Source of the DNA: Roseomonas sp. OT10
Lineage (GTDB): Bacteria > Pseudomonadota > Alphaproteobacteria > Acetobacterales > Acetobacteraceae
Direction of reading: 5' to 3'
DNA: 64,000 bases
Assembly: GCF_020991085.1 (NCBI RefSeq)
Contig: NZ_CP087719.1
Location: 4,422,001-4,486,000, forward strand
Shown: piece by piece, positions 1 to 64,000 of the stretch
Position numbering within the stretch: the first letter of the stretch is position 1
Layout of the letters: every line of letters begins with the position of its first letter
Translations under genes and position numbers: made by a program
The notes under the pieces: generated by a model
Databases searched by the model: none
The model's input: the letters and a program-made list of their open reading frames with translations, nothing else
Told to the model about the DNA's origin: nothing

Positions 1-176
1 GAATCGCCGTCTGATTCACGAATCCTTCAGCAGGGCGCGGTAGCCTTGCTGACACGGGCCGCCTGCGAGGCAGCCGGCCCCCGGACCCCAAGGGCGCGTC
101 GTCGTCCGCGGGATCTTCGACGGACGAGGACAAGAGGTCCCCGCGTCCGCCGAAACGGATGGATGAGGAGAGGCAA

Positions 177-1331
177 ATGGCCTCGATCAACACCAATGCC
201 GCGGCGATGGCCGCCGTTCGCTCGCTCTCGACGATCTCGCGCGACATGCTGACCACGCAGTCCCGCGTGGAGAGCGGCCTGCGCGTCAACAAGGCCAATG
301 ACGACCCGGCGGTGTTCGCCATCGCGCAGAACATGCGCGCCGACCTGAATGCCATGTCGGCGGTGAAGGACAGCCTGGCCTTCGGCAAGCAGGCGCTGAC
401 CGTCGCCCGCGACGCCGCCACCTCCATCAGCGACGAGCTGGGCAAGCTGAAGCAGACGGTGACCCAGGGCCAGCAGCAGGGCCTGGACGTGGCGCAGATC
501 AACGCGCAGATCACCAATGCGCTGCAGAACATCGACGCCTTCGCCCGCACCGCCACCTTCAACGGCGTGAACCTGCTGACCCAGGGCGTGGCCGGCGTGC
601 CGGGCGTCACCGGCAACAACCTCGACATCGTGCGCGACATCAACGGCACCCGGACCTCGGTCGCCGGCACCAACAGCACCACCGCCGGCCTTTCGCTCAC
701 CGGCCTGCAGGCGGCGAGCGGCGCGCGCATGGTCAGCTTCGGTGCAGCCTTCGCGCCGGCGGCGGGCGATACGCTGTCCGTCACGGTCGGCGGCACCACC
801 CACACCTTCGAGATCAGCGACGGCACCACCGCCCTCGCCACCACGCCGACGGCGACCAACAAGGTCTATGACGTCCAGACCACGGCGGCCGACTCGCCGC
901 TGACCGTGGTGTCCAAGCTGATCACCCGCATGCAGGGTGAGGGCCTGGACGCGCAGCTCGACACCAACGGCGCGCTGGTCATTCGTGGCAACGCCACGGC
1001 GGTGACGGCCACCTTCGCCTCCGGCGGCGCGACGGTCTCGACGGTGCCGACCGGCACGGCCGCGATCACCGCGATCGAGGGCGCGATCGACCTGATGGGC
1101 ACCCGCCTCGCCTCCATCGGCGCCAGCCTGCGCCAGGTCGAGGGGCTGTCCGAGTTTACGGTGAAGCTGAACGACTCCATCAAGGAGGGCCTCGGCGCCC
1201 TGGTGGATGCCGACCTGGCGGAGGAGAGCGCACGGCTGACCAGCCTGCAGACCAAGCAGCAGTTGGCCACGCAGAGCCTCTCCATCGCCAACCAGCAGAG
1301 CCAGACGCTGCTCAGCCTGTTCCGCGGCTGA
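177..1331 (+). CDS. Flagellin
   Basis: Structural subunit of the flagellar filament, exported by the flagellar type III apparatus and polymerised outside the cell. The 384-residue product has the paired flagellin ends: an N-terminal helical D0/D1 region (starting MASINTNAAAM, with the SGLRVNKANDDPA segment near residue 45) and a C-terminal helical region ending in QSLSIANQQSQTLLSLFRG. Between them (roughly residues 150-290) is a Thr/Ala/Gly-rich surface-exposed variable part. The start at 177 is preferred over an in-frame ATG 18 bases upstream because the GAGGAG ribosome-binding site lies between the two. A strong GC hairpin follows the stop. flaF and a DUF1217 gene follow on the same strand, a usual alphaproteobacterial arrangement. 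The family is certain; which flagellin paralogue this is cannot be told from the window. Confidence 0.96.
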   Translation: MASINTNAAAMAAVRSLSTISRDMLTTQSRVESGLRVNKANDDPAVFAIAQNMRADLNAMSAVKDSLAFGKQALTVARDAATSISDELGKLKQTVTQGQQQGLDVAQINAQITNALQNIDAFARTATFNGVNLLTQGVAGVPGVTGNNLDIVRDINGTRTSVAGTNSTTAGLSLTGLQAASGARMVSFGAAFAPAAGDTLSVTVGGTTHTFEISDGTTALATTPTATNKVYDVQTTAADSPLTVVSKLITRMQGEGLDAQLDTNGALVIRGNATAVTATFASGGATVSTVPTGTAAITAIEGAIDLMGTRLASIGASLRQVEGLSEFTVKLNDSIKEGLGALVDADLAEESARLTSLQTKQQLATQSLSIANQQSQTLLSLFRG

Positions 1332-1338
1332 GTGCGGC

Positions 1339-1363
1339 GGGGACGGGGCGGCGCCCCGTCCCC
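1339..1363 (+). terminator. Hairpin after the flagellin gene
   Basis: A perfect 11-base-pair stem (arm GGGGACGGGGC) with a three-base loop begins 8 bases after the flagellin stop. There is no T-run, so it may be a terminator or a 3' stabilising stem that allows high flagellin expression relative to flaF downstream. The structure is seen directly; the role is inferred. Confidence 0.5.
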
Positions 1364-1459
1364 GGCCCGCGGCCTTGGCAGGGTTCGCCGCGCAGGCCCG
1401 GGTTGGCGTCCGGACAAGCGGATGGCCGCTTCCGGGCGGAGCAGAAGCAGGAGAGCCGC

Positions 1460-1855
1460 ATGAGCGTTTCGCGATACGCCCGCAACCAGGATGCCAGCGC
1501 CTCGCCGCGCGACATCGAGCTGCGCGCCTTCCGCTACGTCAACGGCCTGCTCGCCGCGGCCCCCGAGCGGGGCGCCGCGCGGGCCGTGGCCCTGAACAAG
1601 GCCTATCGCCTCTGGTCCATCCTGCTGGCCGACCTGCTGGGCCCCGGCAACGGGCTGGAGCCGGGGCTCAAGGGGAAGCTGGTCTCGCTCGGCCTCTGGG
1701 CGCAGCGGGAATGCCTGGCCCGGACGGAGGATGCGGCGGGGCTGGAGCCGCTGGTCGCCCTGCACCGCGACATGATCGAGGCGCTGGAGAGCCAGCCCCA
1801 CCACGCCGCGCCTGCCGCCAGGCCGGCCGCCGCCTTCGTGCCGGCCGTGGCCTGA
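1460..1855 (+). CDS. flaF: Flagellar biosynthesis regulator FlaF
   Basis: FlaF is an alphaproteobacterial regulator needed for proper flagellin production and secretion; it typically acts together with the translational repressor FlbT. The 131-residue product shows the family pattern: an N-terminal SPRDIELRAFRYVNGLL helix, a central ALNKAYRLWSILLADL helix, and an ISLGLWAQRE-like segment (here VSLGLWAQRE). The start at 1460 has a GGAGAG ribosome-binding site about 5 bases upstream; in-frame ATGs further up lack one. It lies between flagellin and the DUF1217 gene, with one base separating it from the latter. No flbT is seen in the window. Confidence 0.9.
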   Translation: MSVSRYARNQDASASPRDIELRAFRYVNGLLAAAPERGAARAVALNKAYRLWSILLADLLGPGNGLEPGLKGKLVSLGLWAQRECLARTEDAAGLEPLVALHRDMIEALESQPHHAAPAARPAAAFVPAVA

Positions 1856-1856
1856 C

Positions 1857-2627
1857 ATGCTGGACGGGATCGGCAGCGCCCTGGCCTGGACGATCTTCCA
1901 GCGCCAGGGGGAGGCGCTGCAGGACCGCTTCGAGGCGCAGAAGGACAACACCCGCGACGTCGCGCGCTTCCGGGAGATGGCGGCCAAGATCACCTCCGTC
2001 GAGGAGCTGCTGAAGGACCGCCGCAGCCTCTCCATGGTGCTCGAAGCCTTTCAGCTTGAGGACGAGATCGACAAGAAGGCGCTGCTCCGCAAGCTGATGA
2101 CGCAGGATCCGGGCGCGGAGACCAGCCTGGCCAACCGCCTCACCGACTCCCGCTACCGCCAGCTCGCCGCCGCCTTCGGCGGGCGCACCGACGCGCCGCT
2201 GGGCAAGGCCGCCCTGGTGGACAGCCTGATCGACAAGGCCCTGACCAACCGCTTCGAGAAGGCCGCGGGCGACGGCAATGCCGGCCTGCGGGAGGCGCTG
2301 TACTTCAAGCGCCAGATCGGCGACGTGACCAGCATCGCCGGGCTGATGGGCGACAAGGCGCTGACCGCCGTGGTGAAGGGGGCGCTGAACCTACCCGACA
2401 GCTTCGGCCTGCTGGACTACGACCAGCAGAAGGCGATCCTGACGAAGCGGGTCGATACCGGGGATTTCTCGGACCCGAAGGCGGTGCGCAAGATGGTACA
2501 GCGCTACCTCACCGCACAGGATGCCAGCAGCACGAGTCAGTCGCCCGTCCTGTCGCTGTTCAACGGCGATGGTGGCACGTCCGGGCTGATGAGCCTGATC
2601 GGCAGGAAGCTCTCCGTCTCCCTTTAA
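1857..2627 (+). CDS. DUF1217 family flagellar-associated protein
   Basis: A 256-residue soluble, mostly helical protein of the DUF1217 type, found in alphaproteobacterial flagellar clusters; its function has not been worked out. Visible features are charged helical segments (around ITSVEELLKDRRSLSMVLEAF, split here as residues 43-63), a repeated LANRL..SRYRQLA pattern, and a C-terminal segment with DFSDPKAVRKMVQRYLTA. No signal peptide or membrane segment is apparent. It begins one base after the flaF stop, so it is very likely co-transcribed and possibly translationally coupled with it. Family assignment rests on sequence character and context, so a different small flagellar helper family cannot be excluded. 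Confidence 0.78.
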   Translation: MLDGIGSALAWTIFQRQGEALQDRFEAQKDNTRDVARFREMAAKITSVEELLKDRRSLSMVLEAFQLEDEIDKKALLRKLMTQDPGAETSLANRLTDSRYRQLAAAFGGRTDAPLGKAALVDSLIDKALTNRFEKAAGDGNAGLREALYFKRQIGDVTSIAGLMGDKALTAVVKGALNLPDSFGLLDYDQQKAILTKRVDTGDFSDPKAVRKMVQRYLTAQDASSTSQSPVLSLFNGDGGTSGLMSLIGRKLSVSL

Positions 2628-2640
2628 CGGGGACGGAGAG
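2610..2640. terminator. Bidirectional terminator between convergent genes
   Basis: A 12-base-pair inverted repeat (arms CTCTCCGTCTCC and GGGGACGGAGAG, one G-T pair) with a short AT-rich loop spans the stop codon of the DUF1217 gene. It lies 15 bases from the 3' end of the convergent ybaB gene, where a shared terminator is expected. Confidence 0.6.
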
Positions 2641-2654
2641 CGCCGGACGCGGCG

Positions 2655-2996
2655 TCAGAAGGGCAGCTTGAAGCCGCCCAGCCCGCCGCCCATGCCGGGG
2701 ATGTTCAGCCCGGCGGTGGCCTTCTGCATCTCCTCGGCCATCATCGCCTCCACCTTCGCCTTGGCGTCGGCATGGGCGGCGATGAGCAGATCCTCCAGCA
2801 CCTCGCGCTCCTCGGCGGCCATCAGCGACGGGTCGATGGCCACGCGCTTCATGTCGCCCTTGCCGGACAGCGTGACCTTGACCATGCCGGCGCCGGCCTG
2901 GCCCTCGATCGTCTCGGCCTCCAGCTTCGCCTGCATCTCCTGCATCTTGGCCTGCATGGACTGGGCCTGCTTCAGCATCTGGGAGAGGTTCTTCAT
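2655..2996 (-). CDS. ybaB: Nucleoid-associated protein YbaB/EbfC family
   Basis: Small DNA-binding protein of the YbaB/EbfC family, which forms dimers that bind and bend DNA. The 113-residue product starts MKNLSQMLKQAQSMQAKMQ, the Met/Gln-rich helix typical of the family. It then has the conserved GMVKVTLSGKGDMKRVAIDP strand region (residues about 38-57) and ends in a Gly-rich GMGGGLGGFKLPF tail. Its start overlaps the dnaX stop by 4 bases (ATGA), so the two are translationally coupled. This matches the widespread dnaX-ybaB gene pair. In many bacteria recR follows; here the next gene is a convergent flagellar gene instead. Confidence 0.95.
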   Translation of the reverse strand: MKNLSQMLKQAQSMQAKMQEMQAKLEAETIEGQAGAGMVKVTLSGKGDMKRVAIDPSLMAAEEREVLEDLLIAAHADAKAKVEAMMAEEMQKATAGLNIPGMGGGLGGFKLPF

Positions 2997-5041
2997 GGGT
3001 CCGGGTCCTGTGGTTGGTCGTCGAGGTCGTCCAGGGTGACGCCCTCCGCATCCGGCGGGGCGAAGTCGCGGCCATCCTCCTCCGCTTCGGCGAGGGCGGT
3101 CGGCGGCAGGCCGTAATCGTCGAGCGCGCTGTCGCGCAGCGCCCTGATCTCGGCCTCCGGAAACACGGTGAAGATGGCCTGCACCAGCGGGTGGGTCCGG
3201 GCCGCCTCCAGCCCGTCCGCCGCGGCGGCGCGGCTCTGCTCGGCGATGGTCGGCTCGCCGGGCGCGTTGGACAACGCCACGATCCAGCGCAGCCCGGTGG
3301 TCTCGGCCAGCAGCGCGGTGAGCTGGGCGGCGAGGTCGCGCGGCGCGTCCGGCCGGGGACGCAGCTCGATCCGCCCGCCCTGCGGCGTCTTCGTGAAGGA
3401 GACGAGGTGGACCGCCTGCACCAGGTCGGAATGCAGGCGCGGCCGGCGGCCGGCGGCCAGCGCCACCACCTCGCGGAAGGAGCCGGGCTGGGGCGCCGGC
3501 GCCGCCTCCTGCTCCGGCGGGGCCACCGGCTCGGGCGCCGGCGCGGGGGCGCCGTTGGCCACGGCGCGGGGCGCCTCGGGCAGCATCGCCGTGGCCGCCG
3601 ACAGGGCGACCGGTCCGGTCCCGGCGGCGGGCAGCGGCCTGCCGGCCGGGGCCGACGTCGCCGCACCGGCGGGCGCCCCCCCGGCCGGGGCCGGCATCCC
3701 GCCCCGGCCGTTCGGCACCCCGGCCGGCGCGGCCCCGTCGGAGAGGCGGCGCAGGATCTCGCCCGGGGTCGGCATCTCCGCGACATGGGCGAGGCGGATC
3801 AGCACCATCTCCGCCGCCGCGCGGCGGTCGGGGGCGAGCGCCACCTCCTCCAGCCCCTTCAGCAGCATCTGCCAGGCCCGGCCCAGCACGGGGATGGGCA
3901 CCGCCTGGGCCAGCGCCCCGCCGCGACGGCGCAGCTCCTCCGGCAGTGCGGGGTCGTCGCGCAGGGCGGGAAGGCTGCGCATCCGGGTGACCTGGTGCAC
4001 CGCCTCCGCGAGGTCGGCGAGCATCACCCCGCCATCCGCCCCCGCCTCGTGCGCCCGATCCATGGCGGCCAGCGTGGCGGGCAGGTCACCGCGCAGCACC
4101 GCCTCCAGCACGTCCAGCACCAGGGTGCGGTCGGCGAGGCCCAGCATGTCGCGCACGGCCACGGCCTCGACCGGGCGGCCCGGCTCGGCGAGCGCGATCG
4201 CCTGGTCCAGCAGCGAGAGCCCGTCGCGGGCGGAGCCGTCGGCGGCGCGGGCGATCATCGCCAGCGCCTCGGACTCCAGCGCCGCCCCCTCCTTCTCCGC
4301 GATCCGGGAGAACAGGGTGGAGAGCTCCGCCTGCGACATGCGGCGCAGGTGGAAGGTCTGGCAGCGCGAGAGGATGGTCGCCGGGACCTTGCGCAGCTCC
4401 GTGGTGGCGAAGATGAAGCGGACCGCCGGCGGCGGCTCCTCCAGCGTCTTCAGCAGCGCGTTGAAGGCCGGTCCGGAGAGCATGTGGACCTCATCCAGGA
4501 TGAAGACCTTGCTCCGCCCCTGCACCGGCCGGAAGCGCACCAGCTCGCGCAGCTCCCGGACATTGTCCACGCCGTTGTTGGAGGCGGCGTCCAGCTCCAT
4601 CACATCCGGATGCCGGTCCGCCAGGATGGCGCGGCAATTGTCGCAGACGCCGCAGGGATCGACGGTCGGCCCGCCCTTGCCGTCCGGCCCGGTGCAGTTC
4701 AGCGCGCGGGCGATGATGCGGGCGGTGGTGGTCTTCCCCACGCCCCGGATGCCGGTGAGCATGAAGGCATGCGCCACCCGGTCCTGGGCGAAAGCGTTGC
4801 GCAGGGTGCGGACCATCGCATCCTGCCCCACCAGGTCTGCGAAGGTGGTCGGCCGGTACTTCCGCGCCAGCACGCGATAGGGCTGGGCGGGCGCGACATC
4901 GGGCGGCGTCGCGGCCACGGGTGGCGCGGCGGAGGGCGCCGGCGGCGCGGGGTCGCCGAACAGGCCCGGCCCGTCCATCGGCGGCTCGGGGATCTCATCC
5001 GCCGGATCGTCAGGGTGGAAGGAGGAGGTGTCGCTGGGCAT
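2993..5041 (-). CDS. dnaX: DNA polymerase III subunit gamma/tau
   Basis: Clamp-loader ATPase of the replicative DNA polymerase III holoenzyme; it loads the beta clamp and couples polymerase cores. The 682-residue product has a Walker A motif GIRGVGKTT (residues 97-105), the four zinc-ligand cysteines (C116, C130, C133, C136), a DEVH Walker B box (183-186) and the SRC sensor motif. After the AAA+ part comes a Pro/Ala-rich linker and a tau-like C-terminal domain. About 55 residues precede the conserved YRVLARKYRP core, longer and more Pro-rich than in E. coli. I saw no A-rich slippery heptamer of the E. coli frameshift type, so a short gamma form by frameshifting is not supported. The SRP RNA gene lies 35 bases upstream and ybaB overlaps the 3' end. 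Confidence 0.96.
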   Translation of the reverse strand: MPSDTSSFHPDDPADEIPEPPMDGPGLFGDPAPPAPSAAPPVAATPPDVAPAQPYRVLARKYRPTTFADLVGQDAMVRTLRNAFAQDRVAHAFMLTGIRGVGKTTTARIIARALNCTGPDGKGGPTVDPCGVCDNCRAILADRHPDVMELDAASNNGVDNVRELRELVRFRPVQGRSKVFILDEVHMLSGPAFNALLKTLEEPPPAVRFIFATTELRKVPATILSRCQTFHLRRMSQAELSTLFSRIAEKEGAALESEALAMIARAADGSARDGLSLLDQAIALAEPGRPVEAVAVRDMLGLADRTLVLDVLEAVLRGDLPATLAAMDRAHEAGADGGVMLADLAEAVHQVTRMRSLPALRDDPALPEELRRRGGALAQAVPIPVLGRAWQMLLKGLEEVALAPDRRAAAEMVLIRLAHVAEMPTPGEILRRLSDGAAPAGVPNGRGGMPAPAGGAPAGAATSAPAGRPLPAAGTGPVALSAATAMLPEAPRAVANGAPAPAPEPVAPPEQEAAPAPQPGSFREVVALAAGRRPRLHSDLVQAVHLVSFTKTPQGGRIELRPRPDAPRDLAAQLTALLAETTGLRWIVALSNAPGEPTIAEQSRAAAADGLEAARTHPLVQAIFTVFPEAEIRALRDSALDDYGLPPTALAEAEEDGRDFAPPDAEGVTLDDLDDQPQDPDP

Positions 5042-5075
5042 CCGGTCCGGCGGCTGGAAGTTCGGCCGGCGCGGT

Positions 5076-5171
5076 GGAAGACCGACACACGACCCGGGCG
5101 GAAACTCGTTGCGGCTGCTTCCTTCCGGACCTGACCGGGTTGGCGAGGCGCCCGTCCGCGGCCGGCCTTCC
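5076..5171 (-). ncRNA. ffs: Signal recognition particle RNA (4.5S type)
   Basis: Bacterial SRP RNA, which binds Ffh and guides membrane-protein synthesis to the translocon. On the minus strand, about 5111-5138, the sequence GGTCAGGTCCGGAAGGAAGC carries the universally conserved SRP core with its GGAA tetraloop. The flanks fold into one long hairpin: bases at 5171-5162 (GGAAGGCCGG) pair over ten positions with 5085-5076, and an inner GACGGGCG arm pairs with CGCCCGGGTC. These ends give 96 nt, a usual length for the small bacterial form. It lies just upstream of dnaX, a common location for ffs. A well-spaced promoter sits 8 bases upstream of the predicted 5' end. The exact 3' end is inferred from pairing only. 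Confidence 0.9.
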
Positions 5172-5178
5172 GGGGCGG

Positions 5179-5207
5179 AATATGGTCCGGCTGGGCCGCC
5201 GGGGCAA
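5179..5207 (-). promoter_or_regulatory. Sigma-70-type promoter of the SRP RNA gene
   Basis: On the minus strand a -35 box TTGCCC (5202-5207) and a -10 box CATATT (5179-5184) are separated by exactly 17 bases. The -10 ends 7 bases before the predicted SRP RNA 5' end at 5171. The AATATG patch stands out in an otherwise GC-saturated region. Spacing and position support it; there is no experimental start site. It may also drive dnaX-ybaB. Confidence 0.68.
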
Positions 5208-5461
5208 CCGGGGACGCCCGATCTTCCGGCAGCACAGCCCCGGCGCCGGCCTCACCGCCCCCTGCCCGCGCCCTCCTGCCGCAGCACGGACGCCCCCGGG
5301 GCGCTCCGCGAGGCCCGGCAAAGCCAGCCGGCGACGGCGCCCGCGATCCGAGGGCGCTCAATCCCCAGCACCATGGCGGCCTGAACGGCCGCAGACGCTG
5401 CCCGGCCATATTACAACGGACGGCGGGATGCCCTGATCCGCGCCGGCGCGGGGGGGCGCCC
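5208..5461. other. Non-coding stretch upstream of the SRP RNA promoter
   Basis: About 250 bases between the SRP RNA promoter and repeat copy A. Open frames here lack ribosome-binding sites and resemble no protein I know. The only mild anomaly is a short AT-richer patch (ATATTACAAC near 5407). I see nothing functional. Confidence 0.5.
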
Positions 5462-5800
5462 GTGGCCCGGGGGCAAGGCTCTGCCTCGCCCCCGATACCC
5501 CCACTCCGCCAGGACCCTGCGGGCCCTGGACCCAAAGGGCGCTGCCGCGGGACAGCCGGACACGGGGTCGCGGCGCCGAGGAGCATAGCTCCTCGGCGGG
5601 TACGAGGTCCGCTCGCGCTGACACCTTCTGGATTTCTTCTGGAGTCCCGCCTGTCCGCGTTCCGTCAGGGTTGAGCCCGCAGGCTGACGCCCACCGCGTA
5701 GAGCCAGACTCCCAGCGGGGACCGGGGCCCGCTTGTGGCCCCGGCAGGGGAGGGTCTGGGAGGGGACGGCGTCCCCTCCCGGTCCGACGCCCGGACACCA
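5462..5800 (+). repeat. Structured intergenic repeat, copy A
   Basis: One of six near-full copies of a dispersed element. In order it has: hairpin 1 (5468-5494, arms CGGGGGC.AGGC / GCCT.GCCCCCG); hairpin 2 (5510-5530, CCAGGaCCC / GGGcCCTGG); a GCTGCCGCGGGACAGCCGG box; a CGGGGTCGCGGCGCC box; hairpin 3 (5575-5597, GCCGAGGAGC / GCTCCTCGGC); a GCCTGTCCGCG box; a CGTCAG/CTGACG pair; a CCAGACTCCCAGCGGGG box; hairpin 5 (5722-5744, CCGGGGCC / GGCCCCGG); and hairpin 6 (5758-5780, GGGAGGGGAC / GTCCCCTCCC). Unlike the other copies it does not follow a gene on its own strand; it runs toward the 3' end of the minus-strand beta-propeller gene. No protein-coding role is apparent. Confidence 0.85.
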
Positions 5801-5840
5801 CAGCACCACGGGGCACGTCATCCCCCCGTCCGTATCAGAA

Positions 5841-6923
5841 TCAGACGCGCAGGATGCTCACCGTGTCGCCGTTCAGGTCTTCGACCGGCGGCTGGCCACG
5901 CGGCGCCATGCGGGCCTTGTTGGTGACGTAGGCGAGACCGGATCGGCGGTCGACCGCCACCGTGTTCGGATGCGTGCCCGTTTCCAGCTGGGCCAGCACC
6001 GTCAGCCCGCGCGCATCGACGACGCTCACGGTCCCGGCGCCGCGATTCGCCACGTAGGCCAGCGCCCCGTCTCCCGAGAGGGTGACGCCGAGCGCCCCGG
6101 CGCCCGTCTCCAGGGCCTTGACCGGGCTGCCCGAGGCGGCGTCGAGGATGGCGAGCTGCCCGCTCTTCTGGTTGGTGCAGAAGAGGCGGCCGCTGGCCGG
6201 GTCGAAGGCCAGGTTGATCGGCCCCTCGCCGCCCGAGGCGAAGCGGCGCACCCCGGCCTTCCGCGACAGGCTGACCTCGACGATCTCGTTCGTCTGCAGG
6301 GCCGTGGCGAAGAGGCGGTCGCCCGCGGGGTCGTAGGCGAGGCCGGTGATGCCGCCATCCAGCCCCTCGGTGATGGTCCCGGCAATGGTCCTGGCGGCGG
6401 TGTCGACCACCCAGATCGCGCTCGGCTTGCCCCGCGCGCCGAAGACGCTGACGAAGGCCCGGTCGTGCGCCTCGTCCGCCACCACCTGGCGGACATGCGC
6501 GCCCTCCTCGGCGCCGATCCGGGCCGTCACCGTGCCGCTGCGGAGGTCGATCGCCAGCAGCTTGCCGTCGCGCGTGGCGGTGCCCAGCAGCGTCCCGGAG
6601 CGGTCGTTCACCGCGAGGCCGAAGGCCGGATCGTCGCCCAAGGCGATGGCCGAGCGCACGTCCAGGGTGCGCGGGTCGAGGCCAAGGATCTTCGCCTCGT
6701 TGGCGCCACGCGGGCCGGTGGCGGCGACATGGACCAGCCCGGTGGTGGTGCTGACGACGATCTCGTACAGGCCGGGCGCGATCCGGGCCGTCTTCTCCAC
6801 CAGCGGGGCGGCCCGCAGGGGCGAGGCGCGCAGGGCCAGCCCCGCCGCCCCGAGGAAGGCCAGGGCGCTGCGGCGCGACAAGGCGGGGGCGGAGCGACAG
6901 GCGCTCGGATCGACGGCCGGCAT
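5841..6923 (-). CDS. Exported YncE-like beta-propeller protein
   Basis: A 360-residue secreted protein built almost wholly of YVTN/YncE-type beta-propeller repeats; members bind ligands or other proteins in the periplasm, and no enzyme activity is assigned here. Repeats are visible as recurring segments such as GDDPAFGLAVND, GLDGGITGLAYDPAGDRLF, GEGPINLAFDPASGRLF and GTHPNTVAVDRRSGLAYVTN. The N-terminus has a twin-arginine-like signal (SRRSALAFLGAAGLALRA). The start at 6923 is chosen because AAGGAGG lies 6 bases upstream; a frame extension of 14 residues has no such site. The gene is monocistronic, divergent from the liv operon, with repeat copy A facing its 3' end. Confidence 0.85.
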   Translation of the reverse strand: MPAVDPSACRSAPALSRRSALAFLGAAGLALRASPLRAAPLVEKTARIAPGLYEIVVSTTTGLVHVAATGPRGANEAKILGLDPRTLDVRSAIALGDDPAFGLAVNDRSGTLLGTATRDGKLLAIDLRSGTVTARIGAEEGAHVRQVVADEAHDRAFVSVFGARGKPSAIWVVDTAARTIAGTITEGLDGGITGLAYDPAGDRLFATALQTNEIVEVSLSRKAGVRRFASGGEGPINLAFDPASGRLFCTNQKSGQLAILDAASGSPVKALETGAGALGVTLSGDGALAYVANRGAGTVSVVDARGLTVLAQLETGTHPNTVAVDRRSGLAYVTNKARMAPRGQPPVEDLNGDTVSILRV

Positions 6924-7191
6924 GCCGGGCCTCCTTAAGGTCTTGGCTTCCGCATCCGGCCACATCGCCCGCCACGGCGGGGCCCCGTGGCCCCAGCGGA
7001 GGAAGCTACCAAACGCGAATGGATATCATTAGCTCTCGTCGGAGGGCCGGGGCAATGCCGCCTGGCCCGGGGCAGCCGCGCGGGCAGGGCGCGGCCGGCA
7101 TGCTTGTGCGGCCGGGGTGGCTCTGCGACAAGCTGCTGCGACTGCCTCACATTATTGCTTCCAGGGCACGGGACGCGCGGCGGAGAGACGA

Positions 7192-8415
7192 ATGCGGGAC
7201 GAGGCTGCAGCACGAGGCGACGCTTCTCGCCCTGCCCTGTCGCGACGACTGCTGCTACGGGGCGCGGCCGCCCTGCCCGCCGCTCCGCTCGCGCGTCCCG
7301 CTCTGGCGCAGGCCGTGGCACCTCTGCGCATCGGCCTCATCACCTCCCTCACCGGCCCCTTTGCCTCGCTGGGCGCCAGCCTGCAGGCGGGGGTGCAGCT
7401 GCTCGTCTCGCAGTCCGGGGGCCGCTTCGCCGGGCGGACGGTGGAGCTGCTGGTGGAGGACGACCAGGCCAGGCCCGACGAGGGCGTGCGCAAGGCGCGC
7501 AAGCTGCTCGGGCAGGACCGGGTGGCGGTGCTCTGCGGCGTCATCAGCTCCGGCGTCGCCCTCGCGCTGCGCGACGTGGTCACCGAGGCGAAGGTGCCGA
7601 CCTTCCTGCTCGGCTCGGCCAACGACCTCGCGCGCAAGGCCGCCAGCCCCTGGATCGTCCGCCCGACCAAGACGAACTGGATGCTGGGCGATACCGCCGC
7701 CCGCTGGACCCATGAGCGGCTAGCCGCGCCGCGGGTGCTGACCGTCGGCTCGGACTACGCGGCAGGTCGGGAGTTCGTCGGCGACTTCGCCCAGACCTAC
7801 CAGCGGCTCGGCGGCCGGCTGGGCCGGCAGCTCTGGACGCCGCTGGGCAGTGCCGATTTCGGCCCGCTGCTGACCACCATCGCCGCCGAGCGGCCGGCGG
7901 CGGTCTATGGCTTCTTCGCCGGCAGCGACGCGGTGCGCTTCCTGCGGCAGTGGAAGGAGTACCGGCTGGCCGGCCGCGTGCCGCTGATCGGCGCGGGGGC
8001 CTTCTTCGACCAGGAGGACGTGCTGCCGGCGGTGGGCGATGCCGCGCTGGGGGCGCTCAACACCTTCCACCAATCCCCGACGGCGCCCGCGGCGGAGACC
8101 TTCCGCCGGGCCTACATGGCCTCGGGCGGCCCCCTGCCCGGCGAGTTCAGCACCAGCGGCTATGTCTGCGGCCAGGTGATCCGGGCGGCGCTGGAGCGCG
8201 CGGCGGGTGACCTCGCGGATTGGGAGAAGGCGCGCCAGGCCCTGTTCGCCGCGCCGGTGGACACCGCCTTCGGCCGCATGCCCTTCGATCCCCGCAACGG
8301 TCAGGCGATCCTCGACATCCACGTGAACGAGGTGCGCCGCGGCCCGGAGGGCGCGATGGTCAACACGGTCGTCCATACCTACGAGGCGGTGCGCGACCCG
8401 GGCCCCGAGGCCTGA
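7192..8415 (+). CDS. Branched-chain-amino-acid-type ABC substrate-binding protein
   Basis: Periplasmic type I binding protein (LivK/leucine-binding superfamily) that delivers an amino acid or related small organic compound to the permeases encoded next to it. The 407-residue product has a twin-arginine-like leader (SRRLLLRGAAALPAAPLARPA) and then the family opening APLRIGLITSLTGPFASLG. Later come the VAVLCGVISSGVALAL and FLLGSAND segments of the ligand cleft and a YGFFAGSDAVRFLRQW region. The start at 7192 has GGAGAG 5 bases upstream. It is the first gene of a five-gene operon (binding protein, two permeases, two ATPases). The substrate cannot be read from sequence: this family also carries amides, urea and aromatic acids. 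Confidence 0.92.
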   Translation: MRDEAAARGDASRPALSRRLLLRGAAALPAAPLARPALAQAVAPLRIGLITSLTGPFASLGASLQAGVQLLVSQSGGRFAGRTVELLVEDDQARPDEGVRKARKLLGQDRVAVLCGVISSGVALALRDVVTEAKVPTFLLGSANDLARKAASPWIVRPTKTNWMLGDTAARWTHERLAAPRVLTVGSDYAAGREFVGDFAQTYQRLGGRLGRQLWTPLGSADFGPLLTTIAAERPAAVYGFFAGSDAVRFLRQWKEYRLAGRVPLIGAGAFFDQEDVLPAVGDAALGALNTFHQSPTAPAAETFRRAYMASGGPLPGEFSTSGYVCGQVIRAALERAAGDLADWEKARQALFAAPVDTAFGRMPFDPRNGQAILDIHVNEVRRGPEGAMVNTVVHTYEAVRDPGPEA

Positions 8416-8426
8416 GCGGCGCGGGG

Positions 8427-9296
8427 ATGGCCTATGCCCTCGTCCAGCTCCTGAACGCGCTGTCCTTCTCGGCGCTGCTGCTGCTGACGGGGCTGGGCCT
8501 GTCCGTCGTGCTCAGCCTGATGAATTTCCTGAACCTGGCGCACGGCTCCTTCTACCTGCTGGGCAGCTACGTCGCGATCCTCTGGTTCGCCTCCGGCGCA
8601 CCGTGGTGGCTGGCCTTCCCGGCCGCGTTCCTCGCGACGGGGCTGGCGGGCGCGCTGCTGGAGCGCACGCTGTTCCGCCGCTTCTATGGCCGCACCCACC
8701 TGATGCAGGTGCTGCTGACCTATGGCCTCTCCGTCGTCTTCGCCGACCTGATGCGCTGGGGCTTCGGGGCGCAGATCCTCTCGCCCACCCTGCCGGAGGC
8801 GCTGCAGGGGGTGGTCTTCCTCCTGGACATGCCCTTCCCCGTCTACCGCCTCTTCCTCATCGCCGCGGGTACCGTGCTCGCGCTGCTGCTCTGGCTGCTG
8901 CTGGACCACACCCTCTGGGGCGCCGCGATCCGCGCCTCCGTCGACGACCGCGGCGTGGTCGAGACGCTGGGCCTCGACACCGGCCGCCTCTTCACGGCCG
9001 TCTCCGTGCTCGCGACCGGGCTGGGGGGGATCAGCGGCGCCCTGGGGGCGGGCATGCTGGCCGCCTATCCCGGGCTGGACGAGGAGGTGCTGATCCTCGC
9101 CCTGGTCACGGTGGTGGTCGGCGGGCTCGGCACCTTCCGCGGCACCGTCGCCAGCGCCCTGGTGGTCGGCTTCACCCTGACCTTCAGCCGGGTGTGGTTC
9201 CCGGAATTCGCGAACGTCGCAGCCTTCTCGGCCATGGCCGTCCTGCTGCTGCTGCGCCCGCAAGGGCTGGTCGCACCGCGGCTGCGGCAGGTGTGA
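8427..9296 (+). CDS. livH: LivH-type ABC permease
   Basis: Inner-membrane permease subunit of the branched-chain-amino-acid-type importer. The 289-residue product is strongly hydrophobic with about eight membrane segments. It carries the family motifs LMNFLNLAHGSFYLLGSY near residue 30 and the cytoplasmic coupling region AIRASVDDRGVVETLGLDTGRL near 180. The start at 8427 lies 12 bases after the upstream stop with a GCGGGG site. It is followed not by livM directly but by a 388-base gap containing repeat copy B. Confidence 0.93.
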   Translation: MAYALVQLLNALSFSALLLLTGLGLSVVLSLMNFLNLAHGSFYLLGSYVAILWFASGAPWWLAFPAAFLATGLAGALLERTLFRRFYGRTHLMQVLLTYGLSVVFADLMRWGFGAQILSPTLPEALQGVVFLLDMPFPVYRLFLIAAGTVLALLLWLLLDHTLWGAAIRASVDDRGVVETLGLDTGRLFTAVSVLATGLGGISGALGAGMLAAYPGLDEEVLILALVTVVVGGLGTFRGTVASALVVGFTLTFSRVWFPEFANVAAFSAMAVLLLLRPQGLVAPRLRQV

Positions 9297-9329
9297 CGGC
9301 CTTGCCCGACCGGCATCCGCACGGGCCGT

Positions 9330-9640
9330 CACCCGCCAGGGGGAAAAGCGCCGCCTTTCCCCCCGCCCCCCCTCTCCGCCAGGGGCAGAGCCCCTGGCCC
9401 CCCCTTTCACGGACGCGTCGGCACGCCGGGGAGCATCGCTCCCCGGCGACTGTGACCGCAGCGAGCGCGGCCTTTGCTTCCACTTCGGCGCCCCGCCTGT
9501 CCGCGCTTTCCAGGGGTTCAGCCTGCGGGCTGGCCCCTGCCGCGCGGAGCCAGACTCCCAGCGGGGTCCGGGGCCCGCTCGTGGCCCCGGCGGAGGGGGG
9601 GCCAGAGGCGAGGCAGCGCCTCCCCCCGGTCCACCGCCAG
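9330..9640 (+). repeat. Structured intergenic repeat, copy B, between livH and livM
   Basis: Begins about 35 bases after the livH stop, in the operon's orientation. Hairpin 1 has GGGGGAAA/TTTCCCCC arms. Hairpin 2 (9378-9398) has GCCAGGGGC/GCCCCTGGC. Hairpin 3 (9425-9447) has GCCGGGGAGC/GCTCCCCGGC. There is a GCCTGTCCGCG box, a CAGGGG/CCCCTG pair in place of copy A's CGTCAG/CTGACG, the CCAGACTCCCAGCGGGG box, hairpin 5 (9568-9590, CCGGGGCC/GGCCCCGG) and a shorter hairpin 6 (9605-9622). Relative to copy A the stems differ by paired changes on both arms. Confidence 0.85.
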
Positions 9641-9684
9641 CCACAGCCGCACCGCAAGCCCGCCGGGTCCCGGTCGCCACACGC

Positions 9685-10665
9685 ATGAGAGCCCGGAGGG
9701 CCGTGTCGTGTGCGTTCCGCCACCGTCGGAGGACCGGAATCACGGCAGTCCTGGCCGTCGTGCTGGCAGCGCCGGCGCTTCTGGCGGATGGCTACCAGCT
9801 GCGTTTCCTGGCCGAGATCCTCATCCTCGGCACGGCGGTGCTGAGTCTCGACCTGCTGGTGGGCTTCGGCGGCTTGGTTTCGCTCGGCCATGCGGCGGTG
9901 TTCGGCACGGCGGCCTATGCCGCGGCGCTGACGGCCCTGGCGCTGGGCGGGGAGCTGCCGGTGGTGCTGGCCGCCGGCATCCTGACCGGCATCGCGATGG
10001 GCGGGGCGATGGGGCTGGTGATCGCGCGCACGTCCAGCCTCTTCCTGCTGATCCTGACCCTGCTGCTCGGCCAGATCGCCTGGGAGGTCGCCTTCCACTG
10101 GCGCGCGGTGGCGGGCGGCGCGGACGGGCTGCGCGGCCTGCCGGCGCTCTCCCTTGGCCCCTGGGGCCTGGGCGACGCCCGGGCGCTGTACCTGCTGTCC
10201 GGCGGGCTGGCCCTGGCCGGTTGGGGCGTCGCGCGCTCCTTCGTCGTGGCGCCGGTCGGGCGCGCCCTGGTGGGGGCGCGGGAGCAGCCGGTCCGGATGG
10301 CCGCGCTGGGCTACGACCTGCCGCGCCTGCGCCTCCTCGCCATGCTGGCGGCCGGGGGCATCGCCGGGGCGGCGGGGGCGCTGCACCCCTTCGTGAACCT
10401 TTATATCGGGCCGCAGAGCCTGCACTGGACGCTTTCCGCCACGCTGATCGTCATGCTGGTGATCGGCGGCGTCGGCTCCCTCTGGGGCGCCTATCTCGGC
10501 TGTGCCGTCTACCTGACGATCCAGACCCATCTCAGCTCCTACACCGAGCGCTGGCAGCTGGTGGTCGGGCTCGTCTTCGTGGCGACGGTGCTGCTGCTGC
10601 CTGAGGGGCTCGCCAGCGGCCTGCGGCATCTCGCCAGGCGCCTGTGGGGGAGCGGGCCGGCGTGA
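9685..10665 (+). CDS. livM: LivM-type ABC permease
   Basis: Second inner-membrane permease of the branched-chain-amino-acid-type importer, partner of LivH. The product is about 326 residues with eight or more hydrophobic segments. It contains the conserved LLVGFGGLVSLGHAAVFGTAAYAAA region (residues about 57-81) and the coupling loop GRALVGAREQPVRMAALGYDLPRLRL. The start is uncertain: ATG at 9685 has no clear ribosome-binding site, while a GTG at 9703 has GGAGG only 3 bases upstream. Its 3' end overlaps livG by 4 bases (GTGA). The gap separating it from livH is filled by repeat copy B. Confidence 0.9.
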   Translation: MRARRAVSCAFRHRRRTGITAVLAVVLAAPALLADGYQLRFLAEILILGTAVLSLDLLVGFGGLVSLGHAAVFGTAAYAAALTALALGGELPVVLAAGILTGIAMGGAMGLVIARTSSLFLLILTLLLGQIAWEVAFHWRAVAGGADGLRGLPALSLGPWGLGDARALYLLSGGLALAGWGVARSFVVAPVGRALVGAREQPVRMAALGYDLPRLRLLAMLAAGGIAGAAGALHPFVNLYIGPQSLHWTLSATLIVMLVIGGVGSLWGAYLGCAVYLTIQTHLSSYTERWQLVVGLVFVATVLLLPEGLASGLRHLARRLWGSGPA

Positions 10666-11414
10666 CGGCGCTGCTGGAGCTGTCGGGCCTCGGCAAGCGC
10701 TTCGGCGCCTTCCAGGCCCTGGAGGGGGTGAGCCTGACGGTGGAGGAGGGCGAGACGCTCGGCCTCATCGGGCCGAACGGCGCCGGCAAGACCACGCTGT
10801 TCAACATCGTCACCGGCTTCCTCCGTGCCGATGCGGGGGCGCTCCGCTATGCCGGGGAGGCGATCGACGCCCTGCCCCCCGCCCGCCGCGCCGCGCTGGG
10901 GCTGGTTCGGACCTTCCAGCGGGCCATGGTCTTCCCCGTGCTGAGCGTGCGGGAGAACATCGCCATGGCGGCCCGGCAGCGGGCCGGGGACGGGCTGCGC
11001 TGGATCGGCGCGCGTCCTGCGCTGCGGGCGGCGGAGGCGCGGGCGGACCGGCTCCTCGCCGAGAGCGGCCTCGCCCGGCACGGGGCGGAGCGCCTGGCTG
11101 AGCTCTCCCACGGCGAGCAACGCATCGTGGACGTGCTGATCGCCCTGGCCCTGGAGCCGCGCCTGCTGCTGCTGGACGAGCCGACGGCGGGGCTGGGGCG
11201 CGGCGAGGCGGACCGGCTGCTGGAGATCGTGCGGCGGCACGACGCGCGCACCGCCATCATCCTCGTCGCCCATGACATCGATGTCGTCTTCCGGCGCTGC
11301 GACCGCATCGCGGTGCTGAGCCTGGGGCGGCTGCTGTGCTGCGGCCCGCCGGAGGCGGTTCGGCAGGACGCCGCCGTGCGGGCCGCCTATCTCGGGGCGA
11401 TGGCCGGGGGATGA
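10662..11414 (+). CDS. livG: LivG-type ABC ATPase
   Basis: One of the two cytoplasmic ATPases powering the branched-chain-amino-acid-type importer. The 250-residue product has Walker A GPNGAGKTT (near residue 37), the signature LSHGEQRIVDV in place of the canonical LSGGQ (a usual Liv-type variation), Walker B LLLLDEPTAGL and an H-loop VAHDID. It also has the LivG-specific RTFQRAMVFPVLSVRENI segment after the Q-loop. A GTG start at 10662 is preferred because it forms a GTGA overlap with the livM stop; a GTG 18 bases upstream is possible. It overlaps livF by 4 bases (ATGA). Confidence 0.93.
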   Translation: MTALLELSGLGKRFGAFQALEGVSLTVEEGETLGLIGPNGAGKTTLFNIVTGFLRADAGALRYAGEAIDALPPARRAALGLVRTFQRAMVFPVLSVRENIAMAARQRAGDGLRWIGARPALRAAEARADRLLAESGLARHGAERLAELSHGEQRIVDVLIALALEPRLLLLDEPTAGLGRGEADRLLEIVRRHDARTAIILVAHDIDVVFRRCDRIAVLSLGRLLCCGPPEAVRQDAAVRAAYLGAMAGG

Positions 11415-12145
11415 GCACCGCCGCGCTGCCGCCGCTCGCGCTCTCCGGCCTCTCGGCGGGGTATGGTCCGGCCGGGGTGCTGCGCGGCGTGACCCTGGCG
11501 GTCGGACCCGGCGAGGCCGTGGCGGTGCTGGGCCGCAACGGCGCCGGCAAGACGACGCTGGTGAACGCCGTCTTCAACCTCGGCCCCCGCCTCGGCGGGA
11601 CGGTGCGGGTGATGGGGCGGGACGTGACGGGCTGGCCCACCCACCGCATCGCGCGACTCGGCCTCGCCCTGGTGCCGCAGGGACGCGGCGTCTTCCCGGA
11701 CCTGACGGTATGGGAGAACCTGCGCCTCGCGACCCTGCGCCTCGCGACCCTGCGCCGCCGCCCGGGGCCCTGGACGCCGGAGCGCGTCCTGGCGGCCTTC
11801 CCGCGCCTGGCCGAGCGCCGGGCGGCCTTCAGCAGCTCGCTCAGCGGCGGCGAGCGCCAGCTCCTCGCCATCGGCCGCGCCCTGCTCGCCCAGCCGCGCC
11901 TGCTGGTGCTGGACGAGCCGAGCGAGGGGCTGGCGCCGCTGATGGCCGAGGCGATCATCGTCGAGACGGTCGGGCGGCTGGTGGCCGAGGGGCTGGCCGT
12001 CCTGCTGGCGGAGCAGAACCTCGCCCTGGCCCTGCGCCTCTGTCCCCGCGCCGTGGTGCTGGCCCGGGGCGGCGTGGCCTTCGACGGGCCGGGGCCCCGC
12101 CTGCTGGCCGATCGGGCCCTGCTGGAGGAGCACCTGGGCGTATAG
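11411..12145 (+). CDS. livF: LivF-type ABC ATPase
   Basis: Second ATPase of the branched-chain-amino-acid-type importer. The 244-residue product has Walker A GRNGAGKTT, the LivF-specific ALVPQGRGVFPDLTVWENLRLA segment, the signature LSGGERQLLAIGRAL, Walker B LLVLDEPSEGL and an AEQNL H-loop variant in which His is replaced by Gln, normal for LivF. It starts at the ATGA overlap with livG. Just after WENLRLAT, a perfect 15-base tandem duplication (11720-11734 and 11735-11749) adds five residues (LRLAT twice) without breaking the frame. It converges on the amidinohydrolase gene with only 7 bases between stops. Confidence 0.93.
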   Translation: MSTAALPPLALSGLSAGYGPAGVLRGVTLAVGPGEAVAVLGRNGAGKTTLVNAVFNLGPRLGGTVRVMGRDVTGWPTHRIARLGLALVPQGRGVFPDLTVWENLRLATLRLATLRRRPGPWTPERVLAAFPRLAERRAAFSSSLSGGERQLLAIGRALLAQPRLLVLDEPSEGLAPLMAEAIIVETVGRLVAEGLAVLLAEQNLALALRLCPRAVVLARGGVAFDGPGPRLLADRALLEEHLGV

Positions 12146-12152
12146 GCGCCCC

Positions 12153-13163
12153 TCAGCCCCGGTCGCGCACCAGCGGGCTGGTGGAACAGTGGATGCCGCC
12201 GCCGCCCAGATAGACCCGGTCATAGGCGACCAGCCGCACGGAGATGCCGGCGCGGTCCAGCGCCTCCTGCGTGCGCGGCCCCACCTTGTCGCTCATCAGC
12301 ACGCGGCCCGGCGCGACGGCCAGGCAGTTGATCGCCCAGGACGGGTCCTCGTGGTTCAGGGGGATCATGCGGATGCCCAGGCGCTTCATCTCCTCCATGA
12401 AGGTGAAGGGCAGGATCACCGGGTTCACCAGCGCCACGTCGTGGGAGAGCATCACCAGCGCGCCGTCGATATGCAGGCGGTAGCCGGGGATCTGCACCCG
12501 GATCAGCCGCGTGCCCTGCACCGCCAGCACCTCCTCCAGCTGCCGCGCCCCCTCCTCGTTCACGCGCGAGGACACGCCGACCACGGCGACGTCGGGGCGC
12601 AGGTAGGCGAAGGACCCGCCCTCCAGCAGGCCGGTACCGTGGATGGTGCGCAGGATGGGCATGCCCAGCGCGGCCAGCGTCTCCGTCACCGGCTGCTCCT
12701 CGCCGCGCCGGATGCGCGGGCCCATGCGCGTCACCACCGCGCCGCCATCCACCGCGATGCAGGAATCGCGCGTGTAGACCGTCTTGTGCCGCCCCTTCGC
12801 CGCGCGCCTGAGGTAGACCACCTCCACCCCCTCGTCGCGCAGGGCTTCGGCCAGCGCGTCGTGCTGGGCCTGCTGCTCGGCCAGCGTCGGGATCTCCGTG
12901 CCGCGCCAGTAGGCGCCGCTCTCCGGATCGCCATAGGCGTTCAGCTCCGGGATGCGCGGGAGGGTCTCCACCACCGCCATCTCCTCGCCCGGCCGGTGCA
13001 TCAGCACCACCCGCAGCCGCCCCACGTCATCCGCGCAGCCCCAGCGCCGGCCCCAGCCCGAGACCTGCTCGGACTCCGCGGTGAAGGCTGGCTCCGCCTC
13101 GCTGGCGAAGCGTTCGATCAGCATGTTGTAGCGGTGGTCGAACTCACTCATGGCCCGGGCCAT
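12153..13163 (-). CDS. Amidinohydrolase of the dimethylarginine dimethylaminohydrolase/arginine deiminase family
   Basis: Likely hydrolyses a guanidino compound (arginine or methylarginine type) via a covalent thiouronium intermediate. The 336-residue product shows the guanidine-modifying fold: a TRD segment at 131-133, EGG at 181-183, the catalytic His in RLHIDG (H231, with D233), and the nucleophile Cys near the C-terminus (C326 in GGIHCSTSPLVR). AGGAGG lies 7 bases before the ATG at 13163. It is the last gene of a minus-strand operon with a polyamine-type ABC importer, suggesting that the importer brings in its substrate or a related amine. The exact substrate (dimethylarginine, arginine, other amidino compound) cannot be fixed from sequence. 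Confidence 0.85.
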   Translation of the reverse strand: MARAMSEFDHRYNMLIERFASEAEPAFTAESEQVSGWGRRWGCADDVGRLRVVLMHRPGEEMAVVETLPRIPELNAYGDPESGAYWRGTEIPTLAEQQAQHDALAEALRDEGVEVVYLRRAAKGRHKTVYTRDSCIAVDGGAVVTRMGPRIRRGEEQPVTETLAALGMPILRTIHGTGLLEGGSFAYLRPDVAVVGVSSRVNEEGARQLEEVLAVQGTRLIRVQIPGYRLHIDGALVMLSHDVALVNPVILPFTFMEEMKRLGIRMIPLNHEDPSWAINCLAVAPGRVLMSDKVGPRTQEALDRAGISVRLVAYDRVYLGGGGIHCSTSPLVRDRG

Positions 13164-13209
13164 GGCGTTCCTCCTGTCCTGTTGTCGCGCTCGTTTCCGG
13201 GGGCCGGCG

Positions 13210-13995
13210 TCACGCCTCCCGCCGCCGCCGCAGCGCCAGATCGGCCAGCAGCAGCAGCACCGTGACCGCCACCAGCAGCACGGCGACGGCGGCCATGGCG
13301 GGGTCGAGGTTCTCGTTGATCCCGTCCCAGATCTTGCGCGGCAGGGTGAAGACGTTGCGGGAGGCGATGAAGAGCACGATCACCAGCTCGTCCCAGGAAT
13401 GGATGAAGGCGAAGATCGCGCCGGAGACGATGCCCGGCAGGATGCGTGGCAGGATCACCCAGCGCAGCGTCTGCCCCAGGCTGGCCCCCATCCCGCGCGA
13501 GGCCTGTTCCAGCCGCCCGTCGAAAGCGGCCAGCGCGGTGGAGACGGTGACGATGACATAGGGGATGCCGGTGACGCCATGCGCCAGCACCACGCCCCAG
13601 AAGCGGTCCAGCAGCCCGACCCAGGCGAAGGTCCGGTACAGGCCCACGGCATAGACGATGGACGGGATGATGAGGGGCAGCAGCATCAGCGCCCGGATCA
13701 GCTCCGTGCTGCGCCGCGACAGCCGCCAGCAGCCGATGGCGCAGAGCGTGCCCGCCGCCACCGCCAGCACCGTGGAGGCGACGGCGATCGCGAAGGACTG
13801 CCCGATGGCCGAGCGCCACATCGGGCTCTCCAGCAGGCTGGCATAGTGCTGCAGCGACAGCCCGTCATGCGGCAGGGAGAGGAAGCGCCGATCGGTCAGC
13901 GAGACGGGGATGATGATGCTGACCGGCAGGATCAGGTAGATCGCGGTCAGCCAGGCGAGGGAGGAGTTCAGCCAGCCGGGGCGGTAGCCGTGCAT
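13210..13995 (-). CDS. PotC-type ABC permease
   Basis: Inner-membrane permease of a spermidine/putrescine-type importer. The 261-residue product has about six hydrophobic segments and the EAA-type coupling loop EQASRGMGASLGQTLRWVILPRILPGIVSGA (residues about 160-190). It lies 4 bases after the stop of the partner permease and 47 bases before the amidinohydrolase gene. The family transports polyamines, iron, or opine- and amino-acid-like compounds; the linked amidinohydrolase points to a nitrogenous substrate. Confidence 0.88.
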   Translation of the reverse strand: MHGYRPGWLNSSLAWLTAIYLILPVSIIIPVSLTDRRFLSLPHDGLSLQHYASLLESPMWRSAIGQSFAIAVASTVLAVAAGTLCAIGCWRLSRRSTELIRALMLLPLIIPSIVYAVGLYRTFAWVGLLDRFWGVVLAHGVTGIPYVIVTVSTALAAFDGRLEQASRGMGASLGQTLRWVILPRILPGIVSGAIFAFIHSWDELVIVLFIASRNVFTLPRKIWDGINENLDPAMAAVAVLLVAVTVLLLLADLALRRRREA

Positions 13996-13999
13996 CGCC

Positions 14000-14892
14000 T
14001 CAGCCCCCCGAGCCGAACAGGCGGCGGAGGTCCACCACCCGCGAGAAGACGGCGAGCACGGTCAGGATCGCGGCCACCAGCACGGTCGCCATCATGGCCC
14101 CCAGCCCCCAACGGATCAGGTCGGTGATCTGGAGCTTGATCCACTCCGCGACCATCAGCGTCTTGCCGCCGCCCAGCAGCGCGGGGGTGATGTAGAAGCC
14201 CAGCGAGAAGATGAAGACCAGCACCCCGGCCGCGATGACCCCGGGCAGGGAGAGCGGCAGGAAGACGCGCAGGAAGCTCTCCGTGCGCGTGGCGCCCAGG
14301 CCGCGGGCGGCCGCCAGCACGCGCCGGTCGACCTCGCCCATGCTGGCCAGCATCGGCAGCACCGCATAGGGCACCATGGCGTGGACCATGCCGATGACGA
14401 TGCCCAGCTCGTTCCACACCAGGGCGAGCGGCTGGTCGATGACGCCCATCGCCATCAGCCCCTCGTTCACCAGCCCCTGGCGGCGCAGCAGCGTCACCCA
14501 GGCGAAGGCGCGGACCAGCACGCTGATCCACAGCGGCACCAGCACGGCGAGCAGCCACCAGCGCCGCGCCACCGGACCGGACATGGTGACCTTGTAGGCG
14601 AGCGCATAGCCGAGCAGCAGCGACAGCACGGTGGTGATCAGGCCGATGCGCAGCGTGGTGACGATCACCCGCTGCACGCTCTCGCTGGTCAGCAGGCGTT
14701 CGTAGTTGGCGAGGCCCGGCTGCGGCTCGGTGACGCTGATGACCAGCACCTGCGCGATGGGTGCGACGTAGAGCAGCGTCATCAGCAGGAAGGCCGGCAG
14801 GATCAGCAGCCACCAGCCGCCGTCGCGCCCGAAGGTCCCGCCCGCGCCCCGGGCGGGCGCCGCTGCCTCGGCCGGCAGGGTGGCGGCGCGGC

Positions 14893-14896
<4 letters not shown>
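14000..14896 (-). CDS. PotB-type ABC permease
   Basis: First permease subunit of the same importer. The 298-residue product has a Pro/Ala-rich cytoplasmic N-terminus, about six membrane segments (the first being WLLILPAFLLMTLLYVAPI) and a coupling loop RVLAAARGLGATRTESFLRVFLPLSLPG. The start is a TTG at 14896 that overlaps the ATPase stop by 4 bases (TTGA); no in-frame ATG lies at a plausible place, so coupled translation from TTG is the best reading. Confidence 0.87.
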
Positions 14897-15992
<1,096 letters not shown>

Positions 15993-15996
<4 letters not shown>

Positions 15997-16775
15997 TCCC
16001 GGTACTCCGGCTGCTCGCGGTCCATCTTGCGCTTCAGCGCCTGCCAGACCAGCCAGCCCTTGACCGGGCTGTCGGGGGATTGCGCCCGGGTGCGCTCCAC
16101 CACCTCCTCCGGCGGCAGGGAGAGCGGCGCGCCGGTGGACTGGGCGGACACCTGGATGCGGCAGGCCTGCTCCAGGTACCAGAGCCAGTAGAAGGCCTCC
16201 GCCACCGTGCGGCCGGTGGTCAGCAGCCCGTGGTTGCGCAGGATCAGGCAGGGCTTCTCGCCGACGTCGCGCACGATGCGCTGCCGTTCGGAGAGGTTGT
16301 CGTCCGCCGCGATGCCCTCGTACTCGTGGACGGCGACGCGGCCATGCAGCTCCATATTCATCTGGTTCAGCGGCAGGATGCCGTCCGCCTGCGCCGCCAC
16401 CGTCATCCCCGCGAGGGTGTGAGTGTGCATCACGCACTGCGCCCGCTCGCTGCCCATGTGCAGGGCGGAGTGGATGACGAAGCCCGCCGGGTTCACCGGC
16501 CAGCTCGTCTCCTGCGCCGGCTCCCCCTCCGCATCCACCAGCACGAGGGAGGAGGCGGTGATCTCCTCGAAGAGCAGCCCGTAGGGATTCACCAGGAAGC
16601 GGTGGGAGCTGTCCCCCTCTGGTCCCGGCACGCGCACGGACAGGTGGGTGTAGACCATGTCCGTCATGCCGAAATGCGCGATCAGCCGGTAGGCGCAGGC
16701 GAGGTCCTCGCGCAGCTCCCGCTCGGTCGGGATGCGGTCCGGGTCGGGGCGGCGCGGGGGAGAGGGCAGCGGCAT
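15993..16775 (-). CDS. Class II aldolase/adducin domain protein
   Basis: Probable metal-dependent aldolase, decarboxylase or epimerase of the class II aldolase/adducin superfamily. The 260-residue product has the expected metal ligands: the HTH pair in CVMHTHTLAGM and a later His in LRNHGLLTTG, plus the HLSVRVPG substrate-loop segment. No signal peptide is seen. The start overlaps the dehydrogenase stop by one base (TGATG). Similar proteins occur beside ABC importers and 2-hydroxyacid dehydrogenases in proteobacterial catabolic operons. The actual substrate is unknown. Confidence 0.86.
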
Positions 16776-17713
16776 CAGTAGCCTCGCGACGGGTCGTAGA
16801 GGTTGGGCAGGGGCCGGCCGGATTCGTGCGCGGCGATCGCCTCGGCCACGTAGCGGGCGCGCTCCGCGCGGTTGGCGAGCGAGGCGACGTGGGGCGTCAC
16901 CGTCACCTTCGGATGGCGCCAGAGCGGGCTGTCGGCCGGTAGCGGCTCCTCCTCGAAGACGTCGAGCAGCGCCTCCTCCACCTGGCCGGAATCCAGCGCC
17001 GCCAGCAGGTCGGGCACCACGAGGTGGCTGCCGCGCCCGACATTCACCACCTGCGCGCCCCTCGGCAGCTTCGCGAACAGCGCCGCATCCAGCAGCCCCG
17101 CCGTCTCCGGCGTGGAGGGCAGCAGGCAGACGAGCAGGTCCGTGCGCGCCAGGAAGGCATCCAGCTCCGCCGCCCCGGCGAAGGATTCGACGCCCGGAAC
17201 CTCCTTGCGGCCGCGCGACCAGCCGGCGACGGGGAAGCCCAGCGCCATCAGCATGCGCGACGCGGCGGCGCCGAGATTGCCCATGCCCATGATGCCCACC
17301 CGCGTCTCGCGCGCCGTGCGCTTCGGGTGGAAGTGCGACCACCGCGCCTCCGCCTGGGCGAGGGCGAAGCGGCGCGCCCCGCGCAGCAGCGACAGGCAGG
17401 ACCAGGCGACGAACTCGCCCATGCGCTGCTCCGTCTCGGCACCCCCCATCCGCACCAGCGGGAGGTGGGAGGGCCAGTCCGGATCGCGCACGATGTTGTC
17501 CACCCCCGCGGCGGAGGAGAAGACCACGCGCAGGTTCGGGAAGCGCCGCAGCCGCCCCGGCTCCGGGTCCCAGACCATGACATAGGAGACGTCCTCCGGC
17601 GCCACCTCCGGGTCGTCCCACCAGCGCACGTCGAGGCGCGGATCGGCGGCCTGGAAATCCTCGCGCCAGCCCGGGACCAGCGCCTCGCCGCCCGACTTCA
17701 CCAGCAGGATCAC
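16775..17713 (-). CDS. D-2-hydroxyacid dehydrogenase (GhrA-like)
   Basis: NAD(P)-dependent reductase of 2-oxoacids such as glyoxylate or hydroxypyruvate. The 312-residue product has the nucleotide-binding GIMGMGNLG motif (140-148), the conserved Arg in NVGRGSH, the Glu in DVFEEEPLP and the catalytic His in VTPHVAS, in the usual order. The sequence resembles the GhrA subgroup. It starts with GTG 4 bases after the binding-protein stop and ends overlapping the aldolase start, so the two enzymes are made together with the importer. It could reduce an oxoacid released from the imported compound; that is inference. Confidence 0.9.
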   Translation of the reverse strand: MILLVKSGGEALVPGWREDFQAADPRLDVRWWDDPEVAPEDVSYVMVWDPEPGRLRRFPNLRVVFSSAAGVDNIVRDPDWPSHLPLVRMGGAETEQRMGEFVAWSCLSLLRGARRFALAQAEARWSHFHPKRTARETRVGIMGMGNLGAAASRMLMALGFPVAGWSRGRKEVPGVESFAGAAELDAFLARTDLLVCLLPSTPETAGLLDAALFAKLPRGAQVVNVGRGSHLVVPDLLAALDSGQVEEALLDVFEEEPLPADSPLWRHPKVTVTPHVASLANRAERARYVAEAIAAHESGRPLPNLYDPSRGY

Positions 17714-17717
17714 GCGC

Positions 17718-18833
17718 TCAGCCCGTCACCATGTCGAGGAATTCCTGGTTCAGATTCTGGTAGTTCTTGCCCCACCAATCGCCGTCCATGACGAACTGCT
17801 TCGCCGCGTTCTCGGGATCGGTCGGGTTGAAGCGCTTGAACTCGGCGGGCACGAAGGCGGCGGCGCGCGGGTTGGTCGGGCCGTTGCCCAGGAACTGCAA
17901 CAGGCCGGCCTGCGGCTCCGGGTTGTGCAGCATCGAGGCCAGCAGCCTCTGCGCCATCTCGCCGCCGGGATTGCCGCGCGGGCTGACGAAGATGCCCGCC
18001 TGCAGCATGCCCTGGTTCCAGATGAACTTCAGCTTCCCCTTGGTCTCCTCCTCCAGCACCTTGGCGCGGGTGTGCCAGATCAGCCCCATCACCGCCTCGC
18101 CGGTGCGCATGTACTGCTCCGATTCGGAACCGCTGTTCCAGTAGACGCAGTTGCGCCGCAGCTCGGCGGCGCGCTTCAGCGCGGCCTTGGCGTCGAGCGG
18201 GTACATGGTCTTCGGATCGGCGCCCATCGACACGGCGGCGGCATCGAGCGAGGTCAGCGCGTCGCGCCGCATCAGCCGCGTGCCGGGGAACTTGCGCAGG
18301 TCCCAGAAATCCTTCCAGCCGGTCGGCGCCTCGGGGAACTTGCTGCTGTCGTAGACGAGCACGGAGGAGAAGGAATAGGGTGCGGCGCCGTATTCCAGAG
18401 CGAAGGAGGGGTCGAGCACGTCCTCCTTCTTCACGATGGAATAGTCGATCTTGTTGACCGCGTTCAGCCCGCCCAACAGGATCGAGGAGGAGGTGGAGCT
18501 GTCGCACAGGTCCCAGGTGACGCGCCCGCTCTCCACCATCGAGCGGATCTTGCCCGCCGAGGGTCCGCTGCTGTCGGTGGCCACCTTCCAGCCCGGATTC
18601 GCGGCGGCGAAGGGCTCGCCATAGAAGCGGCCGAAGCCCTGATTGGCGATGCCGCCCCAGTTGACGATCACCAGCTCCTTCGCCGCCTGCGCCTGTGCGC
18701 CACCGGCCGCCAGCGCGCCCGCGCCGACGCCCAGCGCCGCAAGGCCGCGCAGCAGCGTGCGGCGGTCCACCCGGCCGCGACGATACTGCTGCCAGGCGAG
18801 TTCGATGCAATCCTGCTGGAAGCTCTGCGTCAT
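17718..18833 (-). CDS. Polyamine-type ABC substrate-binding protein
   Basis: Periplasmic receptor (PotD/family 1-like) of the importer encoded downstream. The 371-residue product carries a twin-arginine-like leader (DRRTLLRGLAALGVGAGALAAGGAQAQA) and then KELVIVNWGGIANQGFG, the usual opening of this group. WDLCDSSTSSSILL and YNSGSESEQYMRTGEAVMGLIW-like segments (the second reads VYWNSGSESEQYM) line the ligand cleft. It is the first gene of the minus-strand operon; 105 bases separate it from the divergent FAD oxidase gene, so both probably share a control region. Ligand unknown. Confidence 0.9.
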   Translation of the reverse strand: MTQSFQQDCIELAWQQYRRGRVDRRTLLRGLAALGVGAGALAAGGAQAQAAKELVIVNWGGIANQGFGRFYGEPFAAANPGWKVATDSSGPSAGKIRSMVESGRVTWDLCDSSTSSSILLGGLNAVNKIDYSIVKKEDVLDPSFALEYGAAPYSFSSVLVYDSSKFPEAPTGWKDFWDLRKFPGTRLMRRDALTSLDAAAVSMGADPKTMYPLDAKAALKRAAELRRNCVYWNSGSESEQYMRTGEAVMGLIWHTRAKVLEEETKGKLKFIWNQGMLQAGIFVSPRGNPGGEMAQRLLASMLHNPEPQAGLLQFLGNGPTNPRAAAFVPAEFKRFNPTDPENAAKQFVMDGDWWGKNYQNLNQEFLDMVTG

Positions 18834-18938
18834 GTCGTCCCCGGACCCTTGCCATGCATCGGTCTCGGCGCAACCGTATGGCCCGCCGCGCCGCGAGGGG
18901 CGCAAGCACATTCCATACCGCCCGGGGGTCCCCTGTCC

Positions 18939-20276
18939 ATGTCCCAAGCGGCCGCATCCCGGCACCCCCTCTTCGCGCCCGGCTTCCAGGCGAAGCCCTG
19001 GTGGTGGGAGGCGGCCGAACCGCCGGACCGGGACACGCCCCTGCCCGACCGGGCGGAGGTCGCCATCGTCGGCGGGGGCTATGCCGGGCTCTCGGCGGCG
19101 CTGACGCTCGCGCGGCTGGGGCATCGGCCTGTCGTGCTGGATGCGGAACGGATCGGCTGGGGCGCCTCCTCCCGCAATGGCGGCATGGTTTCCGGCGGGC
19201 TGAAGGTGGCCTCCGGGGCGCTGGAGAAGACCCATGGCAGGGAGGGGGCGCGGGCCATCGCCGGGGCGGCCGCGGCGTCCTTCCCCTTCATCGAGGATCT
19301 GATCGCCCGCGAATCGATCGATTGCGACTATGTCCGCTGCGGCCGCTTCGTGCCCGCCTGGACGCCGCGGCACTACGACGCGCTGGCCGCCAAGGTGGAG
19401 TTCATCGCCGAGGTCACCGGCCTGCCCGCCCGCATGCTGCCGCGCGGGCAGCAGCGCGAGGCGCTGGGCAGCGACCACTACCGCGGCGGCATGATCGCCG
19501 AGGCGGGCGGCAGCCTGCATCCCGGCAAGTATGCGCGCGGCCTCGCCGCCGCCGCCGAACGGGCCGGCGCGGTGCTGGTGGACGGGGTGCGGGTGAAGGG
19601 CATCGCGGCCGAGGGCGCTGGGCATCGCATCGAGACCGGCCAGGGCGCGCTGCGCGCCGACGCGGTGCTGGTCGCCACCAACGGCTACTCGCTAGGCCCG
19701 GACGGAGGCAGCGCCATGCCCTGGCTGGCGCGGCGGATGATCCCGGTCGGCAGCTACATCATCGCCACCGAGGAGCTGCCGGAGGCGACCATCGAGCGGC
19801 TCTTCCCCGGCCGGCGGACGATCAGCGACACCAAGCGGGTGCTGAACTACTTCCGCCCCAGCCCGGACGGGAGGCGCGTGCTGTGGGGCGGGCGCGCCAG
19901 CTTCGGCCCGACCGCGCCGGAGACCGCGGCCCCCGTGCTGCACCGCTTCATGACGGAGGTCTTCCCGGAGCTGAAGGACCTCCGCATCACCCATGCCTGG
20001 ACGGGCAACGTCGCCTTCACCTTCGACTTCCTGCCGCATGTCGGGGTGCAGGACGGCATCCACTATGCCGCCGGCTGCCAGGGCTCCGGCGTCGCCATGG
20101 CGAGCTGGCTGGGCCACCGCGCGGCCCTGCGCATCGCCGGCGCCGACAACGAGGGCTTCGCGCTCGCCGACCTGCCCTTCCCCACCCTGCCGACCTATGA
20201 CGGCCGCCCCTGGTTCCTGCCCGCCGTGGGCTCCTGGTACCGGCTGCGCGACCGTATCGACCGGATCGCCGCATGA
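18939..20276 (+). CDS. FAD-dependent amine oxidoreductase (DAO/gamma-glutamylputrescine oxidase-like)
   Basis: Flavoprotein of the D-amino-acid-oxidase fold, probably oxidising the C-N bond of an amine or amino acid. The 445-residue product starts with the PWWWEAAEP segment typical of the PuuB/OrdL subgroup. Next comes the FAD-binding VGGGYAGLSAAL motif (GxGxxG at residues 45-50) and the WGASSRNGGMVSGG segment. A C-terminal GCQGSGVAMASWLG FAD contact is also present. It is divergent from the polyamine-type importer and overlaps the amidohydrolase gene by 4 bases (ATGA). Together they look like a catabolic set for an imported amine. Confidence 0.88.
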   Translation: MSQAAASRHPLFAPGFQAKPWWWEAAEPPDRDTPLPDRAEVAIVGGGYAGLSAALTLARLGHRPVVLDAERIGWGASSRNGGMVSGGLKVASGALEKTHGREGARAIAGAAAASFPFIEDLIARESIDCDYVRCGRFVPAWTPRHYDALAAKVEFIAEVTGLPARMLPRGQQREALGSDHYRGGMIAEAGGSLHPGKYARGLAAAAERAGAVLVDGVRVKGIAAEGAGHRIETGQGALRADAVLVATNGYSLGPDGGSAMPWLARRMIPVGSYIIATEELPEATIERLFPGRRTISDTKRVLNYFRPSPDGRRVLWGGRASFGPTAPETAAPVLHRFMTEVFPELKDLRITHAWTGNVAFTFDFLPHVGVQDGIHYAAGCQGSGVAMASWLGHRAALRIAGADNEGFALADLPFPTLPTYDGRPWFLPAVGSWYRLRDRIDRIAA

Positions 20277-21889
20277 ACCCCGACCTCATCCTGCTCAATG
20301 GCCGTGTCGCCACCATGACGGCGGCGGGCGACTGCACCGCCTTCGCCGTGCTGGGCGGGCGGATCGTGGCCACCGGCGACGACGCGGCGATGCGCGCGCT
20401 CGCCGGGCCGGGCACCCGCATCGAGGATGCGGAAGGCCGCCGCGTCATCCCCGGCATCGTGGACAGCCACGCCCATCCGGACACCTACGCCGTGCGCCGG
20501 CGCAACTGGCTGCTGGTCTCGCCCGAGGAGGTGCGCTCGCGCGGCGCGCTGCTGGACACCATCCGCCGCCGCTGCGCCGAGCTGCCGCCCGGCCGCTGGG
20601 CGGGCTTCCACCGCTTCAACGAGCGCGCCAGCGGCGGCTATCCCACGCGGGACGAGCTGGACGCGGCCTCCGGCGGGCGGCCGGTCTTCATCCTGCGCAC
20701 CGACGCGCATATGGGCCTGGCCAACCGCGCCGCCTTCGCCGCCTGCGCCATCCCGGACGACGCGCCCGACCCGCCCTTCGGCCGCTTCGATCGCGGCCGC
20801 GACGGCGCCTTCACCGGTCTGGTGCAGGAGACGGCGGCGCATCTCTTCCTCGACGCGATCAACGCCCAGGTGGGCGAGGCGGACATCGCCGAGGGAATGG
20901 AGACCGTGCAGGACGAATGCCTGGCGCACGGCATCACCTCCGTCGCCAACAGCCTCTGCCCCTCCGTCGCGATCCGCGCCTACCAGCGCATGCGGCGCGA
21001 GGATCGCTGGCGCATGCGCATGGGCATCATCGCCTCCGGCCGCGAGCGCGGGCTGGTCGAGCATTTGATCGGCACCGGGCTGCAATCCGGCTTCGGCGAC
21101 GCGACGCTGCGGCTGGTCGGTGTGGAGTGGTGCCCCGACTGCTCCACCAGCGGCCGCACCGCCGCCTATTGGGAGCCCTACATCGGCACGCCGAACCAGG
21201 GCGAGCCGGTGCCCAACACGGGCATGCTGCTCTACGACAAGGACGACCTGACCGCGCGCGCCACCGCCGCCCATGCCGCCGGCTTGCAGGTGCTGATCGA
21301 AGGCGTGGGCGACCGCGGCATCGACTTCGCGCTCGACGTGATGGAGGCGGCCCTCGCCGCGCATCCCCGCGACGACCACCGCATGCGGGTGGAGCACTGC
21401 TGCCACGTCACCCCGCCGATCCTGGCGCGCCTCAAGCGCGGCGGCTTCGTGGACAGCAGCGCCACGGGCTTCATGGACGAGTTGGGCGAGGCCTATGTCG
21501 CCAATCGCGGCCAGGCGGCGATGCGCCACATGTGGCCGCACCGGTCGCTGATCGACGCAGGCGTGCCGGCGCCGGGGCATTCGGACTTCGCCGTCTGCCG
21601 GGTGAACCCCTTCACCGCGCTCGGCGCGATGGTGACGCGGCGGACCGCCGGCGGCGCCGACCTCGACGCGCGGGAGGCCGTCACCCCGCGCGAGGCGCTG
21701 GCCGCCTACACCACGCTGGGCGCCTGGTGCCAGCGCGAGGAGGCGGAGAAGGGCGCGCTGGCCCCGGGCATGCTGGCCGACTTCGCCATCCTGGACACGG
21801 ACATCCTGGAGTGCGACCCGGCGGCGATCCGGGAGACGCGGGTGCTGGCCACCTTCGTCGGCGGCGAGGCGCGGCACCGCGCGGGGTGA
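20273..21889 (+). CDS. YtcJ-type metal-dependent amidohydrolase
   Basis: Hydrolase of the amidohydrolase superfamily (YtcJ/exoenzyme-regulatory-protein-like subgroup), expected to cleave an amide or cyclic amide bond. The 538-residue product has the metal-binding DSHAHPD motif near residue 63, a second His region (HRMRVEHCCHV), the late Asp of the PGHSDFAV segment, and the usual C-terminal GMLADFAILDTD composite-domain strand. It is translationally coupled to the FAD oxidoreductase gene. A diverged copy of its 3' end occurs at 23514-23584. Confidence 0.9.
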   Translation: MNPDLILLNGRVATMTAAGDCTAFAVLGGRIVATGDDAAMRALAGPGTRIEDAEGRRVIPGIVDSHAHPDTYAVRRRNWLLVSPEEVRSRGALLDTIRRRCAELPPGRWAGFHRFNERASGGYPTRDELDAASGGRPVFILRTDAHMGLANRAAFAACAIPDDAPDPPFGRFDRGRDGAFTGLVQETAAHLFLDAINAQVGEADIAEGMETVQDECLAHGITSVANSLCPSVAIRAYQRMRREDRWRMRMGIIASGRERGLVEHLIGTGLQSGFGDATLRLVGVEWCPDCSTSGRTAAYWEPYIGTPNQGEPVPNTGMLLYDKDDLTARATAAHAAGLQVLIEGVGDRGIDFALDVMEAALAAHPRDDHRMRVEHCCHVTPPILARLKRGGFVDSSATGFMDELGEAYVANRGQAAMRHMWPHRSLIDAGVPAPGHSDFAVCRVNPFTALGAMVTRRTAGGADLDAREAVTPREALAAYTTLGAWCQREEAEKGALAPGMLADFAILDTDILECDPAAIRETRVLATFVGGEARHRAG

Positions 21890-21987
21890 GGCCACGTCAC
21901 GGCCGCGGTCCGGATGCGGCCGCCCGGCGGCACCGGGCCCGCTTGCCGGCGGGCGGTGCAACCCCTACGCCCGTCCGGACGCCCCGG

Positions 21988-22320
21988 ATGAGGACCGCTG
22001 CCGTGACCAAGGAAGAGCTGACCGCCTGGGCGCTGTCCCAGGGCTGGCGCATGATCGCCGGCCATCCCAGCCTGACCAGGCCGGGCGCGCCGAAGGACCC
22101 GATCGTGCGCCTCGTGCTGAAGGCCACGGTGGTCAATCTGGAGGTGCGCAAGCCCGCTGGGAAATGGGAGAAGGTCGGCGGCGAGAGCTATGCCAGGGTG
22201 CTGGCCGGCGAGGAGGATGCACCCCCGCGCGGCCTGGGCTTCGAGAAGGTCCCGAGCATCTCCGCGCTGATGCAGGCGAACCGCGACCAGATGGTCTTCG
22301 CCCGGATGGGTGGGGGCTGA
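21988..22320 (+). CDS. Small conserved-looking hypothetical protein
   Basis: A 110-residue protein I do not recognise. It is soluble, with a TKEELTAWALSQGWRMIAGHP helix, a basic central part (RLVLKATVVNLEVRKPAGKWEKVGG) that reads like two beta strands, and a C-terminal VPSISALMQANRDQMVFARM helix. There is no signal peptide or metal motif. The start may be ATG at 21988 or GTG at 22003, 5 codons later. Amino-acid usage is balanced rather than the Arg/Ala/Pro mix of spurious frames here, which is why I call it real. It lies 98 bases after the amidohydrolase gene and need not be in its operon. Confidence 0.65.
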   Translation: MRTAAVTKEELTAWALSQGWRMIAGHPSLTRPGAPKDPIVRLVLKATVVNLEVRKPAGKWEKVGGESYARVLAGEEDAPPRGLGFEKVPSISALMQANRDQMVFARMGGG

Positions 22321-22728
22321 TCCTCCCACGGAGCGGGCGGCCTGCCCCGCACGGGGCGCCGGGAGTGCCTCGCCGCCATGACTCCCCCAGATGTGATTCG
22401 ATGCCGCTTCCTGATTCCCGGATCGGTACTAAAATGAACTGGCCAGGAAGCTCGGTAAGAGGGTTCGACCAATGGCGTTGCACGTCACGCGGGCGATCAT
22501 GGTCAATACTGCCACCCCCTGCCGGCCCTGGCCTCGTGCCCGTCATGATGGACAGGCCGATGTCGTGAGTTGTGCTGCCCGGCCCGAGAAGGTCCCACCG
22601 CAGGACAACTAGGCTCGCGGGCCGCGTCGCCTTCCAGACACCTTCGTCACCCGGCCCCACCGTGGCGCGTCGGCGCAGGGAGATGGCGTCCCGTCTTCAC
22701 CTCTTCACAGCAGCAAGGGCGAGATCCG
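22321..22728. other. Intergenic region with an AT-richer patch
   Basis: About 400 bases without a recognisable gene. Around 22385-22540 the base composition drops clearly below the surroundings (for example GGTACTAAAATGAACTGG near 22426). That suggests a remnant of foreign DNA such as the end of an insertion sequence. I find no terminal inverted repeat or transposase fragment to prove it. Confidence 0.35.
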
Positions 22729-23189
22729 ATGACTGAGAAAGCCATCGTTGCGATCTTCGGCAACGAGAACGCCGCCTATGACGCAGCCTATGCACTGATG
22801 CACTGAAGGATGCAGAGGGAGACGATGCCGGCTTCAAGGTCGAAGCGGGCGTCCTGGTCGCCAAGGACGAGAAGGGCAACGTCCGCGTCCTCGACGGGAA
22901 GGACCGGCCGCTCTGGGGCACGCTCACCGGTACGGTCGTCGGCGGATTGCTCGGGCTGATCGGCGGGCCGGCGGGCGTGGCGGCCGGTGCGGTCATCGGC
23001 GCGACCGCGGGCCTCGGGGGCGATGCCGTCAGCGGCGCGGTGGACGAAGACTTCGCCAGCGAGGTCACGGCCGACCTCAACCCCGGCACCGCGGGCATCA
23101 TCCTGGAAGTCGACGAGGTGAGCATGGCGCCGATCGACGCCATCGTCGCCCGCTTCCACGGACGGGTGCACCGGCGTGTCATCGAGTAG
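22729..23189 (+). pseudogene. DUF1269-type protein gene, interrupted by a one-base frameshift
   Basis: The reading frame opens MTEKAIVAIFGNENAAYDAA and stops after 25 codons at 22804-22806. The adjacent frame continues immediately as ALKDAEGDDAGFKVEAG and runs to the stop at 23189. Restoring a single G in the CTGATGCA stretch near 22796 would join them as ALDALKDA, giving about 153 residues. The joined product fits the DUF1269 family: an N-terminal alpha/beta part, a Gly-rich hydrophobic hairpin (TVVGGLLGLIGGPAGVAAGAVIG...), a DEDFASEV segment and a C-terminal strand. It is either a recently broken gene or a sequencing error. Confidence 0.75.
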
Positions 23190-23513
23190 CGGAGCGGCAC
23201 CGGACGGCAGGCATCCGGCCTGACAGGCGGGCGTCCTTCGATCCGCCCGAACGTCCATGGCCCCCGGCGGGTGGCCATGGCTGTGGCTCTATAACCTGGA
23301 CGCGCATCGGCGCGCCCACGCCCTTGGTGCAGGGCCGCCGGCCTGCGGGCCGAAGCGGCCGCTCAGCGCCGATGGGCCGGGCTGGGCCACCCGCGGAAGC
23401 GGCGCAGCCCGTTCCGCGATCCGGAGCGCCGGGCCGCCCCCGGAGGCGGGCGCAACCGGCGGAAGGCGGCGGGCCCCACCCGCCCGCAGGGGTTCACGGC
23501 CCACTGCCGAGAG
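23190..23513. other. Non-coding stretch before the amidohydrolase fragment
   Basis: About 320 bases between the frameshifted DUF1269 gene and a duplicated gene tail. Open frames here are Arg/Gly/Pro-rich and resemble nothing. I see no feature in it. Confidence 0.4.
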
Positions 23514-23584
23514 ACGGACATCCTGGAGTGCGATCCTGCGGCGATCCGGGAGACCCCGGCGCTGGCTGCCTTCGTGGGCGGCGG
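23514..23584 (+). pseudogene. Remnant of an amidohydrolase gene 3' end
   Basis: These 71 bases match 21797-21867 near the 3' end of the intact amidohydrolase gene at roughly 62 of 71 positions by eye. In frame they encode TDILECDPAAIRETPALAAFVGG, against TDILECDPAAIRETRVLATFVGG (residues about 509-531) in the intact protein. Nothing upstream resembles the rest of the enzyme. It looks like the tail of a second, deleted amidohydrolase gene, ending 19 bases before the stop of the convergent arginase gene. Confidence 0.8.
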
Positions 23585-23602
23585 TGCTCCGGCCAACCGC
23601 CC

Positions 23603-24556
23603 TCAGGTCCCCCGGACGACCGGCGTCCTGCGATCCATGACGGTGCGGCCGAAAAGGCTGGAGACGAGGTCCACCAGCAGCAAGGCGCTCTTTCCCCGCT
23701 CGTCGAGGAAGGGGTTCAGCTCGACGACGTCCAGCGACCCCACGAGGCTGGATTCATGCAGCATCTCCATGACGAGATGCGCCTCACGGAACGTGGCGCC
23801 GCCGGGGACGGTGGTGCCGACGCCGGGCGCCAGGGAGGGGTCGAGGAAGTCCACATCCAGGCTGACATGGAGCAGGCCGCGGCGCTGCCGGACCTGGTCG
23901 AGGAAGCGACGCAGCGGCGCCGAGACACCCTCCTCGTCGAGCCGGCGCATGTCGACGACCTCCACGCTACGCTGGCGCAGCAGCCTGCGCTCGCCGGCAT
24001 CGATCGAACGGGCACCGAACACGCAGACGTTTCCCGGCGGCAGCCTGGCAGGCGGGAGGCCGTGGAAAAGGGGCTGCAGCCCCGGCTCGCCGCACAGCGC
24101 GGCGAGGGTCATGCCATGCAGGTTGCCCGAGGGGGAGGTGTCGGGCGTGTTGTAGTCGCCATGCGCATCGAGCCAGAGCACGAAGAGCTCCCGCCCCGTC
24201 TCCGCGCAGTGACGGGCCGCTCCATGCACGCTTCCCGTGCTGAGGCTGTGGTCGCCGCCGAGGATGAGAGGAAAGCGGCCGCTCCGCAGCACCTGCCAGA
24301 CGCGGCCGCTCAGCAGGGCGGTCCAGGCGGTGACCTCGGCGAGGTTGCGCATCCGGCCATCGCCGGCATCGGCGGAGGCGGGGGCGGGCCTCGCCAGGTC
24401 GCCCTCGTCGCCGACCTCGTGGCCCAGCCGCTGGAGCGCCTCCATCAAGCCTGCGACGCGAAGGGCGGCCGGGCCCATGAGGCAGCCGGGGCGATGGGAC
24501 CCGGCATCCACGGGCGCGCCGATCAGGGCGACAGAGGTGCAGGAGGCGGGCGTCAC
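23603..24556 (-). CDS. rocF: Arginase
   Basis: Manganese-dependent hydrolase converting arginine to ornithine and urea in the cytoplasm. The 317-residue product has the three ureohydrolase signatures in order: GGDHS (100-104), DAHGDYNTP (from 130) and SLDVDFLDP (232-240). A C-terminal ELNPFLDERGKSALLLVDL segment follows, in which the Asn-Pro pair is typical of arginases rather than agmatinases. No close neighbours are on the same strand, so it is probably a single-gene unit. With the amidinohydrolase at 12.2-13.2 kb it gives the window two separate guanidino-cleaving enzymes. Confidence 0.94.
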   Translation of the reverse strand: MTPASCTSVALIGAPVDAGSHRPGCLMGPAALRVAGLMEALQRLGHEVGDEGDLARPAPASADAGDGRMRNLAEVTAWTALLSGRVWQVLRSGRFPLILGGDHSLSTGSVHGAARHCAETGRELFVLWLDAHGDYNTPDTSPSGNLHGMTLAALCGEPGLQPLFHGLPPARLPPGNVCVFGARSIDAGERRLLRQRSVEVVDMRRLDEEGVSAPLRRFLDQVRQRRGLLHVSLDVDFLDPSLAPGVGTTVPGGATFREAHLVMEMLHESSLVGSLDVVELNPFLDERGKSALLLVDLVSSLFGRTVMDRRTPVVRGT

Positions 24557-25483
24557 GCGGCGATTCCTGGTCCAGGGCGGTCATCCGGGATTGCTGCGGG
24601 AGGGGGCCCTGCGTCAACCGGCGTGCCCCCTCTCCGCTGACAGCCGCCGCAGACCGGGAAGCGCCGAACTGCCCAGAAGCCTTGTCCCGGGGAGGCCTTG
24701 TCTCGTGAGTGCTGCGCCGTGATGGGAGCGAGCCCTGCCCACGCCAGATGCCGCGGCGGAGGCCAGACACTCACCAGACGTTGCCGGGGCGGCTTCAGGC
24801 GGCCGGACGGATCGGACCGGAGGCGGGCCTTGCTGGACAGCGCGTGTCTTCCGGCAGAACGGAGGGTAGCCGAGACCGGGCTGAACCCGACGGAGCACGT
24901 CAAGCTGGGCACCAAGCATCACAGGCCGATGCGCGTGGAGCGACGCGGAGGCGGTGTGCAACACGCTGCTCCCCGGCAGCCGGGCCATGCGGGAGATCCG
25001 CGTGATGCGGCGCCGCTCGGCGCCGCCGGTACATTCTTGCCACGGCGCGTTGCTGAGCCGGGGCCATGTCCCGGTGGGCCGGGCGCACAAAGCCCTGGTG
25101 GCGGCAGGTCCTGATACGGCGCCGCCCGCGTCCTGGCCCGGTTGGGGCCGGATGCGGGCGGCCGTACCCGTCCCCCGCCCTGCCGGCCCGATGCGACCAC
25201 GCCCCCTCCGTGGGCCCGCAGCAGGAGGCGCCGGGCGCGCAGCCGCTCCCCCGAGCCCGCGCCGTGCCGGCGGACACGGCGTGCCGGACAGCATCCTCCC
25301 TGCGGGCCTGCGCTGCTTCCACCGCATGCAGAGCGCCATGATTTGGGCGACGAATGCCCATGCGGTTTGCTGCATCCGCCAGGGGCTTCATAAATCCCAG
25401 CCTGATGGCATCAGGGAAGTTGACCAGTCCGACAGGCTGCGCCGATGCTCGCCCCGCATCGTCTTGTCATGGGATGGCGTTTC
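24557..25483. other. Gene-poor region upstream of arginase and the dipeptide importer
   Basis: About 930 bases with no frame I can support. All open frames are Arg/Pro/Gly-rich, lack ribosome-binding sites and resemble no known family. The region must hold the promoters of the arginase gene (minus) and the dipeptide-type operon (plus). No structured repeat, tRNA or insertion-sequence end was recognised. Confidence 0.45.
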
Positions 25484-27079
25484 ATGCAGCGGCGTGATCT
25501 GCTTCTTTCGGCCTCGCTTCTCGCGCTTGCTCCAACCCTCTCCACACCGGCCCGGGCCGCGAAGCGCGGTGGAACGCTGACCTTCGCCCGCTATGCGGAC
25601 TGCATCTTCCTCGATCCCGTCAACACCGCGCAGAACGCGGACATCTGGATCTCGCTGAACCTCTACGACACGCTGCTGCAGCCCGAGCTGGACGGGAAGG
25701 GCGGCACCCAGGCCGGCCTCGCCGAGAGCTACGCCTTCTCCGACGAAGGGCGCACGCTCACCTTCAAGATGCGCCCGGGCATCCGCTTCGCCGACGGCTC
25801 GCCTATCACCGTCGGCGACGTGAAGTGGTCGCTGGACCGGGCGCGGGGGAAGGAGACGGGCGGGGAGTTCGCCTTCCTGCTGGCCGCCATCGGGGAGATC
25901 GAGACGCAGGGCGACGACACCGTCATCCTGCGCATGGCCCGGCCGGACCCCGCCATCCTGCAGGCGCTGGCCACCTTCAACGCCGGCATCATGTCGGAGA
26001 AGCTGCTGATGGCGGCGCCCGGCGCCAATCTGGCGGAGAAGTCCAAGGCCTTCGCCGAGAAGCCGGTGGGATCGGGCCCCTTCGTGCTGGAGAGCTGGCG
26101 CCGCAACAGCGAGATGGTGCTGAAGCGCAACCCCTACTACTGGAAGAAGGGCGAGGACGGGCAGCCGCTGCCCTACCTCGACACCATCCGCTTCCTCATC
26201 ATCCCCGACGACGCCACGCGCATCCTCAAGCTGCGCGCCGGCGAGGTGGATGCGACGGAATTCGTGCCCTATGCCCGGGTGGCGGAGCTGAAGGCCGATC
26301 CCAAGCTGAACATGGTGCTCTTCCCGGCGGCCCAGGTGCAGTACTTCACCCTCAACACCCGGCCGACGCTGAGCGACGGCAGCAAGAACCCGCTCTCGGA
26401 CGTGCGCGTGCGCCAGGCGCTGAACTACGCCACCAACAAGCAGGCGCTGATCCAGGTGGTGACGCATGGGGTGGGCTCGCCGCAGCACAGCTTCATGCCC
26501 ATGTCCACGCCGCATGCCTACGGGCCGGAGCCCGCCTACCCCTACAACCTCGCCAAGGCGAAGCAGCTGATGGCCGAGGCGGGCTATCCCAACGGCGGCT
26601 TCGAGGTGACCTGCATGGCGCTGGCCGGCAGCGCCGACGACGCGGCCAAGCTCGCCACGCTGCAACAGATGTGGTCCCAGCTCGGCGTGCGGCTGAAGAT
26701 CGAGCAGCTGGAGAATGCGACCCGGCAGGATCGCTTCAACAACTATCGGTTCCAGATGCGCACCTCGCTCTGGACCAACGACCTGAACGACCCGAAGCAG
26801 ATCACCTCGATCATGGCCTATTACCCGACGCGCCAATCCAACCGCACGGGCTGGAACGACGAGGTGACGAACGAGCTCTTCCGGCAGTCGGAGGTGGAGA
26901 TGGACCCGGCCAAGCGCGGCGAGATGTACCGGACCATCCAGCAGCGCTTCATGGCGGCGGCGCCCTACATCTTCGGGATGGAGGTCCCCTATCCCGTCGC
27001 CATGACCAAGCGGGTCCACGACTTCGTGCAGATCCCGCTGGGGAACAACATCTTCCTCAACGCCTGGGTGGACGGCTGA
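25484..27079 (+). CDS. Dipeptide/oligopeptide-type ABC substrate-binding protein
   Basis: Periplasmic family 5 (DppA/OppA-like) receptor. The 531-residue product has a signal peptide (MQRRDLLLSASLLALAPTLS, cleavage after ARA), then KRGGTLTFARYADCIFLDPV. The family core is ITVGDVKWSLDRARG and VRQALNYATNKQALI. ATG at 25484 is chosen because the signal peptide starts there; ATG at 25469 would add five residues. It heads a five-gene operon with two permeases and two ATPases. Family members bind di/oligopeptides, glutathione, nickel chelates or opines; substrate not determinable. Confidence 0.92.
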   Translation: MQRRDLLLSASLLALAPTLSTPARAAKRGGTLTFARYADCIFLDPVNTAQNADIWISLNLYDTLLQPELDGKGGTQAGLAESYAFSDEGRTLTFKMRPGIRFADGSPITVGDVKWSLDRARGKETGGEFAFLLAAIGEIETQGDDTVILRMARPDPAILQALATFNAGIMSEKLLMAAPGANLAEKSKAFAEKPVGSGPFVLESWRRNSEMVLKRNPYYWKKGEDGQPLPYLDTIRFLIIPDDATRILKLRAGEVDATEFVPYARVAELKADPKLNMVLFPAAQVQYFTLNTRPTLSDGSKNPLSDVRVRQALNYATNKQALIQVVTHGVGSPQHSFMPMSTPHAYGPEPAYPYNLAKAKQLMAEAGYPNGGFEVTCMALAGSADDAAKLATLQQMWSQLGVRLKIEQLENATRQDRFNNYRFQMRTSLWTNDLNDPKQITSIMAYYPTRQSNRTGWNDEVTNELFRQSEVEMDPAKRGEMYRTIQQRFMAAAPYIFGMEVPYPVAMTKRVHDFVQIPLGNNIFLNAWVDG

Positions 27080-27091
27080 GGGCCGGCCGGG

Positions 27092-28030
27092 ATGCACCTC
27101 GCCGGCATCCTGGGCCGCCGGCTCCTGCAGATCGCCTTCACGGTGCTGGTGGTGGCCGCGCTGGTCTTCTGCCTGATGCGGTTGCTGCCCGGCGATGCCG
27201 CGCTGGTCATGCTGGGCGAGCGGGCGACGGATGAATCCATCGCCCGGATGCGCGTCCAGCTGGGCGTGGACCGGCCGATCCTGGTGCAGTTCTGGGACTT
27301 CCTGATCCGCCTGCTGACGTTGCGCTTCGGCGATTCCATCATGATGCGCGTGCCGGTCACCCGCCTGATCGCCGACCACCTGCCGGTGACGCTGCTGCTG
27401 ACCGGCATGGCCGCCACCCTGGCCCTGCTCATCGCCGTGCCGCTGGCCTTCTGGTCGGCGCTGCGGCGCGACGGCTGGGCGGATGCGGCGATCCGGGTCT
27501 TCGCCCAGATCAGCGTCTCCATGCCCGTCTTCTACATCGGCCTGGTGCTGCTCATCACCCTGGCCGCCGGGCTGCGCTGGTTCCCGGTGGGCGGGATCGG
27601 CGAGAGCTTCGTCCAGAACCTCTACTACCTGTTCCTGCCGGCCCTCACGCTCGCCCTCTCCCTCTCGGCCATCCTGCTGCGCAACCTGCGCCAGTCGCTG
27701 ATCGAGGTGCTGGATGCGGAGTATGTCGGCTTCGCCACCGCCAAGGGCCTGCCGCGCTCCCTGATCCTGCGCCGGCATGTGCTGCGCAACGCCTGGGTCT
27801 CCACCGTCACCCTGCTGGGGCTGCATATCGGCACGCTGGTGGGCGGCGCGGTCATCACCGAGACGGTCTTCGCCATTCCCGGCATCGGCCGGCTGATGAT
27901 CGACAGCATCTTCGCACGCGACTACGCCGTGGTGCAGGGGCTGACGGTGGTGCTGGCGGTGCTGGTCTCCCTCGTCTTCCTCCTGCTGGACACGGTCCAG
28001 GCGGCGCTCGACCCAAGGGTGGGGACATGA
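27092..28030 (+). CDS. DppB-type ABC permease
   Basis: Inner-membrane permease of the dipeptide-type importer. The 312-residue product has six hydrophobic segments, an N-terminal GRRLLQIAFTVLVVAALVFCLMRLLPGDAA region typical of DppB, and the coupling loop DAEYVGFATAKGLPRSLILRRHVLRNAW. It begins 12 bases after the binding-protein stop and overlaps the next gene by 4 bases (ATGA). Confidence 0.92.
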   Translation: MHLAGILGRRLLQIAFTVLVVAALVFCLMRLLPGDAALVMLGERATDESIARMRVQLGVDRPILVQFWDFLIRLLTLRFGDSIMMRVPVTRLIADHLPVTLLLTGMAATLALLIAVPLAFWSALRRDGWADAAIRVFAQISVSMPVFYIGLVLLITLAAGLRWFPVGGIGESFVQNLYYLFLPALTLALSLSAILLRNLRQSLIEVLDAEYVGFATAKGLPRSLILRRHVLRNAWVSTVTLLGLHIGTLVGGAVITETVFAIPGIGRLMIDSIFARDYAVVQGLTVVLAVLVSLVFLLLDTVQAALDPRVGT

Positions 28031-28974
28031 GCGGCGGCGCCCCGGCACAGGCGATGCAGGACGGCGCCGCCCCCGATCGTCCCGTGACGGATCGCCTCGC
28101 CCCGGATCGCCCGGTGACGGGGCGCCCCGTGGCGGATCAAGCGACCGTGCTGGCCCGGCCACGGCAGCGCGCCCGGCTGCCGGCCTCCGGCCTGGTGGGC
28201 GCGGCGATCCTCCTGATCTTCCTGGCCTGCGCCCTGCTGCCGGGATGGATCGCGCCCTACGACCCGCTGGAGTTCGACTACGTCGCGCTGATGCAGCCGC
28301 CGAGCTGGGCGCATCCCTTCGGCACCGACAACTTCGGCCGCGACGTGCTGTCGCGCACCATCTGGGCGGCCCAGGTGGACCTGCAGATCGCCATCTTCGC
28401 CACCCTCTTCCCGGCGCTCTTCGGCTCCCTCGCCGGCTGCGTCATCGGCTATGTCGGGGGCTGGCCGGACGCGCTGTTCCGGCGGCTGGTGGACGTGATC
28501 GTGACCATCCCCTTCGTGGTGCTGGTCATCGCCATCGTCGCCGTGCTGGGGCCCGGCCTGATCAACATGTACATCGCCATCTCCGCGGTCGGCTGGATCG
28601 TCTATGCCCGGCTGATGCGGGCGGAGATCATCGCCCAGAAGAAGCGCGACTACGCGGCGGCGGGGCGGGTGATGGGCTATGGCAGCGGCCGCATCATCTT
28701 CCGCCACCTGCTGCCCAACGCCGTCTCCCCCATCCTCGTCTACTGGATGACGGACATGTCGCTGGCGATCCTGCTGGGTTCGAGCCTGGGCTACCTGGGG
28801 CTGGGGGCGCAGCCACCCACGGCGGAATGGGGGGTGCTGATCGCCGACGGCAAGAACTTCATGACCACGGCCTGGTGGATGTCGATCTTCCCCGGCATCG
28901 CCATCGTGCTGGCCGGCACGGGCTTCAGCCTGTTCGGCGACGGGCTGGCCGCCTGGCTGCGGCGCCGCGCGTGA
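28027..28974 (+). CDS. DppC-type ABC permease with an extended N-terminus
   Basis: Second inner-membrane permease of the dipeptide-type importer, 315 residues. The conserved part starts near residue 50 (LVGAAILLIFLACALLPGWIAPYDP) and includes FGTDNFGRDVLSRTIWAAQ and the coupling loop KKRDYAAAGRVMGYGSGRIIFRHLLPNA. The first 50 residues are unusual: a Pro/Asp/Arg-rich segment with PDRPVT appearing twice (residues about 19-34), absent from ordinary DppC proteins. The ATG at 28027 overlaps the dppB-like stop. A later in-frame GTG could trim this extension, but the ATGA overlap favours the long form. Confidence 0.9.
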   Translation: MSGGAPAQAMQDGAAPDRPVTDRLAPDRPVTGRPVADQATVLARPRQRARLPASGLVGAAILLIFLACALLPGWIAPYDPLEFDYVALMQPPSWAHPFGTDNFGRDVLSRTIWAAQVDLQIAIFATLFPALFGSLAGCVIGYVGGWPDALFRRLVDVIVTIPFVVLVIAIVAVLGPGLINMYIAISAVGWIVYARLMRAEIIAQKKRDYAAAGRVMGYGSGRIIFRHLLPNAVSPILVYWMTDMSLAILLGSSLGYLGLGAQPPTAEWGVLIADGKNFMTTAWWMSIFPGIAIVLAGTGFSLFGDGLAAWLRRRA

Positions 28975-29948
28975 CACCGCTCCTCTCCCTTCGCGACCTC
29001 TCCGTCCATGTCGGGGGCGTGACCCCCGTCTCCGGCGTCAGCCTCGATGTCGGGCGCGGCGAGGTGCTGGGGCTGGTCGGGGAATCCGGCTCCGGCAAGA
29101 GCCTCACCCTGCGGGCGGTGCTGCGGCTGCTGCCGCCCGCGGCCCGGGTCACCGGCCAGGCGCTGTGGGACGGGCAGGACCTCGTCACCCTGCCCGAGCC
29201 GCGCATCCGCGCCCTGCGGGGCCGCGACATCGCGATGATCTTCCAGGAGCCGATGACGGCCCTGAACCCCGTGGTCCCCGTGGGCGTGCAGATCACCGAG
29301 AGCCTCGGCGTGCATCTCGGGCTGCGCGGCGGTGCCGCGCGCCGACGGGCGGTGGAGCTGCTGGACCAGGTCGGCATCCCCGACGCGGCGCGGCGCCTGG
29401 GCGCCTTTCCGCATGAATTCTCGGGCGGCATGCGGCAGCGGGCGATGATCGCCATCGCGCTCGCCGCCGGCCCGAAGCTGCTCCTGGCCGACGAGCCGAC
29501 CACGGCGCTCGACGTCACCATCCAGGACCAGATCCTGAAGCTGCTGCTGCGGCTGAAGGACGAGCTGGCGATGAGCGTGGTGCTGGTCACCCACGATCTC
29601 GGCGTGGTGGCGGGCACCTGCGACCGGGTCGCCGTGCTCTATGCCGGGCGGGTGATGGAGACGGGGCCGACGGAGCGGCTCTTCGCCCGTCCGTCGCATG
29701 CCTACACGCTGGGCCTGCTGCGCTCCCTGCCGGATGCGGCGCATGCGCGGCAGCGGCTCCAGGGCATCCCCGGCGTGCCGCCCGATCCCGCGGCGCTGCC
29801 ACAGGGCTGCCGCTTCCTGCCGCGCTGCGCCTATGCGGTGCCCGCCTGCCGCCCGGGGCAGCCGCCGCTGCTGGAAGTCGCGGAGGGGCAGGATTCCGCC
29901 TGCGTGCGGGCGCGTGAGCTGCTCGAAGAAGCGCCGGAGGCGGCATGA
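28971..29948 (+). CDS. DppD-type ABC ATPase
   Basis: First ATPase of the dipeptide-type importer. The 325-residue product has Walker A GESGSGKSL, Q-loop MIFQEPMTALNPV, signature FSGGMRQRAMIAIAL, Walker [17 protein letters not shown] and H-loop VTHDLGVV. Its C-terminal oligopeptide-type extension has the Cys cluster GCRFLPRCAYAVPAC, associated with an iron-sulfur or metal site in Dpp/Opp ATPases. Translation starts at a GTG overlapping the upstream stop (GTGA) and ends with an ATGA overlap. Confidence 0.93.
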   Translation: MTPLLSLRDLSVHVGGVTPVSGVSLDVGRGEVLGLVGESGSGKSLTLRAVLRLLPPAARVTGQALWDGQDLVTLPEPRIRALRGRDIAMIFQEPMTALNPVVPVGVQITESLGVHLGLRGGAARRRAVELLDQVGIPDAARRLGAFPHEFSGGMRQRAMIAIALAAGPKLLLADEPTTALDVTIQDQILKLLLRLKDELAMSVVLVTHDLGVVAGTCDRVAVLYAGRVMETGPTERLFARPSHAYTLGLLRSLPDAAHARQRLQGIPGVPPDPAALPQGCRFLPRCAYAVPACRPGQPPLLEVAEGQDSACVRARELLEEAPEAA

Positions 29949-30967
29949 GCGAGGTCCTGCTCCGCGCCGACGACCTGGAGCGCAGCTTTCCGGGCCGCCG
30001 CTCCCTGGCCGAGGTGATCCGCGGCGCGCCCGGCCCGGCGGTCCGCGCCCTGGCCGGCGTCAGCATCGCCCTCAACCGGGGCGAGACGCTGGCGGTGGTG
30101 GGAGAATCCGGCTGCGGCAAGTCCACCCTGGCCCGTGCCCTGGTGCGGCTGATCGACCTCGATTCCGGACAGATCGACTTCGAGGGGCAGGATGTCCGTC
30201 GCCTGGCGGGCGAGGCGCTGCGCCGCTTCAACCGCCGGGTCCAGATGGTGTTCCAGGACCCCTACGGCTCGCTGAACCCGCGCATGACGGTGGGCGAGAC
30301 GCTGGCCGAGGCGCTGCGCGTCCACCGCATGGTGCCCCCGGCCGGGATCGCGGGGCGCGTGGCGGAGCTGCTGTCCCTGGTACGCCTGCCGGCCGATGCC
30401 GCGGGCCGGCTGCCGCATGAGTTCTCGGGCGGGCAGCGCCAGCGCATCGCCATCGCCCGCGCGCTCGCGGTGGAGCCCGAGGTGCTGATCGCGGACGAGA
30501 TCGTCTCGGCGCTCGACGTCTCCGTGCAGGCGCAGATCCTGAACCTGCTGCTGGACATGCAGGAGCGGCTGAACCTCTCCATCCTCTTCGTCTCGCACGA
30601 CCTGCGCGTGGTGCGGCACCTCGCCCACCAGGTCGCGGTGATGTATCTGGGCCGGGTGGTGGAGCTGGGGCCGGCCGACGCCATCTTCGACCGGCCGAAG
30701 CACCCCTATACCCGGGCACTGCTGCGCGCGGCGCCGCGCCTGGAGGCGGGAGCCTCGCGGCGCTCGACCGTCGCCGCCCTCAGCGGCGAGTTGCCGAGCC
30801 CGATGCGCGTGCCCTCCGGCTGCCCCTTCCACACGCGCTGCCCCAGCGCCTTCGCGCGCTGTTCGCAGGACGTCCCGGTGCTGCGCGTGGACGGAGAGAG
30901 GCGCCAGGTCGTGTGTCACCTGTACGACGCGGCGGGCGAGCCCGTCGCCGGTGACGCACCGTCCTGA
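29945..30967 (+). CDS. DppF-type ABC ATPase
   Basis: Second ATPase of the dipeptide-type importer. The 340-residue product has Walker A GESGCGKST, Q-loop MVFQDPYGSLNPRMTVGETL, signature FSGGQRQRIAIARAL, Walker B VLIADEIVSALDVSVQ (Ile in place of the more usual Pro after DE) and H-loop VSHDLRVV. The oligopeptide-type C-terminal Cys motif GCPFHTRCPSAFARC is present. It starts at an ATGA overlap and is the last gene of the transporter; a PhnW-like aminotransferase gene follows after 79 bases. Confidence 0.93.
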   Translation: MSEVLLRADDLERSFPGRRSLAEVIRGAPGPAVRALAGVSIALNRGETLAVVGESGCGKSTLARALVRLIDLDSGQIDFEGQDVRRLAGEALRRFNRRVQMVFQDPYGSLNPRMTVGETLAEALRVHRMVPPAGIAGRVAELLSLVRLPADAAGRLPHEFSGGQRQRIAIARALAVEPEVLIADEIVSALDVSVQAQILNLLLDMQERLNLSILFVSHDLRVVRHLAHQVAVMYLGRVVELGPADAIFDRPKHPYTRALLRAAPRLEAGASRRSTVAALSGELPSPMRVPSGCPFHTRCPSAFARCSQDVPVLRVDGERRQVVCHLYDAAGEPVAGDAPS

Positions 30968-31046
30968 CAGGAGCCTGCGTGCCGAGGCCGCCCCTCGACA
31001 CGCCCATGCACGCCGCACAGCCACCACCGCCCCAGGGAGCCCGGAC

Positions 31047-32186
31047 ATGACCCAGGATATCGCCGACGAGCCGCTGCTGCTGACGCCGGGGCCGTGCAGC
31101 CTGAGCCGCACGGTGAAGGAGGCGATGCTGCACGACTACGCCTCCGGCGAGGAGGTGATGGTCGAAAAGATCAGGCATTGCCGCAGCACCCTGCTGGACC
31201 TGGTGAACGGCCATGGCAGCCACACGGCGGTTCCGATCGTGGGCAGCGGCACCTATGCCAACGAGGCGGCGATCGGCACGCTGGTGCCGCGCGACGGCAA
31301 GCTTCTGGTCCATACCAACGGCGTCTACGGCGACCGCATCGTGGACATCGCGCGCCACCTGCGCATCCCCTACGCCTCCTTCCGCACCGCGCCCTTCACC
31401 CCGCCGACGGCGGAGCAGTTCGAGGAGGCGCTGGCCGCCGACCCGGCCATCACCCACGTCATGGTGGTGCATTGCGAGACCTCCACCGGCATCCTGAATC
31501 CGGTGGCAGAGATCGCCGCCGTCTGCCGCCGGCGCGGCGTGGGGCTGCTGATTGATGCCGTCGCCTCCTTCGGCATCATGGAGCTGGACGCGAAGGCGCT
31601 GTCCTACGACGCTGTGGTGCTCTCGGCGAACAAGGGCATCCAGGCGCCGCCGGGCATCGCCTGGGTAATCGCCAAGCGCACGGTGCTGGAGGAAAGCCAG
31701 GGCAACTCGCCGTCCCTCTCGCTCGACCTGTGGGACCAGTACCAGCACATCGAGCGGACCAACCATTTCCGCTTCACCCCGGCGACACACCTGATCCTCG
31801 CCTTCTCCCAGGCCCTGAAGGAGCATGCGGAGGAGGGCGGCATCGCGGGGCGGCAAGCCCGCTACCGCGCCTCCTGGCGACGGCTGGTGGACGGGATGCG
31901 GCAGATGGGCTTTCGCACCCTGCTGGATGACGCCGTGGCCTCGCCCATCGTGGCGACCTTCCACGAGCCGCAGGACGAGAACTACAGCTTCGCCAGGCTC
32001 TATGCGGGGATGAAGGCGCGCGGCTTCATCATCTTCCCGGGCCGGCTGGCGGCCGCGAACACCTTCCGCATCGCCTGCATCGGTGTCGTCACCCCCGACG
32101 ACATCGCTCGCGCCATGGAGGCCCTGGCCGAGACCATGGCCGAGATGGGTGTCCGCTCCTTCGGCCGCGAACCGGTCCCGGCCTGA
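31047..32186 (+). CDS. PhnW-like class V aminotransferase
   Basis: PLP-dependent aminotransferase related to 2-aminoethylphosphonate-pyruvate transaminase (PhnW), possibly converting an aminoalkyl compound plus pyruvate to an aldehyde plus alanine. The 379-residue product has LLTPGPCSLSRTV near the start, a GSGTYANEAA phosphate-binding loop, the PLP-contacting Asp in LLIDAVASFG (D170) and the Schiff-base lysine in SANKGIQAPPG (K196). AGGGAG lies 8 bases before the ATG at 31047. It lies 79 bases after the dipeptide-type transporter and may extend that operon, but no phosphonatase (PhnX) gene is nearby. Serine-pyruvate or alanine-glyoxylate transaminase activity is possible instead. Confidence 0.85.
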   Translation: MTQDIADEPLLLTPGPCSLSRTVKEAMLHDYASGEEVMVEKIRHCRSTLLDLVNGHGSHTAVPIVGSGTYANEAAIGTLVPRDGKLLVHTNGVYGDRIVDIARHLRIPYASFRTAPFTPPTAEQFEEALAADPAITHVMVVHCETSTGILNPVAEIAAVCRRRGVGLLIDAVASFGIMELDAKALSYDAVVLSANKGIQAPPGIAWVIAKRTVLEESQGNSPSLSLDLWDQYQHIERTNHFRFTPATHLILAFSQALKEHAEEGGIAGRQARYRASWRRLVDGMRQMGFRTLLDDAVASPIVATFHEPQDENYSFARLYAGMKARGFIIFPGRLAAANTFRIACIGVVTPDDIARAMEALAETMAEMGVRSFGREPVPA

Positions 32187-32204
32187 CGACATCACTGCGG
32201 GGTG

Positions 32205-32339
32205 GCGCTGGCATCCGCCGTCGCCCCCCCTCCGCCGGGGGCAAGCCGACGCCCGCACCACGGCAGAAGTCTGGCTCCGCCTGATTGGGGTCAGCCTGCG
32301 AACTGATCCGCACGGCATGATGCGTTGACACCTGCCGGG
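32205..32339 (+). repeat. Partial structured-repeat sequence upstream of copy C
   Basis: Scrambled pieces resembling the dispersed element, including AGAAGTCTGGCTCCGCC (compare the CCAGACT box of full copies, inverted) and TCAGCCTGCGAACTGAT (compare the GTCAG...CTGAC module). It suggests a decayed or rearranged copy next to copy C. Confidence 0.5.
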
Positions 32340-32715
32340 GTGGTGTCCGTGGCCCGGGGGCAAGGCTCTGCCTCGCCCCCGTACCCCCACTCCGCCAGGA
32401 CCCTGCGGGCCCTGGACCCGATCGGCGCTGCCGCGCGGATGACTGCGACGGGGTCGAGGCGCCGAGGAGCATGGCTCCTCGGCGAGTACGGCCACAGCAC
32501 TCGCTGACGCCTCCTGATTTTTTCAGAGTCCCGCCTGTCCGAGCTCCGTCAGGGTTCAGCCCGCAGGCTGACGGCAGCCGCGAAGAGCCAACTCCCAGCG
32601 GGGTCCGGGGCCCGCTCGTGGCCCCGGCAGGGGAGGGTCCGGGACGGGGATCGACGCACGGCGTCGATGCCGCAGGCCGGCGTCCCCTCCAGGTCCGCCG
32701 CCTGAACACCACGGC
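32340..32715 (+). repeat. Structured intergenic repeat, copy C, downstream of the PhnW-like gene
   Basis: The closest relative of copy A. It contains hairpin 1 near 32354-32381, hairpin 2 (32395-32415, CCAGGaCCC/GGGcCCTGG), a CGGGGTCGAGGCGCC box, hairpin 3 (32461-32483, GCCGAGGAGC/GCTCCTCGGC), a GCCTGTCCGAG box, CCGTCAG/CTGACGG arms, the CCAACTCCCAGCGGGG box and hairpin 5 (32605-32627). Hairpin 6 is expanded: a perfect 8-base-pair stem ATCGACGC/GCGTCGAT (32649-32667) is inserted in it. It lies on the same strand as the aminotransferase gene and 3' of it. Confidence 0.85.
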
Positions 32716-32740
32716 ACGACCGGTCAGGGCAGTTCCTCGT

Positions 32741-32960
32741 TCGTATAAGGCAGGCGGCCCACGCCCGGCGGGGACACCGAGGCGCCGGCACGCACGGTCT
32801 TTGCCTTCGCCCCGGCGCCTTGCCTCGTCTTCAGGTTCAGCCTGCCGGCTTCGCCACAGCGGGACGGAGCCAACTCTCCGCAGGGCGGTCCGGGGAGTGG
32901 GCGGGACAGCACCCCACCTCGCCCCACAGCGCACGCCCGCGCCTTTCAGCGGGCAGTGCC
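32741..32960 (+). repeat. Degenerate structured-repeat copy downstream of copy C
   Basis: Contains recognisable late modules in the same order as full copies: AGGTTCAGCCTGCCGGC, then GGGACGGAGCCAACTCTCC, then GCGGTCCGGGG. The palindromes are largely lost. It follows copy C directly and probably is a decayed tandem copy. It ends at the stop of the small exported protein gene. Confidence 0.5.
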
Positions 32961-33485
32961 TCAGGGATTAGGAGGCAGGGAAGCCGGAGCCGCGGCGGGA
33001 GGCGGTGTCGATGCGGCCACAGGCGGGGCGGCTGCGGGCAGCGGGGAGGTGGCCGCGGCCGAGCGCTGGGTTTGCAAGGTGCGACGGTCGGCCTCGACCT
33101 GACGCTGCAACTCGCTCAGCTGCTGTTCGCGCTCGGCCATGCGACGCTCCAGCCACTGGGTTTCCACCGTCGCCACCGTCGGGGCAGGCGCCGGCGTCGT
33201 GCGGCGCGCCACGCGCCGGGCCGGTGCGGCGGAGGCTCGGCGGACCGGGGGCGGGGCCGGGACCATGGCAGGGGGCGGGGCCCAGTCGAGGATCGGGACG
33301 GGTGCGCTGCGGGCGCCGCCGGGCATCGCCTGGGACGTGGCCGGGGAGGCCAGGAAGCGGTCCAGCGTGGTGATGGTCTGGCGCAAGGCGTCGCCGCCGG
33401 GGCCGACCTCGTTCGGCCAGGTCTGTGCCCAGGCGGCAGCGGGGAGGAGGAGGGCCAGGACGGCGGAGACGGCTAGGCGCGGCAC
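32961..33485 (-). CDS. Exported coiled-coil hypothetical protein
   Basis: A 174-residue protein with a clear signal peptide (MPRLAVSAVLALLLPAAAWA, cleavage before QTWPNEV). It has a Pro/Ala/Arg-rich central part and a helical, probably coiled-coil segment (QWLERRMAEREQQLSELQRQ, around residues 110-135), then a Pro/Ala-rich tail. Start is GTG at 33485 with AGGAGG 6 bases upstream. I do not recognise a family. It lies 48 bases downstream of uppP on the same strand and may be co-transcribed with it; an envelope role is plausible but unproven. Confidence 0.62.
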   Translation of the reverse strand: MPRLAVSAVLALLLPAAAWAQTWPNEVGPGGDALRQTITTLDRFLASPATSQAMPGGARSAPVPILDWAPPPAMVPAPPPVRRASAAPARRVARRTTPAPAPTVATVETQWLERRMAEREQQLSELQRQVEADRRTLQTQRSAAATSPLPAAAPPVAASTPPPAAAPASLPPNP

Positions 33486-33533
33486 GGGGGTCCTCCTGTG
33501 TCGATGCTCCGCGCTACCGGCGCGTGCGGATCC

Positions 33534-34340
33534 CTAGCGGAGCACCAGCCACACTAACACGATTCCGCCCAGGGCGATGCGGTACCAGCCGAAGGGCTCG
33601 AAGCCCATGCGGCTGATGTGGCGCAGCACCCAGCGAACCACGGCCAGGCCGACCACGAAGGCCGCGAAGAAGCCCAGGGTGATCTGCCCCAGATCGTCCA
33701 GGTGCAGCTCGCCGCGGGCCTTCCACAGGCTGTAGGTGGTGGCCGCGATCATGGTCGGGATGGCCAGCAGGAAGGAGAACTCGGCCGCCGCCTTGCGCTC
33801 CACCCCCAGCAGCAGGGCGCCGATGATGGTGGCACCGGAGCGGCTGGTGCCGGGGATCATCGCCAGCACCTGGCCGAAACCGATCAGGAAGGCGGCCAGC
33901 GGGCCGATTTCCGGGATGGAGCCGATCTTCGGAGCGGGGCGGGTGCGCTCGATGACGATCAGGGCGACGCCGCCCAGGATCAGCGCCGTGGCCACCACCC
34001 AGGGATTGAACAACAGGGTGGTGATGGTCTTGTGCAGCGTCGCGCCCAGGATGAGGGCGGGCAGGAAGGCGAGCAGCAGGTTCACCGCCACGTAGCGCTC
34101 GCGCGTCCGGGGTGTCCACATGCCGCGGGCGATCGCGATCAGGTCGCCGCGATAGACCCAGATGACGGCCAGGATGGCGCCGAGCTGGATGCTGATCTCG
34201 AAGGTCTTCCCCGGGGGGCCTTCGAAGCCGATCAGCTCGCTGAGCAGGATCAGGTGGCCCGTCGAGGAGATGGGCAGGAATTCGGTAAGCCCTTCCACCA
34301 CCCCCATCAGGAGGGCGGAGAAGAGAGCGGCGATATCCAT
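33534..34340 (-). CDS. uppP: Undecaprenyl-diphosphatase
   Basis: Inner-membrane phosphatase (BacA/UppP family) that recycles undecaprenyl pyrophosphate to the monophosphate lipid carrier used for peptidoglycan and O-antigen synthesis. The 268-residue product has about eight membrane segments, the EFLPISSTGHL motif (20-30) and the PGTSRSGATI motif, both parts of the active site. Met at 34340 begins the family-typical MDIAALFSALLMGVVEG; a 28-residue frame extension upstream is not family-like. Its product would serve the surface-polysaccharide locus found 15 kb away. Confidence 0.95.
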   Translation of the reverse strand: MDIAALFSALLMGVVEGLTEFLPISSTGHLILLSELIGFEGPPGKTFEISIQLGAILAVIWVYRGDLIAIARGMWTPRTRERYVAVNLLLAFLPALILGATLHKTITTLLFNPWVVATALILGGVALIVIERTRPAPKIGSIPEIGPLAAFLIGFGQVLAMIPGTSRSGATIIGALLLGVERKAAAEFSFLLAIPTMIAATTYSLWKARGELHLDDLGQITLGFFAAFVVGLAVVRWVLRHISRMGFEPFGWYRIALGGIVLVWLVLR

Positions 34341-34519
34341 CGTGTCGTGGTTTCCGCGCGGGATCGGGGCTTCCTGATAGCCCGCGCCACCGGGGGTGGC
34401 GAGTGTCCGGTGGGCCACAGCCACGGGACAGGCCGCGCGCCGCCACCGGGACGCACGGCCTGCCTGTCCAATTCGTCATGCGGGCGGGGGCACGGCGTGG
34501 CCGTGCCCCCGGGTCCGGA

Positions 34520-35608
34520 TCAGCGGACCGTATGCGATGCCGTGAAGGCGAAGTTGTCGAAAGAGTTCTCCGCCACGCGGAACCAGGTGAATTGTTCGTC
34601 ACGGTAGCGACGGTAGGATTCCAGCACCTTGCGGAACTTCTCGTTCTTCTGCGCCGTCTCCTCGTAGACGGTATTGGCCGCCTTCCAGGCCGCCTCCAGC
34701 ACGGGGCGGGGATAGCCGCGCAGCTGCGCGCCCGCCGCCACCAGCCGGCGCAGCGCCTGGGGGTTGGAGTTGTCGTAGCGGCTGGTCATCTCCGAATCCT
34801 GCTCCAGGCAGGCGACCTGGAGCGCCTGCTTGTACAGTTCCGGCAGGCTCTCCCAGGCGCGGAGGTTGACCAGGGTGTGCAGCCGCGCGCTCGGCTCGAA
34901 GAAGCCGGGGTAGTAGTAGAAAGGCGCGACGCGGACGAAGCCGAGCTTCTCGTCGTCGTGGGGCCCGACGAACTCCACGGCGTCCAGCGTGCCGCGCTCC
35001 AGCGAGGGGTAGATGTCGCCCGCCGCCACCTGGGTCGGAACCGATCCCAGCCGCGCGAAGATCTCGCCCGCGATCCCGGCGACGCGGAACTTCAGGCCCT
35101 TCAGGTCGTCGACCGACTTGATCTCCTTGCGGAACCAGCCGCCCATCTGGGCCCCGGTGTCGCCGCTGGGGAAGCCGATGATGTTATAGTCCTTGAACAG
35201 CTCGTTCGCGAGCTCGTTGCCGCCGCCATGCCGCAGCCAGGCGGTCATCTGCCGCTGGGTCAGGCCGAAGGGCAGCGCGGTGAAGAAGGAGAAGGCCGCG
35301 TCCTTGCCCACGTAGTAGTAGGAGGCGGTGTGCGCCGCCTCGATCGTGCCCGCCTGCACCGCGTCCAGCGCCTGCAGCCCGCCCACGATCTCGCCCGCCG
35401 CGAAGACCCGGATCTGGAACTTGTTGTCCGTCAGCGCCGCGACGCGCTTGGCGATCAGCTCCGGCGTCGAGAACAGGATGTCCAGATTCTTGGGAAAGGA
35501 GGAGGTCAGCCGCCAGCGGACCTCCGGCGTGGTCTGGGCGATGGCAGGGGCGGCAAGCGCGACGGGCGCGGCGGCGGCCGCGGCGCCGAACAGGGCGCGA
35601 CGGTTCAT
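34520..35608 (-). CDS. TRAP transporter solute-binding protein (DctP family)
   Basis: Periplasmic receptor of a tripartite ATP-independent transporter, the subgroup usually binding carboxylates such as 2-oxoacids. The 362-residue product has a twin-arginine-like signal (MNRRALFGAAAAAAPVALAAPAIAQ), then EVRWRLTSSFPKNLDILF. The DctP core includes LKFRVAGIAGEIFARLGSVP with its conserved Arg, and VEFVGPHDDEKLG. ATG at 35608 has AGAGG 8 bases upstream; an ATG at 35614 is an alternative. No dctQ or dctM membrane genes are within the window near it, so it is an orphan receptor. Confidence 0.9.
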   Translation of the reverse strand: MNRRALFGAAAAAAPVALAAPAIAQTTPEVRWRLTSSFPKNLDILFSTPELIAKRVAALTDNKFQIRVFAAGEIVGGLQALDAVQAGTIEAAHTASYYYVGKDAAFSFFTALPFGLTQRQMTAWLRHGGGNELANELFKDYNIIGFPSGDTGAQMGGWFRKEIKSVDDLKGLKFRVAGIAGEIFARLGSVPTQVAAGDIYPSLERGTLDAVEFVGPHDDEKLGFVRVAPFYYYPGFFEPSARLHTLVNLRAWESLPELYKQALQVACLEQDSEMTSRYDNSNPQALRRLVAAGAQLRGYPRPVLEAAWKAANTVYEETAQKNEKFRKVLESYRRYRDEQFTWFRVAENSFDNFAFTASHTVR

Positions 35609-35744
35609 GGGCATTTCCTCTCCGGAACGTCGTATGCCCCCATAGAGAACGGAATGTGCGCCGCGGCGCAAGCACCCGGCGGTGGCCGCCAGGGCGGCTT
35701 CGTACGACGCATGGACTTCGCCGGCTGGCCGCGCGGGTCTGGCG

Positions 35745-36085
35745 TTGCAACGGCCCCCCCGGCGGAGGCTCTGTCTCCCCCCTTCCCCCTCCGCTGGAGC
35801 CACAAGCTGGCCCCGGCCCCCGCTGGAAGTCTGGTGCTGTCCGGCAGACGTCATCCCGTGGGCGAACCCTGACGGCGCGCGGGCGGGCGAGAATCCGGAA
35901 AAACCCCATGGGGGGTCAGCGAGCGCGGAGGCCGTGCCCGCCGAGGCGCTTGGCGCCTTGGCGACGTGACCCCGTCACCGGCTGTCCCGCGGCAGCGCCA
36001 ACCGGGTCCAGGGCTCGAAGAGTCCTGGCGGAGTGGGGGTATCGGGGGCGAGGCAGAGCCTTGCCTCCGGGGAACGGGCGCGCCG
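35745..36085 (-). repeat. Structured intergenic repeat, copy D, downstream of pheA
   Basis: Runs on the minus strand starting about 30 bases after the pheA stop. Hairpin 1 is at 36044-36070. Hairpin 2 is at 36008-36028 with arms CCAGGgCTC/GAGtCCTGG, a paired change from copy A. The GCTGCCGCGGGACAGCCGG box follows. Hairpin 3 is at 35940-35962 (GCCGAGGCGC/GCGCCTTGGC, one G-T pair). The CCGTCAGGGTTC module and the CCAGACTTCCAGCGGGG-like box (near 35815-35835) follow. Hairpins 5 and 6 are degenerate. Confidence 0.82.
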
Positions 36086-36114
36086 CGATCACCCGGTGCG
36101 GCGGGCCGCCTGCG

Positions 36115-36957
36115 TCAGTCCCCGCCCTGGCTGTGCCGGTAGGGATGGGCCGGGTAGGTCCCGAGCACCCGCATCCCGCGGGAGAAGAAGCGCAACTCCT
36201 CGAAGGCGCGTTCCAGGGCGGGGCTGTCGGCGCGCCCGTCCACGTCGCAGAGGAACTGCGTCGCGGAGAAGTGCCCGTCCAGCATGTAGGATTCGAGCTT
36301 CGTCATGTTCACGCCGTTGGTCGCGAACCCGCCCAGCGCCTTGTACAGCGCGGCGGGGACGGAGCGGGTGCGGAAGACGAAGGTGGTGACGCAATCCTCG
36401 CCCTCCGGCATCCGCGCCTCGCGCGACATGACGTAGAAGCGGGTGGTGTTGTGCTCCGCGTCCTCGACGTTGCGGCGCAGGATGGCCAGACCGTAGGTCT
36501 CGGCCGCCAGGGCGGAGGCGACGGCCGCGTCCTCCACCCCGCCGATCCCCGCGACGATATGGGCGGCGCCGGCCGTGTCCGCCTCGATCACCGGCTGCAT
36601 CCCCGTGTCGCGGATCAGGTTCAGCACCTGGCCCAGGGCGACGGGGTGGCTGTGCAGGCGCTTCAGCGTGGCGAGCGTGGCACCCGCCGGGGCCATCAGG
36701 CAGTGCTCCACCCGCTCGAAATGCTCGCCCACCACGTGCAGCCCCGAATCGGGCAGCAGGCGGTGGATGTCGGGCACCCGGCCGGCGAGGCTGTTCTCGC
36801 AGGGGAGCATGGCCAGCTCCGCCTGTCCCTCGCGCACCGCTGCCATCGCCGCCTCGAAGGAGGGGCAGGGCAGCGTGGTCCAGCCGGGATAGGCGGCCCG
36901 GCAGGCGAGGTCGGAATATGCGCCGGGCAGGCCCTGGAAGGCGATCACCCCGCTCAT
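36115..36957 (-). CDS. pheA: Prephenate dehydratase
   Basis: Converts prephenate to phenylpyruvate in phenylalanine synthesis. The 280-residue monofunctional enzyme has the N-terminal FQGLPGAYSDLACR catalytic-domain opening, the NTTRFYVMS motif that contains the essential Thr-Arg-Phe, and a C-terminal ACT regulatory domain (from about residue 195, VFRTRSVPAALYKALGGFA). In the ACT domain ESYMLDG stands in place of the usual ESRP-type motif. The ATG at 36957 overlaps the kdsB stop by 4 bases (ATGA). No chorismate mutase domain is attached. Confidence 0.95.
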   Translation of the reverse strand: MSGVIAFQGLPGAYSDLACRAAYPGWTTLPCPSFEAAMAAVREGQAELAMLPCENSLAGRVPDIHRLLPDSGLHVVGEHFERVEHCLMAPAGATLATLKRLHSHPVALGQVLNLIRDTGMQPVIEADTAGAAHIVAGIGGVEDAAVASALAAETYGLAILRRNVEDAEHNTTRFYVMSREARMPEGEDCVTTFVFRTRSVPAALYKALGGFATNGVNMTKLESYMLDGHFSATQFLCDVDGRADSPALERAFEELRFFSRGMRVLGTYPAHPYRHSQGGD

Positions 36958-37721
36958 CGCCGCGCGCTCCCCTGCACGCCGGGCGTCCGCACCGGGGCCA
37001 GCATAGCCCGGGCGCGTTCCAGGTCGGCCGGGGTGTCCACGCCGAAGGGGGCGTGGTCCACCCGCGCGACGGCGATCCGCATCCCCGCCTCCAGGGCACG
37101 GAGTTGCTCCAGCTTCTCGCGGCCCTCCAGCGCGCTGGCCGGCAGGGCGACGAAGCGGGCCAGCGCCGCGCGGCGATAGGCATAGACGCCAATGTGGTGC
37201 CACAGCGGCCCCTCGCCCCAGGGCACCGGCAGGCGGGAGAAGTACAGCGCCGGCGCCACCGCCGCCCCGGGCGGGAAGGCGCAGGCGCACTTCACCACGC
37301 TGTCCGTCCGCGCCTCCTCCGGCGTGGTGATCGGGGCGACGATGGTCGCGATCTCCACCGCCGGGTTGGCCAGCGGGCCCAGCACGGCGCGGAGCTGCTC
37401 CGGTGGCAGGGTCGGCAGGTCGCCCTGCAGGTTCACCACCACGTCGTGCTCCTGCACCGGATCGAGCGCGGCCAGCGCCAGGTTGATCCGGTCCGTGCCG
37501 GAGGGCACGTCGTCGGGCACCAGCACGGCGGTGCCGCCGGCGGCGCGCACCACCTCCGCCACCGGGGCGTCGGCGCAGGCGACGGCGACGGGGCCGATCC
37601 CGGCCTCCCGCGCGCGGTCGAGGACGTGGACGATCATCGGCTTGCCGTGGATGTCGGCGAGCGGCTTGTCGGGCAGCCGGGTGGAGGCCATCCGGGCGGG
37701 GATCAGGACGAGGGGGCGCAC
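36954..37721 (-). CDS. kdsB: 3-deoxy-manno-octulosonate cytidylyltransferase
   Basis: Activates Kdo with CTP to CMP-Kdo for lipopolysaccharide core assembly. The 255-residue product has the nucleotide-binding IPARMASTRLPDKPLADI motif at residues 7-24, the NLQGDLPTL metal-site region (about 98-106) and HIGVYAYRR near 170. The start is GTG at 37721. It is translationally coupled to pheA downstream, a pairing of an envelope gene with an amino-acid gene that is seen in several alphaproteobacteria. Confidence 0.95.
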   Translation of the reverse strand: MRPLVLIPARMASTRLPDKPLADIHGKPMIVHVLDRAREAGIGPVAVACADAPVAEVVRAAGGTAVLVPDDVPSGTDRINLALAALDPVQEHDVVVNLQGDLPTLPPEQLRAVLGPLANPAVEIATIVAPITTPEEARTDSVVKCACAFPPGAAVAPALYFSRLPVPWGEGPLWHHIGVYAYRRAALARFVALPASALEGREKLEQLRALEAGMRIAVARVDHAPFGVDTPADLERARAMLAPVRTPGVQGSARR

Positions 37722-37866
37722 GGGTTGTGGGACTGGCGTCGCATCATTATGGTCGCGCCGGTTCTAGTGGAGCCGGCGAGGCGGCGCAAACGTGCCGTCC
37801 GGGCGCCACTTCCGGGAATGCAGATCAGGCCGCGCGGTCCCGCGGGCGAGGAATGGAACGGGTCGT

Positions 37867-38403
37867 ATGAGCCTGGAGGCTAACAAGGCGTTCGCGGCGG
37901 TGCTGACCGCCGGCATCACCTTCATGGTGGCCGGATTCGTGGGCGGGCTGGTGGTGCACCCGCACCGGCTGGAGACCAGCGCGATCCAGGTGGGCGATGC
38001 GCCGGCCGCCGGTCCGGCGGCGGCGCCCGCGCCCTATGAGGTCGAGCCGATCGCCCCGCTGCTGGCCAGCGCCAATCCCGACAACGGCCGCACCCTGGTG
38101 CAGCGCCAGTGCGCCGCCTGCCACACCTTCGACGAGGGCGGGCGCAACGGCGTCGGGCCGAACCTGCACGGGGTCGTGGGTCGCCAGCACGCGGCGGTCG
38201 CGGGCTTCAACTACTCCAACGCCAACAAGGCCCAGGCGGACCACGCCTGGGGCTACGAGGAGCTGAACCGCTTCATCAGCTCCCCGGCCAAGGCGATGCC
38301 CGGCACCCGCATGGCCTATGCCGGCCTGAACGCGGCGCAGCAGCGGGCGGACGTGATCGCCTACCTGCGGTCCATCAGCCCCAGCGCGCCGCCGCTGCCC
38401 TGA
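37867..38403 (+). CDS. Membrane-anchored class I cytochrome c (CycM-like)
   Basis: Periplasmic c-type cytochrome held by an N-terminal membrane helix, probably passing electrons to a terminal oxidase. The 178-residue product has an uncleaved hydrophobic segment (residues about 8-30), an Ala/Pro linker, the heme motif CAACH (82-86) and a Met axial-ligand region SSPAKAMPGTRMAYAG. The start at 37867 fits the anchor; upstream frame is not family-like. It overlaps the histidinol-phosphatase-like gene by 4 bases if that gene uses a CTG start. Confidence 0.93.
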   Translation: MSLEANKAFAAVLTAGITFMVAGFVGGLVVHPHRLETSAIQVGDAPAAGPAAAPAPYEVEPIAPLLASANPDNGRTLVQRQCAACHTFDEGGRNGVGPNLHGVVGRQHAAVAGFNYSNANKAQADHAWGYEELNRFISSPAKAMPGTRMAYAGLNAAQQRADVIAYLRSISPSAPPLP

Positions 38404-39194
38404 GCCTGCCGGCCGGATACGCGGCGGTCGCCGAGGCGGCCGCCGACCTCGCGGGGGCGGTCATCCGCCCCCTGTTCCGTTCCGCCCTGCTGGTCGAGGC
38501 CAAGGGCGACGCCTCCCCCGTGACCGAGGCCGACCGCGCCGCCGAATGGGCGCTGCGCGAGCATCTGCTCGGCGCCTTCCCGGATCATGGCGTGATTGGG
38601 GAGGAGCACGGCTCCGTGCGTCCGGAGGCCGAATGGGTCTGGGTGCTGGACCCGATCGACGGGACGCGGGCCTTCGTCACCGGCCGCCCCCTGTTCGGCA
38701 CGCTGATCGGGCTGCTGCACCGGGGGAAGCCGGTGCTGGGCGTCATCGACCAGCCGGCGACCGGCGAGCGCTGGCTGGGCGTGGCCGGCGAACCCACCCG
38801 CTTCACTGGTCCCTTCGGCGGCACGCCGGGCTGCCGGCCCTGCCCCGACCTGGCCGCGGCCGAGCTGTCCTGCACCAGCCCGGCGATCTTCCGGCCGGAG
38901 GAGTACGCCGCCCGTGACGCGCTGTGCGGCGCCGTGCGCCGGGTGACCTGGGGTGGCGACTGCTACAGCTATGGCCTGCTCGCCCTGGGGCTGGTCGACC
39001 TGGTGGTCGATTCGACCATGAAGCCCTGGGACTGGGCCGCCCTGGTACCGGTGGTCGAGGGGGCGGGCGGCGCCGTCACCGACTGGGACGGCAAGCCCCT
39101 GACCCTGGAGAGCGACGGCACGGTAATGGCCGTGGGCGACCGAGCGCTGCTCGGCCCGGCCCGACGCATCCTGCGGGATGGCAAGGCGGGCTGA
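38400..39194 (+). CDS. hisN: Histidinol-phosphatase/inositol monophosphatase family protein
   Basis: Magnesium-dependent phosphatase of the IMPase fold, closest in pattern to HisN-type histidinol phosphatases. The product is about 264 residues and has the metal-site motifs GEEHG, WVLDPIDGTRAF and KPWDWAALVPVVEGAGG. No in-frame ATG, GTG or TTG is found close upstream of the conserved start region. The family-like sequence begins right at a CTG (38400) that overlaps the cytochrome stop as CTGA, like the ATGA and GTGA overlaps elsewhere in the window. A CTG start is therefore proposed. A large inverted repeat follows the gene. Confidence 0.85.
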   Translation: MSLPAGYAAVAEAAADLAGAVIRPLFRSALLVEAKGDASPVTEADRAAEWALREHLLGAFPDHGVIGEEHGSVRPEAEWVWVLDPIDGTRAFVTGRPLFGTLIGLLHRGKPVLGVIDQPATGERWLGVAGEPTRFTGPFGGTPGCRPCPDLAAAELSCTSPAIFRPEEYAARDALCGAVRRVTWGGDCYSYGLLALGLVDLVVDSTMKPWDWAALVPVVEGAGGAVTDWDGKPLTLESDGTVMAVGDRALLGPARRILRDGKAG

Positions 39195-39195
39195 G

Positions 39196-39250
39196 GCCGG
39201 AACCGTTCGGCGCAGCACCGTCACCCCGCGCCAGGGCCACCGGTTCCGGC
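39196..39250 (+). terminator. Long-loop inverted repeat after hisN
   Basis: Perfect 10-base-pair inverted repeat (GCCGGAACCG at 39196-39205, CGGTTCCGGC at 39241-39250) with a 35-base loop, directly after the hisN stop. It could be a terminator or protein-binding site; there is no T-run. Confidence 0.4.
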
Positions 39251-39332
39251 GATCTTGATCCGGCATGCCTTTCCCTGCCCGCCCGCTTGCGGATAACGAC
39301 GGCGCGCCACGTCGCGGAGGGGAAGGCAGGAC

Positions 39333-39812
39333 ATGTGGTTCAGGACACGGCTCGGCACCGCCGCTCTTCTGATATCCGGCCTCGCCCTTTCCCCGCCCGC
39401 CCCGGCGCAGGATGCGATGCGATGGGAGCAGCGCAGCGGCGAGGGGAGGATCTACCTGGCCTATGAGGTGCCGGAGAGCAGCGATCAGAGCCTTCTCCTG
39501 CTTTGCGACACCCGCAGCCGGGGCTTCTCGCTGCGCTACCAGGATGACCGGGACCGGGTACGGGGGGGCATGCGGGCGACGGTCCGCTTCGCCTCGGAGG
39601 GCGGGCAGGCATCCGTGCCGATGCGGGCACAGGTCCAGGAACTGGGCGACCAGGTCGTCCTCGATGCCAGCGTGCCGCTGACGCCCGAACTGCTGCGCGT
39701 GCTGTCGGGCGAGACGCTGCGCGTGACCCTGTCCGGGACGACCGAGTCCATCCCTCTGGCCGGGGCCCGGAGCGGCATCGCCGCCCTCGCCGCGGCCTGC
39801 GGGACGCGCTGA
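39333..39812 (+). CDS. Exported hypothetical protein
   Basis: A 159-residue protein with a signal peptide (RTRLGTAALLISGLALSPPAPAQ, cleavage before DAMRW). The mature domain is beta-rich: RIYLAYEVPESSDQSLLLLC, a single Cys, a basic RYQDDRDRVRGG loop, and ELLRVLSGETLRVTLSGTTE. GGAGGGGAAGG lies just upstream of the ATG. I do not recognise the family; the layout resembles small periplasmic or outer-membrane-associated domains found in alphaproteobacteria. It stands alone between two plus-strand units. Confidence 0.72.
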   Translation: MWFRTRLGTAALLISGLALSPPAPAQDAMRWEQRSGEGRIYLAYEVPESSDQSLLLLCDTRSRGFSLRYQDDRDRVRGGMRATVRFASEGGQASVPMRAQVQELGDQVVLDASVPLTPELLRVLSGETLRVTLSGTTESIPLAGARSGIAALAAACGTR

Positions 39813-40073
39813 GATGCGCCCGCAACTTCAGCACCCACCAGGCGACCATCGGCGAGAGCGACGGCCAGGGCCCTGGCACCCGCAAGCGGCAGTCGCCCTG
39901 TCGCCCCGGCCGCCTATTCCCCTCCAGGCATTGGGGGACGGCCTCGCCTTCGACCCCGGCCTGCCGGACCGAGCCGTCCGAGCCCGCTGACCGCATGTAC
40001 CGGCCGGTGACAACCGGTTGCGATCTGGCCATGGGTGGTTGAGGCGAAGCGACTCCGCCCCCATGCTGCCGCC

Positions 40074-41927
40074 ATGCACCGACGAGACCTGCTGGCCGCC
40101 AGCCTCGCCACCACCTTCCTCGCCGGCCTGCCGCCGCTCGCGCGACGCGCTGCGGCCCAGGCACCGGCCACGCGGCGGACCCATGCCCTCTCGCTGCTGG
40201 GCGATCCGGCCCTGCCGGCCGATTTCCCGCACTGGCCCTGGGTGAACCCCGACGCGCCGAAGGGGGGCGAGGTCGCCATGACCGCGCTCGGCTCCTTCGA
40301 CAGCTTCAACCCCTACATCCTGCGCGGCACCCCGGCCGTGGGCGTGCCGCTGCTGTTCGACACGCTGCTGCGGGAATCGGCGGACGAGGCCAGCACGGAA
40401 TACGGCCACCTCGTCGCCGCCATCGAGGTCCCGGCCGACAACCTCTGGGTGGCCTTCGAGCTGCGGGAGCAGGCGCGCTGGCATGACGGCCGCCCCGTCA
40501 CCGCCGAGGACGTGGTCTGGACCTTCAACACCCTGCGCGAGAAGGGCCGGCCCTTCTACCGGGCCTATTGGGGCGACGTGACGGAGGTGGTGGCGGAAGG
40601 CCCGCGCCGCGCCGTCTTCCGCTTCCGCAATGGCGAGAACCGGGAGCTGGCGCTGATCCTCGGCCAGATGCCCGTGCTGCCGAAGCACTGGTGGGAGGGG
40701 CGGGACTTCGCCCAACCCTCGCTGGAACCGCCGCTGGGCTCCGGCCCCTATCGCATCGAGCGGTTCGAGCCGGGGCGCAGCGTCGTCTACCGCCGCGTGG
40801 CCGACTACTGGGGCCGCGACCTGCCGACCATGCGCGGCACCAACAACTTCGACGCCATGCGCTACGAGTACTTCCGCGACACCACCGTCGCGCTGGAGGC
40901 GTTCAAGGCGGGGCAGATCGACTTCCGCACGGAGAACGTGGCGAAGGACTGGGCCACCGCCTACGACTTCCCCGCCGTTCGGCGCGGCTGGGTGAAGCGC
41001 GACGAGCTGCGCCACGAGCTGCCGACGGGGATGCAGGGCTTCGCGATGAACCTGCGCCGCCCGATCTTCGCCGATCGCCGCACGCGGGAGGCGCTGGGGC
41101 TGGTCTTCGACTTCGAGTGGATGAACGCGAACCTGTTCTACGGCTCCTACGCGCGGACGACCTCGTTCTTCTCGAATTCGGAGCTCGCCTCCTCCGGCCT
41201 GCCGCAGGGACGGGAGAAGGATATCCTGGAAGGGTTCCGGGGCAAGATTCCGGACGAGCTGTTCACGAAGCCCTTCGCCGTCCCCGTCACCGACGGCAGC
41301 GGCAACAACCGCGACAATGCCCGCCGCGCCCTGGAGCTGCTGCGGGAGGCGGGCTGGGCGATTCGCGACCGCAAGATGGTCAACGCCCAGGGCCAGCCCT
41401 TCAGCTTCGAGATCCTGCTGAACGGGCCGACCTATGAGCGCATCGCCCTGCCCTACATCCAGTCCCTCCAACGCCTGGGTATCGAGGCCCGCGCCCGCAC
41501 CGTGGACCCGGCGCAGTACCAGGTGCGGATGGACGCCTTCGACTACGACATGACCACGGAGCTCTTCGGCCAGAGCCTCTCGCCCGGCAACGAGCAGCGC
41601 GACTTCTGGACCAGCGAGAAGGCGAAGGAGCCGGGCAGCCGCAACACCATCGGCCTGTCCGACCCGGTGGTGGACGCGTTGGTGGAGCTGGTGGTGAACG
41701 CCCCGGACCGGGAGGAGCTGATCCAGCGCACCCACGCGCTCGACCGCGTGCTGCTGTGGAGCCACATCGTCATCCCGCACTGGCACAGCCGGACGTTCCG
41801 CATCGCTTGGTGGGACCGGCTCGGCCGGCCGGAGCGCAACCCACGCTACGGCCTGGGCTTCGACAGCTGGTGGGTGGACCCGGCGCGCGACCGCGCCCTG
41901 GCCGAGGCACGGCGCAGCCCGGCCTGA
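40074..41927 (+). CDS. yejA: YejA-type oligopeptide ABC substrate-binding protein
   Basis: Periplasmic family 5 receptor of the YejABEF importer, which takes up peptides including microcin C-like compounds in enterobacteria. The 617-residue product has a twin-arginine-like signal (HRRDLLAASLATTFLAGLPP) and the YejA features PHWPWVNPDAPKGGEV near residue 46, FDSFNPYILRG, and FALDFEWMN-like VFDFEWMNANLFYGSY. The start at 40074 matches the signal peptide. It begins the yejABEF operon; yejB follows after 9 bases. Confidence 0.92.
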   Translation: MHRRDLLAASLATTFLAGLPPLARRAAAQAPATRRTHALSLLGDPALPADFPHWPWVNPDAPKGGEVAMTALGSFDSFNPYILRGTPAVGVPLLFDTLLRESADEASTEYGHLVAAIEVPADNLWVAFELREQARWHDGRPVTAEDVVWTFNTLREKGRPFYRAYWGDVTEVVAEGPRRAVFRFRNGENRELALILGQMPVLPKHWWEGRDFAQPSLEPPLGSGPYRIERFEPGRSVVYRRVADYWGRDLPTMRGTNNFDAMRYEYFRDTTVALEAFKAGQIDFRTENVAKDWATAYDFPAVRRGWVKRDELRHELPTGMQGFAMNLRRPIFADRRTREALGLVFDFEWMNANLFYGSYARTTSFFSNSELASSGLPQGREKDILEGFRGKIPDELFTKPFAVPVTDGSGNNRDNARRALELLREAGWAIRDRKMVNAQGQPFSFEILLNGPTYERIALPYIQSLQRLGIEARARTVDPAQYQVRMDAFDYDMTTELFGQSLSPGNEQRDFWTSEKAKEPGSRNTIGLSDPVVDALVELVVNAPDREELIQRTHALDRVLLWSHIVIPHWHSRTFRIAWWDRLGRPERNPRYGLGFDSWWVDPARDRALAEARRSPA

Positions 41928-41936
41928 CGCGCGCCC

Positions 41937-43049
41937 GTGGCCGCCTACCTCCTCCGCCGGTTGCTGCTGGTGGTGCCGACGCTGTTCGGCATCATCCTGA
42001 TCAACTTCGTCGTCATCCAGTTCGCCCCCGGCGGCCCGGTGGAACAGATGATCGCCGAGCTGCGCGGCCAGGGCGGCAGCACGCTCGGCCGCCTGACCGG
42101 AGAGGGCCAGGGTGCGGCTCAGGCACCACAATCCCAGGGCGGGAGCGGCGGCGAGGGCGGCGCCGTCGGTACCTATCGCGGCGCGCGCGGGCTGGACCCG
42201 GCCATCGTGCGCGACATCGAGCGCACCTTCGGCTTCGACAAGCCGGCGCATGTCCGCTTCTTCGAGATGCTGAGCGGCTACCTGCGCTTCGACTTCGGGC
42301 AGAGCCTGTTCCGCGGCCGCCCGGTGATCGACCTGATCGTGGAGCGGATGCCCGTCTCCATCAGCCTCGGCCTGTGGTCCACGCTGATCATCTACCTGAT
42401 CTCCATCCCGCTCGGCATCCGCAAGGCGGTGCGGGACGGCACCGCCTTCGACGCCTGGACCTCGGGCGTGGTGCTGGTCGGCTACGCCATCCCCGGCTTC
42501 CTCTTCGCCATCCTGCTGGTGGTGATCTTCGCCGGCGGCTCCTTCGTGCAGTGGTTCCCGCTGCGCGGCCTCACCTCCTCCGGCTCGGAACTGTGGCCCT
42601 TCTGGGAACGGGCGCTGGACTATGCCTGGCACATGGTGCTGCCCACCCTGGCCCTGGTGGTGGGCGGCTTCGCCGGGCTGGTGATGCTGACCAAGAACTC
42701 CTTCATGGACGAGATCGGCAAGCAGTACGTCCTCACGGCCCGCGCCAAGGGCGCGGGCGAGCACCGCGTGCTCTACGGCCACGTCTTCCGCAACGCGATG
42801 CTGCTCATCATCGCGGGCTTCCCCTCGGCCTTCATCGGCATCCTGTTCACGGGGGCCCTGCTGGTGGAGATCGTCTTCTCGCTCGACGGCCTCGGGCTGC
42901 TGGGCTTCGAATCGGCCATCCGCCGCGACTACCCGGTGATGTTCGCCACCCTCTACATCTTCACCCTGCTCGGCCTCGTCATGCAGATCGTCGGCGACTT
43001 CGCCTACACCCTGGTGGACCCCCGCATCGACTTCGAGGCGCGACGGTGA
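41937..43049 (+). CDS. yejB: YejB-type ABC permease
   Basis: First inner-membrane permease of the Yej importer, 370 residues. It has the [21 protein letters not shown] opening, an inserted Gly/Gln-rich low-complexity stretch at about residues 50-80 (periplasmic loop), six hydrophobic segments, and the coupling loop [26 protein letters not shown]. The start is GTG at 41937. Between it and yejE is a 367-base gap filled by repeat copy E. Confidence 0.93.
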
Positions 43050-43071
43050 GGCGGGATCGCTCCAGTGGCCG

Positions 43072-43400
43072 GTCCCCGGGGGGGAAGGCTCCGCCTTTCC
43101 CCCCGGCCCCCCCTATCCGCCAGGACACTGCGTGCCCTGGACCCGGGGAGTCTGCCGGGGACAGCCTGATACGGGGTCGCGGCGCCGGAGGTCTTGGACC
43201 TCCGGCGGGAAAGGTGTCCGTCTGCGCTGACGCCTTTCCCGATTCGGCTGGCGCCCTGCCCGTCCGCGCTCCAAACGGATTCGACCGAAGGCTGACGGCA
43301 CCCACCCGGCACCAGACTCCCGCCGGGGTCCGGGGCCCGGCTGTGGCCCCGGCGGAGGGGGTCGAGAGGGGGAGGCGGCGCCTCCCCCCGGGGGTGGGCC
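43072..43400 (+). repeat. Structured intergenic repeat, copy E, between yejB and yejE
   Basis: Begins about 20 bases after the yejB stop, in operon orientation. Hairpin 1 (about 43079-43105) has arms GGGGGAAGGC/GCCTTTCCCCC. Hairpin 2 (43120-43140) has CCAGGaCAC/GTGcCCTGG. Next come the CGGGGTCGCGGCGCC box and hairpin 3 (43184-43206, GCCGGAGGTC/GACCTCCGGC). A GCCCGTCCGCG box and the CCAGACTCCCGCCGGGG box follow. Then come hairpin 5 (43330-43352) and hairpin 6 (43368-43388, GGGGGAGGC/GCCTCCCCC). Stems 2, 3 and 6 differ from copy A by paired substitutions. Confidence 0.87.
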
Positions 43401-43416
43401 AGGGACGACGCCGCGC

Positions 43417-44447
43417 ATGAGCCCGCTCAACCGGCGACGCTGGGCGAATTTCCGGGCGAACCGGCGGGGCTATGTCTCGCTCTGGCTGTTCGGGCTGCTG
43501 TTCGTAGTCACCCTCTTCGCCGAGGTGCTGGCGAACGACCGGCCGATCGTGGCGCGGGTGGAGGGGCAGTGGTTCTTCCCCGTGCTGACCGACTATGCCG
43601 AGAGCGACATCCTCTCCGACGGCTTCCCCACCACCGCCGACTGGCGCGACCCGGTGCTGCTGGCCGAGGTGGAGAAGCGCGGCTGGGCCGTCTGGCCGGC
43701 GGTGCCCTATCGCTTCGACACGGTGGTGCGCGACCTGGGCGTGCCGGCCCCTTCGGCGCCCAGCGCGCGGAACCCGCTGGGGACGGACGACCAGGCGCGG
43801 GACGTGCTGGCGCGGGTGATCTGGGGCTTCCGCATCTCCGTGCTGTTCGGGCTGGCGCTGACGCTGGTCTCCTCGGTGATCGGCATCGCGGCGGGGGCGG
43901 TGCAGGGGTACTACGGCGGCTGGGTCGATCTGGGGCTGCAACGCTTCATCGAGGTCTGGTCGGGGATGCCGCAGCTCTTCCTGCTCATCATCCTGGCCAG
44001 CGTGATCGAGCCGGGCTTCTGGACCCTGCTGGTGTTCCTGCTGCTCTTCTCCTGGATGAGCCTGACGGGCGTGGTGCGGGCGGAGTTCCTGCGCGGCCGC
44101 AACCTCGACTACGTGCGCGCCGCCAAGGCGCTGGGGGTGGCGGATTCCCGGCTGATGCTGCGCCACATCCTGCCCAACGCCATGGTCGCGACACTGACGC
44201 TGCTGCCCTTCATCCTCTCGGGCAGCGTCACCGTGCTGGCCAGCCTGGACTTCCTGGGCTTCGGCCTGCCGCCCGGCTCGCCCTCGCTGGGGGAGCTGGT
44301 GGCGCAGGCCAAAAACAACCTCCAGGCCCCCTGGCTGGGGATGACGGCCTTCCTCGTGCTCGGGGGCACGCTGACCCTGCTGATCTTCATCGGCGAGGCG
44401 GTGCGCGACGCCTTCGACCCGCGCAAGCTTCCGGGAGGACGCGGCTG

Positions 44448-44448
<1 letters not shown>
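43417..44448 (+). CDS. yejE: YejE-type ABC permease
   Basis: Second inner-membrane permease of the Yej importer, 343 residues. It has the N-terminal RRRWANFRANRRGYVSLWLF segment typical of YejE, a long periplasmic loop with NPLGTDDQARDVLARVIWGFR, six hydrophobic segments and the coupling loop RNLDYVRAAKALGVADSRLMLRHILPNA. It follows repeat copy E and overlaps yejF by one base (TGATG). Confidence 0.94.
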
Positions 44449-46049
<1,601 letters not shown>

Positions 46050-46097
46050 TACAGAGCGGGACAGCGGGCCTGGCTATCCGGCCCACCGGCAGGCACG

Positions 46098-46113
46098 GGC
46101 GGCGATCGCCGCC
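46098..46113. terminator. Perfect palindrome between convergent yejF and marR-like genes
   Basis: GGCGGCGATCGCCGCC, a 16-base perfect palindrome, lies in the 115-base gap between two convergent genes. It may act as a terminator stem, though there is no T-run; PvuI-type GATC-centred palindromes can also occur by chance in GC-rich DNA. Confidence 0.35.
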
Positions 46114-46164
46114 GCGTATCCTGCCGGTCCCGAGGCCCGGAGGCCAGGGTCAGGGGTGGTCCGG

Positions 46165-46569
46165 TCAGACGGCCGCCTTGGCCGGGGTCTCGTAGTTCGC
46201 GGGTTCCGCCAGGGCGGGTCCGCCGGCCGCCTGGGCTGCCTCGCCCATGATCGCGGAGAGGTCGCGCAACAGGGTGGAGCCCTTCATGGTCCGCTGCACC
46301 AGCACGCTGCGGCGGTCCTGCGGGTCCGTCTTGCGACGGGTCAGGTCCAGCTCGCCCAGGCGGTCCAGGGCGCGGGTGATGGCAGGCTTCGAGACGTTCA
46401 GCGAGGCGGCGAGGCCGCGAACGGTGTGCGGGCCATCGGCCAGATAGGTGGTCAGGAAGACGCCGAGCTGGCGCGCGGACAGGTCTGGCCCATCCCGCCG
46501 CACCATCGCGACGATGGTGTCGCGGAGAATCTCGACCAGCTCATCCGAGCTCATCTTCTGAAGTGTCAT
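46165..46569 (-). CDS. MarR-family transcriptional regulator
   Basis: Small winged-helix DNA-binding regulator, 134 residues. It shows the MarR pattern: ARQLGVFLTTYL, the recognition part HTVRGLAASLNVSKPAITRALDRLGELDLTRR, and the wing DPQDRRSVLVQRTMKG with the characteristic DxRS. The C-terminal dimerisation helix is short. The upstream 140 bases are much less GC-rich than usual here and should hold its promoter. The nearest candidate target is the aminopeptidase gene upstream on the same strand, but no operator could be assigned. Confidence 0.88.
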   Translation of the reverse strand: MTLQKMSSDELVEILRDTIVAMVRRDGPDLSARQLGVFLTTYLADGPHTVRGLAASLNVSKPAITRALDRLGELDLTRRKTDPQDRRSVLVQRTMKGSTLLRDLSAIMGEAAQAAGGPALAEPANYETPAKAAV

Positions 46570-46708
46570 GCCGCTTGTTGTCCTTTCTTAAATTTCATTT
46601 TGACCGCGTCGTTCCAGGACTTCCCCCCAAGGCCAGGCCCGTACGACGCGCGCGGACCTTGGTTCCAGATTGCCCGCTCAGACTCGTTTCGTCACGGGAA
46701 GAACGTGT

Positions 46709-48151
46709 TCAATCTGACTTCGTTTCTTTTCCATGGAGCACCAGTGTGGGTAGCAGCTCTGTCAGAGCCGCATACATGGCGCGAAGAGCCTGCGCCTCTC
46801 CTCCCTCGGGACGTCCCGCTCGATGTGAATCGTTCCATCCATAGAGATCAATATGAGCCCAAGGAATGGTTGAGGGAACGAAGCGGCGCAAGAACAAGGC
46901 CGCAACAACGGCACCGGCCATCGGCTTTCCGGCGACGTTGTTGATGTCTGCTACGGAACTGTCCAACCACGAATCGTAACCTGAATGCAACGGGAGACGC
47001 CAGAGCGGGTCGTGGACACGCTCACCGGCAGCCTGCAATCCGCTGGCCAAGGCCTCGTCGTTGCAGAACAGCGCTGGCATGTCGGGACCCAGCGCCACGC
47101 GCGCCGCGCCGGTCAGGGTGGCACAGTCCATGACCAGCGCGGGGTTCTGCTCCGCGGCAAAGGCAAGCAGGTCGCAGAGGACAAGGCGGCCTTCCGCGTC
47201 CGTGTTGCCCACCTCCACTCGCAACCCCGCCCGGGTCCGCAGCACGTCCATGGGGCGGAAGGCGGCGGCCGAGACACTGTTCTCCACCGCCCCGACCAGG
47301 GTCAGCAGGCGGACCGGCAGGCGCGAGCGGATGATCAGCGCCGAGAGGCCCAGCACCACCGCGGCCCCGGCCATGTCCTTCTTCATGCGCAACATCCCGG
47401 CGGCGGGCTTGAGATCAAGGCCGCCGGTGTCGAAGCAGACGCCCTTGCCGCAGAGGACGACCAGTGGCCCGTCCGCCTTCCCCTCCCAGCGCAGCATCCC
47501 GACGCCCGGCTCGCGATCGCTGCCGGCGCCCACGGCCTGCAGTGCGGGAAAGCCCGCGCGCAGCGCCTCGCCCCCGATCCGCTCGAAGGAGGCACCCTCG
47601 CTTTCCGCCAGCGCGGCGGCGGCATCCAGCAGCTCGGACGGGCCGAGATCGGCCGCCGGGGTGTTGATCAGGTCCCGCACCCAGTGGATGACCAGCGCGG
47701 TGCCGGCCGCCTCCTCGCCCCCATCCGGCAGGGCCAGCCGGGCCGGCGCCCGCGCGGGCTTGCGATAGGCGTCGAAGGCGTAGCTGCCCAGGTCCCAGCC
47801 GAGGGCCGCGGCCGCCGGGTCATAGGCGCCGGTCAGGCGCCAGGCGGAGCCCTGCGGCAGTTGCCGCGGCAGGTCTCCATAGGTCCAGGGCAGGCCCGCG
47901 GCCTCACTCCCTCCGCCCAGGCCCAGCACCGCGCCGGCCAGCCCCTCCGCACCCGGCAGCAGGGACACCTGCCCGGCCTTCGCCGTGAAGCCGCTGGAGC
48001 GCAGGAAGGCCGCCGCCGCCGCGGGCAGGCCCGCGAGGAACTCCTCCAACCCGGCCTGCGGCACGGCTGTCAGCGGCAGCGTCGCCTCCTCGGCAGAAGC
48101 TCTCCAGATGGCGCTCCGCTCGGCGGGTGGGATGATACGATTATCAACCAT
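46709..48151 (-). CDS. M17-family leucyl aminopeptidase
   Basis: Cytoplasmic dizinc (or manganese) aminopeptidase that removes N-terminal residues from peptides. The 480-residue product has the metal and catalytic motifs GKGVCFDTGGLDLKP (from 235), MKKDMAGAA and NTDAEGRL (316-323). The N-terminal domain is shorter than in E. coli PepA, as in the PepB-like subgroup. The last 90 residues or so (46709-46985) are encoded with clearly lower GC than the rest. No good promoter was found upstream. It could process peptides imported by the Yej and dipeptide-type transporters; this is inference. Confidence 0.93.
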   Translation of the reverse strand: MVDNRIIPPAERSAIWRASAEEATLPLTAVPQAGLEEFLAGLPAAAAAFLRSSGFTAKAGQVSLLPGAEGLAGAVLGLGGGSEAAGLPWTYGDLPRQLPQGSAWRLTGAYDPAAAALGWDLGSYAFDAYRKPARAPARLALPDGGEEAAGTALVIHWVRDLINTPAADLGPSELLDAAAALAESEGASFERIGGEALRAGFPALQAVGAGSDREPGVGMLRWEGKADGPLVVLCGKGVCFDTGGLDLKPAAGMLRMKKDMAGAAVVLGLSALIIRSRLPVRLLTLVGAVENSVSAAAFRPMDVLRTRAGLRVEVGNTDAEGRLVLCDLLAFAAEQNPALVMDCATLTGAARVALGPDMPALFCNDEALASGLQAAGERVHDPLWRLPLHSGYDSWLDSSVADINNVAGKPMAGAVVAALFLRRFVPSTIPWAHIDLYGWNDSHRAGRPEGGEAQALRAMYAALTELLPTLVLHGKETKSD

Positions 48152-48294
48152 GGATTGTATTTCTCATTTTCATTTCCCTTACACTGGCGATCAAGGCGCT
48201 AGGAGGTTAGTCGCGCCCGGGCGAAGCACCATCCCGCCGAGACACGATCCGCACGACGCTAGGCAGCCCGGGCGGCAGGTGTTAGGCGCCCGGG

Positions 48295-49413
48295 ATGCGC
48301 ATCCTGCTGTGGTATTGGGGGCGTCGCGGCGGGGGCGCGCAGTACGCTCTCTGCCTGGCGCGCGCCCTGGCAGCCCGTTCCGACGTGACGCTGGAGCTGT
48401 CCCTGGCCGACCGGGTGGAACAACTGGCGGCATTCCGCGCCATCGGCACCGGGCTGGATGCGGTCCCGACCTTCGCGGGCCTGCCCGGGGCGGCGCTGGG
48501 ACTGCTGCGCGCACCCGCCCTGCGCCGCCGGCTGCTGCGCCAGGCGGCACGGATGCGTGCGGAGGTCGTGCTGTCCGCCATGAGCCATGTCTGGACGCCC
48601 CTGGTCGCGCCCGCCCTGCCCCGGGCCGGGCTTGCCTTCGTGCCGGCGATCCACGACGCCGCGCCGCATCCCGGTGACCCCGCGCTGTTCTGGGACTGGC
48701 GGCTGCGCACGGAGCTGGGCGCCGCCCGCGCCGCCCTCACCTTCTCCCGTGCGGTGGAGGAGAGGGTGGCACGGCTGCGACCCGGGCTGCCTCTCCTGCG
48801 GATGCCGCTGGGCGCGCACCTGCCCGGCGGCGGGGCCGCGCCGCGCCCGCCCGATGCGGCGCCGGCCGGGCAGGCTTTCGTCTTCTTCGGCCGGCTGCGT
48901 GCCTACAAAGGCCTGGACCTGCTGCGCGATGCCTTCACCCTGCTGCGGCAGCGCCGGCCCGAGGCGCGGCTGCGGATCGTGGGCGAGGGAGATGCCGAAG
49001 CCTGCGCCCCTGGCCTGGCCGGCCTGCCCGGCGTGACGCTGGAGCAGCGCTGGGTGCCGGATGGGGAGATGGCCGCCCTGCTGGCCGGGGCCTGGGCGGT
49101 GGTGCTGCCCTATCGCGAGGCTAGCCAGTCCGGCGTCCTGCCCCTGGCCCTGGCGCTCGGGGTACCGGCGGTGGCAACGCCCGTGGGCGGGCTGGCGGAG
49201 CAGATCGGCGAGGGCCGGGGCGGGCTGCTCGCGGCGGCCGCGACACCGGCCGCCCTGGCCGAGGCCATGGAGCGGATGATGGAACCGGCGCAGAGGGAGA
49301 GAAGCGCCGCCGAGGCGCGGGGCACCGGGGCGGTCCTGGCCGACTGGGACGCCCAGGCCGCGGCGCTGGTGGACGGCCTGCGTGGGCTGGGCCTTGGCGG
49401 GGGGCGGGCATGA
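48295..49413 (+). CDS. Glycosyltransferase family 4 protein
   Basis: GT-B fold glycosyltransferase, 372 residues, likely adding a sugar to a cell-surface glycan. It opens MRILLWYWGRRGGGAQYALCLARAL, has the C-terminal domain GQAFVFFGRLRAYKGLDLL (from about residue 196) and the donor-binding YREASQSGVLPLALALGVPAVAT segment with the conserved Glu. No membrane segment. It overlaps the next glycosyltransferase gene by 4 bases (ATGA) and starts the polysaccharide locus. Sugar and acceptor unknown. Confidence 0.88.
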   Translation: MRILLWYWGRRGGGAQYALCLARALAARSDVTLELSLADRVEQLAAFRAIGTGLDAVPTFAGLPGAALGLLRAPALRRRLLRQAARMRAEVVLSAMSHVWTPLVAPALPRAGLAFVPAIHDAAPHPGDPALFWDWRLRTELGAARAALTFSRAVEERVARLRPGLPLLRMPLGAHLPGGGAAPRPPDAAPAGQAFVFFGRLRAYKGLDLLRDAFTLLRQRRPEARLRIVGEGDAEACAPGLAGLPGVTLEQRWVPDGEMAALLAGAWAVVLPYREASQSGVLPLALALGVPAVATPVGGLAEQIGEGRGGLLAAAATPAALAEAMERMMEPAQRERSAAEARGTGAVLADWDAQAAALVDGLRGLGLGGGRA

Positions 49414-50579
49414 GCCTGCTCCGCCGGGCCTGGGAGGCGCTGCCGCGTGGCCTGCGCCGCGAGGCGCTGTTCGGCACCATGGCCGCCCTGGCGCCCCGCC
49501 CCACCCGGCCGGAGCCCGACGGGCAGGGGCCTGTCGTGGTGGCCGGCTACCTCGGCGCCAGCTCCGGCCTCGGCGCCGGGGCCAGGCGCATGTTGGAAGG
49601 GATGCGGGCCCAGGGGCTCGATCCGTTGCCGGCCGACCTGACCGGCCCGCTGCGCCAGGGGCCGCCAGGCCCGCCGCCGGCAATCCCGCCCGGGCCGGGG
49701 ACGATCGTGCTGCATGTCAACGGGCCGATGCTGCCCTGGGCTCTCAGGGCGCTGGGGCGGCAGGCGGTCGCGGGCAAGCGGCTGGTCGCCAACTGGGCCT
49801 GGGAACTGCCCACCCTGCCGCGCGACTGGGACCGCGGCTACAACGCCTGTCACCGCATCTGGGCGCCCAGCCGATTCTGCGCCGACGCCTTCCGCCGTGG
49901 CGGCTTCCCGGAGCCGCAGATCGTCCCCTACACCGTGCCGGCCCCCGATCCCTCCGCCAGGACGCGCGCCGATTTCGGTCTGCCGCCGGATGCCTTCGTC
50001 ACCCTGACGCTGTTCGACGCCACCTCCTCCTTGGCCCGGAAGAACCCGCTGGGCGCGATCGCGGCGCATGCCCGCGCCTTCGGCGACGACCCCTCCCGCC
50101 TCCTCGTGCTCAAGACCCATGGCACGGCGGAGGCGAAGGGCAGCTGGGAGCCGGTGGCGCGGGCGGCGGCAGGGCACTCCAACGTGCGCGTGCTGGATGC
50201 GGACCTGCCGCGCCGCGACCTCTGGGCATTGATGCGGGAATGCGACGCGCTGCTCTCCCTGCACCGGTCGGAGGGCTACGGCTTCGCCATGGCCGAGGCG
50301 ATGGCGATCGGCCGCCCGGTCGTGGCCACAGGCTGGTCCGGCAACACCGACTTCATGACCGGGCCCGGCTGCTTTGCCGTGCCCTGGACACTGGTGCCGG
50401 CCCGCGACCCCCAGGGCACCTATGACATGCCGGGCACGCGTTGGGCCGATCCGGACACCGCAGCCGCAGCCCAGGCGCTGCGGCGGATCGCCGGGGACCC
50501 GTCGCTGCAACGGCCGGCCCCGGTCCGCTTCGCCCCGCCCGACTACCGCGCCGCGCTGGCCGTCCCGCCCGAAGGGTGA
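49410..50579 (+). CDS. Glycosyltransferase family 4 protein
   Basis: Second GT-B glycosyltransferase, 389 residues. It has GYLGASSGLGAGARRMLEG near residue 48, NWAWELPTLP, IWAPSRFCADAFRRGG, and the donor-site HRSEGYGFAMAEAMAIGRPVVAT (residues about 285-307) with its EGYGF/E pattern. The WAWELP and WAPS segments resemble mannosyl- or rhamnosyltransferases of O-antigen loci; substrate is not proven. It is coupled to the preceding glycosyltransferase; a hairpin-1-like repeat piece and a small terminator-like hairpin follow. Confidence 0.87.
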   Translation: MSLLRRAWEALPRGLRREALFGTMAALAPRPTRPEPDGQGPVVVAGYLGASSGLGAGARRMLEGMRAQGLDPLPADLTGPLRQGPPGPPPAIPPGPGTIVLHVNGPMLPWALRALGRQAVAGKRLVANWAWELPTLPRDWDRGYNACHRIWAPSRFCADAFRRGGFPEPQIVPYTVPAPDPSARTRADFGLPPDAFVTLTLFDATSSLARKNPLGAIAAHARAFGDDPSRLLVLKTHGTAEAKGSWEPVARAAAGHSNVRVLDADLPRRDLWALMRECDALLSLHRSEGYGFAMAEAMAIGRPVVATGWSGNTDFMTGPGCFAVPWTLVPARDPQGTYDMPGTRWADPDTAAAAQALRRIAGDPSLQRPAPVRFAPPDYRAALAVPPEG

Positions 50580-50635
50580 CACGGGGGCCGAGGGGTCCGG
50601 CCGATCCTGGCGCCGCGCGCCTGGGGGCCCACCCG

Positions 50636-50661
50636 GGGGGGGAGGCGTTGCCTGGCCCCCC
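50636..50661 (+). repeat. Solo hairpin-1 module of the structured repeat
   Basis: A stem with GGGG.AGGC / GCCT.GCCCC-type arms and a GTT loop, 56 bases after the second glycosyltransferase stop, on the gene's strand. It matches the first hairpin of full repeat copies; the other modules are absent or unrecognisable. Confidence 0.5.
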
Positions 50662-50681
50662 GCCGGGGCGCCGGGGCGGAT

Positions 50682-50697
50682 TCACCCCATCGGGTGA
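50682..50697 (+). terminator. Terminator-like hairpin before gmd
   Basis: Six-base-pair stem TCACCC/GGGTGA with a CATC loop followed by TTT, located between the glycosyltransferase pair and gmd. It could end the first transcript of the locus, leaving gmd-rmd with its own promoter. Confidence 0.45.
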
Positions 50698-50723
50698 TTT
50701 CACCTTCCGGCCATCCGTTCTAA

Positions 50724-51737
<1,014 letters not shown>

Positions 51738-51742
51738 CGGCG

Positions 51743-52717
51743 ATGGCCGGCGTGCCGGGCCGCCCGCTGCCGCAGCGCATCCTCGTCACCGGGGCAGGCG
51801 GCTTTGTCGGCCGGCATCTGATGCCGGTGCTTCGGGCCGCCTTCCCCGCCGCCCGGCTGCTGGCCGCCTCGCGCCAGGGCACGGTCGCCGGGGCGGAGGA
51901 GACGGTGCCGCTCGACCTGCTCGACCCGGGGCTGGAGGCTGTGCTGCGGCGCTTGGCGCCGGATGCCGTACTGCACCTCGCGGCGCAGTCTTCCGTGCCC
52001 GAATCCTTCGCCGACCCCGCAGGGACCTGGCGGGTGAACCTGGGCGGCACCATGGCGCTGGGCGAGGCGATCCGCCGCGCCCTGCCGGAGACGCGGCTGG
52101 TCCACGTCTCCTCGGCCGAAGTCTATGGCCTGGCCTTCCAGAGCGGCGTGCCGCTGACCGAGGACGCGCCCTTCCGCCCTGCCAACCCCTACGCCGCCTC
52201 CAAGGCCGCGGCCGACCTGGCGATCGGCGAGATGAGCCTGCGCGGACTGAACGCGGTACGGCTGCGCCCCTTCAACCAGGCCGGCGGCGGGCAGACCGAC
52301 CGCTTCGCCCTCGCCGCCTTCGCGAAGCAGGTGGCGCTGATCGAGGCCGGGAAGCAGGAGCCCGTGCTGCGCACCGGCGCGTTGGACCGCTGGCGGGACT
52401 TCCTGGACGTGCGCGACGTCTGCGCCGCCTATGCCGCCGCTCTGGCCCGGCCCGACCTGCCGGCCGGCTGCGTCTTCAACATCGCCTCCGGCACGCCGCG
52501 CCGCATCGGCGACATCCTGGACACGCTGATCGCCCTGGCCGGCATCGAGGTCCGCATCGAGGAGGAGGCCTCCCGCCTGCGCCCGACCGACGTGGAGCGG
52601 ACCGCCGGCGACGCCACGGCCGCGCATGCGGCGCTGGGCTGGGCCCCGCATATCCCCTGGGAGACGACCCTGGGCGACCTGCTGCAGGATTGGCGCGACC
52701 GCGTGGCCAGGGGCTGA
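51743..52717 (+). CDS. rmd: GDP-6-deoxy-D-mannose reductase (NAD-dependent epimerase/dehydratase family)
   Basis: Probably reduces GDP-4-keto-6-deoxymannose to GDP-D-rhamnose. The 324-residue extended SDR protein has TGAGGFVG (16-23), HLAAQSSVPESF, SSAEVYG, the catalytic pair in NPYAASKAAAD, and RPFNQAGGGQ. The start at 51743 lies 5 bases after the gmd stop. A GDP-L-fucose synthase would look different (it carries an epimerase site); the Rmd assignment rests on the Rmd-like HLAAQSSV and PFNQ segments and gene pairing. Confidence 0.88.
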   Translation: MAGVPGRPLPQRILVTGAGGFVGRHLMPVLRAAFPAARLLAASRQGTVAGAEETVPLDLLDPGLEAVLRRLAPDAVLHLAAQSSVPESFADPAGTWRVNLGGTMALGEAIRRALPETRLVHVSSAEVYGLAFQSGVPLTEDAPFRPANPYAASKAAADLAIGEMSLRGLNAVRLRPFNQAGGGQTDRFALAAFAKQVALIEAGKQEPVLRTGALDRWRDFLDVRDVCAAYAAALARPDLPAGCVFNIASGTPRRIGDILDTLIALAGIEVRIEEEASRLRPTDVERTAGDATAAHAALGWAPHIPWETTLGDLLQDWRDRVARG

Positions 52718-52739
52718 TCCCCGGCCGCCGTCGCCTGGA

Positions 52740-52758
52740 GGGAAGGCTCCGCCTCCCC
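52740..52758. repeat. Solo hairpin-1 module between rmd and a convergent glycosyltransferase gene
   Basis: GGGaAGGC / GCCTcCCC arms around a TCC loop, 22 bases after the rmd stop. It matches the first hairpin of the dispersed repeat (compare copy E) without the later modules. Its place between convergent genes suggests it works as a terminator. Confidence 0.5.
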
Positions 52759-52777
52759 CGAGGGCCCGGAGCGACGC

Positions 52778-54187
52778 TTACCGCTCGCCGGGGTGGGCCG
52801 TGAGATCGAGGATCGCCCGGGCGGCCGCCGACCAGGGGGTGGGACGGAACTCCTCGCGGATCCGCCGTTCCAGCGCGGCGATCTCCTGCGGCTGCTCGAT
52901 GGCGCGGCGGATGAGGGCGGTGGCGCCGGTCACGTTGTCCGGGTCGAGATAGAGGCAGAAGGGGCCGCCGGCCTCCGGAACCGAGGCGCGGTCCGAGGCG
53001 ATGCAGGCGCGGCCGAAGCTCAGGCTTTCCGTCACGGGCAGGCCCCAGCCCTCGTAGAAGGACGGGAAGAGGGTGAAGCGGCAGTCGCGGTAGAGCAGGC
53101 GCAGCTCCGCGTCGCTGCCGCCGCGGACCAGGACCAGCTTGCCGCCAAGATGGGCGGAGTTCTCGATCTGCTGCATCAGGTCGGCGACCAGCCAGCCGAC
53201 CTGCCCGGCGAAGACCAGGCGCGGCACCTGCGCCTCCGGCATCTCGCGCATCAGGCGACGCCAGGCACGGAATGCCAGGGTATGGTTCTTGCGCGCCTCC
53301 AGGGTGGAGACGAACAGGACGTAGCCCGGATCGGCCGGCGGCGGCGCCACGGCGGGCGGCAGCGGCGGGATGGCGCCGAAGCCGGTGCCGACGGGGATCG
53401 TCTCCACGCGCGTCGCGGCGGCGAGGCCCTCGCGCGCCAGCCATTCGGTCAGGTCGGCCGCGGTGGCGCGGGAGATGGCCAGGGCCCAGTCGCAATGCGG
53501 CAGGGTGGCGCGCAACCAGCTGCCGAAGACCCGCACCAGCCCGGGGTCGAACCACTCGGGATGCAGGATGGCGATCAGGTCGTAGACCACCAGGGCGACG
53601 CGCAACCCGTGACGCTGCTTCAGCCCTGCTAGCATCTGCCCGTATTCCGGCCGCGACCAGGGCGCGCCGGGGACCAGCAGGACGTCGCCCGGCGCCGGCG
53701 CGATGGCCTCGCCCTGTGTCCGGCGGGCGGCGGGGCGCAGGCGGTCGTGCGCGAAGCCTGCGACGAGGCCCGCGATCGCGCGCGCGCTCTCCACCCCGTG
53801 CTTCGCCGCGGCGGCCTGGGACAGGACCGTCCGCATCAGCGGGAAGCGGACGGTGCCGGGCAGCCGGCCCAGCGAGCGCTTGATCAGCCCCCGCTCGCCC
53901 GGGCCTTCCGGGGGGCGGGCCGCATGCGCCGCCAGCACGTCGAAGCCGCTTCTCCCGGCGGGCGCGGCTTCCGCCTGGCCGGCGCCCAGCCGCTCGTAGA
54001 GCTGTTCCACGTCACTCCAGGCCACCTGCTGCAAGCCGCCCGCGAGGGGCTGGTGGCGGCAGAAGCGGACGCCCGGCTCGGCGGAGAGGGCACGGCACAT
54101 CTCGAAGGCGAAGCGCTGGATGCCGGATGGCCGCTTGCCGATCAGCAGGTAGTCGAACAGGTCCTCGACATCGACCCAGACGGTCAT
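52778..54187 (-). CDS. Glycosyltransferase family 4 protein
   Basis: GT-B glycosyltransferase, 469 residues, probably extending an O-antigen-like glycan. It starts MTVWVDVEDLFDYLLIGKRPSGIQRF, an opening seen in family 4 enzymes linked to Wzm/Wzt exporters. Its C-terminal donor domain has YVLFVSTLEARKNHTLAFRAW and FPSFYEGWGLPVTESLSFGRACIASD with the EGWGLP..E motif. It lies 25 bases downstream of the Wzt-like ATPase gene, on the same strand. Donor sugar not known; GDP-D-rhamnose from the neighbouring gmd-rmd pair is a reasonable candidate. Confidence 0.9.
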   Translation of the reverse strand: MTVWVDVEDLFDYLLIGKRPSGIQRFAFEMCRALSAEPGVRFCRHQPLAGGLQQVAWSDVEQLYERLGAGQAEAAPAGRSGFDVLAAHAARPPEGPGERGLIKRSLGRLPGTVRFPLMRTVLSQAAAAKHGVESARAIAGLVAGFAHDRLRPAARRTQGEAIAPAPGDVLLVPGAPWSRPEYGQMLAGLKQRHGLRVALVVYDLIAILHPEWFDPGLVRVFGSWLRATLPHCDWALAISRATAADLTEWLAREGLAAATRVETIPVGTGFGAIPPLPPAVAPPPADPGYVLFVSTLEARKNHTLAFRAWRRLMREMPEAQVPRLVFAGQVGWLVADLMQQIENSAHLGGKLVLVRGGSDAELRLLYRDCRFTLFPSFYEGWGLPVTESLSFGRACIASDRASVPEAGGPFCLYLDPDNVTGATALIRRAIEQPQEIAALERRIREEFRPTPWSAAARAILDLTAHPGER

Positions 54188-54212
54188 GGGCGGCGGGGTC
54201 CGGGGGCGGCGG

Positions 54213-54953
54213 TCACGCCGCGGCCCCGATGCCCAGGACCTCGTCGACCGGACCGTCGGCGATGATCCGCCCGCCCTCCAGCCGGATCGCCCTGGTGCAC
54301 CAGCGGCGCACGATGCTCATGTCATGGGTGGCGATCACCAGGATCTCCGCGCCCTGCACCAGGCTGGTGAGGCGGGCTTCCGCCCGCTCCATGAACTGGC
54401 CGTCGCCCGCCATGAACCACTCGTCCATCAGCAGGATCTGCGGCTCCATCGCGGTCGCCATGGCGAAGGCGAGGCGGAGCTGCATGCCGGCGGAATAGCC
54501 GCGCACCGGCACGTCGAGGAACTCGTCGAGCTGGGAGAACTCGGCCGCGTCCTCCTCCAGCCGCTCCAGCTCCTCGGCACTCAGGCCGCGGTAGAGGCCG
54601 CGCAGGCGGATGTTCTCGCGCCCCGTCGAATCGGGGTCCATCCCGGCGCCCGGATCGATCAGGGAGCCGATCGCGCCCTCCACCCGCAGGCTGCCGCCCA
54701 CCGGCTCGTAGATGCCGGCGATGGTGCGCAGCAGGGTGGTCTTGCCGGCGCCGTTGTGGCCGATCAGGGCCACCCGCTCGCCATTCCCGATGGCGAAGTC
54801 GAGCCCGCGCAGGGCGCTGACCACCACGCGGTTGGAGGCGTCGGTGCGGACCCGCTTCGCCGCCTTCGCCAGGAGGCGCTTCTTCAGGCTGCGGGCCCCG
54901 ACATGGTAGAGCGGGAACTCGATGGTCAGCCCGCTGGATTTGATCAGCGCCAT
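54213..54953 (-). CDS. Polysaccharide-export ABC ATPase (Wzt/KpsT-like)
   Basis: ATPase that powers export of a lipid-linked or capsular polysaccharide through the partner permease. The 246-residue product has Walker A GHNGAGKTT (65-73), GSLIDPGAGMDPDSTGRENIRL typical of this subfamily, the signature YSAGMQLRLAFA, Walker B LLMDEWFMAGD and H-loop ATHDM. It lacks the C-terminal carbohydrate-binding domain of longer Wzt proteins, so it does not read a chain-terminal tag itself. The start at 54953 lies 4 bases after the permease stop. Confidence 0.92.
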   Translation of the reverse strand: MALIKSSGLTIEFPLYHVGARSLKKRLLAKAAKRVRTDASNRVVVSALRGLDFAIGNGERVALIGHNGAGKTTLLRTIAGIYEPVGGSLRVEGAIGSLIDPGAGMDPDSTGRENIRLRGLYRGLSAEELERLEEDAAEFSQLDEFLDVPVRGYSAGMQLRLAFAMATAMEPQILLMDEWFMAGDGQFMERAEARLTSLVQGAEILVIATHDMSIVRRWCTRAIRLEGGRIIADGPVDEVLGIGAAA

Positions 54954-54957
54954 CCAC

Positions 54958-55791
54958 TCAGACCCAGAACGCGACCCGGCCGCGGAAGCGGACGAAGAAG
55001 GCGAAGGCGCCGGCGGCGGCCAGGGCCGTGTAGAGGAAGGCGGCGAGCCAGGCCACGGGCGGCCCACCGCCTTCCACCAGGGGCCCGCGCACCGTCTCGA
55101 GCAGGGCGTAGAAGGGGTTCAGCACCAGCCAGGGCTGCCAGTCGCCCGCCAGTTCCGGCTTCCAGATCACCGGCGTCATGAAGAAGGCGAGCTGCATCAC
55201 GCTGCCGACGATCGGCCCGATGTCGCGGAAGCGGGCGCAGAGCATGCCGAGGAAGAGGGAAACGGACAGGGCGTTGATGGCGAGCAGGAGCAGGCCGGGA
55301 ATGGCCAGCACCGCCTCCGCGCCCGGCCACTGGTCCAGCGCCAGGAAGACTAGGAGGATCAGCGGCAGGCTGTGCGCCGCCGTCAGCAGATTGCGGAAGA
55401 CGCAGCGCAGCGCGTGCACGGTATAGGGCAGCCGCAGCTGGCGGATCACCCCCTCGGCGCTGGTCAGCGAGGTGCAGGCGTCGGTGACCACGGCGCTGAT
55501 GACGTTCCAGGTGATCAGGCTGACCGCCAGGTGCGGCAGGTAGCCCTGCAGCGTCATCCCGAAGAGCCGGGCGTAGAGGAAGCCCAGCCCCACCAGCATC
55601 ACCGCGGTGGACAGCGTCATCCAGAAGGGGCCGATGACCGAGCCGCGGTAGCGGTTGCGCAGGTCCAGCCGGGCCAGGGCCCAGGCCAGCCGCCAGGATG
55701 CCAGCCCCTCGCCCAGATCCTCGAGGGCCCGGGAGAGGTGCTTGGGGTCGCTCGCGTCGATACTGTGGACGGGCGCCAGGAGAGCGGTCAT
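54958..55791 (-). CDS. Polysaccharide-export ABC permease (Wzm/KpsM-like)
   Basis: Inner-membrane ABC-2 type permease, 277 residues with about six membrane segments. It shows the family segments DLRNRYRGSVIGPFWMTLSTAVM (residues about 40-62) and FFMTPVIWKPE. It forms the channel with the ATPase encoded 4 bases downstream. The ATG at 55791 is favoured over an in-frame start 12 codons upstream because the latter adds an unrelated basic stretch. Confidence 0.92.
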   Translation of the reverse strand: MTALLAPVHSIDASDPKHLSRALEDLGEGLASWRLAWALARLDLRNRYRGSVIGPFWMTLSTAVMLVGLGFLYARLFGMTLQGYLPHLAVSLITWNVISAVVTDACTSLTSAEGVIRQLRLPYTVHALRCVFRNLLTAAHSLPLILLVFLALDQWPGAEAVLAIPGLLLLAINALSVSLFLGMLCARFRDIGPIVGSVMQLAFFMTPVIWKPELAGDWQPWLVLNPFYALLETVRGPLVEGGGPPVAWLAAFLYTALAAAGAFAFFVRFRGRVAFWV

Positions 55792-55852
55792 GCGGCGCTG
55801 CCTATACGATGCCGCCTGCCCCCACAACAGAGCGTGGCGCCCGTGCCGGCTG

Positions 55853-56440
55853 CTATTGCTTCAGGGCGTAGCCGGTCCCGGCCGGGGCGGCGCCGAGGGG
55901 CGTGGCGGCCGCGGGCGGATAGGCGGCGGGGGCATAGGCCGGGGCGGCGGGTGGTCCGCCGGCGGCCCGGCTGATCCGGGCGCGGTCGGGGCCGTAGCTG
56001 ATCATCACCCGGTCGCCGGCCTGCAGCCCCTCCTCGTTGGTCTGCACCACGGCGACGTCGCCGCCGCCATCCTGGCGGATGACGAACTCGATGGCCTGGC
56101 CGGTGGTGGCGCCCCGCTCGATCGCGTTGCCGGCCAGCCCGCCGATGATCGCGCCGCCGAGTCCGGCGATGAGGTTGGAGCGCCAGTCGCCGCCGATGAA
56201 GGAGCCGGCGACGCCGCCGGCCACCGCGCCCGCCGCCGTGCCGACGCCCGGTCCGCCATAGCCGCCCTGTACCGTCACCGGCCGGGAGCCGACGATGGTG
56301 CCGTAGCTGACCGCGGCCGGACGCCCGAGCGAGGCCGCGCTGTAGGTCGCGCCGCTCTGCTGCGGCGCGCAGGCGGCAAGGCCCCCTGCCAGCAGCAGGG
56401 GCGCCAGCAGGGCGCGGAAGGTCGGGACGAAGGCAGGCAT
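55853..56440 (-). CDS. Glycine-zipper outer-membrane lipoprotein
   Basis: A 195-residue lipoprotein of the SlyB/YmgG-like glycine-zipper type, likely in the outer membrane. It has a signal peptide ending in the lipobox LAAC, and a central pair of Gly-zipper helices (GVGTAAGAVAGGVAGSFIGG and LIAGLGGAIIGGLAGNAI, residues about 65-105). A small beta domain (EFVIRQDGGGDVAVVQTNEEGL) and an Ala/Pro/Tyr-rich tail follow. The start at 56440 is where the signal peptide begins. Such proteins influence membrane integrity; no specific role can be read here. Confidence 0.85.
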   Translation of the reverse strand: MPAFVPTFRALLAPLLLAGGLAACAPQQSGATYSAASLGRPAAVSYGTIVGSRPVTVQGGYGGPGVGTAAGAVAGGVAGSFIGGDWRSNLIAGLGGAIIGGLAGNAIERGATTGQAIEFVIRQDGGGDVAVVQTNEEGLQAGDRVMISYGPDRARISRAAGGPPAAPAYAPAAYPPAAATPLGAAPAGTGYALKQ

Positions 56441-56702
56441 CGGAAGGCTCCCTGGGGGACGGTGTTGCCGGAACAACGCACGTCACGAGGATACAGGGGT
56501 CATTTGGCGCCTTGAGGACACGGTCGCCACCCCCCGGCGTGTGAAGAAGCATCTCCAGCTTGCCTGCCCCCCGGGGTTCCAGTAGCCCTTCCGGCCACAG
56601 GCAACCGCCTGTCCCGGCCGCGCTGCGGCCTTCCGAACGGCGTGGGGGCGTCGCGAGGGGGCCGCGAATCGCGGACGGGCTTCTCCGAAGGGGGGATAGG
56701 GG

Positions 56703-58253
56703 ATGGCTCCTGCCGGTGCCGATCGGTGCAATCTGCTCGCTCGCTGGCGAGGGGTGGCGACCCTGTCGCTGCTGACCCTGGTCGCGGCCTGCGGCAGCCA
56801 GCCGACCACCTCGGGGCCCACGACGCGCGCATCCGCCTCGATGCACCGCCCCGCCTCCTACGACCCGCCCGGCCCGGCCGGCGATCCCTGGGGTCCCTAT
56901 GTCCGCGAGGCCTCCCGCCGCTTCGACGTGCCGGAGCGCTGGATCCGCGAGGTGATGCGCCAGGAGAGCGCGGGCCGTGCCACGGCCACCAGCCCGGTCG
57001 GCGCCATGGGGCTGATGCAGGTGATGCCCGGCACCTATGCCGAACTGCGCTACAAGCACGGGCTGGGGGACGATCCCTACCACCCCTACGACAGCATCAT
57101 GGCCGGCACCGCCTACATCCGGCAGATGTACGACCTCTACGGCAGCCCCGGCTTCCTCGCCGCCTACAATGCGGGCCCGCGCCGGCTGGAGGACTACCTC
57201 TGGGCCAATCGCGGCATGCCGGCGGAGACGCGCAACTACGTCGCCCGCATCGGGCCGCGCATCATCGACGCCCACCCGAACCGGCGCGCCCCGCCGGAGG
57301 TCTACGCCGCGGCCGAGATCCCGCTGAACATCCCCGCCGGTCCGCGCCGCATGGACAGCGCCACCATGCTGGCCCTGCGCGAGCAGCGGGAGCAGCGCCG
57401 CCAGGCCGACCAGCCGGCGGTACAGATGGCCAGCCTGCCCGCTGGCCCGGTGGTCCGCATGGAACCCATCCCGGACGGGTCCACCCGCCGGGTGCAGGTC
57501 GCCAGCCTGGGGGTCGCCGGGCTGGGTCCCAATGTCGTCGCCATGGAACCGATCCCGGATGGCACCTCCGCCGCCGCGGTCGCCGCGCCCACGCTGGGCC
57601 GCAACGTGATCGCGATGGACCCGATCCCCGACGGCTCCACCGGCCCGGCACCCGTGGCGAGCGCAGCCGCGGCCAGCCTGGGTCCCAACGTGGTCGCCAT
57701 GGCGCCGATCCCGGACGGCTCCACCGGCCCCGCCCCCGCCGTGGCGGAGGAGCCAGCCCCGCGTCCTGCGCCCCGCTTCGCAGAGCAGCCGACCCCGCGG
57801 TCCCTGCCCACCCCGCCGGCCTTCGCCACGGCGCCGGCCCCGCCGCCCCGTACCCAGTTCGCCGCCGCGCGCACCCCGGCCCCGGCGCCCAACTTCCCGG
57901 CGCCGGCCTCCGGCCCGTTCCGGAACATGGCGCTGATCCCCGCCGCCCAGGCGAGCACCCTGCCGAGCGGGATGCGCGGTAGCCCCGCCCCGGCCGTAGC
58001 CGCGACCGGCGGCAACTGGGCGGTGCAGGTCGGCGCCTTCGCCAGCGAGAACTTGGCGCGCGCCGCCGCCAACCAGGCCAAGGGCAGCATCCCCGGCGCC
58101 AACCGTGTCGCGGTCCAGGCAGTGTCCCAGGGACGCTCCACCCTCTACCGCGCCCGGGTGATCGGCCTGTCGCGCGAAGGGGCCCAGGGGGCCTGCGAGA
58201 AGCTGCGCGCCCGCGGCGCCTGCATGGCGCTGTCGCCCGACGCCCAGAGTTGA
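56703..58253 (+). CDS. Lytic transglycosylase lipoprotein with SPOR domain
   Basis: Peptidoglycan-cleaving lytic transglycosylase combined with a septal-peptidoglycan-binding SPOR domain. The 516-residue product has a lipobox (LVAAC, C30) and an SLT domain at about 63-200. The SLT domain has the catalytic Glu in MRQESAGRA (E88), GAMGLMQVMPGTY and AAYNAGP. A long Pro/Ala-rich linker follows, then a C-terminal SPOR domain (437-516, starting GGNWAVQVGAF). Within the linker (about 250-345) PIPDGS/T-type units repeat four times. GGGGGGATAGGGG precedes the ATG. It is a single-gene unit ended by a strong hairpin. Confidence 0.93.
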   Translation: MAPAGADRCNLLARWRGVATLSLLTLVAACGSQPTTSGPTTRASASMHRPASYDPPGPAGDPWGPYVREASRRFDVPERWIREVMRQESAGRATATSPVGAMGLMQVMPGTYAELRYKHGLGDDPYHPYDSIMAGTAYIRQMYDLYGSPGFLAAYNAGPRRLEDYLWANRGMPAETRNYVARIGPRIIDAHPNRRAPPEVYAAAEIPLNIPAGPRRMDSATMLALREQREQRRQADQPAVQMASLPAGPVVRMEPIPDGSTRRVQVASLGVAGLGPNVVAMEPIPDGTSAAAVAAPTLGRNVIAMDPIPDGSTGPAPVASAAAASLGPNVVAMAPIPDGSTGPAPAVAEEPAPRPAPRFAEQPTPRSLPTPPAFATAPAPPPRTQFAAARTPAPAPNFPAPASGPFRNMALIPAAQASTLPSGMRGSPAPAVAATGGNWAVQVGAFASENLARAAANQAKGSIPGANRVAVQAVSQGRSTLYRARVIGLSREGAQGACEKLRARGACMALSPDAQS

Positions 58254-58293
58254 GGCGGCCCATGCCGGGGGAGGGTCTCCCTCTGGATATACG

Positions 58294-58321
58294 GGGCCCC
58301 GGACCGGGTAGTTCGGGGCCC
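58294..58321 (+). terminator. Hairpin after the lytic transglycosylase gene
   Basis: Eight-base-pair perfect stem GGGCCCCG/CGGGGCCC with a 12-base loop, 40 bases after the stop. It is GC-rich and followed by TTGTCG rather than a T-run. It is likely a terminator or 3' stabiliser and lies just beyond the end of repeat copy F. Confidence 0.45.
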
Positions 58322-58344
58322 TTGTCGTCTCCAGGTGGATGCCT

Positions 58345-58628
58345 CCAAGAGGGGACGCCGTCCCCTCCCCCTCCCTCCCCCTGCCGGGGCCCGAAGCCGG
58401 GCCCCGGACCCCGGGCTTGAGTCTGGCACCCGCTGAGCCGTCAGCCTGCGGGCTGTCCCCGGAGAATTCGCGGACCGGCGGGGCTCCACGGAAGAATGCC
58501 GGGCCACACACGCCGTCGCCGGAGGTCATGGACCTCCGGCGCGACCCCGCTGCCGTGAAGGGGGGTGCAGGGGCTCTGCTCCTGCCGGATAGGGAGGTTG
58601 GGGGGACAAGGCGGAGCCTTTCCCCCCA
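58345..58628 (-). repeat. Structured intergenic repeat, copy F, downstream of the Ldh-type gene
   Basis: Runs on the minus strand, starting 16 bases after the stop of the dehydrogenase gene. Hairpin 1 is at about 58600-58627 (GGGGGG..AAGGC/GCCTT.CCCCCC). Hairpin 2 is at 58568-58584 (CAGGgGC/GCtCCTG). Hairpin 3 is at 58518-58540 (GCCGGAGGTC/GACCTCCGGC). Next come a CAGCCCGCAGGCTGACGG module and a CCAGACTC box. Hairpin 5 is at 58384-58407 (CCGGGGCCCG/CGGGCCCCGG) and hairpin 6 at 58349-58367 (GAGGGGAC/GTCCCCTC). It is the shortest of the full copies. Confidence 0.85.
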
Positions 58629-58643
58629 GGGCGCGCCCCGCGA

Positions 58644-59729
58644 TCAGGCCAAGGGATCGAGTCCCAGCGCCCGGGCGGTGTCCTGGATGGAGCCCCAGGT
58701 CCCTGGCGGCAGTGGCACGCCCTTCGCCAGCCGCTCGGCGCGGGTCCGGGCCTCAGGCTCGCCCGGCAGCAGGACGGGCTGGCCGGGGGTGGCGGGGCGG
58801 GCGGAGGCGAACCAGTCCACGTACTCGCGCCCCACGCGCTGGAACTCCGCCTCCGTGCCGAAATGCTGCGGCGAGAGGTAGATGGAGAGCATGCCGTTCG
58901 CGATCCGCCCGCGCGTGTCCACCGGCCCGGCGCAGCCGCCGCCGGTGAAGGCGCCGGCCAGCAGTTCGCAGGCGAGGGCGAGGCCGGAACCCTTGTGCTC
59001 GCCGAAGGCGCGGATGGCGCCCAGCCCGCCCGCCGCGTCGCGCGGGCCGACCGGGGCATAGTCGCCGTAGAGCGTGTGCGGGTCGCTGGAGAGGGTGCCG
59101 TCCGGTTCGATCAGCGCGCCCTCCGGCAGCGCCTTGCCGCCGTTGGAGGCGACCAGCACCTTGCCCTCGGCGACCAGGGAGGTGGCGAAGTCCAGCACCA
59201 CCGGCCGCCCGTCCAGCGGCACGCCGACGGAGAAGGGCGCGGTGGACAGCCGCCGCTCCACGCCACCGAAGGGCGCGACCAGGGTGGAGCCGGCGACGTT
59301 GACGAAGTGGACGGAGAGCAGCCCGGCGGCGATCGCCTGCTCCGAATAGGCGCCGATGCGGCCGACATGGCCGGCGTTGCGCAGCGCCACGATGGCAGCG
59401 CCCTGGGCCTTCGCCCGCTCGATGCCCGCCGCCACGGCCTGTGGCGCCACGGTCTGGCCGAAGCCGAACTGGCCGTCGAACAGCAGGAAGCCGCCGCCGT
59501 CGGTGACGATCTCGGCATTCCGCCCGGCATGGACGTAGCCCGCCTGGAGCCATTCGACGTAGCGCGGCACGCGGGCGACGCCATGGCTGTCGTGGCCGGC
59601 GAGGTTGGCGCCCAGCAGGTGCTCGGCGATGCGATGCGCCTCGGCGGCGTCGCAGCCGGCGGCGACGAAGATGTCGCGCACCAGGGCCTCGAGGCGGGGC
59701 GCCTCGATCAGGGTGTCGGTCGAACCCAT
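58644..59729 (-). CDS. Ldh-family (LDH2/MDH2) oxidoreductase
   Basis: NAD(P)-dependent oxidoreductase of the type 2 malate/L-lactate dehydrogenase family, which oxidises or reduces 2-hydroxyacids, ureidoglycolate, 2,3-diketogulonate or imino acids. The 361-residue product has the family motif GHDSHGVARVPRYV (from 45) with the catalytic His, and AAIVALRNAGHVGRIGAYSEQA. VLDFATSLVAEGK and EHKGSGLALACELLAGAFTGG follow. AAGGA lies about 9 bases before the ATG at 59729. It follows the SDR gene of the sugar-importer operon after 13 bases. Confidence 0.9.
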   Translation of the reverse strand: MGSTDTLIEAPRLEALVRDIFVAAGCDAAEAHRIAEHLLGANLAGHDSHGVARVPRYVEWLQAGYVHAGRNAEIVTDGGGFLLFDGQFGFGQTVAPQAVAAGIERAKAQGAAIVALRNAGHVGRIGAYSEQAIAAGLLSVHFVNVAGSTLVAPFGGVERRLSTAPFSVGVPLDGRPVVLDFATSLVAEGKVLVASNGGKALPEGALIEPDGTLSSDPHTLYGDYAPVGPRDAAGGLGAIRAFGEHKGSGLALACELLAGAFTGGGCAGPVDTRGRIANGMLSIYLSPQHFGTEAEFQRVGREYVDWFASARPATPGQPVLLPGEPEARTRAERLAKGVPLPPGTWGSIQDTARALGLDPLA

Positions 59730-59742
59730 CGGGGAAAGTCCT

Positions 59743-60500
59743 TCAGGCGAGTTGGGCGATGGCCTGGGCCTGGGCGATGTTCGCGCGGTTCCAGGTCGGC
59801 GTCGCCAGGATCTCGTTGAGGCAGACGCGCGGCGGCATCCGGGCAGCGAAGAGCACGATCTCCGCCAGGTCCTCGGGTTGCAGCATCCGCGCCCGCTCCT
59901 CGGCCGTGGGCGGCACCGGGCGCAGGTCGAGGATGGGCGTGGCCACCTCGCCGGGGCAGACGCAGGTGGAGCGGATGCCGTGGATGCCCTGCTCCGCATT
60001 GACCTGGGCGGAGAAGGCGACGAGCCCGGTCTTGGCGGCGGTGTAGCCGGGACCGGAAAGGAAGGAGATCAGCTTCCCGGCCATCGAGGCGATCTGCACG
60101 ATCAGCCCGCCGCCGCGTTCGCGCATGGCGGGCAGCACGGCGACGGTGGTGAGGAAGGGCGCGGTCAGGTTGGCCTGGATCATCGCCTCGATCCCGGCGG
60201 GGTCGAGCTGGTGCAGGTAGCGGCGCGGCAGGTTCAGCCCGGCATTGTTCACCAGCAGGTCCGGCCCGCCGAGCGCCCCGGCCACCTGGTCGGCGGCGGC
60301 CGCCACGGCGGCAGCGTCCGTCAGGTCGGCCGGCACGACCAGCGATTCGCCCGGCAACAGCGCCGCCGTCTCGCGCAGCGGCGCCTCCCGCCGGCCGGTC
60401 AGCGCCACGCGCATCCCGGCACCGGACAGGGCGAGCGCGACCGCCCGCCCGATCCCCGTCCCCGCCCCGGTGACCCAGGCCGTCTTCCCGGCGAGTTCCG

Positions 60501-60504
<4 letters not shown>
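59743..60504 (-). CDS. Short-chain dehydrogenase/reductase
   Basis: Classical SDR oxidoreductase, 253 residues, probably acting on an alcohol or sugar brought in by the neighbouring importer. It has TGAGTGIG (12-19), NNAG (86-89) and the catalytic triad S140, Y154 and K158 (YTAAK). It starts with GTG at a 4-base overlap with the ATPase stop (GTGA), so it is coupled to the transporter genes. Substrate unknown. Confidence 0.92.
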
Positions 60505-61601
<1,097 letters not shown>

Positions 61602-61614
61602 ACGACGTCCCTTC

Positions 61615-62511
61615 TCAGCCCTTCGTTGCGCCGGCGGTCAGGCCGGCGATGTAGTAGTCCATCAGGAAAGCGTAGACGAGCAGCGGGGGCAAGGCGGCCA
61701 TCAGGGCCCCGGCCATGATCTTGCCCCACTGGAAGGTGTCGGCCCGGATCAGCTCGCTGACGATGCCGACGGTCAGGACCATCTGGTCGGAGGAGACCAG
61801 GAAGGCGATCGGATAGATGAAGGCCGCCCAGGAGACGGTGAAGGCGAAGATCATCGCCGCCAGGATGCCGGGCAGGGCCACGGGGATGAAGATCTTCCAC
61901 AGCATCTGCAGGTGGCTGGCCCCGTCGATCACCGCTGCCTCGTCCAGCTCCTTGGGGATGGAGGCGAAGTAGCCGATCATGATCCAGGTGCAGAAGGGCA
62001 CGGTCAGCGTCGGGAAGATCAGCACCATGGCCCACATGTTGTTGTACAGGCCGAGGCTGCCGATGATCTGGAACAGCGGGATGAACAGCAGGGTCTCGGG
62101 CACCAGGTAGGTCAGGAAGACCCCGGTGGCGAGCGCCCCGCTGCCCCAGAACTGCATCCGGGCCAGGGCGAAGGCGGCCAGGGTGCTGATGACCATGGTG
62201 ATCAGCACGGTGCAGGTGGTGACGATCACCGAATTCCTGAAATGCGTCAGGTAGGAGCCCTGGGTCAGCAGCTCCCAGTAGTTGGAGAGCGTCGGATGCC
62301 AGACCATCCAGGGGTTGCTGCTCAGGTCCGCGATCTCCGCGCTGCCCTTCAGGCTGGTGACCAGCATGTGGAAGGGCGGGATCAGGAAGAACAGCACGAA
62401 GACGGCGAGCGCCGCATAGGCGCCGATCAGCGCCCAGCGCCGTTCGGCCGAGAGGCTGCCGGAGCGGCGCTCCGCGGGCGCCGCCGCGGGACCGGCGGTG
62501 GTGGCGCTCAT
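61615..62511 (-). CDS. Sugar-type ABC permease (UgpE/MalG-like)
   Basis: Inner-membrane permease of the carbohydrate-type importer, 298 residues. After an Ala/Pro-rich start it has six membrane segments (the first [21 protein letters not shown]) and the coupling loop [29 protein letters not shown] with the EAA motif. It overlaps the upstream permease by 4 bases (ATGA). Confidence 0.92.
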
Positions 62512-63446
62512 GCCATCTCCTTGGACCGCTTGTTCACCCCGCGCAGGGTGAGGATCGCGAAGACGGCCAGCAGCGGGAACATGAACAGGCTGACCGAGGC
62601 GCCGAGCGGGATGTCGCCCGACTGGATGCCGACCTGGAAGGCATAGGTGGCGAAGACGTGCGTCGTGTCCTGCGGCCCGCCATTGGTCAGGATGCGGACG
62701 ATGTCGAAGTTGGCGAAGGTGACGATCAGGCTGAACAGCACGGTGATGCTGATGATGTTGCGCATCATCGGCAGGGTGACGAAGCGCAGCTTCTGCCAGA
62801 ACCCCGCCCCGTCGATCGCCGCCGCCTCGTAGAGCTGGTCCGGTACCGACTTCAGGGCGGCGAGGTACATGATCATGAAGAAGGGCGCGCCGTAACAGAC
62901 GTTGACCAGGATGACGGAGAAGCGCGCCCAGCCCGCCTGTCCCAGCCAGGGCACGGGGTCCACCCCGATCCCCATCAGCGCCCAGTTGAAGGCGGAGTAG
63001 GAGGGGTCGAACAGCCACCACCACGCCAGGGTGGAGATGGCGGGCGGGATCACCCAGGGCACCAGCAGCATGCCGCGCCACTTGCGCTGGCCCTTCGCCG
63101 GCAGGGCGTGCAGGACATGCGCCAGGATGAAGCCGATCAGCGCCTTGGCCAGCACGGCGGAGACGGCGAAGAGCACGCTCTGCCAGAAGACGGCCCAGAA
63201 GGTCTCGCGCGTCAGCAGGAAGGCGAAGTTGTCCAGCCCGACGAAGCGCGTCATGCGCTTGTTCTGCATCGCCAGGTACACGGCGTAGAAGAACGGATAG
63301 ATCACCAGCCCGCTGATCAGCAGGATCAGCGGCAGGGTCATCAGGAAGGCCGTGGTGGACTTGCGGCGCGCCAGGCGTTGCAGCGTCCCCACCTTCGGCC
63401 GCACGGCCGGGGCGGTGGCGATGGGGGCGGTCAGCGTATCGGCCAT
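62508..63446 (-). CDS. Sugar-type ABC permease (UgpA/MalF-like)
   Basis: Partner permease, 312 residues with six membrane segments. It shows the family segments TAFLMTLPLILLISGLVIYPFFYA (about 31-54) and the coupling loop LYEAAAIDGAGFWQKLRFVTLPMMRN. It lies 64 bases after the binding-protein stop and is coupled to the second permease. Confidence 0.92.
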   Translation of the reverse strand: MADTLTAPIATAPAVRPKVGTLQRLARRKSTTAFLMTLPLILLISGLVIYPFFYAVYLAMQNKRMTRFVGLDNFAFLLTRETFWAVFWQSVLFAVSAVLAKALIGFILAHVLHALPAKGQRKWRGMLLVPWVIPPAISTLAWWWLFDPSYSAFNWALMGIGVDPVPWLGQAGWARFSVILVNVCYGAPFFMIMYLAALKSVPDQLYEAAAIDGAGFWQKLRFVTLPMMRNIISITVLFSLIVTFANFDIVRILTNGGPQDTTHVFATYAFQVGIQSGDIPLGASVSLFMFPLLAVFAILTLRGVNKRSKEMA

Positions 63447-63510
63447 CCGCGTCTCCTGGAATCGGTGCGGCCGGGCCGGGGCTTCCGCGCCCCGGCCCGG
63501 CGAGGCGGGG

Positions 63511-64000
63511 TCAGCCGCGCTTGAAGCCTTCGATCTCGCGCTCGGCCCAGGCCATGACGCGGTCCGCCGGTTCCTTGTTCTGCACCGCGCGGGCGATCAT
63601 CTTCGCCTGGATGCCCTGGTTGTACATCTGCACCGCGATCTCCGGCGGGGCGGGGTAGTAGGCGATGAACTGCTCCGCCTTGTGGTGCGGCTTGACCGGG
63701 TAGTTGAAGACGACGCCGGTCGGCGGGCCTTCCTTCTCCCAGGTGTCGAAGTCGGTCATGCTGGTGAAGGGCGGGATGTCGTAGCCGTTGGAGGCGGAGA
63801 CCATCCGCTTCGCCTGGTCGCGCTCCGACAGGAATTCCACCAGCGCCTTCGCCGCGCCCTTGTTGCGGCTGAACGACCAGACGCCCCAGAAATACGGCAA
63901 ATAGGGGGTGAAGCGCCCCGCGGGGCCGGAGGGCGCGGGAAAGGTCCACATCTGCTCCGCGTTCTGCGGCGCGTCGCGCTTGGCCACCGCCCAGGCGGAG
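63511..64000 (-). CDS. Family 1 ABC substrate-binding protein, C-terminal part (runs off the window)
   Basis: Periplasmic sugar-type receptor; only the last 163 residues or so lie in the window, the frame being open at the right edge. Visible features fit the C-terminal half of family 1 binding proteins: PYFWGVWSFSRNKGAAKALVEFLSERDQAKRMV, PPFTSM and the closing helices ending EREIEGFKRG. It precedes the two permease genes and would be the first gene of the visible importer operon. Signal peptide and ligand site are outside the window. Confidence 0.88.
   Translation of the reverse strand, partial: SAWAVAKRDAPQNAEQMWTFPAPSGPAGRFTPYLPYFWGVWSFSRNKGAAKALVEFLSERDQAKRMVSASNGYDIPPFTSMTDFDTWEKEGPPTGVVFNYPVKPHHKAEQFIAYYPAPPEIAVQMYNQGIQAKMIARAVQNKEPADRVMAWAEREIEGFKRG

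Follow-up and report, generated by a model that had tools for sequence, protein, structure and literature searches.

A GC-rich MITE family at gene 3' ends in Roseomonas sp. OT10, with hairpins probably retained by selection

Introduction

Bacterial non-autonomous DNA transposons (MITEs) of the Correia/NEMIS, RUP and BOX kind are described as shorter than 200 bp, mostly A+T-rich and ending in TA (PMC2229807), and BOX elements are reported to provide a gene's stop codon in 36 cases (PMC3049150). The SPRITE repeats of Streptococcus pneumoniae are described as strongly enriched between convergent genes, near gene 3' ends, and their co-option as terminators has been suggested (PMC3049150). According to the same source, pneumococcal repeats and IS elements share this convergent bias, which for the pneumococcal repeats is read as tolerance (PMC3049150). 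Caulobacter CIR and YPAL/RU-2 are presented as intergenic repeats whose arms are inverted and whose folds are conserved; YPAL has target duplications of 3 to 26 bp (PMC2229807).

The element analysed here lies in six copies within a 64,000-nt stretch of the Roseomonas sp. OT10 genome (the window) and in many more outside it. Like Correia/NEMIS, RUP and BOX, it is short and non-coding, carries terminal inverted repeats (TIRs) and a target duplication (TSD), occurs in many copies and can fold as RNA; unlike them, it has a GC content of 73%, a length of ~420-450 nt in its complete copies (A and C in the window), a TNA duplication and five well-preserved hairpin modules. CIR and YPAL/RU-2, compared by description, resemble it in their inverted arms and conserved folds. 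SPRITE is similar in its convergent-gene enrichment and its closeness to gene 3' ends, but consists of a duplex and a U-rich tract, whereas full copies here comprise several GC-rich hairpins, with a U tail only rarely. No such element is described for Roseomonas or its family, presumably the Acetobacteraceae, in the titles and abstract openings listed by the literature searches.

Copies in the window

The six copies proposed in the first-pass annotation are real: with copy C as a BLAST query, A, B, D, E and F were recovered at approximately the positions proposed, with their modules in the same order (Table 1). A profile 456 positions long, derived from 45 aligned copies including these six, scores the window copies at 129-433 bits. 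The annotation had seen no terminal repeat in any of them, yet copies A and C do carry TIRs, and their extents had been drawn too short by 37-51 nt on the left and 33-37 nt on the right. The border triplets of these two copies are unequal, TTA on the left and TCA on the right in copy A, and TGA and TAA, differing at the middle base, in copy C. The profile match of copy F runs 22 nt into the end of the upstream gene.

Table 1. Copies of the element in the window and their parts, in window positions
Feature	Position	Strand	Description
Copy A	5411..5837	+	Complete MITE; profile match at 5412-5837, profile positions 3-455 of 456
Copy A, left end	5411-5413; ~5414-5430		TSD-like TTA; left TIR
Copy A, hairpins	5466-5494; 5509-5529; 5573-5598; 5722-5744; 5758-5780		H1; H2; H3; H5; H6
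Copy A, right end	~5819-5834; 5835-5837		Right TIR; TSD TCA
Copy B	9334..9656	+	Diverged, without terminal repeats; starts 37 nt past gene end at 9296; profile positions 54-428, 157.9 bits
Copy C	32303..32748	+	Complete MITE with an extra 28-nt hairpin; profile positions 2-455, 432.8 bits
Copy C, left end	32304-32306; ~32307-32322		TSD TGA; left TIR
Copy C, right end	~32730-32745; 32746-32748		Right TIR; TSD-like TAA
Copy D	35776..36085	-	Diverged, without terminal repeats; flanked by two minus-strand genes
Copy E	43068..43391	+	Diverged, without terminal repeats; fills a tandem-gene gap, 18 and 25 nt from its neighbours
Copy F	58320..58665	-	Most diverged copy of the window, without terminal repeats; 129.5 bits

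A 20-nt box pattern, allowing up to three mismatches, matches only A and C within the window, where 0.23 matches are expected on average; across the genome it finds 237 sites versus 16 for the reversed control, which excludes chance. Rfam 15, applied to the window at gathering score, leaves the repeats unmatched, its sole match being a small SRP RNA at 5074-5170.

Element ends and target duplication

Imperfect TIRs of ~16-19 nt, CTSATACGGACGGCGGGATG ... CATCCCGCCGTCGGTATCAG, delimit 40 of the 75 sampled copies on both sides (see below), and the borders show a 3-nt TNA target duplication with the triplets TGA, TCA and, once, TTA. The TNA register scored best among those scanned. Of 62 two-ended copies, 52 have the same middle base in both triplets, a number reached in none of 10,000 permutations, and 37 have all three nucleotides identical. 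With up to two mismatches allowed, the terminal 19-mer occurs at 127 sites in this genome (0 in the reversed control) and at 0-2 sites in each of 14 same-genus genomes. When 11 TIR sites seemingly without a copy were checked, 10 proved to belong to copies, full or truncated, and the remaining one (L269) to be a solitary end. The annotation had set its 3'-element idea against derivation from a transposon; as to origin that idea gives way, with the full copies showing TIRs and a TNA duplication. The element is a member of the MITE class, which fits its ends, its target duplication, an empty site described below and its combination of high copy number with non-coding sequence.

Copy number and genomic position

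Sampling covered three regions totalling 864 kb, or 15% of the genome, in which the profile gave 88 hits. Removal of 12 hits under 60 bits and of one that overlapped a better hit left 75 copies, 58 full and 17 diverged, so that the element makes up 3.3% of the sampled sequence, a share of relevance to annotation. The size of the whole-genome family is estimated at several hundred copies. No sampled copy overlaps a gene called by the codon model by more than 22 nt; judged from this model, the element, present in high copy number, is without coding capacity.

Of the gaps between genes, 45 of 109 convergent ones contain a full copy, compared with 13 of 520 tandem and none of 109 divergent ones (p = 1.5e-24 relative to element-free bases), and about half of the convergent gaps (51 of 109) hold a full or diverged copy. 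In the window, copies B-F each lie 3' of a gene and on its strand, with copy A as the exception, as had been annotated. The 3' position holds beyond the window: every one of the 75 sampled copies lies on the 3' side of one gene or more, divergent gaps holding none, and the 45 of 58 full copies that stand between convergent genes are therefore 3' of both neighbours. The fixed strand does not carry over, since copies in tandem gaps run 10 with and 14 against the upstream gene, which rules out a fixed orientation to it in the sample. Tandem-gap rows from two relatives run 9 with the gene and 3 against; they derive from 20 regions picked as good matches, with one edge copy excluded and one locus (L222) represented by two overlapping rows.

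Of 40 two-ended copies, 24 have an end that overlaps the neighbouring stop codon. The triplet matches the side of that stop: copies with TCA adjoin the downstream gene's stop (n = 13) and those with TGA the upstream gene's (n = 9), with no crossed cases. Within convergent gaps, stop codons took 19 of 30 insertions, where the TSA sites present predict 44% (p = 0.04); stops account for 159 of 361 TSA triplets and for 22 of 36 CTSAG sites. With an excess this slight, special targeting of stop codons is unnecessary. The family also shows how a transposon can enter stop codons without harm, the stop being recreated by the TNA duplication.

Empty sites and distribution among relatives

At sucB, nine relatives are without the copy and their match starts at the gene end; in the seven loci with a readable stop, no copy follows it. 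A second locus gave no clean syntenic match in relatives and was left out of the argument. In the 24 relative loci of the two comparisons, the profile detects no copy. The gap that holds copy D measures ~530 nt here versus ~110-142 nt between the aligned gene parts in nine of 14 same-genus genomes (lengths derived by hand from match coordinates); two others have 2-4 kb, and in three the first gene lies elsewhere.

Among 60 genomes searched at E <= 0.001, this one included, 12 contain matches: the genome itself, 10 of the 14 from the same genus and, with a match of 44 nt, one from another family (G036). Strong matches are confined to G003, G004 and G012. A contig scan with a 16-nt pattern, which is too short, yielded 117 stretches, of which the profile recognises one, from Roseomonas mucosa (L070). 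Plasmid records gave no match to the element, and viral contigs no exact match to the TIR.

Terminators

A U-tailed terminator, that is, a GC-rich hairpin with a T run after it, is found in only 1 of 58 full copies in the sense direction and 5 of 58 in the antisense direction, which rules out an intrinsic terminator as the typical identity of the element. The diverged copies have 4 of 17 in sense and 0 of 17 in antisense, and window positions 31900-36400 have none. Classical terminators are themselves rare on the genome side, at 8 of 190 convergent gene ends in a scan of the sample. In element-free sequence downstream of convergent ends they occur at 4 of 90 ends with a full copy, 0 of 12 with a diverged copy and 4 of 88 with none; being equally rare with and without a copy, they give no sign that copies have replaced terminators. 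At sucB the native terminator persists beyond the copy, which thus needed no terminator-replacing role there.

Conservation of the hairpins

Across 40 two-ended copies, private changes affect 21 of 5398 cells in the hairpins and the H1-H2 box, 60 of 1536 in the terminal repeats including triplets and 138 of 6993 in the linkers. In H1, H2, H3, H5 and H6 they are ~10-fold rarer than in the terminal repeats, and the contrast persists at G/C sites and at non-CpG G/C sites with the triplets excluded. H1, H2, H3 and H5 also covary across species, with 95.6% of cells paired and 98 cells changed on both sides versus a shuffled mean of 33. H4 and the GTCCCGCC box acquire private changes at the linker rate, despite a higher identity to the consensus (0.934 and 0.975, respectively).

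The scarcity of private changes, together with the covariation, suggests that the hairpins have been retained as 3'-end modules after insertion. A 3'-end role is predicted from sequence comparison and is compatible with both observations, but full copies rarely hold a U-tailed terminator. Variation of the terminal repeats may in part reflect subfamilies and not decay. Gene conversion between copies could cause low internal divergence, but does not easily fit constrained modules that lie a few bases from variable linkers.

Origin and role of the family

The family is probably an old non-autonomous DNA transposon whose hairpins have been kept by selection as 3'-end modules. With the terminal repeat TACGGACGGCGGGATG as its recognition site, a transposase acting in trans, possibly extinct in this genome, would have placed copies at TNA triplets (TGA, TCA, once TTA) and duplicated the triplet. 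With TGA as the main stop codon, many insertions would have hit a stop precisely, with no damage to the protein. Those within genes, promoters and most gaps inside operons would have disappeared, which would have concentrated the survivors between convergent genes. The copies appear to be immobile now, with base-paired H1, H2, H3, H5 and H6 presumably held in place by selection, most likely as two-sided RNA hairpins at 3' ends, protecting the transcript ends of both neighbours or helping to delimit them.

A bolder proposal, offered tentatively, is that a GC-rich transposon has been converted copy by copy to genome-wide two-sided gene-end modules, in which the hairpins and not the transposition ends are now selected. 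In a genome poor in classical terminators, RNA structures for 3' ends or insulation would then come from a mobile element. Should the hairpin constraint prove real, a single genome would offer a natural experiment in many replicates, with one element repeated at many gene ends and its copies of an age at which terminal repeats have decayed and hairpins have not; co-option of a bacterial MITE as 3'-end modules would become directly testable.

It is rather unlikely that the MITE is purely parasitic, surviving between convergent genes because insertions elsewhere are harmful, and with hairpins that have no host role. The terminal repeats and TNA duplication agree with such an origin, as does a stop-codon share barely above expectation, and the convergent bias of pneumococcal repeats is interpreted as tolerance (PMC3049150); by analogy with those repeats and with IS elements, position bias by itself would require no function. 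Low hairpin divergence would then stem from source copies or gene conversion. However, private changes should mostly postdate insertion, and their roughly tenfold rarity in the five hairpins relative to the terminal repeats, which had to work at insertion, tells against pure parasitism, as does the covariation of stems between species.

Very improbable, and largely refuted, is the annotation's idea in its strict form, in which a functional RNA or terminator born at gene ends was inherited vertically and its terminal complementarity is a mere closing stem. The unbroken 3' placement of the 75 retained copies and the covariation of multiple hairpins would suit it, but the direct 3-nt border duplications stand in transposition register, sucB lacks the copy in nine relatives, the copy D gap is too short in nine of 14 genomes, strand varies in tandem gaps and U-tailed terminators are few. 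A palindromic repeat of the REP/BIME type, mobilised by a RAYT (Y1) transposase, is the least credible reading, because although REPs are reported mainly between unidirectional and convergent genes (PMC3733652), a whole-genome search at E <= 0.001 finds no Y1_Tnp here and is positive for 5 of 14 control genomes, the terminal repeats and TNA duplication indicate a different transposase class, and CGTC repeats are listed by that source as missing from Acetobacteraceae (PMC3733652).

Mobilisation and IS5-type elements

Mobilisation in trans, as proposed for the selected-hairpin MITE, does not require an autonomous partner in the same genome. Scanning of 20 PF13340 and 30 PF01609 loci (drawn from 26 and 34 matches, respectively, partly the same elements) with up to four TIR mismatches allowed revealed no partner transposase with the same ends among these IS5/IS4-type loci, and no IS5-type element within them shares the terminal repeat of the MITE. 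At one locus (L328), two 4-mismatch TIR sites in pair orientation surround an insertion sequence with different ends, a pairing taken as chance. The IS1031-type group of the IS5 family probably makes TNA target duplications. A 956-bp IS5-type DUF4096/DDE insertion sequence of this genome differs from the MITE in its terminal repeat, GAGCCTGATCCG..., and each of its three copies examined is bordered on either side by TCA or TGA.

Abundance and Age of the Family

The hairpin-rich repeat represented by copies A–F is a MITE, an assignment that follows from its terminal repeats, target duplication, an empty site, and copy number; the reading of the family as mobile is well supported. BLAST and profile comparisons bear out the first-pass annotation in its claim that the six window copies carry their modules in a common order. 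Across the 5.69-Mb genome, a 20-nt box occurs at 237 sites with up to three mismatches, versus 16 for its reversed control, and a sequence-profile search gives at least 150 scored matches. Sampling covered the window and two chromosomal regions (0.2–0.6 and 4.0–4.4 Mb), together 864 kb or 15% of the genome, where a local profile produced 88 hits; exclusion of 12 low-scoring hits (below 60 bits) and one that overlapped another left 75 copies, 58 full (≥300 bits) and 17 diverged (<260 bits). These copies have a GC content of 73% and make up 3.3% of the sampled sequence, which extrapolates, on the assumption of even density, to roughly 460 in the chromosome. Two diverged profile matches are found in 120 kb sampled from contig C2 and none in 20 kb from contig C3. 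Pairwise identity among full copies of at least 340 bits is 79–94% (mean 85.7%, n = 52), and the burst was therefore not recent.

Ends, Target Site, and Mobility

Alignment of 45 copies together with their flanks reveals sharp borders and imperfect terminal inverted repeats (left, CTSATACGGACGGCGGGATG; right, CATCCCGCCGTCGGTATCAG), with an interior of hairpins H1, H2, H3, a weaker H4, H5, and H6. The terminal repeats are present in window copies A and C and absent from B, D, E, and F; the earlier statement that no terminal repeat is visible thus does not hold. Target duplication was assessed in 62 two-ended copies, drawn from the three sampled regions and 37 further loci with duplicates removed. 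Their border triplets are TCA/TCA in 23 cases, TGA/TGA in 13, and TTA/TTA in one, and the middle base is the same at both borders in 52, a count reached in none of 10,000 permutations (maximum 40). This register scores best among those scanned; C precedes the left triplet in 37 copies, and G follows the right triplet in 40. The matching triplets and flanking C and G show that insertion was at TNA triplets, often within CTNAG, and duplicated 3 nt. The triplets of the window copies themselves are unequal (TTA/TCA in A, TGA/TAA in C).

One end overlaps the stop codon of a neighboring gene in 24 of the 40 two-ended copies from the sampled regions: TCA copies abut the downstream gene in 13 cases and TGA copies the upstream gene in nine, with no crossed case and a further two having a changed triplet. 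Targeting by stop-codon recognition is not needed, because TGA accounts for 619 of 741 stops and stops already constitute 44% of TSA triplets in convergent gaps (159/361, versus 19/30 observed; p = 0.04).

The copy at sucB is flanked by two TAA triplets, the first of which is the sucB stop. In nine genomes of the same genus the match starts at the sucB end without extension into the copy, and a profile search of the fetched sucB-region loci (~1.5 kb on each side) detects no copy. The close relatives G003 and G004 have a hairpin and T run ~50–70 nt past the sucB stop, and in the present genome a similar terminator lies beyond the copy. At the copy D locus, gap lengths derived by hand from match coordinates are ~110–142 nt between the aligned gene parts in nine of 14 relatives versus ~530 nt here; among the remainder, two have a 2–4-kb gap and three have the first gene elsewhere. 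Comparison at a second empty-site locus gave no clear syntenic match.

The genome contains 26 DUF4096 and 34 DDE_Tnp_1 matches; no MITE ends are present at the 20 and 30 loci scanned, respectively, and the genome has no RAYT. An IS5-type insertion sequence of 956 bp is present in at least 12 near-identical copies, including nine on contig C2. In the three copies with borders read, TCA or TGA is duplicated, as at MITE insertions, and the ends differ from those of the MITE. A solitary terminal repeat, with no element, lies between two convergent reading frames and is possibly an excision relic or a chance occurrence. The family differs from the bacterial MITEs summarized in the available part of PMC2229807 in size, GC content, and target triplet, and is set apart from them as well by its constrained multi-hairpin interior. 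No published account of it was found in the literature at the level of titles and abstract openings.

Position Relative to Genes

With genes called by a codon model trained on the sampled regions, full copies occupy 45 of 109 convergent, 13 of 520 tandem, and none of 109 divergent gaps; diverged copies are distributed over six convergent, 11 tandem, and no divergent gaps. The convergent excess relative to element-free intergenic bases is pronounced (p = 1.5e-24), the chance of zero divergent insertions is 9e-10, and overlap with a called gene reaches at most 22 nt. Copies in tandem gaps lie in the same orientation as the genes in 10 cases and opposite in 14, so the fixed strand proposed in the first-pass annotation is a property of the window. 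Twenty fetched regions of G003 and G012, two same-genus genomes, yield 22 rows (10 convergent, nine tandem with and three against the genes, none divergent), a sample biased toward good matches in which locus L222 is counted twice through overlapping hits and one edge copy is omitted. A small signal recognition particle RNA gene lies between copy A and a long minus-strand gene (window 2993–5041).

Constraint and Possible Function of the Hairpins

Although the terminal repeats must have been functional at insertion, their present identity to the consensus in the 40 two-ended copies is just 81–84%, against 95–99.6% for H1, H2, H3, H5, and H6. Private changes, those found in one or two copies, affect 60 of 1536 terminal-repeat cells (with triplets counted), 138 of 6993 linker cells, and 21 of 5398 cells of the hairpins plus H1–H2 box. 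With triplets excluded, the corresponding rates are 2.5, 1.9, and 0.37% at G/C sites and 3.6, 1.8, and 0.25% at non-CpG G/C sites. H4 and the GTCCCGCC box resemble the linkers in their frequency of private changes (1.9 and 2.0%), despite consensus identities of 0.934 and 0.975. Broken pair cells in the young family number 5/360 in H6, 1/400 in H1, and none in H2, H3, and H5.

Covariation was examined in 37 copies, comprising 15 diverged and seven full copies of this genome and 15 from two relatives. In the H1, H2, H3, and H5 stems, pairing reaches 95.6%; changes on both sides affect 14 pairs and 98 cells, versus shuffled means of 8.0 and 33.2. Four measures were reached by none of 500 shuffles and a fifth by two, in shuffles that ignore relatedness. 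A one-column slide leaves 57–59% paired, a control that favors the stems because all four were written from one of the 37 sequences.

The private-change contrast and the covariation suggest that the hairpins may be maintained in situ as two-sided 3'-end structures. Against such a function, U-tailed terminators are rare within copies, bacterial repeats tend to persist in convergent gaps even when they lack a function (available part of PMC3049150), and gene conversion or subfamily structure is a possible counter-explanation. Of 190 convergent gene ends in the 864-kb C1 sample, a simple scan places a U-tailed intrinsic terminator at only 8, so this genome may end transcripts in other ways.

Relatives and Module Exchange

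Among 15 genomes of the genus, the terminal repeat as written occurs at 127 sites in the present genome versus 0–2 in each of the others; diverged relatives of the interior are found in G003, G004, G012, and Roseomonas mucosa. From the R. mucosa match, Roseomonas or a closely allied genus is the probable host. In several copies from two related genomes the 3' end also matches the H1–H2 region on the opposite strand, so that each end of those copies is an inverted version of the other. Common to G003 and G004 is a different repeat, with an apparent start at a stop codon and ends that resemble the MITE terminal repeats, and some G003 repeats, judged by eye, join an H1–H2-like start to the interior of the other family. 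Modules therefore seem to have been exchanged between families. This second family is marked by a AATAAAATCAAC stretch and CTAAAA-type short repeats, with MITE-like ends in some copies and an H1–H2-like start in some.

Locations of the second repeat family and of individual features
Feature	Location	Strand
Second intergenic repeat family, related species	L258/L281 (G003), L282 (G004), L285, L289, L293	
Small signal recognition particle RNA gene	window 5074–5170	minus
IS5-type insertion sequence, 956 bp	L241–L252	
Solitary terminal repeat	C1:1604408–1604426 (L269)
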